From Prevotella sp. (GTDB taxonomy: Bacteria; Bacteroidota; Bacteroidia; Bacteroidales; Bacteroidaceae), in the NCBI GenBank assembly GCA_017483805.1, contig JAFUUL010000131.1, forward strand, positions 1-52,823: a stretch of DNA of 52,823 bases, in the 5' to 3' direction. Both the position numbers and the translations under genes were made by a program. Shown here piece by piece: positions 1 through 52,823 of the stretch (its first letter is position 1; every line of letters starts with the position of its first letter). The notes beneath the pieces were generated by a model. It saw only the letters and a program-made list of their open reading frames with translations, was not told where the DNA came from and did no database searches.

Positions 1-124
1 CGAAGCCCTTCAGGTTGATTGAACCGCGCACCACGGGCTGGGCGTACCATTTGCCGTAGGCGGTCGACTCGGCGTTGTTGTTGCGCACGAGGTCATACTC
101 CATTGCAATCTTGTTAGTTGCCAT
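1..124 (-). CDS. HU-related DNA-binding protein, N-terminal part (cut by window edge)
   Basis: Reading leftward from an ATG at 124, the frame begins MATNKIAMEYDLVRNNN and stays open to the window edge, giving about 41 residues. The opening, with a YGKWYAQPV stretch and a following ..GSINLKGF segment, matches the HU-related long histone-like family found in many copies in Bacteroidales (the HU_rel type), which carries extra N-terminal sequence before the HU fold. In these genomes the gene commonly sits beside BT4734/VapE primase-helicase genes and a phage-type lysin, and both kinds of neighbour are present here (1640-3790 and the remnant at 5001). A promoter with -33 and -7 boxes lies at 217-248. 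The C-terminal DNA-binding arm is outside the window, so the assignment rests on the N-terminus and context. Confidence 0.7.
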   Translation of the reverse strand, partial: MATNKIAMEYDLVRNNNAESTAYGKWYAQPVVRGSINLKGF

Positions 125-216
125 TTTGTTGTGTTTTTTGTGGTATTAATAGTGTGGGGCGGACTACTCCGGGCCGCCTCTCCCGCTAGTTGTTCAGGGG
201 GCCTCCTTTAACGATA

Positions 217-248
217 CAAAGGTACGAAAAATATCTGAATTATGCAAA
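217..248 (-). promoter_or_regulatory. Bacteroidota-type promoter of the HU-like gene
   Basis: On the minus strand a TTTG box (248-245) is followed after exactly 20 nt by TACCTTTG (224-217), a full match to the Bacteroidota -33/-7 pattern. Transcription would start near 210, leaving a leader of about 85 nt before the ATG at 124. The -33 box lies only 12 nt beyond the stop codon of the transposase gene at 260. Confidence 0.75.
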
Positions 249-259
249 TATTTTCGCAA

Positions 260-1333
260 CTATTTTTGCCCTTCTGGCCAGTTTTCTTCGCATATCATCT
301 GGGCCAGCGTATTCAGCGTCAGACACTGCGTGCGCGTGATGGCTATGCGCTCGTTGTGGTGCTCCCAGGGAGCCAACAGCAGCAGTTGACCGCGGGCGCA
401 GGCCTCCATGCGTTGGCCTCCGGGCTTGGCCAGATCCGAGAAGCCGTTCTCCTGCAGTATGATGAGGGGCAGCCCGGCCTCGAAGGCAGCCCGCATCACG
501 GCCTTCTCGCCCCTGGAGATGCACGGTGACACCAGCACGGCGCCCTGCCTGGCCAGCGTCAGCCACTCTTCTGTGCGCGCTGCTATCTGCTCGTCGCTTA
601 GGCTGCGCGAGCACTGCACCTGCACCCTCTCGGGCCTCTCGAGCAGGAAGCGGTTGCCGATGGCGGAGAACTGCTGTCCCCCGACGGTCAGCCCTCGCTG
701 TACGCGGAACAGGTCAGGGTGTTCGCGCTTCATGAGCAGTCGTCGCGGGTTGTCGTGCAGGTAGTTCAGCCACGTCTGCAGTTGTCCCTGCCTGAGCAGC
801 AGCCGGTCGCAGAAGCCCGGCGCAAAGAGCAGCCCGTGGCTGCGGTCTCCCGCAGGCGCCCTTCCCCGTCCCGTTTGTTGCTGTACTACAGCAACAGACT
901 GAACCGGCTGGACAGGCTGCACCCCCAGCACCACCTCGCGGTACGCCTTGTTGCAGCCCTGCTTGAAGCCCAGCAGCACCTTGCCCATGGGCCTCTCTAT
1001 CTGCTCCCTGACGAAGAGGATGCCGTGCAGGTGGTCGGGCATCAACTGCAGGGCCCTCACCTCCACCTGGGGCCAGCGCACGCCTATCTCCTGCCAGCAG
1101 GCTTCCACCCGCCGTCCCAACTCGCTGGGCACCAGCCGTGGCTCGTCGGGGCTGCCCGCCGGGCCGTCGCTGCGGCCTGTCACCTGGCCCAGCAGCGGCC
1201 GTCGTCCCTCCACCTCCATCGTCACCATATACATCTGCCGCGCCTGGTAGTCGTGTCCCACGCACCGCCGCTTCATCGAGGCCTTCTTCTCGCCCGCAAA
1301 TGCCTTCTGGCTTTCGTATACTTCGCGCTTCAT
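260..1333 (-). CDS. Y1/HUH transposase (RAYT-like) fused to a Rossmann-like C-terminal domain
   Basis: 357 residues from the ATG at 1333. The frame stays open further upstream but only through intergenic repeats, and a TAACTTTG box lies 25 nt before this ATG. The N-terminal half is an IS200/REP-associated Y1 transposase: the HUH motif is MPDHLHGILF (His101, His103) and the nucleophile is Tyr191 in LNYLHDNPRR. Residues 228-345 form an unusual extra domain (GAVLVSPCISRGEKAVMRAAF, a GLPLIIL strand, then APWEHHNE) that looks like a SLOG/DprA-like nucleotide-binding Rossmann fold. RAYT enzymes nick and mobilise short palindromes (REPs), and such palindromes lie just upstream at 1431-1496. Residues about 138-157 (QPVQPVQSVAVVQQQTGRG) are encoded by a palindromic insertion also found in the GH43 gene. 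No terminal repeats typical of a full IS were seen. Confidence 0.75.
   Translation of the reverse strand: MKREVYESQKAFAGEKKASMKRRCVGHDYQARQMYMVTMEVEGRRPLLGQVTGRSDGPAGSPDEPRLVPSELGRRVEACWQEIGVRWPQVEVRALQLMPDHLHGILFVREQIERPMGKVLLGFKQGCNKAYREVVLGVQPVQPVQSVAVVQQQTGRGRAPAGDRSHGLLFAPGFCDRLLLRQGQLQTWLNYLHDNPRRLLMKREHPDLFRVQRGLTVGGQQFSAIGNRFLLERPERVQVQCSRSLSDEQIAARTEEWLTLARQGAVLVSPCISRGEKAVMRAAFEAGLPLIILQENGFSDLAKPGGQRMEACARGQLLLLAPWEHHNERIAITRTQCLTLNTLAQMICEENWPEGQK
868..904. repeat. 37-nt palindromic element inside the transposase gene (family B, copy 1)
   Basis: The core at 876-896 is a perfect palindrome: 10-nt arms TGTTGCTGTA and TACAGCAACA around one base. It is flanked on one side by GTCCCGTT and on the other by GACTGAAC. 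The same 37-nt layout occurs at 27870-27906 inside the GH43 gene with identical flanks and altered but still complementary stem bases. In both genes the same frame of the element is translated (VQSVAxVxQQTG). Confidence 0.85.
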
Positions 1334-1357
1334 CGCTTGCTTCGCTATAGATGCCTG

Positions 1358-1365
1358 CAAAGTTA
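1358..1365 (-). promoter_or_regulatory. -7 box of the transposase gene
   Basis: TAACTTTG on the minus strand, 25 nt before the chosen start codon at 1333. It fits the TAnnTTTG consensus; no clear TTTG is seen 19-21 nt upstream, so the promoter is probably weak. Confidence 0.5.
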
Positions 1366-1430
1366 CGAAGGATTTGGGAGAAAACAGAAAAAGTGGGGGA
1401 GAAAAACGGGCTGCCTGTGCTTTTTCAGGG

Positions 1431-1496
1431 GTTTGGACGAACCAAACCCGGAGTTTGGACGAAGCAAACCTGGAGTTTGGACGGAGCAAACCTGGG
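1431..1496. repeat. Three tandem 22-nt palindromic units (family A, block 1)
   Basis: Units start at 1431, 1453 and 1475. Each has a 17-nt hairpin-forming core such as GTTTGGACGAAGCAAAC (5-nt arms GTTTG/CAAAC, 7-nt loop) plus a 5-nt spacer, giving an exact 22-nt period. The first unit has C in place of G in the loop and the third has G in place of A. The block lies upstream of the transposase gene, and a second block of the same family lies at 24558-24635. This layout resembles REP-type elements handled by RAYT transposases. Confidence 0.9.
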
Positions 1497-1509
1497 GGTG
1501 GGGTGGTTT

Positions 1510-1638
1510 TGCGACGAAGCGACGCTTGCGACGTAGCATTCTATAGAGATATTAAAAAATAAGAATTAGGTCTTTCTTCTTATTTATAAAAAAATAATAA
1601 GTCTTAGAATGCTACGTCGCAAGCGTCGCTTCGTCGCA
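1510..1638. repeat. 129-bp foldback with perfect 34-bp inverted arms
   Basis: The left arm at 1510-1543 and the right arm at 1605-1638 are exact reverse complements over 34 bp; they begin TGCGACGAAGCGACGC and end the same way on the other strand. The 61-bp centre is strongly AT-rich. The right arm ends one base from the stop codon of the VapE-like gene, so the element could end that transcript. It also has the layout of a small non-autonomous mobile element (MITE-like), with TTT on both outer sides as a possible 3-bp target duplication. Confidence 0.9.
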
Positions 1639-1639
1639 T

Positions 1640-3790
1640 TTAGAAGATGTCAGGATGCCGGATCTTGTCTATTTCTGACTGCAAGTGCTCGCGTACCCAG
1701 TAGCCGGTTCTGTTCTCATGCCCCCTCCTCTCGCTCTTATACCCCAGCCGCTTCATGATGTTGCCCATCTGGCGGGGCTCGATGGAACGCTTCAGGTTGC
1801 CGAAGACGGAGATCTTGGCCCAGATCTCGGGACCGGTGAGGAAGGTGGCGCCGGCATCGCCCTCCTGGGCGGGGGAGAAGTAGACGGGGATGAGTTCCTC
1901 CTCGCTGGTGGGCACCATGAAGGCATCGACGTGCTGCTGCAGGGTGCTGATCTCGTCGAGGTCGAACCAGTAGTTGAAGCCCGACTCCAGCAGGTGGCGG
2001 GCCTGGGCGTACATGCCGTCGTAGGGCATGGGGTGCTGGTAGGGCGAGTCGATGGCGTCGACGTGGAAGGGCAGCCAGCGGCGGTTGCCGGTCTGGTCGG
2101 TCAGGAACTCCTGCTTGTTGCCCGAGGCGGCGTAGGTGGCCACGCGGACGCGCTTCTCCTTGTGGCGGCCGAAGGGTGCGCGCACGTCTACGTGCTGCGT
2201 GGTGATCATCTGCTTCAGCCGGTTCAGTTGGCGGTCGTTGAGTTTGTCCAGTTCGTCGATGTTGATCAGTCCGTACTCGGCGGCGCGCAGTTGCTCGTCC
2301 TTGTCCAGGCGCTCTGTGTCGATGTTGTCGGTCAGGTAGGGCTGCAGGGCCGGTGGCAGCAGGCGGTTGATCCAGGTGGACTTGTAGATGCCCTGACGGC
2401 CCACGAGCACGATGACCTGGTGGTTGACCACCTGGTCGCTGGTCCATCCGGCCACCATGGCCACGAACCACTTGGGGAAGCACTGCTGCCAGAGGGCCTG
2501 CTCCTCGGGGGTGGCCATGTGCACCATCTGGGCCACCTGGGCTATGTAGTCAGGCTGTCCGGGCTCCCAGCGGGGCAGGGCGCCGATGTACTGGCGCAGG
2601 GGATTGACCTCGGGCACTGTGCTGGAGTTGAGAACGGTGAGGAAGAGGCGCTCGGTGAGGTTGACGCCCGTCTCGGCGCAGCACTCCATGAAGAGGTCGT
2701 TCTCCTGGCGCTCCTTCATCTCCTGCCACGTGCCGTCGGCCAGCCGCTGGCGGGTCTTCTGCGTCAGCACGTCGTACTGCAGGGTCTTCTTGCGGAGGAA
2801 GGCCTTCACCACCTCGGTCTTTACGGCGGTGCTCGAGGCCTGGGGCATCCAGACGCCGAACTCGCTGGCGGCCGTGCGGTAGCAACTGTGCACCACGTCG
2901 CTGGGGCGTCCGTCCATGTGGCCCAGCCACTGGGCATCGGCGCCGCTGGCAGCCTCGTCCTCGCTGACGCCCATGCGGTTGAGGATGAAGGCCACGCGCA
3001 TCACGAAGTTGTGGCGCTGGCCGGGGGCGAAGGTGATGCCGGCCTCCTGCTCGACCATGGCCACGGCCTGCTGCAGGCGGTCACCCAGGGGCAGCGCGGC
3101 GGGGCTGCCGTCACTCTGCTGGGCGCGCTTGGGGGTCTTCATGCGTATGAGCCGTCCCTCGCGGTCGATGCCCAGTTCCTCGCGCGTCAGCCGGATGGGG
3201 CGCGCGTCGGGGCGGCAGACGGCCTCGGGGTCGTGGCTCAGGCCGGTCATGCGGTTCACGTTGCGGCACTCCAGGTCCATCTCGTGGCCGCACCACACGC
3301 TGTACTGCCGGGCTATGGCCATGTAGGCGCGGGTGTAGATGTCCTCGGCGCGGCGCGGGTCGGCCGCCATGTCGATGGCGACGCCCTCGGGCAGCACGTA
3401 GGGCACCACCACATGGTAGCCCCGTCCGGAGATGCTGCGGTAGGCCAGCAGGGCGTGGTAGGAGGTGCGCATCAGGGTGACGACGCGCTCCAGTTCCTGG
3501 TCGGAGAGCGACTGGTCGGGGCCCTTGGCGTCGAAGTCGATCAGCACCAGGTGCTGGCACTCGCGGCAGCAGTCCTTCGAGCGGCCGCCCTCCATGCGGA
3601 AACTGACGGCCACCTGGGGCGTCTTCTGCTTCACCTGGCTGGCGGCCTCGTCGTGGCCCTGCGCCGTCAGGTCGCGGTAGGCCAGGGTGGAGCGGCGCAG
3701 CGCCTCGTCGGTGCGGATGATGTTGGTCACTTGCTCAAGCGTCATGTCCTGAGCGTCGTTGCTGTGGAAAGTGGGATAATACTGCATCAT
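1640..3790 (-). CDS. BT4734/VapE-type primase-helicase protein
   Basis: 716 residues. The N-terminal region (about 1-200) is the BT4734-like domain: LVLIDFDAKG near 81-90 supplies an acidic pair, and SISGRGYHVVVPY at 119-131 fits the second motif of primase-polymerase folds. A PriCT-like helical segment follows at about 225-300 (GQRHNFVMRVAFILNRMG). The C-terminal half is a VapE/Virulence-associated-E P-loop ATPase: Walker A VLVGRQGIYKST near 460-472, Walker B-like INIDELDKL near 508, and the GNRRWLPF motif near 567. Such proteins belong to phage- and island-type replication modules and in Bacteroidales often accompany an HU-like gene, as here. The start is one of two adjacent ATG codons. A strong promoter lies at 3826-3856 and the 34-bp foldback sits directly behind the stop codon. 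Confidence 0.85.
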   Translation of the reverse strand: MMQYYPTFHSNDAQDMTLEQVTNIIRTDEALRRSTLAYRDLTAQGHDEAASQVKQKTPQVAVSFRMEGGRSKDCCRECQHLVLIDFDAKGPDQSLSDQELERVVTLMRTSYHALLAYRSISGRGYHVVVPYVLPEGVAIDMAADPRRAEDIYTRAYMAIARQYSVWCGHEMDLECRNVNRMTGLSHDPEAVCRPDARPIRLTREELGIDREGRLIRMKTPKRAQQSDGSPAALPLGDRLQQAVAMVEQEAGITFAPGQRHNFVMRVAFILNRMGVSEDEAASGADAQWLGHMDGRPSDVVHSCYRTAASEFGVWMPQASSTAVKTEVVKAFLRKKTLQYDVLTQKTRQRLADGTWQEMKERQENDLFMECCAETGVNLTERLFLTVLNSSTVPEVNPLRQYIGALPRWEPGQPDYIAQVAQMVHMATPEEQALWQQCFPKWFVAMVAGWTSDQVVNHQVIVLVGRQGIYKSTWINRLLPPALQPYLTDNIDTERLDKDEQLRAAEYGLINIDELDKLNDRQLNRLKQMITTQHVDVRAPFGRHKEKRVRVATYAASGNKQEFLTDQTGNRRWLPFHVDAIDSPYQHPMPYDGMYAQARHLLESGFNYWFDLDEISTLQQHVDAFMVPTSEEELIPVYFSPAQEGDAGATFLTGPEIWAKISVFGNLKRSIEPRQMGNIMKRLGYKSERRGHENRTGYWVREHLQSEIDKIRHPDIF

Positions 3791-3825
3791 GTTTGCTTAA
3801 CTGTTTGGTTGATGATTCTCTGGGA

Positions 3826-3856
3826 CAAAGTTAAGCAAAAAGCGGCTGCTGGTCAA
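3826..3856 (-). promoter_or_regulatory. Promoter of the VapE-type gene
   Basis: On the minus strand TTG (3856-3854) is followed after 20 nt by TAACTTTG (3833-3826). The start codon is at 3790, giving a leader of about 30 nt. Confidence 0.7.
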
Positions 3857-3932
3857 GGGCACGCCAATGCGCTTTCCGACAGACTTTCCTACGGGGTGCA
3901 GGATTTCCGATAAATCTTCCGACGCGCGGGCC

Positions 3933-4382
3933 TCACTGGCTCTTAAAGAAGATGGCGGCAAAGCGGCGGGCCACGTTGATGCGGCGCACGCGCTCGGTGG
4001 AGTCGGGCGTGTCGGTGAACGTCCACTCAGGGAATCGGCCCTCGCCGCTGCTGTAGTAGAACGAGAGGGTGGAGATGCCCGCCATCTGGTCGATGCCCAG
4101 ATAGAGGGTCAGATAGGTGCGGTAACTCTTGATGCTGATGAAGAAGAGCCCAGTGGGGCGGGGCTGCTCCTCGTTGATGTAGCGCATGATCCAGACGTAG
4201 TCGTACTTGTGCACCAGCACGTGCTCACGCCTCAAGCACTCCAGCGCGTACTTCATCCGTTCGTCCACACTGCTCAGCAGCGGGGGAAGTGCTTCCTCCG
4301 TCACCTCGGCCTGAAGATTTGCCTTCAGGGCCTCGGCCATGAGTCTGGTGGCCGGTGTGTCGGGCATCCTGATGATGATCAT
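3933..4382 (-). CDS. Hypothetical protein, 149 aa
   Basis: I do not recognise the family. The protein begins MIIIRMPDTPATRL and its composition looks like a folded soluble protein: an acidic helical N-terminal half (to about 55), then a mixed section rich in Tyr, Ile and Phe (KYDYVWIMRYINEE, GLFFISIKSYRTYLTLYLG). There is no signal peptide or membrane helix. An in-frame TGA lies just upstream of the ATG at 4382, so the start cannot move much further out. The nearest -7 box (4624-4631) is about 240 nt upstream, with another possible reading frame between, so this gene may be the second of an overlapping pair. Its neighbours suggest an accessory or phage-like role, but no function can be given. 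Confidence 0.55.
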   Translation of the reverse strand: MIIIRMPDTPATRLMAEALKANLQAEVTEEALPPLLSSVDERMKYALECLRREHVLVHKYDYVWIMRYINEEQPRPTGLFFISIKSYRTYLTLYLGIDQMAGISTLSFYYSSGEGRFPEWTFTDTPDSTERVRRINVARRFAAIFFKSQ

Positions 4383-4572
4383 GCTGCGTGGTGGGTTTTC
4401 GGTTATAGTCTGGTTGTGGCTTCACTGATATGCGCTTACGCTCGACGACAGCCGATATCCCCCCTCCGTTGATGCCAAGACGCTGTAGCACGACGCCGCT
4501 GGCCCGGCGGCCCTGCAGGGGCGCCGCGGTCAACAATGTGCGCTGAATATGATCTCTTCCTGGCTTCAACAT
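4225..4572 (-). other. Possible upstream overlapping frame, 115 codons
   Basis: An ATG at 4572 lies about 50 nt after a TACCTTTG box at 4631-4624. The frame begins MLKPGRDHIQRTLLTAAP and overlaps the 149-aa gene from 4382 onward in a different frame. The first 63 codons (to about 4383) could be a leader gene, or the true N-terminus of the 149-aa protein if a frameshift lies near 4385. The section after 4382 looks like shadow coding (HDHHQDARHTGHQTH). Evidence for expression is only the promoter position. Confidence 0.25.
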
Positions 4573-4623
4573 AGTCTTACCCTTTCGCGGTTAACGGTGG
4601 CCCTTTCCACGGGCCGAACTCAG

Positions 4624-4631
4624 CAAAGGTA
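4624..4631 (-). promoter_or_regulatory. -7 box for leftward transcription from the 4573-4795 gap
   Basis: TACCTTTG on the minus strand fits TAnnTTTG; no good -33 box is seen at the right distance. It would drive the frames ending at 4225 and 3933. The rest of this gap (4573-4795) holds the rightward promoter at 4737-4768 and nothing else I can identify. Confidence 0.45.
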
Positions 4632-4736
4632 CTCACTTCTGCCGACAATGTGGCAGAAAATGCAGTAAATATGCGCCGACGGCCCCGTTTTCTTGATTTA
4701 TGTTAACCCGCAAGGGCCGAAAAAGGGTGAGAAATG

Positions 4737-4768
4737 TTTGGTAGTCTCAGTTTTTTTTCGTAACTTTG
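4737..4768 (+). promoter_or_regulatory. Promoter of the small membrane protein gene
   Basis: TTTG at 4737-4740, a 20-nt spacer containing a run of T, and TAACTTTG at 4761-4768. The start codon is at 4796, so the leader is about 25 nt. Confidence 0.75.
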
Positions 4769-4795
4769 TAGGGTAAAACTAATACATCTGATACC

Positions 4796-5023
4796 ATGGA
4801 AAACACCGACCGATTCAAACTCTCTCAGTACGCCAGCGCCCTGCTGCTCATCGTGAGCAGCATCGGCCTGGTGGCCTATCAGGTCGTCATGATCGACGAC
4901 GTGTCCGGCGGACTGCTGGTCTACGTGGCGCAGGCCTTCCTGCTCGCGGCCAGCATCTTCGGACTGGACTACTACGTGAAACTCTTAACCCGCAAGATCA
5001 ATGGAAAGCATCCGACTGTCTGA
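4796..5023 (+). CDS. Small two-helix membrane protein, possibly holin-like
   Basis: 75 residues with two predicted membrane helices, at about 11-31 (YASALLLIVSSIGLVAYQVV) and 38-62 (GGLLVYVAQAFLLAASIFGL), then a short basic tail (KLLTRKINGKH). I do not recognise a named family. Two-helix proteins placed directly before a peptidoglycan hydrolase gene are often holins, and the next reading frame (5001-5069, overlapping the end of this gene) looks like the start of an M15-type endolysin, so a holin-like role is an inference from context. It has its own strong promoter. It could equally be an unrelated membrane peptide. Confidence 0.6.
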   Translation: MENTDRFKLSQYASALLLIVSSIGLVAYQVVMIDDVSGGLLVYVAQAFLLAASIFGLDYYVKLLTRKINGKHPTV

Positions 5024-5069
5024 ACACTTCCGCCTGGGCGAATTCCTCAACCTGAGGAAGGTGCTATAA
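5001..5069 (+). pseudogene. 22-codon frame resembling the start of an M15 peptidase (endolysin remnant)
   Basis: The frame starts at an ATG overlapping the end of the membrane protein gene and reads [20 protein letters not shown] before stopping at TAA. The pattern LSEHFxLxEF resembles the N-terminus of M15A-type D-Ala-D-Ala carboxypeptidases/endolysins of phages and Bacteroidales islands. Nothing downstream continues the domain: the trpS promoter starts about 20 nt later. It is most simply the surviving 5' end of a deleted lysin gene, but a conserved short peptide is possible. Confidence 0.35.
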
Positions 5070-5090
5070 GTAAAAAAGTGGCGAATTTGT

Positions 5091-5121
5091 TTTGTATTGT
5101 TCTCACTTATTCGTACCTTTG
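5091..5121 (+). promoter_or_regulatory. trpS promoter
   Basis: TTTG at 5091-5094, a 19-nt spacer, and TACCTTTG at 5114-5121. The leader to the ATG at 5156 is about 28 nt. No T-box or tryptophan-rich leader peptide is visible. Confidence 0.75.
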
Positions 5122-5155
5122 CACCCCGAAACTAAATGATAATAAAGAGAACGAA

Positions 5156-6196
5156 ATGGGAAAAGTAATCTTGACGGGCGACCGTCCTACCGGCAAACTG
5201 CACCTGGGCCACTACGTGGGCTCGCTGCGCCGTCGCGTGGAACTGCAGAACGCAGGCGACTATGACCGTATGTTTGTGTTTATGGCCGACGTGCAGGCCC
5301 TGACCGACAATGCTGACAATCCTGAGAAGATACGCAACAGCGTGACTCAGGTGGCCCTCGACTGGCTGGCCGCCGGCCTGGACCCGGAGAAGTGCACGCT
5401 GTTCATACAGAGCCAGATACCCGAGTTGGCCGAACTGACCACCTACCTGATGAACCTCATCACCGTGAGCCGCGTGCAGCGCAACCCCACGGTGAAGACG
5501 GAGATCAAGATGCGCAACTTCGAGGCCAACATCCCGCTGGGCTTCTTCTGCTACCCCGTGAGCCAGGCGGCCGACATCACCCTGTTTAAGTCGACCACCG
5601 TGCCTGCCGGCGAAGACCAGGAGCCGATGCTGGAGGTGACGCGCGAACTGGTGAACCGCTTCAACAACACCTACGGCCCCGTGCTGGTGGAGCCGCAGAT
5701 CATGCTGCCGGAGAACCTCACGGCACGCCGTCTGCCGGGCACCGACGGCAAGGAGAAGATGTCGAAGAGCCTGGGCAACTGCATCTACCTCTCGGACTCT
5801 AAGGACGAGGTGTGGCAGAAGGTGCGCTCGATGTACACCGACCCGCAGCACATCAACCTGAACGACCCGGGCCACGTGGAGGGCAACGCCGTGTTCACCT
5901 ATCTGGATGCCTTCTCGACGGACGAGGACTTCCGCAACTTCTGGCCGGAGTACCAGAACCTGGACGAACTGAAGGACCACTACCGCCGCGGCGGACTGGG
6001 CGACATGAAGTGCAAGAAGTTCCTCAACGAGGTGATCAACCAGTTCCTGGAGCCCATGCGCCAGCGCCGGGCCGAACTGGAGAAGGACATCCCCGAGATA
6101 TACAACATACTGCGCAAGGGCACCGAGCAGGCCCGCGAGGTGGGTGCACAGACAATGGACGAGGTGCGCCGCGCCATGCAGATCAACTACTTCTAA
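5156..6196 (+). CDS. trpS: Tryptophan--tRNA ligase
   Basis: 346 residues, the usual bacterial TrpRS length. It charges tRNA-Trp with tryptophan in the cytosol. Class I signatures are clear: the HIGH-type motif is KLHLGHYVG near 14-22 and the KMSKS loop (EKMSKSLGN) is at 201-205. The frame is open upstream to a GTG at 5078, but that region contains the promoter, so the ATG at 5156 ([13 protein letters not shown]) is the start. It is transcribed alone and converges on trmD, with a short palindrome between the two genes. Confidence 0.97.
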
Positions 6197-6218
6197 AGGT
6201 AAAAAGGTATTTACCTTT
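6195..6218. terminator. Palindrome between convergent trpS and trmD
   Basis: Arms AAAGGTAAA (6195-6203) and TTTACCTTT (6210-6218) around a 6-nt loop, overlapping both stop codons. An AT-rich 9-bp stem at a convergent junction fits a bidirectional terminator, though the stem is weak. Confidence 0.45.
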
Positions 6219-6891
6219 CCTCCAGCAGGTCAGGCCTTAGACGTTTCGTGCGCTCTAAGGCCTGTTCCAGTTCCCAGTTGCGTATCTTGGCCTCGTTGCC
6301 GGAGAGCAGGATGTCGGGCACACGCCAGCCCTTGTATTCGGCAGGGCGGGTGTAGATGGGGGCGGCCAGCAGGTCGTCCTGGAAACAGTCGGAGAGGGCC
6401 GACTGCTCGTCGCCGATGACGCCCGGCACCACACGCACCACGGCGTCGGCAATCATGGCAGCCACCAGTTCGCCGCCCGTCAGCACGAAGTCGCCGATGG
6501 AGATCTCGCGCGTGATGAGGTGGTCGCGTATGCGCTGGTCGATGCCCTTGTAGTGGCCGGCCAGGATGATCAGGTTGCCCTTCAGCGACAGTTCGTTGGC
6601 TATGTGCTGGTCGAAGCGCTCGCCGTCGGGCGAGGTGAAGATCACCTCGTCGTAGTCTCTCTCAGCCTTCAGCGCGCTGATGCAGCGGTCTATGGGCTCG
6701 CACTGCATGACCATGCCGGCGGAGCCGCCATAGGGATAGTCGTCCACGCGCCGCCACTTGTCGAGTGTGTAGTCGCGCAGGTTGTGCAGACGGATCTGGG
6801 CCAGGCCTTTCTTCTCGGCCCGTGCCAGTATGCTTTCGTGTACGAAGCCCTCGAGCATCTCGGGCAGTACGGTGATGATGTCTATTCGCAT
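6211..6891 (-). CDS. trmD: tRNA (guanine(37)-N1)-methyltransferase
   Basis: 226 residues. TrmD uses S-adenosylmethionine to methylate G37 next to the anticodon and so limits frameshifting. The sequence has the trefoil-knot SPOUT signatures: [13 protein letters not shown] at the N-terminus, [10 protein letters not shown] near 54-63, [12 protein letters not shown] and [13 protein letters not shown] in the knot, and a C-terminal helical domain ([19 protein letters not shown]). It starts 3 nt after the stop of the patatin gene with no promoter between them. It therefore appears to be the last gene of the long operon that begins at 23857, an unusual place for a gene normally found with ribosome-maturation genes. 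Confidence 0.96.
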
Positions 6892-6894
6892 TTC

Positions 6895-7755
6895 CTATAT
6901 GCTGTAAAAGTCTTTAATCTTCTCAATATATTCTTCGCCCTTGCGGCGGCCCATGTCGTAGACGCGCTGCATCTGCTGCGGGTCGTGACAGGTGTGGCCG
7001 ATGGGGATGGGGCCGTCGGGGCGGATGACCAGGCAGCGGCCCTGGCGTTCGGCCTCAGCGACATAGTCCAACTGGCGGTTGTACATCTCGTGGCGGCAGT
7101 CCAGGGCCTCCAGCAGGCGCGGATACCTGTGCAGGCCCAGGCGCATGAGCGGCATCAGGCGGTTGTGCTCCTTGCGGTAGCCCTGGGGCTGGGTCAGTAC
7201 GACCACGTTGCGCCCGATGCCCTCCTGCTCCTCCATATACTCCAGAGGTATGCTGTCGCTGATGCCGCCGTCCAGCAGGCTGTAGCCGTCGATATGGACC
7301 ACGCGCGAGACGAGGGGCATGGAGGCCGAGGCGCGTATCCAGTCGTAGGTGGTGCCCTCCACGCGGTCCAGCCAGCGATAGACGGGCTGACCGGTGAGCA
7401 CGTCGGTGCAGACGGCACAGAAGCGCATCGGGTTGGCGTTGAAGGCCTCGTCGTCGAAGACGTCGTACTCGCGGGGCACCACGTGGTAGGCGAACTCGGC
7501 GTTGAAGTAGTCGCCGCTCCTGAGCAGCGACCGCCAGCCGCTGTAGCGGGCATCGCGGGCGAAGCGCTTATTGTAGCGGATGGCGCGGCCCGGCTGCCGG
7601 CTCTTCATGTTGCAGCCAAAAGCAGCACCTGCCGAGACGCCTATCAGGGCGTCAGGGTAGGTGTTGCTCTCCATCATCACGTCGATGATGCCTGCCGTGA
7701 AGAGGCCGCGCATGGCGCCTCCCTCCAGCACGAGTCCTACGGGAGCGGGCTTCAT
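6895..7755 (-). CDS. Patatin-like phospholipase (YjjU type)
   Basis: 286 residues. Patatin-fold enzymes are Ser/Asp-dyad lipid acyl hydrolases. The oxyanion loop is LVLEGGAMRGLF at about 8-19, the nucleophile elbow is GVSAG (Ser41), and the Asp is in LLDGGISDSIPL near 160. No signal peptide is visible, so it should act in the cytosol or at the inner face of the membrane. The start overlaps the stop of the DUF2135 gene by 4 nt and the end is 3 nt from trmD, so translation is likely coupled. In this operon it could modify phospholipids at a membrane complex; that is inference from position only. Confidence 0.9.
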   Translation of the reverse strand: MKPAPVGLVLEGGAMRGLFTAGIIDVMMESNTYPDALIGVSAGAAFGCNMKSRQPGRAIRYNKRFARDARYSGWRSLLRSGDYFNAEFAYHVVPREYDVFDDEAFNANPMRFCAVCTDVLTGQPVYRWLDRVEGTTYDWIRASASMPLVSRVVHIDGYSLLDGGISDSIPLEYMEEQEGIGRNVVVLTQPQGYRKEHNRLMPLMRLGLHRYPRLLEALDCRHEMYNRQLDYVAEAERQGRCLVIRPDGPIPIGHTCHDPQQMQRVYDMGRRKGEEYIEKIKDFYSI

Positions 7756-8267
7756 GGCACGGTGATAGTGGTCACCGGCACCTTCTCGTGCAGGTTGTTG
7801 GGCGACATATGCACGTTGAATACCTGCGGCTCATGATCCTTGAGCAGGATGGTCACCTTGCAGTCGCCGTGGCGCTGGCTCTCGGGGCGGGAAGTCTTCT
7901 CGGCGTAGTAGACCAGGCTGACCTCATACTGTCCGCGTGGCGGATTGGACCGCCAGAAGATGTTCTCGGCAGCACCGCGTCCGCCGTCGGTGTCGTCTAC
8001 GTCCAGTTCGCCGCCGCTGTTGGAGTCCTTGTTGGTGTAGTCGATCTCCTCGCCGCTGGGCTCCACTACGTGCAGGTCGATGTCGGCATAGAAGTCCCAC
8101 TGCAGCGTGACCTTCAGGTCGCCGTTGCCGCCGATTTCCATCACGTTGCGCGGCACGTCCGGCAGGCTGGGCAGGCTGCAGCCGCGGCAGTTGAGCAGCA
8201 GGCCGAGCAGCAGCAGGATGATGAGCAGTACATAGACCAGTACCAGTATGATTCGCATTGCTTTCAT
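7752..8267 (-). CDS. Membrane-anchored DUF2135 (YfaP-type) protein
   Basis: 171 residues. One hydrophobic helix at about 6-26 (ILVLVYVLLIILLLLGLLL) is followed by Cys residues (NCRGC) and a periplasmic domain of the DUF2135/YfaP type: LQWDFYADIDLHVVEPSGE, GGELDVDDTDG, then PPRGQYEVSLVYYAE. That domain is a small beta sandwich with conserved acidic residues, likely metal-binding; its function is unknown. The topology would be cytoplasmic N-terminus with the domain outside the inner membrane. The gene overlaps the patatin start by 4 nt and follows DUF1294 by 21 nt in the same operon. A second ATG three codons in could be the true start. Confidence 0.8.
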   Translation of the reverse strand: MKAMRIILVLVYVLLIILLLLGLLLNCRGCSLPSLPDVPRNVMEIGGNGDLKVTLQWDFYADIDLHVVEPSGEEIDYTNKDSNSGGELDVDDTDGGRGAAENIFWRSNPPRGQYEVSLVYYAEKTSRPESQRHGDCKVTILLKDHEPQVFNVHMSPNNLHEKVPVTTITVP

Positions 8268-8288
8268 AATCGTCAGTGTGTTAGGTGG

Positions 8289-8594
8289 TTAGAGCGGCAG
8301 CGGGGTCTGGAACGGCGAGATGATCAGTCGCGCCACGATGGCCACGGCCAGTTGCAGGAAGAGCAGGATGGGCACGGTGAAGAGGAAGAGGTTCTTCTTG
8401 GTCTTGTGCTTGAAGAAGACCATGCCGCAGAGTGCTCCGAAGGCGCCGTTGAGGAAGGCAAAGAGCAGGAGCACAAACTCGGGTATGCGCCACTTCTGGT
8501 AGGTGGCCTGATGCTTGTCGTAGCCGAAGAGGGCAAACGAGATGACGTTGGGGAAGAAAATCAGTCCCAGGTATACTAATGCTAAGTAGTCCAT
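8289..8594 (-). CDS. DUF1294 membrane protein
   Basis: 101 residues with about three membrane helices (3-22, 38-58, 70-95). The family signature is clear: LFGYDKHQA at 22-30, WRIPEFVLLLFAFLNGAFG at 35-53 and FFKHKTKK near 60-67. DUF1294 proteins are small integral inner-membrane proteins of unknown function, sometimes found fused to a cold-shock or nuclease domain; this one is the bare membrane domain. It lies 18 nt after the stop of the Pro-Glu rod protein gene and 21 nt before the DUF2135 gene. Confidence 0.85.
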   Translation of the reverse strand: MDYLALVYLGLIFFPNVISFALFGYDKHQATYQKWRIPEFVLLLFAFLNGAFGALCGMVFFKHKTKKNLFLFTVPILLFLQLAVAIVARLIISPFQTPLPL

Positions 8595-8612
8595 AAGCGT
8601 GTGTCTGATTGA

Positions 8613-10004
8613 TTAAACGAATTGAAGTATTGCCTTGGTAGCCAGATCGATGGCCCCGCCTGCCACGAAGAAGATCACCACCAGTCCGGCAGCGGCTCCC
8701 AGCGCAGCCAGGATCTCGAGCAGATAGTCGCCCATGCCCTGCTCCTTTGTCTCCTGGAGCACGTACTCCTTCTCCTCGGGATCGAGGGTGAAGGTGATGG
8801 GGGGCAACTTGCGGTTGGGCGCTTCGATGGTGGCCGTCAGCGGCACATTGGGACGGAAGGTCTCGTTGCCCAGGTAGGTGATGCCGTGCTCGTTGAGGCG
8901 CGCCAGCACCTGCTGCTCGCCCTGACGGAAGCGGATGTTGCAGTTGGCAATGGGCAACTTGTTGAGTCCGATCACCTGCACGCTGATGTCGTGGGGCTGC
9001 TCCTCGGGCTGCTCCTCCGGTTCGGGCTCCGGTTCTGGCTCGGGTTCGGGGATGACGGGCTCCGGCTCTGGCTCTGGCTCGGGTTCGGGCTCAGGGGGTG
9101 GGGGAGGCGTCATGCTGTCGAAGCGGAAGGTGTGGCCGGCCTGGTTGAGGGTCTGCTGCTGCATGGCATCGCGGAAGCGGGCCGTGCAGACGTCGCCGGG
9201 ATGGAGAGCCAGCCCGACGGTGGCCTGTCCGGCCTCGAGCGTCAACTGATAGGTGCGTCCGTGGTAGTCGATGGTGGCCTCCTCGCCGCTGATGGGCTGG
9301 TTGTCGTGGGAGGCCTCTACGCGCACGGTGACGCGCTCGGTGATGTCGAAGGTGTACTCCGTCGTGCTGCGGTCGGTCAGGATGCTGAAGCGCTTGCCCG
9401 TGGCCTCGTCGATGAACTCGATGGTCGTGTCGGCATTGATCTTGCCCAGGGCATAGTCGCCGTGGGCATCGGTGGTGTGGGGCACATTCTTCATCGAGGT
9501 GACGATGAAGAACGGGCGGTTGGGCACCTTCTCGTCGTCGATGGTGAAGGCGATGCTGACGGGATGGGCTCCCTTGTCTTCCACCTCCACGCGCTGGTTG
9601 CCGATGATGGGCTTCTTGTGGTTGGTGGAGCCCCAGCCGGTGACGAGCACCTTCACCTGTCCGGCGGCATCGATCTGGTAGAAGACATACTCATCGTTGG
9701 GGATGGTCAGGATCTTCTCGGCCAGGTCAGGGTCGCTGCTCAGACGGGTGCGCACCTCCTGCTTGAGTTCATCCCAGCGCTGGCGCACCAGCATCTCCTC
9801 GGCGCCCTGGGCATTGGGCAGGGGAGTCCACTTGCCGTTGATGTTGACTGTCCACACGTGGGCGTTGCCTCCCACATTGACACGGGCGAACTGCTGGCTC
9901 AGGGCGTCGCCCAGTTTCTCCCTCAGTCGGTCGTTGGCCTGCGGGCCTTCGTTCCAGGAGAGAAGCCAGTGAATCTCTTTTAATGCTGCTTCTTTTACTT
10001 TCAT
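8613..10004 (-). CDS. Unknown protein with Pro-Glu rod and C-terminal membrane helix
   Basis: 463 residues, family not recognised. Residues 1-100 are mixed helical (LKEIHWLLSWNEGPQ); 100-295 look like beta domains (VTGWGSTNHKKPIIG, FTIDDEKVPNRPFF). Residues 299-338 are an almost pure Pro-Glu repeat. Residues 340-410 (VIGLNKLPIANCNIRF ... LNEHGITYL) resemble the small beta 'peptide-G-x-x-D-x-x-G' modules of carboxypeptidase-regulatory or VgrG-tail type. A membrane helix ends the protein (about 428-450). There is no signal peptide, so the bulk is probably cytoplasmic and tail-anchored, with the rod acting as a rigid spacer. It lies mid-operon between a secreted helical protein and DUF1294. Confidence 0.75.
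   Translation of the reverse strand: MKVKEAALKEIHWLLSWNEGPQANDRLREKLGDALSQQFARVNVGGNAHVWTVNINGKWTPLPNAQGAEEMLVRQRWDELKQEVRTRLSSDPDLAEKILTIPNDEYVFYQIDAAGQVKVLVTGWGSTNHKKPIIGNQRVEVEDKGAHPVSIAFTIDDEKVPNRPFFIVTSMKNVPHTTDAHGDYALGKINADTTIEFIDEATGKRFSILTDRSTTEYTFDITERVTVRVEASHDNQPISGEEATIDYHGRTYQLTLEAGQATVGLALHPGDVCTARFRDAMQQQTLNQAGHTFRFDSMTPPPPPEPEPEPEPEPEPVIPEPEPEPEPEPEEQPEEQPHDISVQVIGLNKLPIANCNIRFRQGEQQVLARLNEHGITYLGNETFRPNVPLTATIEAPNRKLPPITFTLDPEEKEYVLQETKEQGMGDYLLEILAALGAAAGLVVIFFVAGGAIDLATKAILQFV
9010..9104 (-). repeat. Hexanucleotide repeat encoding the Pro-Glu rod
   Basis: Imperfect 6-nt units of the GGCTC(C/T/G) / GGTTC(G/T) type on the plus strand encode Pro-Glu pairs on the minus strand. 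The unit length is a multiple of three, so slippage would change rod length without a frameshift. Confidence 0.8.
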
Positions 10005-10019
10005 ATCGCTTGGTGTTGT

Positions 10020-10820
10020 TTAATCGAGTTTAAGGTTGTTGATGTCGCTGACGGCATCCCCGGCATCCTTGGTCAGACTGAGGGGATTGGCCAGCAGGCT
10101 GGCGGTATAGACGTCGTAGCGCTGGCGCAGGTAGGGAATGTTCATGATGCGCTTCTGCACGGTCTCCTCGTATTGGGCGAGCACCTTCTGTACCAGTTCG
10201 CGGCAGAAGTCGCGCGAGGCCTCGTCGGTGTTGCCCTTGTAGTTCTTCAACTTGGCATCCACGTCGCGGATGAGGGCCTGGAAGTCCTTGGCGCCAGGAT
10301 AGTAGCGCGACATGTAGATGGCCAGCGTGTCGAAGTCGTTGAACTGCGCCTCTGTCAGTTCGCTGCCCGCCTTGCCCTTCAGGTTCTTGGTGATGTCGGT
10401 GGTGGCATCGGTGATGCCCTGACGGGCGAACGGCATCTGCAGCAGGCGTGAGTAATGGTGGTAGAGCGTCAGATACTGCTTGTAGGTCTCCACGCGGGCC
10501 AACTGCTCGTCGATCTCCTGGTTGCCCTTGAAGGGGGTGAGCCTGAGGATGTAGGCGTCGATCTCGGCCGCATCGGACTGCGAGAACGGCTTCTGCAGGT
10601 CGGGCGACTGACGGAGCAGGCGGTCCTTGATGAACTCGGTCCTGAACTGTGACAGGTCGCTCAGTTCGCGCTGCAGCGAGTCTACGGTCTGGCGGAGCGA
10701 ATCGTTGGCATGGCGCAGCGAGTCGATGGTCAGGCTGTCGGCTGTAGCCTTGCTGGTGTCGTCGGCCCACATAGCGGTGCCGACGAGCAGACAGGCGAGC
10801 GTTAGTAGGAACTGTCTCAT
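10020..10820 (-). CDS. Exported coiled-coil protein
   Basis: 266 residues. A signal peptide (MRQFLLTLACLLVGTAMWADD, cleavage near 19-20) precedes a coiled coil at about 28-62 with a heptad-like repeat of Asp-Ser-Leu (DSLTIDSLRHANDSLRQTVD). The rest is helical (LPFxRQGITDATTDITKNLK-like stretches, then YYPGAKDFQALIRDVDAKL) with no recognised domain. Export to the periplasm is likely. The gene starts 4 nt after the stop of the next upstream gene (10825-11628), another helical protein, and the two may be partners. Confidence 0.75.
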   Translation of the reverse strand: MRQFLLTLACLLVGTAMWADDTSKATADSLTIDSLRHANDSLRQTVDSLQRELSDLSQFRTEFIKDRLLRQSPDLQKPFSQSDAAEIDAYILRLTPFKGNQEIDEQLARVETYKQYLTLYHHYSRLLQMPFARQGITDATTDITKNLKGKAGSELTEAQFNDFDTLAIYMSRYYPGAKDFQALIRDVDAKLKNYKGNTDEASRDFCRELVQKVLAQYEETVQKRIMNIPYLRQRYDVYTASLLANPLSLTKDAGDAVSDINNLKLD

Positions 10821-10824
10821 GGGC

Positions 10825-11628
10825 TTAGTAGTTTTGTACGAACTTGTTCAGGTCGTTGTCGCCACCCAACTCGCGCAGGAAGCGGCTGTGCACCTGGGCC
10901 AGACGGTCGGTCTCGTGGGGCTCCAGGGGCTCGTAGGCGGCGATGATCTCGCGGGCCAGGCGGCTCTTGTAGGCACCCTTGGCGGCCTGCAGACGGCTGT
11001 CTATCTGGGCCAGTCCGCTGGTGATCTCGGTGATGTTGCTGATGTTGGCCCAGTAGGGACTCTGCTTGATGTCGCTGCACTGGCGCTTGATGGCGCTGCT
11101 ATGGCTGGCGAAACTCGTCCACTGGTCGGTCTCGGCATTGAAGCGCGGAGCCAGCGACAGGTTGCGGCTGGACAGGCTGCGGGCCTTGCGATAGAGGTCC
11201 ATCGTGGCCTTCATCTTGTTCACGTCGGCATTGCTGTTGAAGTGGGAGATCTTGGCCAGCAGGTGGTCCAGGGCATTGCCGTAGACCTCTATCTGCGTGT
11301 GGTCGCAGTCGGACTTGGCCCACTCGGCCATCATGACAGAGTCCAGCCGATGGCAGGCCAGTTCGCCGGTCAGGTCGACCAGCGTCTGGTAGCCGTCGCC
11401 CAGTTCGCGCCGGTTCTGCTTGAGGCGGTCCAGCGAGTTGTCGAAGAGGTCGGTATCCCACTCCTGGCTGGCGTTCCATTCGGTCAGCAGTTCACCCTTC
11501 ATCTTCTCCATCAGTCGGCCCTTGTCGCCCGTGATGGTCGTAGAACCGCTGCCTCCGCTCAGGAAGAGCAGTCCGACCACGGCGGCCAGCACGACGATGG
11601 CTATTGCTATAAGTTTGAGTGCTTTCAT
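10825..11628 (-). CDS. Membrane-anchored helical periplasmic protein
   Basis: 267 residues. One N-terminal hydrophobic helix at about 5-24 (LIAIAIVVLAAVVGLLFLSGG) is followed by an all-helical domain with no recognised family. It has no lipobox, so the helix is probably an uncleaved anchor with the domain in the periplasm. Its neighbours in the operon are the Pro-Gln rod protein (22 nt upstream) and the exported coiled-coil protein (4 nt downstream). Confidence 0.75.
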   Translation of the reverse strand: MKALKLIAIAIVVLAAVVGLLFLSGGSGSTTITGDKGRLMEKMKGELLTEWNASQEWDTDLFDNSLDRLKQNRRELGDGYQTLVDLTGELACHRLDSVMMAEWAKSDCDHTQIEVYGNALDHLLAKISHFNSNADVNKMKATMDLYRKARSLSSRNLSLAPRFNAETDQWTSFASHSSAIKRQCSDIKQSPYWANISNITEITSGLAQIDSRLQAAKGAYKSRLAREIIAAYEPLEPHETDRLAQVHSRFLRELGGDNDLNKFVQNY

Positions 11629-11650
11629 ATCTCGTTGTTGATGTTGTTAC

Positions 11651-12889
11651 TTATCTTTCTTCTACTGGGTTACCACCTGTTGTCGTGTCAGCCTTCTTCA
11701 CTGGCTTAGCAGGGTTGACAGGCTTGGCAGGCTGGGTGGCAGGCTGCTTCTTTTCGACGACGGGCTGCTCCTGCTGCGTGACGGGCTGCTCCTGCACCAC
11801 TTCTGCAGGCTCTTCGGTCACCGTGGCTTCTTCGTCTTCCATCGCTTCGCTTGCCGTGATGACTTCCTCTTCAGGCTGGGTCTCAGGCTGCGGGGCGGGA
11901 GTGTCGGTGCTTTCGGTGACGGTCTCCTGAGGGGTAGCGGGGGCATCTTGTTTATTGTAGAAGATGCTGGCTATGCCTGTGATGGCAAGACCGAAGAAGA
12001 AGGCAGCCAGAGGCACGACGAAGAACTTGATGATGGGGCCGAGGATGCTGCTGACAGTGCTGGGCTTTTCGCCCACATCCATATAGACCCGCTCCTGTGG
12101 CAGTTCGGGCAGCGGAACCGACGGCGACTTGACTACCGGGGCATACTGAGGCTTGGGAGTGCTCGGTGCACTCTGTGTGGCCTGAGGTCTCGGCGCGCTT
12201 TGCGGTTGCGGCTGCGGTTGGGGTTGCGGTTGTGGCTTCGGGGGAGCGGGCGGTGGCGTCATGGGCAGGGGAATCTGCAGGCCACTGACCACGGCGGAAT
12301 AGACCGTCGTGTTGCCCTTTTCGCCTATCACCACGCGCTTATAGCCCTGCAACTCCTGATAGTGCACGTTGCGGAAAAAGTCGGCCATCTGGTCTGCAGG
12401 CAGCAGCAGCACGGCATCGGCCTCTCCATGCATGGGGTACACGGCATCGTAGGACGGTACCAGGCTGTAGCGGGCCACGATGTCCTTGAACAACTGTTCG
12501 TCGGGCAAATCCTCCTTGAAGTTGTGGGTCTCGCTGAGAGAGGACTTCTGGGTCATGCACTCCTGCAGGAAGGTGTCGTGGACGTCCATCAGCAGGGCCA
12601 GGGGGCTCTCGTCGTTCGCCAGGCGATAGCCATTGGGGATGCCGATGGCCATCTTCAGCGCGCCCGGACGTACCGACATATAACTGCTGACATGATTCTG
12701 CACCAGCGTATACTGGGTGAACTTCTCTCCCGTCTCGAGCACGAAGAAATAGGAATTGTCCTCCATGCCGGGCGGAATGAGGTTCTCCAGTTGCTGCACG
12801 GGATTGTTGATCCAGTAGAGCGGCTGGAAGCCACTGTTGCTATTCTGGTTGCCGAAGATGGCAAGTGTGATTCTCGGATTGTCCATCAT
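11651..12889 (-). CDS. Unknown protein with Pro-Gln linker, one membrane helix and acidic tail
   Basis: 412 residues, family not recognised. Residues 1-205 are a globular domain (PRITLAIFGNQNSNSG..., VVIGEKGNTTVYSAVV). Residues 211-250 form a Pro/Gln-rich linker with a run of PQ pairs, and 284-309 a membrane helix (GPIIKFFVVPLAAFFFGLAI). The C-terminal 100 residues are rich in Glu, Pro, Thr and Gln, then basic near the end (KPVKKAD). With no signal peptide the N-terminal domain should be cytoplasmic and the acidic tail periplasmic. It lies between the GTPase gene (13 nt) and the anchored helical protein (22 nt). Two adjacent ATG codons open the frame. Confidence 0.75.
   Translation of the reverse strand: MMDNPRITLAIFGNQNSNSGFQPLYWINNPVQQLENLIPPGMEDNSYFFVLETGEKFTQYTLVQNHVSSYMSVRPGALKMAIGIPNGYRLANDESPLALLMDVHDTFLQECMTQKSSLSETHNFKEDLPDEQLFKDIVARYSLVPSYDAVYPMHGEADAVLLLPADQMADFFRNVHYQELQGYKRVVIGEKGNTTVYSAVVSGLQIPLPMTPPPAPPKPQPQPQPQPQPQSAPRPQATQSAPSTPKPQYAPVVKSPSVPLPELPQERVYMDVGEKPSTVSSILGPIIKFFVVPLAAFFFGLAITGIASIFYNKQDAPATPQETVTESTDTPAPQPETQPEEEVITASEAMEDEEATVTEEPAEVVQEQPVTQQEQPVVEKKQPATQPAKPVNPAKPVKKADTTTGGNPVEER
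12198..12241 (-). repeat. Hexanucleotide repeat encoding the Pro-Gln linker
   Basis: Imperfect 6-nt units of the GGTTGC / GGCTGC / GGTTGT type on the plus strand encode Pro-Gln pairs on the minus strand. Slippage would stay in frame. Confidence 0.75.
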
Positions 12890-12902
12890 ATCGCGTCAGG
12901 CT

Positions 12903-14687
12903 TTAGTTGAACACTTTCTTCAGTTTGTCGCCGAAGCCGCCCGAACTGAAGGTCTCGGTGTTGCTGCGGAGCACCTGTACCAGTTTCATGGCGTCGCGGT
13001 CGCTGTACTTGTAGATGCCGCCCACGTAGAACTGGCCAAGGCTGAAGGTGTAGAGTTTCGGACGGCCGCCGTTGTCGCGGTTGATGTCGAACTCGCGGCA
13101 GAGGGCTGTCAGCGGGGCGATGATGTTCTCGTAGTTGTCGCGGAAGTGCTGCAGGGCCTTCTGGTCGCGCTCCTCCTCGGAACCCAGGGTGTCGCTCTTG
13201 GTGACGATGATATTGATGGCCTCCACCTTCTTCAGGATGTCCTTGTTCTCCGGCTGCTTCAGCAGGTCGACCATTCGCTTCAGTATGACGCGCTGGTTGA
13301 CGTTCTTGCGGATTAGGTAACTGCCTTCCTCGCTCTCCACCAAGTGGTTGAATGCCACCACACGCGCCGTGGGGTCGACGATGATGAAGAAGACCTTGCG
13401 GTTGTTGTTGCACAGCAGGCGGGTGGCGCCATTGCCCATGTCCTCAAAGGAAATCTTGCCGTTCTCGTTGTCAGCAATCTTGAAGGCGAAGTCCTCGCCC
13501 GACATCTCCACGAGGTTGAGCAGGTGCTTCTTGTTGCCCTCGGTGATCTCGGCCTCGATGGTGGCCACGAAGTCCTTGGGCGTCTGGCCGATGGTCAGGC
13601 CGGCCTTCAGGTACTGATCGAGGGCACTGGAGTAGGGGCCTCCGGCCCTGACGGTGTCTACGTCGATGCCTGTGCAGCCGATGAGTCCCATCAGGATGCA
13701 GGTCTTGCCCGTTGAGGGGATGCCGAAGAGGAACACGTCGGTGTGCTTGTCGGCACACACCTTGCGGCACTTGGCTATCTCGGCGTTCACGTCTGGCAGG
13801 TCGTTCTTGATGCGCTCCAGGTTCTTCAGTATCTGGATAGACTCCTTGGTGGCCACCTTCTGCTCGATGAGTTCTTCTTCGGTGAAGATGCCGTTGTCCA
13901 GGTAGTAGAGCAGGTTCTCGATGGGGTAGTTGCCCTGCAGTTCCACCATGCCCTGCACCTCGTCGGCCTTGAGCATCCTGAAGAGTTCCTCGGCCTCGTC
14001 GCCGAAGGGACTCAGGGGATGGGACTTGATGAACTCGCTGGTGGCTATCAGGTCGTACTGCTGCTTCACGGCATCCCACTCGTCGTAGCAGGCCTTGGCC
14101 TCGCGGGCTTCGGCAGCACAGAGTCCGTCGGGGAAGTAGACAAGGTACTTGTCGGCAGCCTCTACGGTATCGAAGATCTGCTTGAGCAGCGTCCATACGC
14201 GACGGTCGATCTCTTCCAGGTGGCAGGTGTCGGGATACTTCTCCTTGTGCTTTATCAGCGACTCCACGCTGTCCTGGTCTACGGCCTGCCAGTCTGATTC
14301 TTCGATGTCGCCTATCTTGATCTTGATCTGCTCCTTGATGCGCTCGATGAGGGCGGGGGCGTCATCCACATGGTTGCCCACAGGACGACTGGCGCCCCAC
14401 TTGTCCTGGTAGGCCTTGACGGTGGACAGGCGTGACCTGAGTTCGTCGAGTTCCAGTCCGCTGAGGTTGGCTGCGGCAGACTCTACGGCGCGCCATTCGG
14501 CCTGCTCCTGCGGGTTGGGACGTGAGTTCAGAATGGCTGCGATGGCATTCTTGCGGTCTTCGCTCAGTGCCGACAGGTCGTCAGGGAAGCGCACAAAGCC
14601 CTTGTCGATATAATCTACCAATTTGGCGATGGGCAGTTTGTTGCACTGGGCATTCAACTGCTGTATCTGTTGTTCTGATAGTGCCAT
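12903..14687 (-). CDS. P-loop GTPase with repeated N-terminal modules
   Basis: 594 residues. The GTPase domain begins near 315: P-loop FGIPSTGKTCI (Gly322-Thr329), a switch-like LVEMSGEDFA near 392-401, VFFIIVDPTARVV near 432-444 and a base-recognition-like IIVTKSDTL near 485. These fit a TRAFAC-type GTPase, possibly one of the DO-GTPase group; I cannot fix the family. The first 300 residues hold internal repeats: PIxxLxxYhDxG at about 19-30 and 255-266, and [DE]WxAV at 64, 132 and 203. No membrane helix is present. It is translated just before the Pro-Gln membrane protein (13 nt) and may act as its cytoplasmic regulator. Confidence 0.8.
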   Translation of the reverse strand: MALSEQQIQQLNAQCNKLPIAKLVDYIDKGFVRFPDDLSALSEDRKNAIAAILNSRPNPQEQAEWRAVESAAANLSGLELDELRSRLSTVKAYQDKWGASRPVGNHVDDAPALIERIKEQIKIKIGDIEESDWQAVDQDSVESLIKHKEKYPDTCHLEEIDRRVWTLLKQIFDTVEAADKYLVYFPDGLCAAEAREAKACYDEWDAVKQQYDLIATSEFIKSHPLSPFGDEAEELFRMLKADEVQGMVELQGNYPIENLLYYLDNGIFTEEELIEQKVATKESIQILKNLERIKNDLPDVNAEIAKCRKVCADKHTDVFLFGIPSTGKTCILMGLIGCTGIDVDTVRAGGPYSSALDQYLKAGLTIGQTPKDFVATIEAEITEGNKKHLLNLVEMSGEDFAFKIADNENGKISFEDMGNGATRLLCNNNRKVFFIIVDPTARVVAFNHLVESEEGSYLIRKNVNQRVILKRMVDLLKQPENKDILKKVEAINIIVTKSDTLGSEEERDQKALQHFRDNYENIIAPLTALCREFDINRDNGGRPKLYTFSLGQFYVGGIYKYSDRDAMKLVQVLRSNTETFSSGGFGDKLKKVFN

Positions 14688-14713
14688 ATCTCTTTTCTGC
14701 TTTGTCTGTATGA

Positions 14714-15685
14714 TTAGATGCTCATGCCGCCGTCGTTGACGGGTATCTTCGTGTTCCTCTTGATGCGGTTACGCTTGGTGCGATAGGCCACGATGTAGTT
14801 GAACAGCACCATCAGGTGAAGCACGATGCAGACGGCCACGCCGATGATGGAGTAACTGCTCATGTCGCTGAATCGCTCGGCAAATGTGGTGGCGATGGGA
14901 TACTGGTTGGCCTCGTGGTTCTTGACGATGTCGGACACGTCGGCCTCGTTCTTATGGATGACGGGGAAGGGCAGGCTGGCCGACACCTCCTCGAGTTTGG
15001 CCGACACTTGAGGACCGAGGCCCTTCATGGCGTTGGCGGCCTCGGGAATCTTCAGCACGCTCCAACTCTGAATCTGCTCCGTGCAACGCTCCAGTTCGTC
15101 CTCCCAGGCGTCGTAGAAACTGCTCTGGGCCTGGTCGGTGACATTCTCTATTCGGTCCTGCCACTTGTCCTTGAAGTTGGCAATGCTGGCGGGAGTCAGT
15201 TCGAAGCCGTTGGCATCGACAAACTCTATCAGTTGGTCGGTGGATTCGCCCTGGGCAGCCAGTTCAAGGCCGGTGATCGTATTGGTCAGGGCGGCATTCT
15301 CCGTGCTCTGGAACTTCTCGATGCCCTGACGAATCAGGCTGATGTCCTCTGTGGCTGCTGCCTTCAGTTCGCCGGATGAGGCATAGATGGTGGCAAAGCG
15401 GGCCACCTTGTTGCTCGACAGCGCGGCAATGACGATGTAGAGGAAGAGCAGGATGCCCTCGATGATGCGCCATTTGACCAGGTCGGTGTCTGCCGTCTTG
15501 GCCTTGATGAGCAGCCAAAGCAGGATGCCGAAGCCGGCCGTCCAGGCTGCAGCCTTCAGGATGGCGATGCCGAGGTTGTCGCCAGAGTAGAAATATCCCA
15601 GGAAAAGGAAGACCAACAGGAGTACGATGCCAATGGTGGCAATGATGTTGGCCAGTGATATGCCGTTACTTTTGTTCTGTGCCAT
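14714..15685 (-). CDS. Four-helix inner-membrane protein with a periplasmic domain
   Basis: 323 residues. Three helices lie at about 10-32, 39-61 and 72-91 and a fourth at about 275-299. The intervening region (about 95-270) is helical and acidic (EDISLIRQGIEKFQSTENAAL) and should lie on one side of the membrane, probably periplasmic if the N-terminus is inside. The tail is basic (RTKRNRIKRNTK), supporting a cytoplasmic C-terminus. I do not recognise the family. It lies 22 nt behind the subtilase gene and 26 nt before the GTPase gene. Confidence 0.75.
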   Translation of the reverse strand: MAQNKSNGISLANIIATIGIVLLLVFLFLGYFYSGDNLGIAILKAAAWTAGFGILLWLLIKAKTADTDLVKWRIIEGILLFLYIVIAALSSNKVARFATIYASSGELKAAATEDISLIRQGIEKFQSTENAALTNTITGLELAAQGESTDQLIEFVDANGFELTPASIANFKDKWQDRIENVTDQAQSSFYDAWEDELERCTEQIQSWSVLKIPEAANAMKGLGPQVSAKLEEVSASLPFPVIHKNEADVSDIVKNHEANQYPIATTFAERFSDMSSYSIIGVAVCIVLHLMVLFNYIVAYRTKRNRIKRNTKIPVNDGGMSI

Positions 15686-15707
15686 AATATATATATAATA
15701 AGAGGTG

Positions 15708-17705
15708 TTAGTCGTCGGTTGACTGGTTGACCTTGCGCAGATAGTAGGGCGTGGTCGTGCCGTACTGCGAACTGTGGTAGCACTCAGCCCTTTGGTCTTC
15801 GCCAGGCGTGCAGAAATAGGTGGCCACTACATAGTGGTTGCCGGCATTCGGGTTGTTGGCCTGAGCCGTCTGTGTGAGTACGATCTTGTCCTGTTCCCAC
15901 TGGATGGAGAGGGGAGCGGGGAAGTCCAAATTCGTCGATTCCTCGTGGTAGATAATCTGGCCTCCGCTCTCTGAGGTGATCTTGAAATAGAGACGTATCA
16001 TCTCGTCTGTGGCCTGACCGTTGCTGGTCTTGTGCAGCGTCTGAGTGCTCTCCCACAGGCCAAGGAACTGGCTGTGGTCGTTCTGAATCTCCTCCATGTT
16101 GGCATATTCGTCGCCGTTCTGCACACGCAGCAGGGCGTCCTTGATCTGCAGCAGTTTGCCGATCTCAGGATTGCTGTCGATGGGCTTGCCGGTCTCACGC
16201 AGTATCTGGATGATGTCTGGCGTAGACAGGTCGGGGTTGAGACTCTTCATCAGGGCCACGGCACCCGTCACGATAGGAGCCGAGAAACTGGTGCCCATGC
16301 CCCATTCCAGGGGGATGTAGTCGTTGTAGGGGCAGGCGCCGAAGATGTTGACACCGGGAGCCGAGATGGTTGACTCCTCGACGTTGTGCTCTTCGAAGTT
16401 GCCGAAGTTGCTGAAACTGGCCTTCTGCAGGTTGGTGTCAACGGCAGAGACCTTGATGGAGCGGTCGCCACGCTTGCTGGGGTCGAGGGCCGTGTAGAGG
16501 TTCTCGTTACCGGCAGCCCAGACCACGGTCACGTTGCGGGCGTTGGCCAGGTCGAAGGCATAGTCCCAGACGGCCTCCTCCTCTTTGCGCCACTCCTGGC
16601 TCAACTGAATCTGCTCCTCGGTGGTGAGGCTGTAGATGGGGCTATCCTCAGGATAGGCATCGCCAGCCGAGATATTCACTACGTTAGCACCCTTGTAGAT
16701 GGCGTAGAGCAGACCCTGCAGCAGTGTCATTGATGTGAACTGGTGTCCCGCACTGATGGGCATGAATTTACAGTTGGGGGCGATGCCTGCCGTACCACGG
16801 TTGTTGTCCATGTTGCCCAGCGTGGTGCATGCTACGAGCGAGCCGTGCTTGAACGGGGCATCGGCGCAGCCCTCCTGGGGAGGAGCCACATTGCCTGAAC
16901 GACGGGGTACGCAGAACGGACTGACCACGCGGTCGCTGTTCAGTTCGTCGTGATTCAGGTCGAAATAACTGTCGATGATGGCTACCGTCACGTCAGGACT
17001 GCCCTTGGTGATCTCCCAAGCCTCGTAGGCCTGGATAGGGGCGAAGTGCCAGGTGTAGTCAGGATATTGGAACGCGGGGTCGTTGGGACGGTTGCTCTGG
17101 AAACTGCCCATCACGCTTTCAGGAAACACCAGGAAGTTAATGTCGGTGATCTGCTGTGGCAGGTTCTGGATCATCGCGTCGCGCTCTTCCGTTGGCACCT
17201 CTATCTGCAGGGCCTTCGTCAGAGGGTCGTAGAAGCGGATGGTGTATTCGTCGCCAGGATAGAGTTGCTTGAACTCGTCGGCAAACTGACGAAAGGTCTC
17301 GTCCTCGGCATCAGAGTCGAGGATGACGTTCAGACGGTCGCCTACGGTCTGCTGTCCCAGACTGTCCTGTACGATATCGCCGTCATCATAGGGCGGTATG
17401 TAGTTGTCGTCAGGGTTCGGCAGGTTCTCACCCGGGTTGGGGATGTTGCGCGGAATGTCAATCATCGTGTCGATGTCCACATGCGGGTTGGGGTTCTCAC
17501 CAGTGGGATTTGTAATCTCGGTAGGTGTCGGGCGGAACGGGTTCGAGCAACTGCACATCTTGAACATGCTGAGCAGGAACATCAGCGTGAGCAGGAGCAG
17601 CAAGTACAGCAACAGCCGTCCTAAACATCCAAGGCATCCCCAGGGCTTCCAGAAGGGTTCGTGCCAGTTTACCGTGCCTTTCGGGCCAAAATAGATTTTC
17701 CTCAT
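15708..17705 (-). CDS. Membrane-anchored subtilisin-like serine protease
   Basis: 665 residues of the S8 family. A Cys-containing N-terminus (CLGCLG) leads into a membrane helix at about 26-49, then KMCSCSN and a Pro/Asn-rich linker to about 115. A region at about 120-200 may be an inhibitor-like prodomain. The catalytic triad is complete: Asp245 (VAIIDSYFDLNHDE), His287 (KHGSLVA) and Ser473 (GTSFSAPIVTG), with Asn400 (AAGNEN) for the oxyanion hole. A C-terminal beta-rich domain (about 545-665) is not recognised. It should be exposed outside the inner membrane. It is 6 nt from the SrfC-like gene and 22 nt from the four-helix protein gene, so it is an integral member of the operon and may process one of its partners. 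Confidence 0.92.
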   Translation of the reverse strand: MRKIYFGPKGTVNWHEPFWKPWGCLGCLGRLLLYLLLLLTLMFLLSMFKMCSCSNPFRPTPTEITNPTGENPNPHVDIDTMIDIPRNIPNPGENLPNPDDNYIPPYDDGDIVQDSLGQQTVGDRLNVILDSDAEDETFRQFADEFKQLYPGDEYTIRFYDPLTKALQIEVPTEERDAMIQNLPQQITDINFLVFPESVMGSFQSNRPNDPAFQYPDYTWHFAPIQAYEAWEITKGSPDVTVAIIDSYFDLNHDELNSDRVVSPFCVPRRSGNVAPPQEGCADAPFKHGSLVACTTLGNMDNNRGTAGIAPNCKFMPISAGHQFTSMTLLQGLLYAIYKGANVVNISAGDAYPEDSPIYSLTTEEQIQLSQEWRKEEEAVWDYAFDLANARNVTVVWAAGNENLYTALDPSKRGDRSIKVSAVDTNLQKASFSNFGNFEEHNVEESTISAPGVNIFGACPYNDYIPLEWGMGTSFSAPIVTGAVALMKSLNPDLSTPDIIQILRETGKPIDSNPEIGKLLQIKDALLRVQNGDEYANMEEIQNDHSQFLGLWESTQTLHKTSNGQATDEMIRLYFKITSESGGQIIYHEESTNLDFPAPLSIQWEQDKIVLTQTAQANNPNAGNHYVVATYFCTPGEDQRAECYHSSQYGTTTPYYLRKVNQSTDD

Positions 17706-17711
17706 AGTGTC

Positions 17712-20624
17712 TTATGATAGTTCGTTGATGATTTTGGTTAATTGCTCGTTGGCCTCGTGGTCGTAGTCGGGTATGTTCAGATGGGTGATGAACGATACGA
17801 GCATGTACTCGAGCCATGAGTAGTAGTTGTTCTCGAAGGCCGTGGTCAGCGCCTTGGGGCTGGAGGTCAGTTCGTCGAACATAGCGGTCAGTTCCTCTTC
17901 CTCGAAGGTCGAGGGGCGAGGCTTCTCAATATAGTTGAATGCAGCCAGGTGGCGCTTCTCGGCTATCTGACGGGCCTTGTTCACCTCGTCGGCATCGAGC
18001 AGGTGATAGCCCAGATCGATGACGAAACTGTTGATGGTGCTGGCCAGGATGTCGGCGATGAGGCTCTCGTTGATGGAGAACACGTTGACCACGTTGACAT
18101 ATTCTGCGATGGTGGCTGCCAGCAGGTCTTCCAGGTGCAGGTTCTTGCTGGTGTCTACGATCTCGTCTACGAGGTCCACCATCACGTCCATGTCGAACTG
18201 GTGACTGTTGGCCATCTGGTTCATGAACTCCAGCGACTTGATCTGGTTCTTCCAGAGCGTATAGACCTCCTCGGCGATGATGACCGAGTTGAGTTTCTTC
18301 TTGAACGTGCCGTCGAAGAGTTTCTTGTAGTCCACGTTGCGCTTCTCCAGATAGGCTTGTGCCTCCTCCTGAGAGTCCATCACGTAGCAGTCCATCAGCA
18401 CCTGCCAGCGCTCGTCGTTGTTCTTGCAGGCTTTCAGGGCCTGTCCGCAGCGCTTCATGATGATCTCGTAGTTGCTGGTGTCGTGGATCTTCTCGCTCAG
18501 TTCGCCGCTCTGAATCAGGTTGTGTATGGCCTGCAGGCTCTTCGTCTCTGTCAGTTCGAGCGACTGCAGCAGGTGTCCGAAGAAGTAACTGTCCTCGTTG
18601 CAGGTGAAGTCCATCTCGCGGATGATCTGGTTGGCCTTGCGGATGTTCTTCTTCAACAGGATATCGACATCCTCCGAGACGTGGAACTCGCTCATGATGG
18701 TGTGCACCTTGCCCATAGCCACCCTGCAGTAGTCTTCAAACTGAATGTCGCGTGTCTTGTCCATGACAGCCGCCACTTTGGCCAACTGCTCGATGATGTA
18801 CAGGGCACCGTCGTTGTTCATACTGGCTGTGGCATCCCATACCATCTCCCTGTTCTGGAAGAACATCTCCGTGTGCTTGCTCTCGCAGAAGGTTTCACGC
18901 AGTAGGTCCAGGTAGGCTCTGTCTACGAGCAACTTGTCCTCCTTGCCGCGCTCACGGAATCCGTCGTAGATCTTCGAGCCTTTCATGCCTGAATACTTGA
19001 AGTCGCGCAGCAGGTAACTGTTCCTGAAGTATTCGCCAGGCCTCGTCCAGTTGTTGGCCCACTTGGTGCTGTCCACGTCGAAACATTCCTTGTAAAGCAC
19101 CTTCGTGAATCGCTCGCCCCATCGTCCGTCGATACTTGTTCGTCCGTTTGCCGATGGGTTCTGATCCTCCTGCATGGTGATGTTGAACTTGGTTGCCACG
19201 AAGAACAGGGGCGAGATGCCGCCAGTCAGTTGCAAGGTCCTTGCGCGCTCTTCGGGCGTTGCTCCCACGTACTGTGACACCCAGTCGCTGAGGGTGCTTG
19301 GTATCGTGTTGACGTCGCACTGGGTGTTGTCCTGACAGAACATCAGGATGTTGACCACGCGTGACTCTGAGTATTTATTAAAGAGGTATGCCACCTTACC
19401 ACGCAGCAGCATTCGCGTGAGCACCTTTCCTTCGCTGAGCGAACTGAACTCTCCGCCCATTCTCGAGCGTGCGCCAGGGAAGTCGAGCAGGTCAGTATGC
19501 TTCAGCAGGTCCAGTTTGATGGGACCTTGTGTGAGGCGTGAGCGCACGGCGTTGTCTGTGATGTCCTCGAAACTGTAACTGGCTGTGCTCTCTAGGAAGT
19601 CTGGACCTATGAGTACCACGATCTCGGCACAGACGGCAGACAACTCGCACTTGAGCATGGCCGGTATGGTGGTGAAGGTGCCGTTGGCCTGTTTGAGATG
19701 GGCGTCGCACACGTGGCTGGTGTCGCCTGTTCCCAGACCGTCGAGACACTGGACGCTCATAATCGTGTTCTCGTTCTCCTCGTGGTGCAGCACGGCATCG
19801 ACGCCGAAATACACGTCGCTGCAGAACTGCAACTTGCTCATCGTGGCGAGCAGTCGGCGGTAGAGTGGGGTGAGGTAGTCGTTGTTGTCGTCTGTCTTGC
19901 GCCAGAGTATGGAGAAGATGTCAGGATAGTCGGCCACAGGTATGCGGTCGATGACGAGTGCCAACTTGTCGAAGAAGTTACTGGCCCTGAACTCCTGCGC
20001 CTTCATGATGTGGTGCTTGAAGTACTCCTTCATCTCCAGCATGTCGTCGGCCGTGATGGGTGATATTGATGCTGGCTGTGCCGCCTTGTACTTCTCATAC
20101 AGTTGGTCGGCAATGGCGTTGATGGAGTTACGGTCTGGCGTGTCAGAGTCCTTCAGGTCGTTGAAGTAGCCGTCGCAGAGCAGGAGCGTGAGGTCCATCA
20201 CGGAGAGGGTCTTCATCAGGATGGGATACTTGCGCTCATGGCGACTGGGGTTACGCACGAAGGATGAGAATCGCGTGACGACGCCAGTAGCCTCGGTGTC
20301 GTGGGTGATGGGGTTCATCTCGTTGATGAAGTTGTACTTCCGCTCCTCGTCCTCCACCTCGAAGGCTTTCACAATCTTCCCTCCGTCGGGCAGGGTCTCC
20401 TGCCGTTGTAGCATGTTGCTCATGAGGTACGACTTACCCACCTGGCTCTTGCCGTAGGCCGCCATGGCAGGGTTGTCTTTCTCTGCTTCTTCTATCTTGC
20501 GCAGTTTGCGACGCTCGTCTACAAGTTGCATGAAGCGCTGCTCGTAGTGCTCGGGCTTGTTCTTCTTGATCCAGGCAAGCGACTTGTTGATAGCCTCGAT
20601 TTTGTTTCTAATCTCTAGTATCAT
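17712..20624 (-). CDS. SrfC-like large GTPase (putative virulence factor family)
   Basis: 970 residues. An N-terminal helical segment (1-52) leads to a P-loop at 58-65 (AAYGKSQVGKSYLMSNML); a DxxG-type motif LLDFPGARSR lies near 380 and VATKFNI is a candidate base-recognition motif. The rest is long and helical with no membrane segment. Size, P-loop position and its place directly behind an SrfB-like gene match the SrfC family of SrfABC operons, which has dynamin-like features. I identify it from motifs and neighbourhood, not from an alignment. The start is the ATG at 20624, 35 nt after the SrfB-like gene stop. Known SrfABC loci have been linked to virulence; the biochemical role is unsettled. 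Confidence 0.7.
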   Translation of the reverse strand: MILEIRNKIEAINKSLAWIKKNKPEHYEQRFMQLVDERRKLRKIEEAEKDNPAMAAYGKSQVGKSYLMSNMLQRQETLPDGGKIVKAFEVEDEERKYNFINEMNPITHDTEATGVVTRFSSFVRNPSRHERKYPILMKTLSVMDLTLLLCDGYFNDLKDSDTPDRNSINAIADQLYEKYKAAQPASISPITADDMLEMKEYFKHHIMKAQEFRASNFFDKLALVIDRIPVADYPDIFSILWRKTDDNNDYLTPLYRRLLATMSKLQFCSDVYFGVDAVLHHEENENTIMSVQCLDGLGTGDTSHVCDAHLKQANGTFTTIPAMLKCELSAVCAEIVVLIGPDFLESTASYSFEDITDNAVRSRLTQGPIKLDLLKHTDLLDFPGARSRMGGEFSSLSEGKVLTRMLLRGKVAYLFNKYSESRVVNILMFCQDNTQCDVNTIPSTLSDWVSQYVGATPEERARTLQLTGGISPLFFVATKFNITMQEDQNPSANGRTSIDGRWGERFTKVLYKECFDVDSTKWANNWTRPGEYFRNSYLLRDFKYSGMKGSKIYDGFRERGKEDKLLVDRAYLDLLRETFCESKHTEMFFQNREMVWDATASMNNDGALYIIEQLAKVAAVMDKTRDIQFEDYCRVAMGKVHTIMSEFHVSEDVDILLKKNIRKANQIIREMDFTCNEDSYFFGHLLQSLELTETKSLQAIHNLIQSGELSEKIHDTSNYEIIMKRCGQALKACKNNDERWQVLMDCYVMDSQEEAQAYLEKRNVDYKKLFDGTFKKKLNSVIIAEEVYTLWKNQIKSLEFMNQMANSHQFDMDVMVDLVDEIVDTSKNLHLEDLLAATIAEYVNVVNVFSINESLIADILASTINSFVIDLGYHLLDADEVNKARQIAEKRHLAAFNYIEKPRPSTFEEEELTAMFDELTSSPKALTTAFENNYYSWLEYMLVSFITHLNIPDYDHEANEQLTKIINELS

Positions 20625-20659
20625 AGTTGTTCCTTTTTTCTAATGCTACACGTTTGTTC

Positions 20660-23600
20660 TTATTTAATCGCAAGTTCAAATTCTCCCTTGTCGAGCCAGT
20701 ACTTGCCGTCGTCGACGATGGACTGGAGCACGAGTTCCACCTCGCGCTTGGGCAGCGTGTTGCCCTCATCGTCCATAGCCTCCTCGATAACCAGGTCTTC
20801 GCGGCTCTCATAGTAGTTGCGCGAGAGGGTGATGCGCAGCGACGGGCGTGACGAGTGGTTGTAGATGGCGTAGAGCGGACGTGCCTGATAGAGCGGCGAG
20901 TTGAACTGCTTGCAGCCGATGAATGCAGGGAAGACGGCGATGTCGATGGTGGCAGAGCCGTTGGTTGGTGTGAGATAGGACTTGGCAACCTGCTGCCTCT
21001 GTGAGTTATAATTACCTAAGTAGCAGGCCGTTGACTTCATGTTCTTAATCATTCGCCCGAAGTCTATGCTCATGCCGTTGAAGCCCTGGTTGGCGGCCAG
21101 GTAGCCCACCATGCCACCTACGGCCACTACCGACTTCTGGTCGTAGAAGTAGCCCTGTCCGTCGGCAAATGGGAACCACGTGCCGATGCGGTAGTCGTTC
21201 AGGCGGATCAGACGGTCAGGCGACGTGGGTATGTACTTGATGAAGAGTTCGGTGATGGCATCGAGCGACGAGGGACGTCCTGCCAGGATGAGCACGTCGC
21301 AGTGGTGTGCATAGAGCACCACGGAGAGTTGTTTCATCAGCGGCTCCATTGTGTTCTTCACGATGGTGGCCACCTCCTGCGGGTCGAAGTGCCAATTCAG
21401 TTCCGTGAACGAGAAGCCGAAGTGGTGCTCGAAGTATTCCAGCAGGTAGTCGGCAGGCTTCAGTTTGCCGAAGAGGTCGTCGAAGGTGAAGGTGCGCATG
21501 GGGCGGTGCAGGCGCAGGTGCTCCATGAAGGTCTGTGCGATGGGCACGGAGATCTGCGTGTTGAAGTCCACGCGGCAGCGGCGGTCGCGATGGGTCATCA
21601 TCGAACTGTCGAAGCCGAAGAAGTCGCGCAGCAGGTTCGAGGCGAAGGCCTTCAGCAGCATGGTGCGGCGATCGGGGTTGTCCTTCTCGTTGACGATGTC
21701 GTACATCTTGCTCGTGTACACCTGGTTGCCCTTCAGGCAGGGCAGGGCCTGCAACTCTTCGTCGCTCATGTTCCTCAGACGGGTGAACACAGCGCTGAAG
21801 ATGTTGCCCTGGTTGGGTTTGTCGTGCTCCTTACCCTCGATCACGAGGTTCTGCACCAGGTTGTGCAGTATCTCGTCGCCTGCCAGGTAGAAACTGTCCC
21901 AGTAGATGGGTGTAGGCACCAGTTTGCTGCGCCCCTCGCCGTAGTACTGGTAGGAGCATATCATGACGTCTGTCGTGCCGGCGCCGATGTCGATGGAGCC
22001 GATGGTCAGCGACTTGCCCTCGTAGCCCTCGGCCTTCTCCTCTGGGCGCACGTGGCCCTTCAGTTCGATGAACTTGTGAATGTCGCCGCTGTAGCGCTGG
22101 GCAATCTCGGCATAGAGATAGACCAGTTGGCAGCAGGAGGCCTCGTCGAAACTCCACATGCGGTCCTTCGAGTCCATCTCGTCGTCCTTGATGCGGAGCG
22201 ATGCCGAGGTGGGCGTGACGGTGGGCGAGCCGAAGGCTGGCGTGCAATGCTGCAGGGCCTCGATGGCGTTCTCAGCACAGCGGCGCAGTTTCTCTTGCTC
22301 CTTGCGCGGCATGGCCGTGGGACAGGTGATGATGATGTTGCGCAGCAGTCGCTTGCAGTCCATGTTGCCGTGCTTGGTGCGGAACTTGATGCTGTTGATC
22401 TGCGTGGTGGCCTGCTGCAGTATCTCGATGAGCACGAAGGTCATCAGCGAGGCGCGCGAGTAGTTGCCGCCGTCCAGGTTGTCGTCGTTGCCGTCAGGGC
22501 CTATGTAGTTGCCTGAGTGGTCGAACAGGTCCGACAGGCGCGCGATATATATATTGTCGGCCAGGCGTATGTTGCTGGGGTCGTCGACGGTGGTCAGGAA
22601 CTCCCAGCGGCCGTCGAAGGGCTTTTCGTCCCACAGGTAGCGCTTGGGGCTGCTGTAGTTGGTGGTCTTCTCGCTCAGTCCGTCCTCCTCCAGCGAGCGG
22701 TAGACCAGTCGCTTGGCCTCGTCGCCCACGCGCACCAGGCTCTTCCACTCGAAGGTGTCGTCGTCCAGCACGATGGCGTTGCCGAAGTCGGCCTTGCGGA
22801 AGGCCAGTCGCATGTCAAACGACTTCTCGTAGGTGATGTTGGGGTCAGAGAGGTCGCGTATCTCCAGCATGGCGGCCTTGGTGAAGTCGCCCTCCTCGAA
22901 TAGCACGCCGCAGGTGCGCGAGTTACCGATGTCGAGCACCAGGTCCACGTCGATGGTCTTGCGCTGGTTGTTGTGCAGCATGATCTCGGGTGCGGCTCCC
23001 AGCGTGCGTATGAAGTTGACCAGATAGATATAGTATCCGATGTACTTGCGCGACTCGGTGCGGTTGTACTGTCCCAGCAGGCTGGAGAAGTAGTCGGAGA
23101 AGGCGGGGAAGTAGTCGGAGACGGACATGAAGTCGAGCAGTTCGTCGGCCCGGTTGCACAGGCAGAACTCCTTGTGGTCTTCCTCGTCCTCGTAGAAGAA
23201 CGGCTGCTTGTAGTGCACCATCGACTCGTCCATGTCGTCGCTGAAGTAGATGGTGTTAGACCGCTCGGCCAGTGGATCGGGGTCGCCCAGGGTGGTGTCG
23301 AAGGCCCAGAGGAAGCGGTAGCGCATGTAGCCCTTCTTGCTGCCCTCGCCCACACAGTCTATCCTGACGCGGCACCAGGTGAAGGGGTCGCCGGCGGTCA
23401 CGCCGTCAATCTCCTTCTCGAACATCGGCATTGGCAGCCACTTGCCCAGTATGAGGTCGAAGGCCGTGTTGATCTGGCCTTGCTGGTCCTTCACGCGGTA
23501 GCCTGCCAGCGAGTTGATGTTGAAGATCTCGCTGTCGCCGTCCTGATAGGATGAGAAGAGTGCTGTCGACTCGTCCTTCCTCATCTTGATCAGACCGGCG

Positions 23601-23857
23601 TCGTCCAGTTCCTCGCGTCCGTTGGGGCGTTTCTCTGTCATGTCGCTCTGTCGCAGTTCGCTCAGAGGGATGTACAGACCTTCCTGACTGTGGTAATAGA
23701 GCAGGTCGAAGATTTGCTCGCCTGTGATGAAGTCTGAGGTCTCACAGAAGGCGTACTTCAGGATTTTCCCGTTTGGGAAAGCCAGTTGCTCGGCTGGGTT
23801 GAATTCTTTCTCGGTGGCGATGAAATGAATTCCGCTGTTGGCAATTAGATGTTCCAT
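20660..23857 (-). CDS. SrfB-like actin/HSP70-fold ATPase
   Basis: 1065 residues from the ATG at 23857; a TTG one codon earlier is less likely. Three motifs of the actin/HSP70 ATPase fold are in order: LVLDIGNSRTCGV near 305-317 (phosphate 1), IGSIDIGAGTTDVMICS near 622-638 (phosphate 2) and VLILAGRPSSLDAI near 855-868 (adenosine). With the length near 1000 and an adjoining SrfC-like gene this fits the SrfB virulence-factor family. The N-terminal 290 residues and the large insert between the phosphate motifs are specific to the family. No signal peptide or membrane helix is visible. It is the first gene of the long operon and has a strong promoter about 83 nt upstream. Confidence 0.82.
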   Translation of the reverse strand: MEHLIANSGIHFIATEKEFNPAEQLAFPNGKILKYAFCETSDFITGEQIFDLLYYHSQEGLYIPLSELRQSDMTEKRPNGREELDDAGLIKMRKDESTALFSSYQDGDSEIFNINSLAGYRVKDQQGQINTAFDLILGKWLPMPMFEKEIDGVTAGDPFTWCRVRIDCVGEGSKKGYMRYRFLWAFDTTLGDPDPLAERSNTIYFSDDMDESMVHYKQPFFYEDEEDHKEFCLCNRADELLDFMSVSDYFPAFSDYFSSLLGQYNRTESRKYIGYYIYLVNFIRTLGAAPEIMLHNNQRKTIDVDLVLDIGNSRTCGVLFEEGDFTKAAMLEIRDLSDPNITYEKSFDMRLAFRKADFGNAIVLDDDTFEWKSLVRVGDEAKRLVYRSLEEDGLSEKTTNYSSPKRYLWDEKPFDGRWEFLTTVDDPSNIRLADNIYIARLSDLFDHSGNYIGPDGNDDNLDGGNYSRASLMTFVLIEILQQATTQINSIKFRTKHGNMDCKRLLRNIIITCPTAMPRKEQEKLRRCAENAIEALQHCTPAFGSPTVTPTSASLRIKDDEMDSKDRMWSFDEASCCQLVYLYAEIAQRYSGDIHKFIELKGHVRPEEKAEGYEGKSLTIGSIDIGAGTTDVMICSYQYYGEGRSKLVPTPIYWDSFYLAGDEILHNLVQNLVIEGKEHDKPNQGNIFSAVFTRLRNMSDEELQALPCLKGNQVYTSKMYDIVNEKDNPDRRTMLLKAFASNLLRDFFGFDSSMMTHRDRRCRVDFNTQISVPIAQTFMEHLRLHRPMRTFTFDDLFGKLKPADYLLEYFEHHFGFSFTELNWHFDPQEVATIVKNTMEPLMKQLSVVLYAHHCDVLILAGRPSSLDAITELFIKYIPTSPDRLIRLNDYRIGTWFPFADGQGYFYDQKSVVAVGGMVGYLAANQGFNGMSIDFGRMIKNMKSTACYLGNYNSQRQQVAKSYLTPTNGSATIDIAVFPAFIGCKQFNSPLYQARPLYAIYNHSSRPSLRITLSRNYYESREDLVIEEAMDDEGNTLPKREVELVLQSIVDDGKYWLDKGEFELAIK

Positions 23858-23939
23858 CAATCTATATTTTTATCAGTTTTTTGTTTGTTCAGGTTTGTTT
23901 AGGTTTCGGCTGTCATGGCGACGGGCACATATCAATTTG

Positions 23940-23971
23940 CAAATTTAAGGATTTTTTCTTGCATCCACAAA
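23940..23971 (-). promoter_or_regulatory. Promoter of the SrfB/SrfC operon
   Basis: On the minus strand TTTG (23971-23968), a 20-nt spacer, and TAAATTTG (23947-23940). It is the only good promoter found for the minus-strand run from 23857 to 6211. The leader to the ATG at 23857 is about 75 nt and holds no obvious structure. Confidence 0.75.
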
Positions 23972-23997
23972 TATTTTGCCGTTTTTTTGCGAAAAAA

Positions 23998-24480
23998 CTA
24001 TCCTTTTGCTTGACTTTGGCCCGCTTGGGCTGTCATTTTTTCCCTGCGCTGGCTTGGCGAGAGCCGTGCCCACTGGCGCCATTCGGTGGCCTCGTGGCGG
24101 CTCAGGTAGTCCAGTTCGTCCTGGTGGGCGTAGGCCTCCAGTTCGAAGGGGTTCAGGCGGTAGGCGGCGTTGCGCATCTTGAGGTTCTGGGGCAGGGCCG
24201 TCAGGTAGTACCAGCCGTAGAGCAGGTAGAAGAGCAGCCACGAGTCGTGGGTCGACTGCGCCTGCCGGAGGTGTATCATCTCGTGGTTCTTCATGGTGCT
24301 GCCCTTGCGCTCGAAGGCCCTGACGTCGTCGTCGCTGGGGGCGATGATGGTTCCGAAGAAGGTCAGTCCGGCGTAGCCCTTGCGCAGCCAGAAACTGTTG
24401 CGCAGGGTGGGCATGTCGCTCAGCCGGCTGGGCCGTCGGGCGTGCCTGATGGCAGAGAGTATCTTCAGCGGGTTGTCCAT
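23998..24480 (-). CDS. Small HExxH-containing protein, putative metalloprotease fold
   Basis: 160 residues from the ATG at 24480. The centre reads KNHEMIHLRQAQ, a HExxH motif, followed about 40 residues later by NPFELEAYAHQDE, which could give the third zinc ligand as in zincins. A hydrophobic stretch between them (SWLLFYLLYGWYYLTAL) could be a buried helix or membrane contact. I do not recognise a named family. A TACCTTTG box ends only 10 nt before the ATG, so either the message is nearly leaderless or translation begins at a later Met (24414, MPTLRNSFW). It stops 27 nt before the operon promoter at 23971 and is transcribed in the same direction, so read-through into the SrfB operon is possible. 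Confidence 0.7.
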   Translation of the reverse strand: MDNPLKILSAIRHARRPSRLSDMPTLRNSFWLRKGYAGLTFFGTIIAPSDDDVRAFERKGSTMKNHEMIHLRQAQSTHDSWLLFYLLYGWYYLTALPQNLKMRNAAYRLNPFELEAYAHQDELDYLSRHEATEWRQWARLSPSQRREKMTAQAGQSQAKG

Positions 24481-24489
24481 ATTCGCTGG

Positions 24490-24497
24490 CAAAGGTA
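24490..24497 (-). promoter_or_regulatory. -7 box of the HExxH protein gene
   Basis: TACCTTTG on the minus strand, 10 nt before the ATG at 24480. No TTTG is seen at the expected distance. The spacing decides between the ATG at 24480 and the one at 24414. Confidence 0.5.
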
Positions 24498-24557
24498 ATC
24501 ATTTTTTCCGATATTCCTCACTTTTTCCTCTGAAAATCGTCTTCGTCCGGACGGGGA

Positions 24558-24635
24558 GTTTGGACGAAGCAAACCTGGAGTTTGGACGGAGCAAACTCGG
24601 AGTTTGGACGAAGCAAACCCCAGGTTTGGACGAAC
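24558..24635. repeat. Tandem 22-nt palindromic units (family A, block 2)
   Basis: Three full cores at 24558-24574, 24580-24596 and 24602-24618 and a truncated fourth starting at 24624, all in 22-nt register. Cores read GTTTGGACG(A/G)AGCAAAC, the same as in the block at 1431-1496. The block lies between the divergent promoters of the HExxH gene and ligA. Confidence 0.9.
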
Positions 24636-24646
24636 CTGACGCTTAA

Positions 24647-26722
<2,076 letters not shown>

Positions 26723-26727
26723 ATACG

Positions 26728-26754
26728 GAAGGCGATAATGTCGCCTTCTTTTTT
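26728..26754 (+). terminator. ligA terminator
   Basis: Arms GAAGGCGA (26728-26735) and TCGCCTTC (26741-26748) around TAATG, followed by six T. A classic intrinsic terminator placed 5 nt after the stop codon. Confidence 0.9.
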
Positions 26755-26771
26755 AAATAATGTGTAAATGT

Positions 26772-26802
26772 TTTGCTATATCGGAAAAAAGTATTACTTT
26801 TG
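26772..26802 (+). promoter_or_regulatory. Promoter of the GH43 operon
   Basis: TTTG at 26772-26775, a 19-nt spacer, and TACTTTTG at 26795-26802, ahead of the ATG at 26826. Confidence 0.75.
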
Positions 26803-26825
26803 CAAAGAAATTCAAACTATAACCG

Positions 26826-28940
26826 ATGAAACGATTCTTACTATGCTTTGCTATAGGCCTGTGCTCGCTGGGCACGACGGCCCAGTCGTGGACGGCCGAC
26901 AACGGTAACGGAACCTTCACCAACCCGCTGTTCTACGACGAGTTCTCCGATCCCGACATCCTGCGCGTGGGCGACGACTACTATCTGGCAGGCACCACGA
27001 TGCACGCCGTGCCGGGCCTGGTCATCCTGCACTCCAGGGACCTGGTGAATTGGGAGAACATCTCCTACTGCTTCGACCGCTTCGACTTCGACGATCCCTC
27101 GTTCTCGCTCCTCGGCCCCCAGGGCAATAGCCGCGGCGAGGTCTACGGCGAGGGCATCTGGGCCCCCTGCATCCGCTATGCCAACGGGCAGTTCTACGTC
27201 TTCTCCAACGTCAACGGCAAGGGCCTGCAGTGCTACACCAGCAAGGACATACGCGGCCCGTGGGAGCACCACAACATGAAGGGCCGCATCTACGACCTGG
27301 GCGTGCTCTTCGACGATGACGGCAAGATCTACGCCATCCACGGCTACGGCGAGGTGCATTGCACGGAATTGAAGCCCGACATGAGCGGCCCCGTGGAAGG
27401 CACCGACCGCGTCATCATACCTGAAGGCAGCGGCGTGGGCGAAGGCCACCACATCTACAAGATAGACGGCACTTACTATCTCATCTCCACCGACTATCGC
27501 CCCAACGGGCGCACGCTCTGCTCCCGCTCGAAGAGCATCTGGGGCCCCTACGAGACGCGCGTCATCACCGCCGACGAGACCTATGGCTATCATCCCGCCT
27601 CGATCACCCAATGGCGCGGCCGCATCGTGCCTGACGGCACGCAGTTCCGCCTGGGGCCTGTCGACGTCAACGCCACGGCCTGCACTAATGCCCATCAGGG
27701 CGGCATCGTGCAGTACGGAGACGGTTCGTGGTGGGCACTCTTCATGCAGGACTTCCACTCGATAGGCCGCACCGTCTGCCTGATGCCCATGACCTGGAAG
27801 GACGGCTGGCCCATGGTGGGCCTGGAGGGCAACCTGGGCCGCGCGCCCCGCACGTGGTTCAAGCCGGGGGTTCAGTCTGTTGCGATAGTATCGCAACAAA
27901 CGGGACAAGGGGAGGAGAAGCACGCCCCCTACCAGCGCAGCGAAGACTTCAACGGAAAGACGCTGGGCCGCGTCTGGCAGTGGAACCACAACCCCGACGA
28001 CCGGATGTGGAGCCTGAAGGGCGGCCGACTGCGCCTGAACACGATGCCCGCCAGCCAACTGATGTGGGCACGCAACACGCTCACCCAGCGCGTCATCGGG
28101 CCCACGAGCATCACCACAGTGGAACTCTATACGAAGGGCATGAAGGACGGCGACGTCAGCGGACTGGGCAACATCAACATACCCTGCTCGTGGATCGGCA
28201 TCGTCCGTGAGGGCAAGACGCTCACCCTGCGCTGCTTCGAGCAACTGACCAACGACACCATCGACGTGGCCGTTGTCCTGCCCGAGGGCAAGGTGTGGCT
28301 GCGCAGCATCGGCGACTACGACAACGACCAGGCGCAGTATGCCTATAGTACGGACGGCGAGCACTATCAGACGCTGGGCCGCATGATGCCACTGTCCTAC
28401 CAACTCACCACCTTCCAGGGCTCGCGCCACGCCCTCTTCGCCTTCAACAAGAACGGACACAACGGCGGCTTTGCCGAGTTCGACAACTTCACCGTCGAGG
28501 AGCCGGATGCCGACCGCCGTGCAAACATACCCTACGGCAAGACCTTCCGCATGATCAACAAGTCGACGGGACGGCCCGCCAACTGCGACCCGCACGGCGT
28601 GCTCTACGACACGCGGGCCGACGACAAGGGACCGCGCACGCAGTTCCAAATCGTCGATCGCGGCAACGGGCGCGTGTCGCTCAAGTGCGTCGACGGACGC
28701 TACCTGAAGGTCTACGGCGAGGGCCTGGCCGGCGACGTGCGCTTCACGGCCAACGAGCAAGAGGCCGAAGTCTTCCTCTGGCAGGACTATCTGGGCCAGG
28801 ACTTCATGCTCTTCTCGCTGCGCAATCACCGATACATAGGCAAGAGCCCCACCACGGGCAGTCCTTACTCGATGGACTACGCGGGAGCCGATCCTGCCCG
28901 CAAAAATGGCGCCGTGATGCGCTGGGAGGAGGTGAAGTAG
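26826..28940 (+). CDS. Secreted family 43 glycoside hydrolase with C-terminal accessory domains
   Basis: 704 residues. A signal peptide (cleavage near TTAQ-S, residue 20) precedes a GH43 five-blade propeller: catalytic Asp42 in FSDPDILRVG, a second Asp near 160 (YDLGVLFDDDGK) and the acid Glu near 206 (GSGVGEGHHIY). Such enzymes cleave arabinose or xylose residues from plant polysaccharides in the periplasm or outside; the substrate is not readable here. Residues about 375-560 form a lectin-like beta sandwich (DFNGKTLGRVWQWNHN) and the last 140 residues look like a beta-trefoil (RVSLKCVDGRYLKVYGEGL). Between propeller and sandwich, residues about 348-362 (VQSVAIVSQQTGQG) come from a palindromic insertion also present in the transposase gene. 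It is followed 3 nt later by the ABC-F gene. Confidence 0.92.
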   Translation: MKRFLLCFAIGLCSLGTTAQSWTADNGNGTFTNPLFYDEFSDPDILRVGDDYYLAGTTMHAVPGLVILHSRDLVNWENISYCFDRFDFDDPSFSLLGPQGNSRGEVYGEGIWAPCIRYANGQFYVFSNVNGKGLQCYTSKDIRGPWEHHNMKGRIYDLGVLFDDDGKIYAIHGYGEVHCTELKPDMSGPVEGTDRVIIPEGSGVGEGHHIYKIDGTYYLISTDYRPNGRTLCSRSKSIWGPYETRVITADETYGYHPASITQWRGRIVPDGTQFRLGPVDVNATACTNAHQGGIVQYGDGSWWALFMQDFHSIGRTVCLMPMTWKDGWPMVGLEGNLGRAPRTWFKPGVQSVAIVSQQTGQGEEKHAPYQRSEDFNGKTLGRVWQWNHNPDDRMWSLKGGRLRLNTMPASQLMWARNTLTQRVIGPTSITTVELYTKGMKDGDVSGLGNINIPCSWIGIVREGKTLTLRCFEQLTNDTIDVAVVLPEGKVWLRSIGDYDNDQAQYAYSTDGEHYQTLGRMMPLSYQLTTFQGSRHALFAFNKNGHNGGFAEFDNFTVEEPDADRRANIPYGKTFRMINKSTGRPANCDPHGVLYDTRADDKGPRTQFQIVDRGNGRVSLKCVDGRYLKVYGEGLAGDVRFTANEQEAEVFLWQDYLGQDFMLFSLRNHRYIGKSPTTGSPYSMDYAGADPARKNGAVMRWEEVK
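27870..27906. repeat. 37-nt palindromic element inside the GH43 gene (family B, copy 2)
   Basis: The core at 27878-27898 has arms TGTTGCGATA and TATCGCAACA around one base, with flanks GTTCAGTC and AACGGGAC as in copy 1 at 868-904. Relative to copy 1 the stem has two changed positions on each arm and stays fully paired. Confidence 0.85.
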
Positions 28941-28943
28941 CCT

Positions 28944-30911
28944 ATGGTGTCGGTAGAAGGACTCAAGGTGGAGTTTGGGGTGAAGCCCCTCTTTAGCGAT
29001 GCCACGTTCGTGATCAACGCCAAAGACCGCATTGCACTGGTCGGCAAGAACGGTGCGGGCAAGTCGACCATGCTGAAGATACTCTGCGGCATGGAGCATC
29101 CCACGGCGGGCACCGTCAGCGTGGCCACTGATACCACCATCGGCTATCTGCCCCAGGTGATGATCCTGCAGGACGACACCACCGTCAGGCAGGAGGCCCA
29201 GAAGGCCTTTGCCGACATACAGAAGATGGCCGACCGCATACAGCGCATGGAGCGCCAACTGAACGAGCGCACCGACTACGACAGCGACGACTATATGGCC
29301 CTGGTGGAGAAGTTCACCACCGAGCACGAACGCTACCAGATGCTGGGGGCCGAGGGCTATGAGGCCGAGATTGAGCGCACGCTGGCGGGCCTGGGATTCT
29401 TGCGCACCGACCTGGAACGGCCCACGAGCGAGTTCTCCGGCGGCTGGCGTATGCGCATCGAGTTGGCCAAGATTCTGCTCCGCCGGCCCGACGTGCTCTT
29501 GCTCGACGAGCCTACCAACCACCTCGACATTGAGTCGATCCAGTGGCTGGAGCAACTGCTGGCCACGTGGAGTGGGGCAGTGGTGCTGGTCAGTCACGAC
29601 CGTGCATTTATTAATAATGTGTCGAACCGCACGCTGGAGATATCCTGCGGGCGCGTCATCGACTATCGGGTGAAATACGACGAGTATGTCGTGCTGCGCC
29701 GTGAGCGCCGCGAACAGCAACTCCGTGCCTACGAGAACCAGCAGAAGGAGATGGCCGACATACGCGACTTCGTGGAGCGTTTCCGCTACAAGCCCACCAA
29801 GGCCGTGCAGGTGCAGCAGCGTCTGCGCCAGTTGGAGAAGATGGAGATCATCGAGGTGGACGAGGTGGACAATTCCGCCCTCCACCTGAAGTTCCCCCCC
29901 TGCCTGCGCTCCGGCGACTATCCCGTCATCTGCGATGAGGTGCGCAAGGAGTATGCCCATCTGGTCTTCGACCACGTCAACCTGACCATCAAGCGAGGCG
30001 AGAAGGTGGCCTTCGTCGGCAAGAACGGCGAGGGCAAGTCTACGCTCGTGAAGTGCATCATGGGCGAGATACCCTTTGAGGGCAACCTGAAGATAGGTCA
30101 CAATGTGCAGATAGGCTACTTTGCCCAGAACCAGGCGCAGTTGCTCGACGAGAGCCTGACGGTCTTCGAGACCATCGACCGCGTGGCCCGTGGCGAGGTG
30201 CGCCTGCGCATCAACGACATACTGGGTGCCTTCATGTTCGGCGGCGAGGCATCGGAGAAGCGCGTTAAGGTGCTCAGTGGCGGCGAGCGCAGCCGTCTGG
30301 CCATGATCCGCCTGCTGCTCGAGCCGGTCAACCTGCTGATCCTCGACGAGCCCACCAACCACCTCGATATGCCCTCGAAGGACGTGCTCAAGGAGGCCAT
30401 CCGCGCCTTCGACGGCACGGCCATCATCGTCAGCCACGACCGCGAATTCCTCGACGGGCTGGTGACCAAGGTCTTCGAGTTTGGCGGAGGTAAGGTGCGC
30501 GAGCATATAGGCGGCATCTATGACTATCTGCTCTCCCGGCAGGCTGGGCTGTCTGCACAGGCAAGTCCATCGGGCCAATCCAGCCATTCAAGCCAGGCTA
30601 GCCCATCTAGCCAATCTAGTCAGGCTAGTCAGAGTAGCCAGACAGACTCCTCCGCCACCGCCAGTTACGCCGAGCGCAAGGAGCAGCAGAAGCGCCAGAA
30701 ACGCGCCGAGAAGGCTGTGGAGGAGAGCGAGAAGAAGATAGCCAAGATGGAGCAGCGGCTGAAGGAACTCGACAACCTGCTCTGCGACCCCAAGAATGCC
30801 TCCGACATGACGCTCGTGACGGAGTATACCGACATCAAGCGGCAACTGGACGAGGAGGTGGAACGCTGGGAGACGCTGTCGGAAGAGATGGAGAAACTGC
30901 AAAACAACTAA
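28944..30911 (+). CDS. ABC-F family ATPase with Ser/Gln linker
   Basis: 655 residues with two ABC domains and no membrane segments, typical of ribosome-associated ABC-F proteins. Domain 1 has GKNGAGKST near 29-37, FSGGWRMRIELA near 165 and LLLDEPTNHLD near 187; domain 2 has GKNGEGKST near 359, LSGGERSRLAM near 446 and LLILDEPTNHLD near 464. Residues about 532-574 are a low-complexity Ser/Gln/Ala linker, followed by a Lys/Glu-rich coiled coil (KRAEKAVEESEKKIAKM) as in Uup-type members. The start ATG is 3 nt after the GH43 stop, so the two are co-transcribed; there is no reason to link their functions. Confidence 0.95.
   Translation: MVSVEGLKVEFGVKPLFSDATFVINAKDRIALVGKNGAGKSTMLKILCGMEHPTAGTVSVATDTTIGYLPQVMILQDDTTVRQEAQKAFADIQKMADRIQRMERQLNERTDYDSDDYMALVEKFTTEHERYQMLGAEGYEAEIERTLAGLGFLRTDLERPTSEFSGGWRMRIELAKILLRRPDVLLLDEPTNHLDIESIQWLEQLLATWSGAVVLVSHDRAFINNVSNRTLEISCGRVIDYRVKYDEYVVLRRERREQQLRAYENQQKEMADIRDFVERFRYKPTKAVQVQQRLRQLEKMEIIEVDEVDNSALHLKFPPCLRSGDYPVICDEVRKEYAHLVFDHVNLTIKRGEKVAFVGKNGEGKSTLVKCIMGEIPFEGNLKIGHNVQIGYFAQNQAQLLDESLTVFETIDRVARGEVRLRINDILGAFMFGGEASEKRVKVLSGGERSRLAMIRLLLEPVNLLILDEPTNHLDMPSKDVLKEAIRAFDGTAIIVSHDREFLDGLVTKVFEFGGGKVREHIGGIYDYLLSRQAGLSAQASPSGQSSHSSQASPSSQSSQASQSSQTDSSATASYAERKEQQKRQKRAEKAVEESEKKIAKMEQRLKELDNLLCDPKNASDMTLVTEYTDIKRQLDEEVERWETLSEEMEKLQNN
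30560..30660 (+). repeat. Degenerate repeat encoding the Ser/Gln linker
   Basis: Units around CCAATC/CTAGTC/AGCC alternate and include short palindromes such as GGCTAG-5 nt-CTAGCC at 30596-30612 (17 nt in all) and a near copy at 30623-30639 with one mismatch. The segment encodes only Ser, Gln, Ala, Pro, Gly, His and Thr. It may have arisen from, or be prone to, in-frame repeat expansion. Confidence 0.6.
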
Positions 30912-30923
30912 TACAATAACAAC

Positions 30924-32963
30924 ATGAAACTTATCAAGATTTTTGGACTTATGGCATTGACAGCAATGTCGCTCAACGCTTCGGCTCAGCAGCCGCTGCG
31001 CTCTGGTATCAACCTGGGAGACCTGGACACCTCGGTGCGTCCGGCCGACGATTTCTATGAGTACGCCTGTGGCGGATGGATGAAGCAGAATCCGCTGCCT
31101 GCCGCCTATTCGCGCTTCGGCTCCTTCGACCGCTTGGCCGAGGACAACAACAAGCGCATCAACGGCATCCTGTCGGAACTGCTGACCAACTCCTATGCCG
31201 TGGGCACCACGGAGCAGAAACTCTCCGACCTCTATAAACTGGCCATGGACTCCGTGCGCCGCGAGCAGGAGGGCATAGCCCCCGTGATGCCGATGCTCAA
31301 GAAACTGGAGGCTGCCAAGACCATCGACCAACTCTTTGCCGTGCAACTGGAGATGGCCAAGTATGGCGACTCGGAGTTCTATCGTGCCGGCATGGGTGCC
31401 GACGAGAAGAACGCCACCCAGAATATCCTGAGCGTGAACCAGGGCGGACTGACCCTCGGTATGAAGGACTACTATCTGGAGAACGACCCCGCCACGACGA
31501 ACATCCGCAATGAGTATAAGAAGCACATTGTCAGGATGTTCCAACTCTTCGGGTTCAGCAAGAGTGCTGCCACGAAGAAGATGCAGAACATCTTCGGCAT
31601 GGAACTGGCTCTGGCCAAGATATCTAAGAGCCGCACCGAACTGCGCGATCCTCAGGCCAACTACAACAAGATGACGCTGAAGGAGTTCAACGAGAAGTAT
31701 CCCAACCTGAAACTCGAGCAAGTGATGAACGCTCAGGGCCTGCAGAGTCAGTACATGCAGGAACTGGTGGTGGGTCAGCCCGCCTTCATGGAGGGCGCCA
31801 ACCAACTGCTGGCCACGATGAAGCCCGCCGTCTATCGCGACGTGATGGAGTGGGGCGTCATCCTGAGTTCCACGGGCTACCTGAACGACGAAGTGCGCGA
31901 GGCCAACTTCGAGTTCTTCGGCAAGGTGATGTCTGGTCGCCAGCAGGATCATCCCAGTTGGCGCCGTGCCACTAATCAGGTGGAGCGCTTCATGGGCCAG
32001 GCCCTGGGCAAGATGTATGTGGAGCGCTACTTCCCCGCCGCTGCCAAGGAGCGCATGATCCGCTTGGTGAAGAACCTGCAGATTGCACTCGGCGAGCGCA
32101 TTGCCGCCCAGGACTGGATGACCGACTCCACCAAGGTGAACGCCCTGCTGAAGTTGAACACGTTCTACGTCAAGGTGGGCTATCCCGACAAGTGGATCGA
32201 CATGTCGAAACTCTCCATCGATCCCTCGAAGTCCTACTACGAGAACGCCCAGGCCTGCAACAAGTTCTGGAACGACTACTACATCGACCACACGGCCGGC
32301 AAGCCCGTGGACAACGAAGACTGGTATATGACGCCCCAGACGGTGAACGCCTACTACAACCCCACCACCAACGAGATCTGCTTCCCTGCCGGCATCCTGC
32401 AGGTGCCCTTCTTCGACATGACGGCCGACGATGCCTTCAACTATGGCGCCATCGGCGTGGTCATCGGCCATGAGATGACCCACGGCTTCGACGACCAGGG
32501 CCGCCAGTTCGACAAGGACGGCAACATGCACGACTGGTGGGCCAAGAGCGACGGCGAGCAGTTCAAGGAGCGCACCGACAAGTATGCCGACTTCTTCTCA
32601 GCCATCAAGGTGCTGCCCGACCTGAACGCCAACGGTCGACTGACGCTGGGTGAGAACCTGGCAGACCACGGCGGTCTGCAGGTGGCCTATGCAGCCTTCA
32701 AGAACGCCACGAAGAACAACCCCCTGCCCGTCATCGACGGCCTGACCGCCGACCAGCGCTTCTTCCTGGCCTATGCCGGCGTGTGGGCTGGCAACATCAC
32801 CGAAGCCGAGATCCGCAACCGCACCAAGAGCGATCCCCATGCACTGGGCCGCTGGCGCGTGAACGGCGCACTGCCTCACATCGATGCCTGGTACGAGGCA
32901 TTCGGCGTGAAGCCCGGCGACAAGATGTACATCCCCAAGGAGCAGCGTCTGCCACTCTGGTAG
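30924..32963 (+). CDS. Secreted M13 family metallopeptidase (PepO/neprilysin type)
   Basis: 679 residues, the normal M13 length. A signal peptide (MKLIKIFGLMALTAMSLNASA, cleavage near 21-22) directs it to the periplasm or outer membrane. The zinc site is HEMTH near 516-520 in GHEMTHGFDDQGRQFDKDG, with the third ligand Glu in ENLADHGG near 577, and the substrate-binding NAYY motif is at about 474. The C-terminus is ...CxxW-free and ends RLPLW, without the mammalian CxxW signature. It cleaves oligopeptides. It is 12 nt behind the ABC-F gene, the last gene of this operon. Confidence 0.95.
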   Translation: MKLIKIFGLMALTAMSLNASAQQPLRSGINLGDLDTSVRPADDFYEYACGGWMKQNPLPAAYSRFGSFDRLAEDNNKRINGILSELLTNSYAVGTTEQKLSDLYKLAMDSVRREQEGIAPVMPMLKKLEAAKTIDQLFAVQLEMAKYGDSEFYRAGMGADEKNATQNILSVNQGGLTLGMKDYYLENDPATTNIRNEYKKHIVRMFQLFGFSKSAATKKMQNIFGMELALAKISKSRTELRDPQANYNKMTLKEFNEKYPNLKLEQVMNAQGLQSQYMQELVVGQPAFMEGANQLLATMKPAVYRDVMEWGVILSSTGYLNDEVREANFEFFGKVMSGRQQDHPSWRRATNQVERFMGQALGKMYVERYFPAAAKERMIRLVKNLQIALGERIAAQDWMTDSTKVNALLKLNTFYVKVGYPDKWIDMSKLSIDPSKSYYENAQACNKFWNDYYIDHTAGKPVDNEDWYMTPQTVNAYYNPTTNEICFPAGILQVPFFDMTADDAFNYGAIGVVIGHEMTHGFDDQGRQFDKDGNMHDWWAKSDGEQFKERTDKYADFFSAIKVLPDLNANGRLTLGENLADHGGLQVAYAAFKNATKNNPLPVIDGLTADQRFFLAYAGVWAGNITEAEIRNRTKSDPHALGRWRVNGALPHIDAWYEAFGVKPGDKMYIPKEQRLPLW

Positions 32964-32989
32964 TTTTTGCTAAACTTTTCTCCTTATTA

Positions 32990-33021
32990 TTTGCAAATGT
33001 CGCCAATCTTTTGTAATTTTG
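32990..33021 (+). promoter_or_regulatory. Promoter of the zinc-ribbon/kinase operon
   Basis: TTTG at 32990-32993, a 20-nt spacer, and TAATTTTG at 33014-33021. It is the only clear promoter for the tight gene run from 33056 to 45404. Confidence 0.8.
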
Positions 33022-33055
33022 CACGTGAATTGTTAGACAAGATACCGATAACGAA

Positions 33056-33979
33056 ATGAGTGAAAGTAATACCCTTCGTCCCGACCAGAAGAATTTGGAA
33101 ACCGAACTGCGGCGTGAGGAGGTACAGGTAGAACCTCAGGCTCAGGTGCAGATGCAGGCTCGGTATGCAGCAGGAGTGGTCTGCCCCAACTGCGGCGCGA
33201 TGAACGACGCTGATGCGCAGTTCTGTGCCTCGTGCGGCGCATCCCTCCGACAGCAGCCCTGCCCCAACTGCGGCAGTCCGGTGGACCAGGATGCCGACTT
33301 CTGTGAGGTTTGTCATCACTATATCCGTCAGGATGTCTGCTCGTTCTGTGGCGCTCATCTCACCGACCAAGACTCCTTCTGTCCTGAGTGCGGCTCACCG
33401 CGGGGTGGCATCAAGTGCCCCACTTGTCACACGATGAACGAGTTCTCGTTCTGCAAGCAGTGCGGACAGCCGCTGACGGAGGATGCCAGGGCCCTGCAGC
33501 AGCAGATACAGCAGATGCCGGAGTATCAGCAATTGCGTGCACTTGCCAAGGAGTATGACGACTTGCAGATGCAGTTGCCCTTCAGCAGCGAGCAAGACCA
33601 GGAGCGCGATGAGGCGTCGCAGCGTCTCAGGGAGCGCATCCTGACCCTGTTGGCAGAAGACCAGGGCGTGAAAGACTTTGTGGCCCCTGCTCCCACCCGC
33701 AAGCGCTGCTCGCTGGAGGAACTGAACCTTCGCAAGCAGAAGAAGATGGAGCAGTTGGCTAAGATGCTCGACAGCCTGACCGTGCCGCCCATGCCGTCGC
33801 CGGTGAAGGCCCGCAACTATGTGATGGCCCAGAAGCCAGCAGGCGTGCGCCTGGCCTGGCAGTGCAACTACAAGAATGCCATGCACTCCAGTCCCTGCGG
33901 ATGCGCCAAACCGCACCTGGGCGGCAAGTGGATAGTGTTGGGATATCATTCTAATCAAGTAATAAAGGACGATAAATAA
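33056..33979 (+). CDS. Protein with four tandem zinc ribbons
   Basis: 307 residues. After a short charged N-terminus (with a TLRPD motif at 6-10) come eight CxxC pairs between about 43 and 140 (CPNC, CASC, CPNC, CEVC, CSFC, CPEC, CPTC, CKQC), enough for four zinc ribbons. Residues about 145-270 are helical and probably coiled. The C-terminus has a further Cys/His cluster (WQCNYKNAMHSSPCGCAKPHLGGKW). There is no enzyme motif; an adaptor role is likely. Its TAA overlaps the kinase ATG (TAATG), so the two are translationally coupled. I do not know a named family for this whole architecture. Confidence 0.88.
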   Translation: MSESNTLRPDQKNLETELRREEVQVEPQAQVQMQARYAAGVVCPNCGAMNDADAQFCASCGASLRQQPCPNCGSPVDQDADFCEVCHHYIRQDVCSFCGAHLTDQDSFCPECGSPRGGIKCPTCHTMNEFSFCKQCGQPLTEDARALQQQIQQMPEYQQLRALAKEYDDLQMQLPFSSEQDQERDEASQRLRERILTLLAEDQGVKDFVAPAPTRKRCSLEELNLRKQKKMEQLAKMLDSLTVPPMPSPVKARNYVMAQKPAGVRLAWQCNYKNAMHSSPCGCAKPHLGGKWIVLGYHSNQVIKDDK

Positions 33980-36900
33980 TGGCTGACATTGATTACGAGA
34001 AAACCAACGTGTTAGGACGCGGAGTCCCTGTGCACAATGTTGATGCCGACGACAATCTGGAGCGCACGCTGAAGCCGGACACGACACTCGACACGTCGCC
34101 CCTGATGGTCGACCTTCCCCTTTCCTCAGTCGAGCGCACGCTGCGCCCCGATGGCGGCATGGCCCCGATGGCGGCTGCCGCCGAGCAGGCCAAGCAGCGG
34201 CGGTTCTGCCTGAAGGGCGACGAATATGTAGAGAAGGCATGCCTGAGCGACAACTCTGGCGAGGGACAGGTTTTCCTCGTCGAGCGCGACGGGCAGGAAT
34301 TCGTGCTGAAGATATACTACCCCAACTTCGACGTCAACAAGAAGTTGATGCAGGTGGTCAAGTCGTTCGACTTCGAGTTGGTTGTCAAGGTCTTCGACTA
34401 TGGACGCACCTACGTGGAAGGTGTCAGTCGCTTCTACGAATTGATGGAGTATCTGCGGGGCGGCACCCTGAAGGATGTGGACCTGAAAGGCGACTTCAAC
34501 CGCTTCCGCCGTCTTGCTCTCCAGGCCGCAGGTGCACTGGCCTATTGCCATCAGAACCATCTGCTGCATAAGGACGTGAAGCCCACCAACTATTTCTTCC
34601 GCGACGAGCAGCAGCAGCAACTGGTGCTGGGCGACTTCGGCATATCGGCCTTGCAGGAGGACGAGGGCGACTCGTTCCGCACGACCCAGGCCCGAACGCC
34701 CATCTATGCCGCACCGGAGATGTACTCCGACGTGATAGACGGCGTGGTGGAGATTACCTATGCTGCCGACTTCTATTCGCTGGGCATCACGCTCTTCGCA
34801 CTCTGGCTGGGCGAGAACCCGATGAGTGCCAACGAGCGCACGATGATGAAGCAGAAGAACGAGGGCCGTCTGCCCCGTCTGGTGGAACTGCCTGAGCAGG
34901 TGAAGAAGTTGGTGCAGGGCCTCACATCGGTGAACCTGCAGAACCGTTGGGGCTTCAAAGAGGTGGAGCGCTGGTTCAAGGGCGAGAATGTCGAGGTGGA
35001 CATCTCGTCGCCTTTCCTGCGCTATAAGAGTTTCGTTGTCGACCCAGAGCGCAACCTGGTTGCGTCCAACGTCAAGGAACTGGTGCCCATGCTGCTCAGC
35101 AACCAGCAACTCGCCATGAACTATCTGTACGGCGGTCGCATCGTCCAGTGGCTCGAGTCCAGCGGCAATGTCAAGTTGGCCACGGTCATCAAGGATGTGG
35201 TCACCAACCGCTATCCTGCCGACCAGAAGGCTGGCCTGATGACGGCGTGCTACACGATGGATCCCTCGCTGCCCTATACCGACATACAGGGCGTGGAGTG
35301 TGACGACGAGCATGCCGTGTCGTTGTCGTTGCTCAGTTATCCAGAGAAGTATGCCCTGACGCTGCGTAATCCCAATGACAACCTCTTCCTGTGGCTGGAG
35401 TGCCGACTGAAGTGCGACATGGATCGCCTGCACTCCTACTTTGCGGAGGGCAAGGACGGTCGCCTCGGCGTGCTGAGAATGGTCTACGAGATTGACTACG
35501 ACGTGCCTTTCCTCTCCCGCTTCCCATCGTCGTCGCTGGGAGAGATTGTCCACTCCTTTGGCCATTGCCAGGTGAGTGACGATGAGTGGAAGTCGCTCAG
35601 CGACGGCCGCCTGCTGTCGTGGATGTATGCCCACGAGGATATGATGGCATGCGAGGCCCTGCGCATCATGACAAAGGGCCAGACGCCGTCTCGCACCCTG
35701 GGCTACAAGGTCCTCTACAACATCGACCGCTCTGCGGCCTACGACCTGCAGGAGGCCATCACCCCGGAGAGAATAGGCCAACTGCTGGCTGACATCCTGG
35801 TCAGGGAGCAGAACTCATCGGCACAGGAACTGGCTGAGCAGACCAATGACTTCACCGACATCGACGGGCGCTTCTTCTATTATGCCCAGTTGCATGGTTG
35901 GACGGACTTGCTGGCAATGGCCCAGCAGTGCTTCGACCTCAAGTCGGAGGAGAACCGCGAACGGCTGGGTGCCTACGACTTGCGCACGGCGCTTTATCGC
36001 TTTGTCCGCATTCTTGGCGCCACGCCGACCTACAGGTTGCCGGGTGGCGCTCTGCTGGACAATGGGCTCGACCTCGACTCGAGGAATGTGTCGTCTATCA
36101 AGTTGGAGATCCGCAACGGTGCCTTCCCGCAGTGGCTGGCCGTGTTCTACCACGAAGATCCCACGCGCGACTTCACCGAGGAGTACAGTTATGAGCGCGA
36201 ACTGGAGAAGTGGATATTGGCCCTCGGCAATCTGGATCCGCAGCAGATCTACTACAGGCGCTACATGAAAGCCTGCGAGGACACCAAGGAGCGTGTGTCG
36301 GATGTGCGCCGGCTGTGGAAGAAGACCGTCATGCGGGAGAAGATGTGGAAATACACCTTCCTGGCTTTGGCTGCCGTCTGGATGGTCTTGGTGTTCATCC
36401 TGGGCTTGGACGACCGTACCTATCTCTTCGACCATCACTTCATGACGATGATTCTCCCGCTGGGCGGCATGACTGGCATCATCGTGGCAGTGAGGGCCTA
36501 CTTCAAGGGCTATGGTGCCATGATGTCGATGCTCTTCGGCGGTCTGGGCCTGGCATCGGCCATGATACCTTATTATCTGCTGAAATATGTAGATACTAAC
36601 TATCCTGCTCTCTTCCATTATGTCGTTGCCGCATTGACGGTGGTCTATGTCGCCATCGCCCTGCTGACCGACTTCAGCAAGGATCAGCACAGAGACACCC
36701 AGTTCGTGGACAACGTACTGAGCAATCAGGATGTGCGCTCCACGCTGCTGGATCCGCTGTACTTTACATTCAAGACACGTTCTCAACGCTATAAAGCCTC
36801 AAACTTCGGACTGCTTGACGAAGTGGCCGACCAGACTCACTCCATATCGGGCGAGTTGGTCATCCACTATGTCCTTTGGGCACTGACGGCCATTGTCCTC

Positions 36901-37005
36901 ATACTGGAACTTTGTCTGTTCAGCCCTAAAGTGATCGGATGGCAGTCGTCCAAGCAGGCTACCCCTGAGACTATAACTATTCAAGAACAAGGAAACGTAG
37001 AATGA
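33979..37005 (+). CDS. Ser/Thr protein kinase with C-terminal membrane helices
   Basis: 1008 residues. The disordered N-terminus carries ERTLKPD (Thr30) and ERTLRPD (Thr54). The kinase domain spans about 80-340: glycine loop SGEGQV (92-98), Lys111 in VLKIYY, the catalytic loop LLHKDVKPTN (Asp199, HKD in place of HRD), DFG at 219-221 and APE at 245-247, so it should be active. A long region (about 345-785) with no recognised domain follows, then five membrane helices between about 790 and 985. The kinase would face the cytoplasm. The gene overlaps its neighbours by 1 and 4 nt. With the FHA and PP2C genes downstream it forms a complete Ser/Thr phospho-signalling set. Confidence 0.93.
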   Translation: MADIDYEKTNVLGRGVPVHNVDADDNLERTLKPDTTLDTSPLMVDLPLSSVERTLRPDGGMAPMAAAAEQAKQRRFCLKGDEYVEKACLSDNSGEGQVFLVERDGQEFVLKIYYPNFDVNKKLMQVVKSFDFELVVKVFDYGRTYVEGVSRFYELMEYLRGGTLKDVDLKGDFNRFRRLALQAAGALAYCHQNHLLHKDVKPTNYFFRDEQQQQLVLGDFGISALQEDEGDSFRTTQARTPIYAAPEMYSDVIDGVVEITYAADFYSLGITLFALWLGENPMSANERTMMKQKNEGRLPRLVELPEQVKKLVQGLTSVNLQNRWGFKEVERWFKGENVEVDISSPFLRYKSFVVDPERNLVASNVKELVPMLLSNQQLAMNYLYGGRIVQWLESSGNVKLATVIKDVVTNRYPADQKAGLMTACYTMDPSLPYTDIQGVECDDEHAVSLSLLSYPEKYALTLRNPNDNLFLWLECRLKCDMDRLHSYFAEGKDGRLGVLRMVYEIDYDVPFLSRFPSSSLGEIVHSFGHCQVSDDEWKSLSDGRLLSWMYAHEDMMACEALRIMTKGQTPSRTLGYKVLYNIDRSAAYDLQEAITPERIGQLLADILVREQNSSAQELAEQTNDFTDIDGRFFYYAQLHGWTDLLAMAQQCFDLKSEENRERLGAYDLRTALYRFVRILGATPTYRLPGGALLDNGLDLDSRNVSSIKLEIRNGAFPQWLAVFYHEDPTRDFTEEYSYERELEKWILALGNLDPQQIYYRRYMKACEDTKERVSDVRRLWKKTVMREKMWKYTFLALAAVWMVLVFILGLDDRTYLFDHHFMTMILPLGGMTGIIVAVRAYFKGYGAMMSMLFGGLGLASAMIPYYLLKYVDTNYPALFHYVVAALTVVYVAIALLTDFSKDQHRDTQFVDNVLSNQDVRSTLLDPLYFTFKTRSQRYKASNFGLLDEVADQTHSISGELVIHYVLWALTAIVLILELCLFSPKVIGWQSSKQATPETITIQEQGNVE

Positions 37006-40000
37006 TTTGCGAACAATGTCATAAGGAAAACAGAAGCAGCGCAAAGTTCTGTAAGTGGTGCGGACAGCCGATGGTGTCGCAGTTCGTGCTTGACAAGATG
37101 ATTGGACTCAACGACGTGAAGGTGCAGTTGAAGACCATTGTCGACACCTATGCTTATCTGCGCTCGCGCAAGGATATTGCGGCCGTCCGCCTCTCGGTCA
37201 ACGCCATCATCATCGGCGAGACGGGCACGGGCAAGACGGCTCTGGCAGAGATCATCCGCGACTACTTCTTCCAGCACAAGATCATCGAGAAGCCCAAACT
37301 GACGATGGTCGATGCCGTCGACTACCAGCGCTTCGTCGACAAGTGGGATGACAACATCAAGAAGGCCCGCAACGGTATCCTCTTCTTCGACAATGTGCAG
37401 AAACTCCTGCCCGACAAGTACTCAAACCAGGTGAACCCGCTCGACAAGTTGTTTGTCGAGATGGACAAGTGGGATGACAACCCCATTGTCATCATGGCCG
37501 GCCTGCCCAAGGGACTTGACGACTTCCTGGAGAACAACCCTGCGGTGAAGAACCGTTTCAAGTATATCTTCCGCTTGCCGGTGCCCGGCTATCAGGAACT
37601 GTGTGACATCGTCAAGCAGAAACTGAGCCGCAAGTATGGCCTGTCGGAGTTCTCGCCTGAGGCTGACGAACAGTTGGCCCGCTACTTCAAGTACCAGATA
37701 AAGATCAAGGACGAGACCTTTGGCAACGCCCATCTGGCCATGAAGACGGCTGAGGACATTTTTACTCTATTCATCAGCCGTGGCTCTGCCGAGACCCGCG
37801 TGGAGCGCGAGGACATCAAAGGCTATGTGCCTGAGGAGCGCTCGCTGGACGATATACTGGGCGACCTGGATACCTTCATCGGCATGACCGAAGTCAAGCA
37901 GGCCGTTCGCGAGATGGCCTACTCGGTGCAGAACAGCCTGCAGCGTCAGGAGCGCGGACTGGGTGAGGCTCAGAAGATGTCGATGCACACGGTGCTGACC
38001 GGCAATCCCGGCACGGGTAAGACAACCATTGCCCGCAAGTTGGGCGAGATTCTGGCTGCCATCGGCTATCTGGACTCCGGCCACGTGGTCGAGGTGGACC
38101 GCTCCAAGATGGTGTCGCCCTATCAGGGAGAGACGCCCAAGGTGGTCAATGCCCTCTGCGACAAGGCCATGGGCGGCATTCTCTTTGTCGACGAGGCCTA
38201 CACGCTGGCACCTGTCAGCCAGGCCGGCGACCGCGACAATCAGGGCGCACAGGCCCTGGAGACGCTGATGAAGCGCATGGAGGATGACCGCGACAAGTTT
38301 GTGGTCATCGCCGCCGGCTACCGGACGGAGATGGAGAATCTCTTCCGTGTGAACCCCGGTATGCGCAGCCGCTTCAGTTATTTCCTCAACCTGGAGGACT
38401 ACACGCCGGATGAACTGTACCAGATTCTCGAGGTCTTTGCCCACGGCAAGCAGTACGTGTTCTCCGAGGAGGCAGAGAAACTGGCCCGCAAGATGATTGG
38501 CGAGATGTACGAGCATCGTGACAAGGACTTCGCCAACGGCCGCACCATGCGCTCACTCTTCGATGAGATATGCAAGCGGCAGGCTCGTCGCCTGCAGGAG
38601 GGCAATGTCGCCGAGATGACCAACGAGCAACTGATGACCATCGAGGTGGGTGATATACCTTACGAGGCTCCCAAGGAGGTGGACTACAAGGAGTGCCTGA
38701 AGAGTCTCGATGGCCTGATCGGCCTGGACTCCGTCAAGAAGGAAATATCCAACCTGGCCGGCTTCCTGAACCTGCAGATCAAGCGCGGCGAGACGAATAT
38801 GTTCCAGGGCAAGCACTACGTCTTTACTGGTAACCCCGGTACGGGTAAGACCACCGTGGCGCGTATCATGGCCGACGTGTTCAAGACGCTGGGCATCATC
38901 TCCAAGGGTCAACTGGTGGAGGCCGACCGTTCCAAACTGGTGGCTGGCTTCTCCGGCCAGACGGCTATCAAGACCAACCAACTCATCGATACCGCCATGG
39001 GCGGTGTGCTCTTCATCGACGAGGCCTATACGCTGAAGTCGAGCGACAACGACTCCTTCGGCAGCGAGGCCATCGACACGCTGTTGAAGCGACTGGAGGA
39101 CGATCGCGGCAAGTTCATCTGCATCGTGGCCGGCTATACCGACCAGATGCACGACTTCATCGATTCGAATCCGGGCCTGAAGAGCCGTTTCACGCAGACC
39201 ATCCACTTCGATGACTACAAGCCCGACGAACTCACGCAGATATTTATGAACATGGCCGAGGCCAAACACTTCGTGATGGACGACGAGGTGAAGGTGGCCA
39301 TCCGTCGCCTGTTCGAGCAGATATACCTGCGTCGCGACAAGAACTTCGGCAATGCCCGTGAGGCCCGTCGCGTCTTCGACGAAACGGTGGAGCGCCAGAG
39401 CCAGCGACTGATTGAGATGATGAGCCAGCCAGACGTGGTCATCAGTGACGGTCTGTCGGAGGGCTTCTTCAACGAGGCCGATATGTATGCCCTGAAGGTG
39501 GAAGACCTGCCCATGATGCAGAGTGCCAAGGCACGTCCGCTGGAGGAAGTGCTCACCGAACTGGACGACTTCATCGGCATGCAGTCCGTCAAGGATGCCA
39601 TCCGCCGCCTGGCCGTACAGAGCCTGTTTGTCAAGCAGCGTGCCGCCGTAGGTGCCGGCAACGTGCAACAGATGTCGATGAACTTCATCCTGACGGGTAA
39701 TCCCGGTACGGGCAAGACCACCATTGCGCGCAAGATGGGCGAGGTGCTCCAGTCGATGGAGATTCTGCCCACCTCTCGTGTCATCGAGGCCAGCCGTGCC
39801 ACCCTCGTGGGCAAGTATATGGGTGAGACGCCGAAGATTGTCAACTCCATGTGCGACAAGGCTCTGGGCGGCATCCTCTTTATCGACGAGGCCTATATGC
39901 TCAGCGACCAGAACGACCAGTATGGCAAGGAGGCCGTCGACACGCTGATGAAGCGCATGGAGGACGACCGCGGCAAGTTCGTGGTCATCGCCGCCGGCTA

Positions 40001-40346
40001 TCAGGACAAGATGGAGGAGTTCCTCGATATGAACGCCGGACTGGCCAGTCGCTTCACCTATAAACTCCACATCGACGACTATAGCGACAAGGAACTGCTG
40101 GAGATCTTCAAGATGATGGCGAAGAAGGAGCAGTACGTGGTATCGCCGGAGGCAGAGAAGAAGGCGGAGCATATTCTGGAGACCATGCCCAAGGGCCCCA
40201 ACTTCGGCAATGCCCGCACCGTTCGCAATATGCTCGATGCCACCATTCAGCAACTCTCCATCCGTGTGTCGCAGATACCTCAGGATCAGGTGACGAAGGA
40301 GACCTACCAGTTGATACTGCCTGAGGATGTCAGGTTGAGCAAGTAA
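37002..40346 (+). CDS. Zinc ribbon plus four tandem AAA modules (CbbX/SpoVK/EccA type)
   Basis: 1114 residues. An N-terminal zinc ribbon (CEQCHKENRSSAKFCKWC, 3-20) is followed by four AAA modules. Module 1 has Walker A GETGTGKT (72-79) but a degenerate Walker B, FFDNVQKL, with Asn where the catalytic Glu belongs. Modules 2-4 have GNPGTGKT near 332, 608 and 897, each with a full Walker B (LFVDEAYTL, LFIDEAYTL, LFIDEAYML). The CbbX-like group remodels protein complexes such as Rubisco, and EccA serves type VII secretion; the substrate here is unknown. The ATG overlaps the kinase TGA, so it should be made with the kinase. Confidence 0.93.
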   Translation: MICEQCHKENRSSAKFCKWCGQPMVSQFVLDKMIGLNDVKVQLKTIVDTYAYLRSRKDIAAVRLSVNAIIIGETGTGKTALAEIIRDYFFQHKIIEKPKLTMVDAVDYQRFVDKWDDNIKKARNGILFFDNVQKLLPDKYSNQVNPLDKLFVEMDKWDDNPIVIMAGLPKGLDDFLENNPAVKNRFKYIFRLPVPGYQELCDIVKQKLSRKYGLSEFSPEADEQLARYFKYQIKIKDETFGNAHLAMKTAEDIFTLFISRGSAETRVEREDIKGYVPEERSLDDILGDLDTFIGMTEVKQAVREMAYSVQNSLQRQERGLGEAQKMSMHTVLTGNPGTGKTTIARKLGEILAAIGYLDSGHVVEVDRSKMVSPYQGETPKVVNALCDKAMGGILFVDEAYTLAPVSQAGDRDNQGAQALETLMKRMEDDRDKFVVIAAGYRTEMENLFRVNPGMRSRFSYFLNLEDYTPDELYQILEVFAHGKQYVFSEEAEKLARKMIGEMYEHRDKDFANGRTMRSLFDEICKRQARRLQEGNVAEMTNEQLMTIEVGDIPYEAPKEVDYKECLKSLDGLIGLDSVKKEISNLAGFLNLQIKRGETNMFQGKHYVFTGNPGTGKTTVARIMADVFKTLGIISKGQLVEADRSKLVAGFSGQTAIKTNQLIDTAMGGVLFIDEAYTLKSSDNDSFGSEAIDTLLKRLEDDRGKFICIVAGYTDQMHDFIDSNPGLKSRFTQTIHFDDYKPDELTQIFMNMAEAKHFVMDDEVKVAIRRLFEQIYLRRDKNFGNAREARRVFDETVERQSQRLIEMMSQPDVVISDGLSEGFFNEADMYALKVEDLPMMQSAKARPLEEVLTELDDFIGMQSVKDAIRRLAVQSLFVKQRAAVGAGNVQQMSMNFILTGNPGTGKTTIARKMGEVLQSMEILPTSRVIEASRATLVGKYMGETPKIVNSMCDKALGGILFIDEAYMLSDQNDQYGKEAVDTLMKRMEDDRGKFVVIAAGYQDKMEEFLDMNAGLASRFTYKLHIDDYSDKELLEIFKMMAKKEQYVVSPEAEKKAEHILETMPKGPNFGNARTVRNMLDATIQQLSIRVSQIPQDQVTKETYQLILPEDVRLSK

Positions 40347-40376
40347 AACAAGAACACGTAAATAATAATTGCAGAT

Positions 40377-40925
40377 ATGATAGTTTGTCCGAATTGCAAG
40401 GAAGAAATAGATGACGATTCCTGGTATTGTGACCAGTGCGGCCAGCATCTGGCCTTCTGTGAGCGTTGTGGTCGGGTGGGCAACGGCAAGCGTTGCACCT
40501 CCTGCGGTGGCGTGATGCTGCCGTCGGAGGAATACTATGGCCGCGACACATCCTCTGCGTCAGAAGCAGCAGGGGAGGACACACCGGTCGCCATCACGCA
40601 GACCAACCGAATCACGCCAGCGGCTACGCCTCAACTGATGCTCTTCAACGACTCGCTGGGCATCCGCATCGCAGGCACCAACGGGGCCATCATCGGCCGT
40701 CGTCAGGGGCCATACGTGCAGTTCTTCCAGCAGAACCTGTATGTATCAGGTGTGCACGCCCAGATCAAGTTCGATGATGCCTCGGGCTGGTGCGTGATAG
40801 ACAAGCATTCGTCAAACGGAACAAAAGTGAACGACCGCCAGTTGCTGCCCGACGTAGAGACGCCGCTGAAGAGTGGTGACATAGTCACGCTGGCCAATGT
40901 CGCTCTGAGGGTTAGTATAAAGTAA
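40377..40925 (+). CDS. Zinc-ribbon and FHA domain protein
   Basis: 182 residues. The N-terminus has four CxxC pairs (CPNC, CDQC, CERC, CTSC; residues 4-43), i.e. a double zinc ribbon. The FHA domain spans about 87-180 with Gly-Arg at 107-108, SGVH at 124-127 and SSNGT at 145-149, the residues that form the phosphothreonine pocket. It has no membrane segment. It should read phosphorylated targets of the kinase encoded two genes upstream. It lies 30 nt behind the AAA gene and 6 nt before the PP2C gene. Confidence 0.93.
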   Translation: MIVCPNCKEEIDDDSWYCDQCGQHLAFCERCGRVGNGKRCTSCGGVMLPSEEYYGRDTSSASEAAGEDTPVAITQTNRITPAATPQLMLFNDSLGIRIAGTNGAIIGRRQGPYVQFFQQNLYVSGVHAQIKFDDASGWCVIDKHSSNGTKVNDRQLLPDVETPLKSGDIVTLANVALRVSIK

Positions 40926-40931
40926 GAGAAG

Positions 40932-41678
40932 ATGCCGATTTTCAATATTACTGCTTCAAGCAGGGTGGGATGCGTCAGAACCCACAACGAAGATATGGTG
41001 CTGGTCGGCGACCAGGTGATCAGGGACGGAGAGACGAGCCTCTCCGTGTCTGCCGACGACATCGACCGTCTGGTTGTTGCCGTGGCTGACGGTATGGGTG
41101 GACACAGGAGTGGCGATGTGGCCAGTTCTGACACCATCGAGAATCTCAGATACTTCTTCAGCGACCTGCCCGTCGGACTGTCCGAAGAGCGGTTCCGCGA
41201 GTTCATCGTCAACTGGCACGCCAGCATTCATTCCATTGTCGACTCGAAGGGACGTGCCGACGAGCGCTACGCTAAGATGGGCACCACGCTGGTCGCACTG
41301 GTAGGCTATGCCCACAACTACTATTGGCTGAACTGCGGCGACAGTCGCCTGTATCGGCTTCATCAGGGCGAGTTCACTCAGGTGACCACCGACCACTCAC
41401 TGGCTAACCAACTGGGTGGCAACACGCCCACTAACATCATCACCAATTGCATCGGTGGCGGTTGCCGGTCGAGTTTCGTCGATATGGTGCAGTGCAACGA
41501 CCTGCTGCAACCCGGCGATGTGCTGCTGCTCTGCAGCGACGGACTCAGCGACCTGCTGCCCGACAGCGAGATCAGCAAGATGCTCCAGCAAGGCAGCAAT
41601 GCCAACGACCTCTGCCTGGCTGCTGAGGCAGCCGGCGGCTACGACAACGTGTCGGTTGTCGTCATCAGGATAGAATAA
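40932..41678 (+). CDS. PP2C-type Ser/Thr protein phosphatase
   Basis: 248 residues, a compact bacterial PP2C (PrpC/Stp type). Metal-binding motifs are intact: VRTHNED (Glu20, Asp21), VADGMGGH (Asp53, Gly54), GDSRLYR near 136, CSDGLSD near 203 and GYDNVSVVV near 236. It removes phosphate from Ser/Thr and should oppose the kinase of the same operon. It is soluble. metA starts 15 nt later with no promoter between. Confidence 0.96.
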   Translation: MPIFNITASSRVGCVRTHNEDMVLVGDQVIRDGETSLSVSADDIDRLVVAVADGMGGHRSGDVASSDTIENLRYFFSDLPVGLSEERFREFIVNWHASIHSIVDSKGRADERYAKMGTTLVALVGYAHNYYWLNCGDSRLYRLHQGEFTQVTTDHSLANQLGGNTPTNIITNCIGGGCRSSFVDMVQCNDLLQPGDVLLLCSDGLSDLLPDSEISKMLQQGSNANDLCLAAEAAGGYDNVSVVVIRIE

Positions 41679-41693
41679 AAACTCAAACACAAA

Positions 41694-42611
41694 ATGCCAT
41701 TAAGACTTCCAGACAGGCTTCCTGCCATAGACATACTCAAGCATGAGAACATCTTCGTGATGGACGACTCCAGGGCCCATGCCCAGGACATTCGTCCGTT
41801 GCGCATCGTCATCCTCAACCTCATGCCGTTGAAGATCACCACAGAGACGGACCTCATCCGCCTGCTGTCGAACACGCCCCTTCAACTCGACATCAGTTTC
41901 ATGAAGTTGAAGAGCCACACGCCCAAGAATACGCCCATCGAGCACATGATGATGTTCTACCGCGACTTCGAGTCGATGCGCAACGAGAAGTTCGACGGCA
42001 TGATCATCACCGGCGCTCCCGTGGAGACGCTCGACTTCGAGGAAGTGACCTATTGGGACGAGATTGCCGACATCTTCAACTGGGCCCGCACCCACGTCAC
42101 CAGCACCCTCTACATCTGCTGGGCGGCACAGGCCGGACTCTACCATTTCTATGGCGTGCCCAAGTATCCGCTGAAGAAGAAGATGTTCGGCATCTTCCGT
42201 CAGCACACGCTCGAGCCACGGATGCCCATCTTCCGCGGGTTCGACGACTGCTTCATGATGCCGCACAGCCGCCACACCGAGATTCTGCGTGCCGACGTTG
42301 AGGCCCGGCCGGAGTTGACGCTGCTGGCGGAGTCGGAGGACAGCGGCGTCAGCATCGTGATGGCACGCGGCGGACGAGAGTTCTTCGTCACCGGCCATCT
42401 GGAGTATGCGCCCAACACGCTGGACAACGAATACAAGCGCGACTTCGGCGTGCGCAACGATGTGGAGTTGCCCCGCAACTACTATCTCAACGACGACCCC
42501 CGTCAAGGGCCGCTGGTCTCATGGCGCGCGCACGCGAACCTTTTCTATAGTAACTGGATCAACTACTACATCTACCAGGAGACCCCCTACGACATCAACA
42601 AGATAGGATGA
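41694..42611 (+). CDS. metA: Homoserine O-acyltransferase (probably acetyl-CoA-specific)
   Basis: 305 residues. It acylates homoserine in methionine synthesis. The catalytic Cys142 is in YICWAAQAGL and the His/Glu pair is in VTGHLEY near 235-237. Residue 111 in GAPVETL is Glu; in characterised MetA enzymes Glu at this position goes with acetyl-CoA and Gly with succinyl-CoA, so the product is probably O-acetylhomoserine. No SAM riboswitch or promoter is seen in the 15 nt before it, so it seems to be expressed from the phospho-signalling operon. It overlaps the U32 gene by 4 nt. Confidence 0.96.
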   Translation: MPLRLPDRLPAIDILKHENIFVMDDSRAHAQDIRPLRIVILNLMPLKITTETDLIRLLSNTPLQLDISFMKLKSHTPKNTPIEHMMMFYRDFESMRNEKFDGMIITGAPVETLDFEEVTYWDEIADIFNWARTHVTSTLYICWAAQAGLYHFYGVPKYPLKKKMFGIFRQHTLEPRMPIFRGFDDCFMMPHSRHTEILRADVEARPELTLLAESEDSGVSIVMARGGREFFVTGHLEYAPNTLDNEYKRDFGVRNDVELPRNYYLNDDPRQGPLVSWRAHANLFYSNWINYYIYQETPYDINKIG

Positions 42612-44422
42612 GACCACTCGAACTGCTTGCGCCTGCCAGGAACCTGGAGTGCGGCTTGGCTGCCATCGATCACGGTGCCGATGCCGTCTACATAGGTGCT
42701 CAGCACTTCGGGGCCCGTGCAGCGGCAGGCAACAGCGTGGACAACATCCGCCTGCTCTGCCAGCACGCCCACCTCTATGGGGCGCGGGTCTACGTGACGG
42801 TCAACACCATCGTCTACGACCACGAACTCGACGCTATGTGCCGTCTGCTGACGCAACTGGCTGAGGCTGAGGTCGATGCCATTCTGGTGCAGGACATGGC
42901 CGTGATGATCATGGCGCGCCAGTTGGGGCTCACCGTCCATGCTTCCACGCAGACGGACAACCGCACTGCTGCCAAGGTGCGCTGGCTCACCAGTCAGGGC
43001 TTTGCCCGCGTGGTGCTGGCCCGCGAACTCTCTGCGGCCGAGATTGCCGAGATTCACCGTCAGGTGCCTGAGGCCGAACTCGAGGTCTTTGTCCACGGTG
43101 CCCTCTGCGTCAGTTACAGCGGCCAGTGCTATGCCTCGCAGCATTGCTTCGGCCGCAGTGCCAACAGGGGCGAGTGCGCCCAGTTCTGCCGCATGAAGTT
43201 CGACCTGCTCGATGCCGACGGACAGCCTGTGGAGCAGCGTCAGCGCTACTATCTGTCGCTGAAGGACATGAATCAGAGCGACCATCTGGACGAACTGATT
43301 GAGGCCGGTGCCTCGTCGTTCAAGATCGAGGGTCGCCTGAAGGATGTGGCCTACGTGAAGAATGTGACCGCCGCCTACAGCGAGCGTCTCAACCAATACA
43401 TAGCCCGCCACCCCGGCCAGTACGAGCGGGCGTCGAAGGGCCGCTGCACCTACACCTTCCGTCCCGACCTGCGTAAGACCTTTAATCGCGGCTATACCAC
43501 CTATTTCCTCCACGGTCGCCAGCCCGACATCGCCTCGTTCGACACGCCCAAGGCCATGGGTGAGTTTGTGGGCACGGTGAAGGAACTTCGCGGCCAGTCG
43601 TTCACGGTGGCCGGCGTGGCCTCGTTCAGCAATGGCGACGGCCTTTGCTTCGTCAACGGCGAGCGCGCGCTGGAGGGTTTCCGTGTGAATAGGGTAGAGG
43701 GCAACCGCCTGTTCCCCCTGAAGATGCCGGCGGGCCTCCGACCAGGCCTCCGCCTCTATCGCAACAACGACCAGGAGATGGAGCGTCTGCTCAGTCGGCC
43801 CAGCAGCGAGCGCAAGATGCCGGTCACGATGGCCCTTCGCCCCACGGCCGACGGCTTCGAACTGCGCATGGGCGACGCCGTGGCCACCATCGAGGCCGAG
43901 CACCAGCAGGCCGAGAAGGATCAGCGTGAAAACATCGTGCGCCAGTTGACCCGTCTGGGCGGCACGCCCTACGAGTGCCATGAGGTCGATATCCCCGCCG
44001 ATTTCAACTACTTCATCCCCAGCAGCCTGCTGGCCGAACTGCGCCGGCGGGTCGTTTCGACGGCAGTTTCCAGTTGTTTCTACAGGAGAAACAAACTGTT
44101 TCCCCAGGAGAAACAAACTGTTTCTACAGGAGAAACACTTCGAAACTCCTATCTCTACAACGTCTCCAACGCCTTGGCCCGCCAGTTCTACGCGGAGCAG
44201 GGCATCAGCGTGGGGCCGGCCTTCGAGTTGGAGGAGCCCGCCGAGCGGCTGCTCATGCAGTGCCGCCACTGTCTGCGCTATGCGCTGGGCTTCTGCGTCA
44301 AGCATGGTGGACGCAGGCCTCAGTGGCGCGAGCCCCTCTCGTTGAGGCTGGGCGATGGGCGGCAGTTCCGCCTGGAGTTTGATTGCAAGAACTGTCAGAT
44401 GAATGTCTATGCCGATGCGTAA
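42608..44422 (+). CDS. U32 family protein (RlhA/TrhP-like RNA hydroxylation)
   Basis: 604 residues. Despite the U32 peptidase label, the long members of this family (RlhA, TrhP) take part in hydroxylation of rRNA or tRNA. The TIM-barrel N-terminus begins LELLAPARNLECGLAAIDHGAD, and the Cys cluster for a likely Fe-S site is GALCVSYSGQCYASQHCFGR ... GECAQFC near 165-195. A C-terminal collagenase-associated domain follows. Residues about 485-512 are odd: three 22-nt palindromic repeat units (44076-44141) encode a segment (CFYRRNKLFPQEKQTVSTGE) that looks foreign to the family. The reading frame is kept. The ATG overlaps the metA stop. RlhA and TrhP cannot be told apart from sequence reading alone. 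Confidence 0.85.
   Translation: MRPLELLAPARNLECGLAAIDHGADAVYIGAQHFGARAAAGNSVDNIRLLCQHAHLYGARVYVTVNTIVYDHELDAMCRLLTQLAEAEVDAILVQDMAVMIMARQLGLTVHASTQTDNRTAAKVRWLTSQGFARVVLARELSAAEIAEIHRQVPEAELEVFVHGALCVSYSGQCYASQHCFGRSANRGECAQFCRMKFDLLDADGQPVEQRQRYYLSLKDMNQSDHLDELIEAGASSFKIEGRLKDVAYVKNVTAAYSERLNQYIARHPGQYERASKGRCTYTFRPDLRKTFNRGYTTYFLHGRQPDIASFDTPKAMGEFVGTVKELRGQSFTVAGVASFSNGDGLCFVNGERALEGFRVNRVEGNRLFPLKMPAGLRPGLRLYRNNDQEMERLLSRPSSERKMPVTMALRPTADGFELRMGDAVATIEAEHQQAEKDQRENIVRQLTRLGGTPYECHEVDIPADFNYFIPSSLLAELRRRVVSTAVSSCFYRRNKLFPQEKQTVSTGETLRNSYLYNVSNALARQFYAEQGISVGPAFELEEPAERLLMQCRHCLRYALGFCVKHGGRRPQWREPLSLRLGDGRQFRLEFDCKNCQMNVYADA
44076..44141. repeat. Three tandem 22-nt palindromic units inside the U32 gene (family C)
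   Basis: 17-nt cores at 44076-44092, 44098-44114 and 44120-44136, in exact 22-nt register. The core is GTTTCTACAGGAGAAAC (arms GTTTC/GAAAC, 7-nt loop); the middle copy has CCC in place of TAC-type loop bases. Three units make 66 nt, or 22 codons, so the insertion keeps the frame although one unit would not. Confidence 0.9.
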
Positions 44423-45404
44423 GAGTTTCCTCATATATATAATAGGTGTCATCGCCCTGCTGCTATCCTCCTGCTATCGCGAGCAGCGGCAGACCAGCGA
44501 CGCCTGGGTGGTCACCGAGGAACAGATGGACTCCATCTCGTTCTACACCACTCACCACTACACCCAGAACTACAACTTCCTGGTCAAGACCGACTCGCTG
44601 CTGCTTGTCTGCCAGCAACCGTCAGAGGTGGTCAGCGGAATGCTGGTCGACACGATATTCGTCCGACGCGACGACGTGGTCGTGGTGGCCGACATCATGA
44701 CGCTCTCCACCGACAGCGTCGACTCCGTGTGGGTGCAGATAGCCCGCGACCAGCAGACCATGGGCTGGATTCACGAGAGCGAGATGCTGAAGGGCGTGGC
44801 CCCCGACAACCCCATCTCCCGCTTCATCGACTATTTCTCCGACGAGCATCTGCTCATCATCCTGGCCTTTGTGGTCATCGTGGCCGCTCTCTATCTCATC
44901 AGGAGCCTCTTCCGCCGCAACGCCAAGATCGTGCATTTCAACGATATTCCCTCGTTCTATCCCACGCTGCTTGCGGTGCTCGTGGCGGCGTCGGCCGTCT
45001 TCTACAGCACCATCCAACTGGCCGACCCCGACTCGTGGCGACACTACTACTATCACCCCACGCTCAATCCCTTCTCCGTGCCGCTCCATCTGGCCCTCTT
45101 CCTCTTCACCGTGTGGGCCCTGCTGCTCATCACGCTGGCCGCTTTCGACGACATCCGCCGCCATCTGTCCACGTCGGAGACCATCTTCTACTGCCTGGGC
45201 CTGATAGCCGTCTGCGCCATCAACTATGTGGTATTCAGCGTCTCCACGCTCTACTATGTGGGCTATCCCCTGCTCGTGGCCTATGCCGTGTTTGCCTTCT
45301 GGCGCTACTTCAGCAAGAGCCGCACGGCCTACATCTGCGGCCACTGCGGCCATCGGCTGCAGGAGAAGGGCGTCTGTCCGCACTGCGGCTACCGCAACGT
45401 GTAG
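44403..45404 (+). CDS. Membrane lipoprotein-like protein with C-terminal zinc ribbon
   Basis: 333 residues. The N-terminus (RKSFLIYIIGVIALLLSSC) has a lipobox-like LSSC, so the protein may be lipidated. A periplasmic beta-like domain (about 25-140) resembles SH3-type sensors. Four or five membrane helices lie between about 152 and 305, and a zinc ribbon ends the protein (CGHCGHRLQEKGVCPHCG). The mixture of lipoprotein signal, membrane helices and terminal zinc ribbon is unusual. The start overlaps the end of the U32 gene; in-frame ATG codons at 44409 and 44415 are equally good. It is the fourth zinc-ribbon protein of this operon and probably belongs with the kinase set. Confidence 0.75.
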   Translation: MSMPMRKSFLIYIIGVIALLLSSCYREQRQTSDAWVVTEEQMDSISFYTTHHYTQNYNFLVKTDSLLLVCQQPSEVVSGMLVDTIFVRRDDVVVVADIMTLSTDSVDSVWVQIARDQQTMGWIHESEMLKGVAPDNPISRFIDYFSDEHLLIILAFVVIVAALYLIRSLFRRNAKIVHFNDIPSFYPTLLAVLVAASAVFYSTIQLADPDSWRHYYYHPTLNPFSVPLHLALFLFTVWALLLITLAAFDDIRRHLSTSETIFYCLGLIAVCAINYVVFSVSTLYYVGYPLLVAYAVFAFWRYFSKSRTAYICGHCGHRLQEKGVCPHCGYRNV

Positions 45405-45425
45405 CAAAATCCATATAAATGGGGA

Positions 45426-45456
45426 TTGCCTGTTCGGCTGGAAATGACTACCTTTG
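45426..45456 (+). promoter_or_regulatory. Promoter of the TonB-dependent receptor gene
   Basis: TTG at 45426-45428, a 20-nt spacer, and TACCTTTG at 45449-45456. This rules out a start upstream of the ATG at 45484. Confidence 0.75.
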
Positions 45457-45483
45457 CAGCCGAAATTCAACATAAAAGACAAT

Positions 45484-47883
45484 ATGGACAAAAAACTCTT
45501 TCTCGGTTTGGCCCTGCTTGCCTCACTGCCCGTGATGGCAGAGACAAACCCCGCCAACCCAACCTTAGCCAACGACACCTCGCGCGTCATCGACCTCGAC
45601 GAAGTGATGGTCGTCTCTCAACCCAAAGAAACCTTCCGCCTGCGCCAGCAGCCCATGAGCAGCAGCGTGTTTACCAGTGGCGAACTGGAGAAACTCAACA
45701 TTCAGGACCTGCGCCAACTCTCGGCCTATGTGCCGTCGTTCGCCATGCCTGCCTACGGCTCGCGTCTCACCTCGTCTATGTATATCCGTGGCTTGGGCAG
45801 TCGCGTGAGCAACTCCGCCGTGGGCGTCTACTACGACAATATCCCCCTCGTGTCGAAGGCTTCCTATAACACCCACCTCTACATGATCGACCGCATCGAC
45901 GTGCTGCGCGGTCCGCAGGGCACGCTCTACGGTGCCAACACCGAGGGTGGCATCGTGCGCGTCTACTCGAAGAACCCCATGAACTATCAGGGCACCGACA
46001 TCAATCTCGGCCTCGCCTCCGGCTTTGGCCGTAAGGCCGAGGTGGCCCACTATCATCACCCCTCTGACCGACTGGCCTTCAGCGTGGCCGGCTTCTACAA
46101 CGGTCAGGATGGCTTCTTCCTGAACCAGAACCTCGGCGAGAATGCCGACAAGATGGACGAGGCCGGTGCTAAGATTCGCCTGATGTGGCGGCCAGTCAAG
46201 CGGCTGCTCATCGACCTGACCGCCGACTATCAGTACACGCGCCAGAACGGCTTCCCCTATGGCGAGTATGATCCTGAAGAGGCCTGGGCATCGCTGCCCA
46301 GCACCACCTTCATGTCGGCATATAAGCGCAACATGGTGAACACAGGACTGGGCATCAGTTACGACTTTGACCGTCTGCTGCTCACTTCGACCACCAGTTA
46401 CCAGTTCCTGCGTGACCGCATGGACATGGACATCGACTATACGCCCGCCGACCGCATGGGCCTGCTCCAGCGGCAGAAGGCCAACGCCGTGACCGAGGAA
46501 CTCGCGCTGCGCTCCAAGAGCAGCGGCGTGTGGCGCCACGCCACCGGCCTCTTCGCTTCGCGCCAGTGGCTCCACACCGATGCCACCGTCTCCTTCGGTC
46601 AGGGCCTGATGCGCCCCATCAGTCTGGCCATCGAGAATGCCATGAAGAACGCCATGCTGCAGGGCTTCGTCGGTCGCAACATGGCCCAGGGCATGACACC
46701 CCAGCAGGCCGCTGCCGCCGCCCAGGCCCAGGTCGACGCCATGGGCGTGACGATGCAGGCCGAGATGGCCGTTCCCAACACGTTCCGTCAGCCGCAGACC
46801 ACGCTCGCCGCCTACCATGAGTCCAGCATCACGCTGGCCGACCTGCTCACTGCTACCGTAGGCCTGCGCCTCGACTACAACAAGGTGGAGATTGACTACG
46901 ACTCCTATGGCTACATGGCCATCACTGGCGGTACGGCCAACGCCGTGGCTACCAATACGCTCAGTTCGCACATACTGAACAACCACTCCACGTCGTTCAC
47001 CCAGTTGCTGCCCAAGTTTGGTCTTTCCTATAAACTCGACGGTCGCGGTAGCAACATCTACGCCTCGGTCAGCAAGGGCTATATGGCCGGTGGCTACAAC
47101 ATCCAACTCTTCAGCGACATCCTGCAGGCCGACCTCAACGACCCGCAGGCCCAGCAGCAGGCTCAGCGCGGCGATGTCACCATCGACCACACCGAGCAGG
47201 ACTATGCCGACATCGAGGAGGCCATCAGTTACAAGCCCGAGGAGAGTTGGAACTACGAACTCGGTGCCCACCTGAACCTCTTCGACAGTAAACTGCAGGC
47301 CGACGTGGCCACGTTCTACACGCAGTTGCGCAACCAGCAACTCTCTGTCATGGCTCCCAACTACGGCTTTGGCCGTATGACCGTCAATGCCGGCAAGAGC
47401 AGCACCTGCGGTCTGGAGGTGGCTCTGCGTGGTCTCGCCCTCGACAATCATCTCTCTTGGGCAGCCTCCTATGCCTTCACCCGTGCCACCTTCCGTGAGT
47501 ATTCCGAACAGCAGGAAGACGGCACCGTCGTCGACTACAAGGACAACAAGATTCCCTACGTGCCGGCCCACACCTTCTGCGCCATGGTCGACTATCGCTT
47601 CGACGTGCCGGGCGACGCCGTGCTCCGCTCAGTGACCGTCGGAGCCAATGTTGCAGGCAATGGCCGCACCTACTGGGACGATGCCAACACCGCTTCGCAG
47701 GATCTCTATGCCACCCTCGGTGCCCACGTGCTGGTCGACATGGGCTGTGTCAATGTCGACTTCTGGGGCCGCAACCTCACCGACACGAAGTATTGCACCT
47801 TCGCCCAGCCTTTCAGCGGCACCTATATCGGTCAGCGCGGCAATCCCCTCCAACTGGGCGTCGACGTCAAAATGAACTTTTAA
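45484..47883 (+). CDS. TonB-dependent outer-membrane receptor
   Basis: 799 residues. A signal peptide (MDKKLFLGLALLASLPVMAE) precedes a TonB-box-like DEVMVV and the plug domain (about 35-165: YIRGLGSRVSNSAVGVYYDNIPLV, IDRIDVLRGPQGTLYGANTEGG). The rest is a 22-strand barrel that ends in Phe (DVKMNF). There is no carboxypeptidase-like N-terminal domain and no SusD neighbour, so this is a simple receptor for a siderophore, vitamin or similar small ligand, not a Sus-type glycan transporter. It has its own promoter and a strong hairpin behind it. Confidence 0.95.
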   Translation: MDKKLFLGLALLASLPVMAETNPANPTLANDTSRVIDLDEVMVVSQPKETFRLRQQPMSSSVFTSGELEKLNIQDLRQLSAYVPSFAMPAYGSRLTSSMYIRGLGSRVSNSAVGVYYDNIPLVSKASYNTHLYMIDRIDVLRGPQGTLYGANTEGGIVRVYSKNPMNYQGTDINLGLASGFGRKAEVAHYHHPSDRLAFSVAGFYNGQDGFFLNQNLGENADKMDEAGAKIRLMWRPVKRLLIDLTADYQYTRQNGFPYGEYDPEEAWASLPSTTFMSAYKRNMVNTGLGISYDFDRLLLTSTTSYQFLRDRMDMDIDYTPADRMGLLQRQKANAVTEELALRSKSSGVWRHATGLFASRQWLHTDATVSFGQGLMRPISLAIENAMKNAMLQGFVGRNMAQGMTPQQAAAAAQAQVDAMGVTMQAEMAVPNTFRQPQTTLAAYHESSITLADLLTATVGLRLDYNKVEIDYDSYGYMAITGGTANAVATNTLSSHILNNHSTSFTQLLPKFGLSYKLDGRGSNIYASVSKGYMAGGYNIQLFSDILQADLNDPQAQQQAQRGDVTIDHTEQDYADIEEAISYKPEESWNYELGAHLNLFDSKLQADVATFYTQLRNQQLSVMAPNYGFGRMTVNAGKSSTCGLEVALRGLALDNHLSWAASYAFTRATFREYSEQQEDGTVVDYKDNKIPYVPAHTFCAMVDYRFDVPGDAVLRSVTVGANVAGNGRTYWDDANTASQDLYATLGAHVLVDMGCVNVDFWGRNLTDTKYCTFAQPFSGTYIGQRGNPLQLGVDVKMNF

Positions 47884-47913
47884 TAAACCAACCAACATAA
47901 ATGCTAAAAGAGA

Positions 47914-47945
47914 GTGGGGGAGGATGCCTGGGCATTCTCCTCCAC
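47914..47945 (+). terminator. Hairpin behind the TonB receptor gene
   Basis: A stem of about 14 bp with two G-U pairs (GTGGGGGAGGATGC pairing with GCATTCTCCTCCAC) starts 31 nt after the stop codon. There is no clean T run after it, so termination is likely but not certain. Confidence 0.65.
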
Positions 47946-47980
47946 TGGTTTATGCTATTCGGAGTTGCAACCTTTGCTTA

Positions 47981-48075
47981 GATTCTAGGCACTTCGTTGA
48001 GAGATTCTAGGCACTTCGTTGAGAGATTCTAGGCACTTCGTCGGGAGATTCTAGGCACTTCGTTGAGAGATTCTA
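47981..48075. repeat. Four and a half tandem 22-nt units (family D)
   Basis: Units start at 47981, 48003, 48025 and 48047, with a partial fifth at 48069 that runs into the alsT stop codon. The unit begins GATTCTAGGCACTTCG; the third copy has TCGG where the others have TTGA. Unlike families A and C there is no perfect palindrome in the unit, but the 22-nt period is identical. Confidence 0.92.
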
Positions 48076-49479
48076 TTGCCAGCACTCGATATCCGCTTCG
48101 ATTTCTGGCAGTTTGTTGCGCTGGAATGTAGGCTCCTTGATGCCCTGATGCTTCTGGGTGCGATAGTCATCGAGCAGGCGGAACACGTACTTGCCGAGGA
48201 GGGCAATGGCCACGAGGTTGCAGGCGGTGAGCAGGGCCATGCATAGGTCGATGATGCTCCACACGACTTCAAGGGTAGTCCAGGCGCCGAAGAGCACCAT
48301 CGCGCCGCCGGAGAGCAGGCGGTAGGTGGTCATGGCCGTGCGGCTCTGAGTCATAAAGCGCACGTTGGCCTCGCCGTAATAGTAGTTGCCAATCATCGAT
48401 GAGTAGGCGAAGAGAAAGATGGCGACGGCAATGAAGGTGGGGCCCCATGAGCCGACTTCCGACTCGAGGGCGGCCTGCGTCAGCATGATGCCGTTGAGTT
48501 CGGGCGAGGTGTAGAGGCCGCTGATGAGGATGATGAAGGCCGTGCACGAGCAGACCACCAGCGTGTCGGTGAACACGCCTAAGGCCTGGATGAGGCCCTG
48601 CTTGACGGGGTGAGATACGGCTGCCGTTGCTGCTGCATTGGGGGCACTGCCTTCGCCGGCCTCGTTGCTGAAGAGGCCACGCTTCACACCGTTCATGATG
48701 GCCGCTCCCAGCGTGCCGCCAACGGCCTGTTCCAGTCCGAAGGCACTCTCGATAATCACTTTGAAGACATGTGGAATGAGTCCGATGTTCATCACGATGA
48801 TCACTACCGCCAATACAAAATAGCCCACCGCCATCACCGGCACCAGCACGGAACTGACCTTTGCGATGCGCTGGATGCCGCCAAAGACGATGATGAGCGT
48901 CATCACCACGAGTGCCACGCCCGTCGCCATCGGGTTCCATCCGAAGGCTCCCTCCATTGCGCCACAGATGGTGTTGGTCTGCACGGAGTTGTTGGCCAGG
49001 CCAAACGAAACCGTAATCAATATCGCAAACAGCACCGCCATCCAACGGCAATGCAGTCCTCGCTGGATATAGTAGGCCGGACCACCGATGAACGAGTCCT
49101 TGTGGTGCTGTTTGAAGAGTTGTCCGAGCGTTGACTCCACGAAGGCCGTGGCCGAACCTACCAGTGCCATCACCCACATCCAGAACACGGCGCCCGGTCC
49201 GCCTACGGCAATGGCAGTGGCCACGCCAGCCAGATTGCCCGTGCCGACGCGTGAGGCCAGCGACACGGCGAAGGCCTGGAACGATGAGATATGTTTTTCC
49301 GAGCCCTGCGGCTTTACCGACGAGTCTGTCAGCAGCCGCAGCATCTCGCCCACCATGCGGAACTGCACGAAGCGTGTGCGCCACGTAAACCACAGGCCGC
49401 AACCTATCAGCGCGGCTATAATCACATAGCCCCACAGGGCATCGTTGATCGTGTTGAGTATGTTTAGGACGGAATCCAT
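48073..49479 (-). CDS. alsT: Sodium:alanine symporter (AGCS family)
   Basis: 468 residues with about 11 membrane helices. It carries alanine or glycine with Na+ across the inner membrane. Family features include the N-terminal GLWFTWRTRFVQFRM, SFQAFAVSLASRVGTGNLAGVATAI, DSFIGGPAYYIQRGL and KRGLFSNEAGEGSAPNAAATA. It is convergent with the TonB receptor gene and its stop codon lies inside the last repeat unit of family D. A TAACTTTG box lies 20 nt before the ATG. Confidence 0.95.
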   Translation of the reverse strand: MDSVLNILNTINDALWGYVIIAALIGCGLWFTWRTRFVQFRMVGEMLRLLTDSSVKPQGSEKHISSFQAFAVSLASRVGTGNLAGVATAIAVGGPGAVFWMWVMALVGSATAFVESTLGQLFKQHHKDSFIGGPAYYIQRGLHCRWMAVLFAILITVSFGLANNSVQTNTICGAMEGAFGWNPMATGVALVVMTLIIVFGGIQRIAKVSSVLVPVMAVGYFVLAVVIIVMNIGLIPHVFKVIIESAFGLEQAVGGTLGAAIMNGVKRGLFSNEAGEGSAPNAAATAAVSHPVKQGLIQALGVFTDTLVVCSCTAFIILISGLYTSPELNGIMLTQAALESEVGSWGPTFIAVAIFLFAYSSMIGNYYYGEANVRFMTQSRTAMTTYRLLSGGAMVLFGAWTTLEVVWSIIDLCMALLTACNLVAIALLGKYVFRLLDDYRTQKHQGIKEPTFQRNKLPEIEADIECWQ

Positions 49480-49498
49480 ATTATATGTATATTGGCTG

Positions 49499-49506
49499 CA
49501 AAGTTA
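49499..49506 (-). promoter_or_regulatory. -7 box of alsT
   Basis: TAACTTTG on the minus strand, 20 nt before the ATG at 49479; the nearest TTG upstream is 24 nt away, longer than usual. Confidence 0.5.
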
Positions 49507-49588
49507 CAAAACTTTAGCGAGAATCAGGCACAATTCGCACTTTAGAGTTGTTTCAACTAAAAAAATAGGTTAAAACATAGCGGCAATA

Positions 49589-49620
49589 TTTGGAGGTATA
49601 AACAGAAAGGCATATCTTTG
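49589..49620 (+). promoter_or_regulatory. blaI promoter
   Basis: TTTG at 49589-49592, a 20-nt spacer, and TATCTTTG at 49613-49620. The start codon is at 49654. Confidence 0.75.
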
Positions 49621-49656
49621 CACCGTCGAACTAAATAAATCGTCGAAAAAGATATG
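49611..49656. promoter_or_regulatory. Inverted repeat over the blaI promoter and start codon, possible operator
   Basis: CATATCTTT (49611-49619) and AAAGATATG (49648-49656) are perfect 9-nt inverted repeats 28 nt apart. The left arm covers the -7 box and the right arm covers the start codon, a sensible place for autoregulation by the BlaI-type repressor. It differs from the classic TACA..TGTA operator. Confidence 0.4.
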
Positions 49657-50013
49657 CAGAAACTTACAGGCAAGGAAGAAGAAGTGCTGGAACTGATGTG
49701 GCAGTTGGGTGAGTGCGCACCAAAGGATATTGTGGCGCTGTACCCAGAGCCGCAGCCCCACGTGAACACCATCGCCACGATGGTACAGTCGTTGGAACGC
49801 AAAGGCTATGTGAGCCATCGTCCGCAGGGACGCGGCTTCATCTATTTCCCGATAGTGAAGCAGGAGGAGTACGGACGCACAAAGTTGGGCGGTTTCGTTG
49901 ACCGCTACTTTAAGCACTCTTACATGGAACTCGTATCATCGCTCGTGGCTGAGGAGAAGGTGAGCGAACAGGAACTGTTGGACTTCCTCAATGAACTAAA
50001 GAAGCAATCGTAG
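49654..50013 (+). CDS. BlaI/MecI/CopY family transcriptional repressor
   Basis: 119 residues with a winged helix at the N-terminus (LTGKEEEVLELMWQLGECAPKDIV ... VNTIATMVQSLERKGYVSHRP) and a C-terminal dimerisation helix pair. Such repressors dimerise on operators and are cut or released when the partner M56 sensor is activated. It is followed 3 nt later by the M56 gene, the usual pairing. There is no beta-lactamase gene in view, so the regulated target may be the sensor pair itself and the following lipoprotein. Confidence 0.93.
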   Translation: MQKLTGKEEEVLELMWQLGECAPKDIVALYPEPQPHVNTIATMVQSLERKGYVSHRPQGRGFIYFPIVKQEEYGRTKLGGFVDRYFKHSYMELVSSLVAEEKVSEQELLDFLNELKKQS

Positions 50014-50016
50014 CGT

Positions 50017-51909
50017 ATGGCAGCATTCATCATCTATATCATCAGGTGGGCGGTCTGCCTGACGCTGCTCTACTCACTCTTCGGATTGTTTCTGAAGCGC
50101 GAGACGCTGCATGGCTTTAACCGCGTGGTGCTGTTGGTCATAATTGCTGCCAGCATGGTGTTGCCGTTGTGTCAGGTGAGAATCCATGAAACCAACATCA
50201 TTACAGAGAATCGTGGAATCATAGAGCAGCAGTTGAAACATGTACAGAATCCGATATTTGAATATCCTGATCATGTTGTCTATCACTATGATGACTCAGA
50301 AGTAATCTATAAGACTCCGCCCATACGTGAAAACATACGTCTGATGGTGCCAATAGTGATTCTTGTCTATCTGTCTGGATTGATTGTTGTCTGGCTGCGC
50401 TATTTCTGGCAGATAACCGCGTTGCTGCTGATGATTTACAGGAGCAAAAGAATAAAGATAGAAGGTGTGCCAGGCCGCGTTCATGTTGTGACCAATTCCA
50501 GCGTGAAGGCACCATGCAGTTGGATGCGATGGATGATTCTCAACCCCGCAGACGTAAACACCCGTGCCATCATCAAGCATGAACTGGCACACATCCGCCT
50601 GGGCCACTCCTGGGACATGCTGCTCTGCGAACTGACCTGCCGCATGCTGTGGTTCGTGCCTTTTGCATGGATGCTGCGCCAAGACCTGCGCGACGTACAC
50701 GAATACCAAGCCGACCGCCGCGTGCTTCAGGGCGGCATACGAGACGAAGAATATCAACTGTTATTAATAAAGAAAGCAACCAGCACGGGACTGCAGCCTG
50801 TGGTGAACGCATTCAATCAAAGTCCAATTAAACGAAGATTCAAAATGATGTACCGCAAACCATCCCGACGATGGGTGGCCCTGAAAGCCATCTATCTCCT
50901 GCCGCTGAGTGCGCTGGCTGTCGTGGCCTTCGCCCGTCCGCAAGCCATCAGCGAGATTGAAGAGAAAGTAGAGGCAGAAGTCACCAAGGCTGTGGCTACT
51001 GTAGTGCAAGGCAATGACGAACCCGTCATAGCAGAACAGAAAGAGGCGACCGTGCTACCAGCACTGGTAGAAACAAAAGACACCGTGCAAGTGCTCTCAG
51101 ATGCAAACTTAGTCAATGCCGACCTGAACGAGTCTGGTCACGATGTTCTTGAACTCCCTTCCGCCAAGTCTGCCACCGAACTGCTCGACAGCACCATGCA
51201 GGCCGTGGGGGCACGCAAGATTGCCGAGGGCACCTACATCGGTCATTTCCAGCCCTCGCTGAACAGCGACACCATGCGCATAGCCCAAGCCACTATTCTT
51301 GACCGCCAGAGTCAGCAGACCGACGAGCATCTGTTTGCACAGAACGCTGCCGACCCTTACGCCTACAACATTACCCTCAATGCCGAGACGCGCAAAGACC
51401 GCACAGGCTATTACATCCGCTATTTGCAGCCCGTCAATTCAATGCTGCGAAATTATGACAAGAAAGAGATAGACCCCAAGATGCTGTCTACCGACAGCGT
51501 ACTGACGAAGCGCAGCAGCAACAGCATGCTTTCTCGCGTTTTCCAGCCTGTTGCCATAGAGCGGAGCAAGAAAGAGACGCGCATCTATATGTACACTGGC
51601 TATGGCGGCAACCCGCGAGTAGAGGAATGGGATAAAGACAAGAACCCGCACGCTTACCTGGCCATCGTTGACGAGCGGACCGGCGACAAATATTGCTGCC
51701 GCGCCACCGACTTCTCCTATTTCAAATACGTCAAGGACGAGGTCGTTGGCAAAGACACTATCAAAGTCTATCAGACCTGCCTTATATTCCCGCCCTTAGA
51801 CAAGGGTGTGAAGGAAGCGCATCTTGGGTCTGTGGCTGGAGACAACCGTTTCTCCAATAACTTCGACATCAACGCCGTTCCCCGCAAGGGTCGTGTTATT
51901 ACTAATTGA
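50017..51909 (+). CDS. BlaR1-type M56 membrane metallopeptidase sensor
   Basis: 630 residues. Membrane helices lie at about 2-22, 33-52, 105-128 and 285-305. The zinc protease site is HELAH at 188-192, with VHEYQADR near 228-235 giving the further ligand. In place of the penicillin-binding sensor of true BlaR1 the periplasmic part (about 310-630) is a domain of other origin; its last section (about 545-610, AIVDERTGDKYCC ... IFPPLDKGVK) is homologous to the lipoprotein encoded next. On sensing a signal it should cleave the BlaI-type repressor. Codons at about 50150-50480 are clearly richer in A and T than in neighbouring genes. Confidence 0.9.
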   Translation: MAAFIIYIIRWAVCLTLLYSLFGLFLKRETLHGFNRVVLLVIIAASMVLPLCQVRIHETNIITENRGIIEQQLKHVQNPIFEYPDHVVYHYDDSEVIYKTPPIRENIRLMVPIVILVYLSGLIVVWLRYFWQITALLLMIYRSKRIKIEGVPGRVHVVTNSSVKAPCSWMRWMILNPADVNTRAIIKHELAHIRLGHSWDMLLCELTCRMLWFVPFAWMLRQDLRDVHEYQADRRVLQGGIRDEEYQLLLIKKATSTGLQPVVNAFNQSPIKRRFKMMYRKPSRRWVALKAIYLLPLSALAVVAFARPQAISEIEEKVEAEVTKAVATVVQGNDEPVIAEQKEATVLPALVETKDTVQVLSDANLVNADLNESGHDVLELPSAKSATELLDSTMQAVGARKIAEGTYIGHFQPSLNSDTMRIAQATILDRQSQQTDEHLFAQNAADPYAYNITLNAETRKDRTGYYIRYLQPVNSMLRNYDKKEIDPKMLSTDSVLTKRSSNSMLSRVFQPVAIERSKKETRIYMYTGYGGNPRVEEWDKDKNPHAYLAIVDERTGDKYCCRATDFSYFKYVKDEVVGKDTIKVYQTCLIFPPLDKGVKEAHLGSVAGDNRFSNNFDINAVPRKGRVITN

Positions 51910-51933
51910 GAATTGAAAATTGAGAATTGAGAA
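51906..51933 (+). repeat. Four 7-nt direct repeats between the M56 gene and the lipoprotein gene
   Basis: TTGAGAA at 51906, TTGAAAA at 51913, TTGAGAA at 51920 and 51927. The first unit contains the BlaR1 stop codon and the last ends 2 nt before the next ATG. Copy-number change would alter the spacing to the next start codon. Similar AT-rich heptamer runs are common between Bacteroidales genes. Confidence 0.8.
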
Positions 51934-51935
51934 TT

Positions 51936-52598
51936 ATGATTACAAAAGATCATAGATACCTACTGATAGTGGCAGCCCTCGCCATGTTGACCAGCTGCCA
52001 CACCACAAAGAGCATACTCGCAAATGATTACGACGAACGCCCCGAAAACAAGCAACCCGTACTGGAGCGCCCCGCCTGGCCCAACTACGACCTGCACGAC
52101 GATCGCTCGTTTGCCGCTTTCTCACATGTTCAGACAGCACTAAGAGGCGAAGGCATCTATATTCGGGGTGAAGATGGCAGCATATCTGGACACGGCAGAA
52201 CCACCATCTACCGCTGCAAGGATGCCACCTACCTATGCTATGACTGGGATGTGCCCAACGACCAGGACTGGTGGTTCTTCCGCGAGAACTCAGGTGCGGC
52301 CATTATTGATGCCGATACCGGCGACCGCTACGTCGTGGTAAGCGGCGAGCACTTCCCTCTTGACCAGTGCTTCTGGATCTACGGACATAAGAACGAGACC
52401 ATACGCCTCATCAGCAAGTATCCGCCACTGCCGCCGTCGGTGAAGCGCGTGCAGATATACTCTCCAAGCAGCGAGTCGCGTCGCTGGATGAGCGGCGAGG
52501 GAAGTCTGTCCAAGGTCTACAAACTCGATGACCTGCGCCCCCATGCCAAGAAGCAGGAAAAGCCAAAGCCCAAGAAGCAGGGTCGCATCATCCGCTGA
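51936..52598 (+). CDS. Lipoprotein related to the C-terminal domain of the adjacent M56 sensor
   Basis: 220 residues. A lipoprotein signal (RYLLIVAALAMLTSC) fixes the start at the ATG at 51936. The mature part has a beta-rich domain; about 119-175 (AAIIDADTGDRYVVV ... ISKYPPLPPSVKRVQIYS) aligns by eye with the last 65 residues of the preceding M56 protein. The C-terminus is very basic (KKQEKPKPKKQGRIIR). It probably sits in the outer membrane or inner-membrane periplasmic face and may bind the same ligand as the sensor or compete with it. A strong terminator lies 55 nt behind the stop. Confidence 0.8.
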   Translation: MITKDHRYLLIVAALAMLTSCHTTKSILANDYDERPENKQPVLERPAWPNYDLHDDRSFAAFSHVQTALRGEGIYIRGEDGSISGHGRTTIYRCKDATYLCYDWDVPNDQDWWFFRENSGAAIIDADTGDRYVVVSGEHFPLDQCFWIYGHKNETIRLISKYPPLPPSVKRVQIYSPSSESRRWMSGEGSLSKVYKLDDLRPHAKKQEKPKPKKQGRIIR

Positions 52599-52652
52599 CG
52601 TAGAAATTATTAACCAACAAATAAAGTAATCTTTTTTTCGTAACCCCGGGAC

Positions 52653-52686
52653 AAGCATGGGTCGCAGCGATGCGCCCCATGCTTTT
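52653..52686 (+). terminator. Intrinsic terminator behind the lipoprotein gene
   Basis: Arms AAGCATGGG (52653-52661) and CCCATGCTT (52676-52684) enclose an inner CGCA/TGCG stem capped by GCGA, a GNRA-type loop; T residues follow. The group II intron begins directly behind it. Confidence 0.88.
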
Positions 52687-52687
52687 G

Positions 52688-52823
52688 GTACGCTCAGCAT
52701 GAGTATCAGCTAACGGGTGCAAGTCCCGAGCGAGCCCTAATAGCGGGAATCGCACAGCCCAAGGCAAGGGTGTCCATCGTGAGGTGGAATCTGAAGGAAG
52801 CCGGCGGCAAACATCTGGCCTGA
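52688..52823 (+). ncRNA. 5' part of a group II intron (cut by window edge)
   Basis: The stretch starting near GTACGCTCAGCATGAG and including ACGGGTGCAAGTCCCG, GAGGTGGAATCTGAAGG and GAAGCCGGCGGCAAAC matches the conserved start of domain I of bacterial group II introns. The reverse transcriptase/maturase gene would lie beyond the window. Insertion directly behind a terminator hairpin is the habit of the IIC (class C) group. The exact 5' base is uncertain by a few nt; a GTACG start in place of GTGCG is slightly unusual. Confidence 0.78.

What the first reader, a model, noticed from the sequence alone, without database searches (positions are those of the whole stretch)
6211..23857. Thirteen-gene operon combining SrfB/SrfC-like NTPases, a membrane subtilase, a second GTPase and several membrane proteins
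Seen: all genes from 23857 to 6211 run on one strand with gaps of 3-35 nt or a 4-nt overlap, and the only good promoter is at 23940-23971. Contents: actin/HSP70-fold ATPase, large GTPase, anchored S8 protease with complete triad, four-helix membrane protein, second GTPase with repeated modules, two single-helix proteins with Pro-rich rods, two exported or anchored helical proteins, DUF1294, DUF2135, patatin, trmD. Known: SrfB and SrfC come from SrfABC virulence-linked operons of Proteobacteria. Inferred: a membrane-spanning, NTP-driven assembly with its own protease and lipase. I do not know a described Bacteroidales system with this set.
Basis: partly seen in the sequence, partly recalled or inferred. 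Interest (0 to 1): 0.88.

Follow-up and report, generated by a model that had tools for sequence, protein, structure and literature searches.

The report
Mobile SrfABC–subtilase membrane cassette of Bacteroidota
An eleven-gene cassette found as a block at different places in gut and environmental Bacteroidota joins two 'virulence factor' NTPase proteins to a membrane-held protease and several membrane proteins; it looks like a self-contained machine that couples energy use inside the cell to proteolysis at its envelope, and it suggests that the virulence label of these genes is misleading.

Summary
The operon is real. SrfB (Pfam E 1e-169), SrfC (6e-111) and the S8 subtilase are certain. The unit is g01-g11 (7752-23857), not thirteen genes: patatin and trmD sit together without the cassette in relatives. 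In 78 related loci, where enough DNA is held, SrfC lies downstream of SrfB in 72 of 72 and S8 in 70 of 70; SrfB-SrfC-S8-4TM-GTPase keep that order in 58 of 65. SrfB is in 5 of 60 relatives, own included.

New here: SrfA, the third Srf protein, is present in pieces. Its N-terminal domain (SrfA-N, predicted cytosolic, then one TM helix) fronts the protease in long-type cassettes (34 of 36) and PR2 in the window type; g11 matches the tail of alphaproteobacterial SrfA. In Alphaproteobacteria SrfA-N-TM carries trypsin or vWA instead. So SrfA-N looks like an exchangeable membrane adaptor beside two NTPases. Best reading: NTPase-gated envelope-sensing protease complex; anti-phage defence is a weaker rival (no defence-gene enrichment upstream). 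Function untested.

The parts
23940..23971 (-). Bacteroidales-type promoter (-33 TTTG, -7 TAAATTTG; pattern recalled)
   Evidence: direct reading; pair also visible before srfB in 6 of 7 relatives printed
20660..23857 (-). g01 SrfB: probable actin/HSP70-fold ATPase (DIGNSRT, DIGxGTTD, AGRPxS motifs; fold recalled, not tested)
   Evidence: Pfam SrfB E 1.2e-169; alignment A1
17712..20624 (-). g02 SrfC (Virul_Fac): large P-loop NTPase, GKSQVGKS at residues 58-65
   Evidence: Pfam Virul_Fac E 6e-111; P-loop in 85 of 86 homologues, [NT]KxD in only 26 of 86
15708..17705 (-). g03 membrane-anchored subtilase (TM 27-45, S8 238-505, C-terminal domain shared with long-type S8)
   Evidence: Pfam S8 E 1.8e-32; triad 77 of 81; C-terminal domain hhalign E 1.8e-23; TM
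14714..15685 (-). g04 four-TM protein with a long loop (mean 183 aa) between TM3 and TM4, predicted periplasmic
   Evidence: 66 of 68 family members have four TMs by hydropathy; K+R pattern
12903..14687 (-). g05 GTPase with N-terminal repeated (YfiO/TPR-like) modules and a double-GTPase-like P-loop domain
   Evidence: P-loop 77 of 81, [NT]KxD 73 of 81; Pfam DO-GTPase2 in 10 and DO-GTPase1 in 7 of 51 family members at E<=0.1, best 1.3e-5, window itself no hit
11651..12889 (-). g06 'PR1': N-terminal domain of unknown fold, Pro-rich rod, one TM (289-307), acidic tail
   Evidence: 13 of 15 chosen downstream regions
10825..11628 (-). g07 'hel1': N-terminal TM (6-24) plus helical domain
   Evidence: 12 of 15 chosen downstream regions
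10020..10820 (-). g08 'hel2': exported coiled-coil protein (signal peptide by eye)
   Evidence: 14 of 15 chosen downstream regions, two copies in 5 of them
8613..10004 (-). g09 'PR2': SrfA-N-like domain, E/P-rich rod, C-terminal TM (431-449)
   Evidence: hhalign of 13 PR2 N-termini against SrfA-N: probability 97.9, E 5e-13; match in 17 of 22 cassette genomes, a few of these only to the low-complexity rod
8289..8594 (-). g10 DUF1294 membrane protein
   Evidence: Pfam E 1.1e-21; 14 of 15 chosen downstream regions
7752..8267 (-). g11 TM-anchored protein homologous to the C-terminus of alphaproteobacterial SrfA-like proteins; last cassette gene
   Evidence: hhalign of 18 g11 proteins: probability 98.4, E 9e-15; 9 of 15 chosen downstream regions
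6895..7755 (-). patatin: flanking gene, not part of the cassette
   Evidence: beside trmD without srfB in G013, G018, G020
6211..6891 (-). trmD: flanking housekeeping gene
   Evidence: found in 32 of 36 genomes; trpS-trmD-patatin without cassette in L103

Best explanation
It is a horizontally spread, self-contained Bacteroidota version of the SrfABC system, extended by a subtilase, a second (double-GTPase-like) GTPase and membrane proteins. SHOWN by sequence: a conserved cassette; SrfB and the P-loop protein SrfC; SrfA split into an adaptor domain (SrfA-N, predicted cytosolic) attached through one TM helix to exchangeable extracytoplasmic modules (subtilase, trypsin, vWA, other domains). INFERRED: SrfB and SrfC, with the second GTPase, assemble on the inner face of the inner membrane on SrfA-N (PR2) and PR1; the 4TM protein, hel1, hel2 and g11 form the periplasmic sensing and structural part; envelope perturbation or surface/neighbour contact changes the nucleotide state of the complex and licenses the anchored subtilase to cut a periplasmic or envelope target. 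The result would be an envelope-surveillance protease switch comparable in logic, not in homology, to DegS or TagQRST-PpkA.
For: Gene order kept in 58 of 65 loci; downstream set kept in 15 chosen regions. A SrfA-N model seeded on three proteobacterial SrfA proteins finds 54 domains (seeds included) in the ORFs of the srf loci and their flanks, each starting within the first 30 residues, and no SrfC hit at E<=10 in any round. It is in 34 of 36 long-type S8 proteins and 0 of 37 short ones, where the PR2 family carries it. Genome-wide it occurs in 3 of the 5 srfB-positive and 0 of the 55 srfB-negative relatives. K+R is higher before than after the TM in 45 and equal in 11 of 58 SrfA-N proteins. 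Alphaproteobacterial SrfA-N-TM proteins carry trypsin (L101, L155) or vWA (L157), so protease coupling recurs with an unrelated protease. Two annotated alphaproteobacterial operons also hold vWA, ABC ATPase, permease and SUMF1/FGE genes after srfC (Pfam FGE E 6.5e-20, vWA and FtsX only below cut-off); tagQ, ppkA and mostly tagRST lie near srfBC in host-associated Deltaproteobacteria (PMC3608642, section 16 read), and TagQRST-PpkA senses outer-membrane damage (PMC11881912, passages). A Salmonella srfC mutant is a poor swarmer but normal swimmer (PMC4219756, passages). Xenorhabdus SrfA, B and C co-immunoprecipitate (PMC6950479, abstract).
Against: No experiment on any Bacteroidota member; no structure could be predicted. 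The window's own S8 has no SrfA-N, so its coupling rests on PR2 or other contacts, and the profile A6 does not reach E 0.001 anywhere in the window's genome. Tag-like genes are not in the Bacteroidota cassette; PMC6082577 (passages) calls TagQRST restricted to Pseudomonas, so the alphaproteobacterial genes may be only similar in make-up. Most of those Deltaproteobacteria lack a T6SS (PMC3608642). Some relatives lack the 4TM gene and L021 lacks the 4TM-GTPase-PR1-hel block. SrfC lacks an obvious G4 motif here. Substrate unknown; S8 could be constitutively active.
Confidence: 0.45

Rival explanations
1. Anti-phage or suicidal conflict system: phage-induced perturbation is sensed, the NTPases act as a threshold, and the subtilase or membrane proteins kill or arrest the infected cell.
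For: Patchy, mobile cassette; next annotated gene after BREX genes (brxC to brxL, 1.3 kb away, same strand) on a Runella plasmid; second GTPase resembles double-GTPases of proposed conflict systems (PMC7159879 sections 27 and 29 read).
Against: Defence genes are not enriched upstream: 60 PADLOC families matched by 132 upstream neighbours against 54 by 124 control proteins at E<=1e-15 (downstream side not tested, controls only roughly matched). No PADLOC hit for SrfB, only E 0.23 for SrfC. No relative in viral contigs or phages. No recognised toxic effector other than the protease.
Confidence: 0.22
2. Export or assembly machine: SrfB/SrfC and the second GTPase power assembly of an envelope structure from hel1, hel2, PR1 and PR2, and S8 matures a component or substrate.
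For: Coiled-coil exported proteins, Pro- and Glu/Pro-rich rods, duplicated hel2 and SrfA-N genes; S8 scores best among NCBIfam models with type VII mycosin, E 1.8e-30 but below its cut-off.
Against: No secretin, outer-membrane pore or known secretion ATPase among the hits of the cassette proteins; S8 is replaced by trypsin or vWA on the same adaptor in Alphaproteobacteria, and the Rahnella operon shows no protease.
Confidence: 0.2
3. Secreted tripartite toxin or virulence factor acting on eukaryotic cells, as the family name and the Xenorhabdus work suggest.
For: Names of PF07520/PF10139; cytotoxicity reported for Xenorhabdus SrfABC (PMC6950479, abstract and introduction); Salmonella srfA/srfB called virulence factors reported to modulate inflammatory signalling (PMC5820949, passage).
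Against: SrfA-type proteins have a TM with the adaptor predicted on the cytosolic side; no TM in SrfB; relatives are in rumen/gut MAGs and free-living Bacteroidota such as Niastella and Gelidibacter.
Confidence: 0.05

Closest known systems
SrfABC operon of Enterobacterales (SrfA_fam NF040486, SrfB PF07520, SrfC PF10139)
   Same: SrfB and SrfC homologues side by side; SrfA-N domain and a SrfA-C-like domain present
   Different: SrfA is split or fused to a subtilase; adds 4TM protein, second GTPase, PR1, hel1, hel2, DUF1294 and g11; order is B-C-(A parts)
Alphaproteobacterial srf operons (Methylobacterium, Rhizobium, Cereibacter, Gluconobacter, UR115; L101, L102, L155-L157)
   Same: several SrfA-N-TM proteins with exchangeable extracytoplasmic parts, including proteases
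   Different: trypsin or vWA in place of S8; vWA/ABC/permease/FGE block (annotated in L155 and L156) in place of the 4TM/GTPase block
DO-GTPase/GAP1 conflict systems (Kaur et al. 2020, PMC7159879)
   Same: double-GTPase-like GTPase beside membrane proteins; protein with TM directly downstream; an ATPase partner
   Different: no GAP1 match in 30 PR1 proteins; SrfB does not hit HSP70 in Pfam; SrfB occurs 0 times in that paper
TagQRST-PpkA pathway
   Same: trans-envelope sensing logic; gene-neighbourhood link to srfBC in Deltaproteobacteria (PMC3608642)
   Different: none of its domains found in the window cassette

Membership tests
SrfABC system | SrfB profile PF07520 | tested here: met
   E 1.2e-169
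SrfABC system | SrfC profile PF10139 adjacent to SrfB | tested here: met
   E 6e-111; gap 35 nt
SrfABC system | one-piece SrfA gene (NF040486) upstream of srfB | tested here: not met
   none of the ten window proteins scanned (DUF1294 not among them) hits NF040486 at E<=1; SrfA-like pieces lie downstream in g09, g03, g11
SrfABC system | SrfA-N domain somewhere in the operon | tested here: met
   PR2 family, hhalign E 5e-13; single-sequence level: no hit in G000 with profile A6 at E 0.001
DO-GTPase conflict systems | double-GTPase domain | tested here: inconclusive
   10 and 7 of 51 relatives hit DO-GTPase2/1 at E<=0.1, window itself none
DO-GTPase conflict systems | GAP1 protein | tested here: not met
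   0 of 30 PR1 proteins
Known anti-phage systems | PADLOC model hit for core proteins | tested here: not met
   only the generic subtilase model for S8, E 1.4e-13; others E>=0.02 (DUF1294 and g11 not scanned)
TagQRST-PpkA | FGE protein, FtsX/ABC pair, kinase with vWA | tested here: not met
   no such Pfam hit in the cassette proteins
Subtilase S8 | Asp/His/Ser triad | tested here: met
   D245, H287, S473; 77 of 81 homologues

The most novel reading that the evidence does not exclude
SrfA-N defines a broad class of trans-envelope signalling machines in which a cytosolic actin-fold ATPase and a second NTPase read or drive membrane proteins that share one adaptor domain but carry interchangeable periplasmic effectors (subtilase, trypsin, vWA, beta-domains). 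The Bacteroidota cassette is a mobile eleven-gene form with its own second GTPase; the 'virulence factor' name hides an envelope-surveillance and response system unrelated to host toxicity.
Probability: 0.4. Interest if true: 0.86.

Novelty: new variant of a known kind. Interest (0 to 1): 0.72.

Why it matters
SrfB and SrfC are annotated as virulence factors in many genomes, with no agreed function (PMC3608642 calls the function unclear). Showing that their partner SrfA is a membrane adaptor joined to different extracytoplasmic proteases, and that gut commensals carry the system as a mobile cassette, gives a concrete, testable role (NTPase-gated envelope proteolysis) and a defined set of eleven genes to delete. 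It would also remove a misleading label used in pathogenicity surveys.

Tried and rejected
Defence-island idea: tested with PADLOC on upstream neighbours and controls and not supported. I scanned 132 of the 176 upstream proteins and 124 of the 141 control proteins listed, dropped by hand to stay under the size limits and to thin near-duplicate loci. Controls are starts of contig 5 of cassette-bearing genomes and regions around trmD/ligA of srfB-free relatives. The tool counts families, not proteins, and showed 25 of the 60 and of the 54.

A loose SrfA-N iteration (E 0.01) drifted into SrfC and was discarded; the strict one did not. In one search the labels g09 and g11 on S8 proteins come from profile drift and were not used. 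One search failed on a script error; mis-scored single-sequence families and was redone in 33. An S8 comparison had an empty set and printed an old result; it was redone in 61. Window-type S8 tails against Rahnella SrfA-C alone gave probability 1.7; only long-type tails reach it (87.8, E 3e-6). PR1 against the alphaproteobacterial 334-aa proteins: no match beyond the TM. The 593-aa Methylobacterium protein looked caspase-like by eye but has no Pfam hit at E<=0.01. SrfB and SrfC match no solved structure at E<=1; PR1 and SrfA-N give only chance-like hits (best E 0.08 and 0.03); g05 hits a putative lipoprotein and BamD/YfiO-type chains with its repeats (best E 4e-4).

Selection to tell: the 15 downstream regions were picked from the 17 of 22 genomes in which PR2 had matched, so PR2 in 15 of 15 is by construction and the other counts hold for that group; five genomes gave no PR2 match. 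The more distant loci G217, G045, G004 and G032 show no DUF1294 downstream.

Literature: one search found 0 papers with SrfB, SrfC and Bacteroid*. Judged from titles and abstract starts of capped lists, searches show no paper on this gene set; 15, 74 and 109 listed no paper about SrfB among the top rows and are weak negatives. The library lacks most subscription journals.
Full report
1. What is in the window. Thirteen minus-strand ORFs run from 23857 to 6211, with gaps of 3-35 nt and one 4-nt overlap. A Bacteroidales-type promoter lies at 23971-23940; the same TTTG...TAnnTTTG pair is visible before srfB in 6 of the 7 relatives printed. Pfam gives SrfB 1.2e-169, Virul_Fac (SrfC) 6e-111 and Peptidase_S8 1.8e-32, DUF1294 1.1e-21 and Patatin 2.8e-19. 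g05 and g11 have no Pfam hit at E<=1, and g04, g06, g07, g08 and g09 only hits below the curated cut-off. SrfC has the P-loop (85 of 86 homologues) but rarely an [NT]KxD motif (26 of 86, not in the window), so I call it an NTPase; g05 has both (77 and 73 of 81).

2. Which genes belong together. Two of them repeat loci already held (L071, L083) and were left out. In the other 78 (all but L067 named as Bacteroidota), counting only loci with enough downstream DNA, SrfC lies downstream on the same strand in 72 of 72, S8 in 70 of 70, the 4TM protein in 60 of 67, the GTPase in 62 of 65, PR1 in 32 of 64 at HMM sensitivity, and the first five genes are all there in order in 58 of 65. In 15 further downstream regions, picked from genomes where PR2 had matched (17 of 22), DUF1294 is present in 14, hel2 in 14, PR1 in 13, hel1 in 12, g11 in 9, patatin in 1. 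Beyond the cassette the genes differ from locus to locus (by eye; part of that output was cut). The more distant loci G217, G045, G004 and G032 show no DUF1294 there, so DUF1294 and g11 mark the window's own group. Patatin and trmD are flanks: in G018 (L103) the order is trpS-trmD-patatin-one gene-ligA-g00 without cassette, and in G037 trmD and ligA are neighbours. The cassette therefore sits between patatin/trmD and ligA. I fix the unit in the window as g01-g11, 7752-23857.

3. Distribution. SrfB is in 5 of 60 relatives (own genome included) and 2 of 395 genomes drawn from the phylum (own included). The SrfB tree mixes families, with rows named Prevotellaceae, Muribaculaceae, Rikenellaceae, Flavobacteriaceae, Chitinophagaceae and others (quick tree, MAG names may be wrong). 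Two distant copies come from one MAG (BRZ_LB__bin49: L030 59%, L086 30%). No relative was confirmed in viral contigs or phages; 142 plasmid records match, 114 of them Klebsiella and one Runella, where srfB is the next annotated gene after BREX genes, 1.3 kb downstream.

4. SrfA in pieces. The S8 protein of G217 hits NCBIfam SrfA_fam (E 4e-22) in two stretches. A SrfA-N model seeded only on three proteobacterial SrfA proteins then found 54 domains (seeds included) among the ORFs of srf loci and flanks, each near an N-terminus, with no SrfC hit at E<=10 in any round. Since that database holds srf loci only, the independent test is genome-wide: of 60 relatives SrfA-N is found in 3, all srfB-positive, and in none of the 55 without srfB; the window's own divergent copy is below that threshold. 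A serine could be placed in 73 of 81 S8 proteins: 34 of 36 long ones have SrfA-N, 0 of 37 short ones do. The window is the short type; its PR2 family has the domain (hhalign 97.9, E 5e-13). g11 matches the C-terminus of SrfA-like proteins of Methylobacterium and Rhizobium (98.4, E 9e-15). Short and long S8 share the C-terminal domain (99.6, E 1.8e-23), and the long one matches Rahnella SrfA-C (87.8, E 3e-6), while the short one alone does not (1.7). Of 64 SrfA-N proteins 56 have exactly one TM after the domain, 2 more, 6 none; basic residues favour SrfA-N inside in 45, are equal in 11, and oppose it in 2 of 58.

5. The same plan elsewhere. Five alphaproteobacterial plasmid loci hold 12 SrfA-N proteins, each with a TM. 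Their outer parts include trypsin in L101 and L155 and vWA in L157. NCBIfam also places SrfA_fam in the L155 protease (E 1e-16). L155 and L156 add vWA, ABC ATPase, permease and SUMF1/FGE genes after srfC; Pfam confirms FGE (6.5e-20), but vWA and FtsX stay below cut-off. The make-up recalls TagT/S/R and PpkA; orthology was not tested, and PMC6082577 (passages) calls TagQRST restricted to Pseudomonas. Rahnella has plain srfABC.

6. The second GTPase. Pfam DO-GTPase2 and DO-GTPase1 are the two families most members match (10 and 7 of 51 at E<=0.1; best 1.3e-5), followed by YfiO (6 of 51), which fits the repeated N-terminal modules. It is a likely relative of double-GTPases, not a proven member; no PR1 protein hits GAP1 (0 of 30).

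7. Mechanism. Shown: composition, order, domain links, predicted topology. Inferred: an inner-membrane complex in which SrfB, SrfC and g05 act on SrfA-N and PR1, while the anchored subtilase and the 4TM, hel1, hel2 and g11 proteins face the periplasm; envelope perturbation gates proteolysis. Support by analogy: exchange of proteases on one adaptor; srf genes near tagQ, ppkA and mostly tagRST in host-associated Deltaproteobacteria, all but one without T6SS machinery (PMC3608642, section 16 read); damage sensing by TagQRST-PpkA (PMC11881912, passages); swarming defect of srf mutants (PMC4219756, passages); co-immunoprecipitation of SrfA, B and C (PMC6950479, first of four parts read). Against: no experiment in Bacteroidota, no structure, unknown substrate, no Tag-like genes here, and reports that treat srf genes as virulence factors (PMC6950479; PMC5820949, passage).

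8. Internal losses. L020, L022 and L023, close to the window, and the more distant L084 lack the 4TM gene; L021 runs from S8 straight to PR2-like, DUF1294 and g11-like ORFs; L091 shows neither 4TM nor GTPase; L094 has 4TM and GTPase upstream of srfB instead. So the 4TM-GTPase-PR1-hel block looks separable from SrfB-SrfC-S8.

9. Verdict. A new variant of a known kind: SrfB/SrfC membership is met, a one-piece upstream SrfA is not. No paper found in the searched library describes the Bacteroidota set or SrfA-N as an adaptor (within the limits told). The re-check changed facts (SrfC's GTPase status, selection of the 15 regions, Tag caveat) but none on which the odds were built, so they stand.

Noticed in passing
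window 1406-1505 and 24533-24654: Two arrays of the same 22-nt palindromic unit (GTTTGGACGAAGCAAAC core), one by a REP-transposase-like ORF, one between g00 and ligA; other 22-nt-period arrays with different cores at 44054-44137 and 47980-48089.
   Followed up: partly
window 260-1489 and 1640-3790: By eye: a REP-associated-transposase-like ORF and a VapE-like P-loop ORF not far from trpS, perhaps mobile-element remains left of the cassette.
   Followed up: no
L099 1-19159: BREX genes (brxB domain to brxL) upstream, same strand, 1.3 kb before the srf cassette on a Runella plasmid.
   Followed up: partly
L011/L012 (G051): Seven SrfA-N proteins in one locus, some alternating with TM proteins that share a juxtamembrane motif: looks like an adaptor-effector array.
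   Followed up: partly
L042, L043, L047 upstream of srfB: Two similar-sized genes (about 565 and 250 aa) directly before srfB in three related loci; possible accessory genes.
   Followed up: no
L128 1-3630: By eye, HsdM/HsdS-like and RhuM-like ORFs downstream of a cassette.
   Followed up: no
L067: Contig named Limnohabitans carries a Bacteroidota-type cassette nested with Algoriphagus in the tree: probably binning contamination.
   Followed up: no
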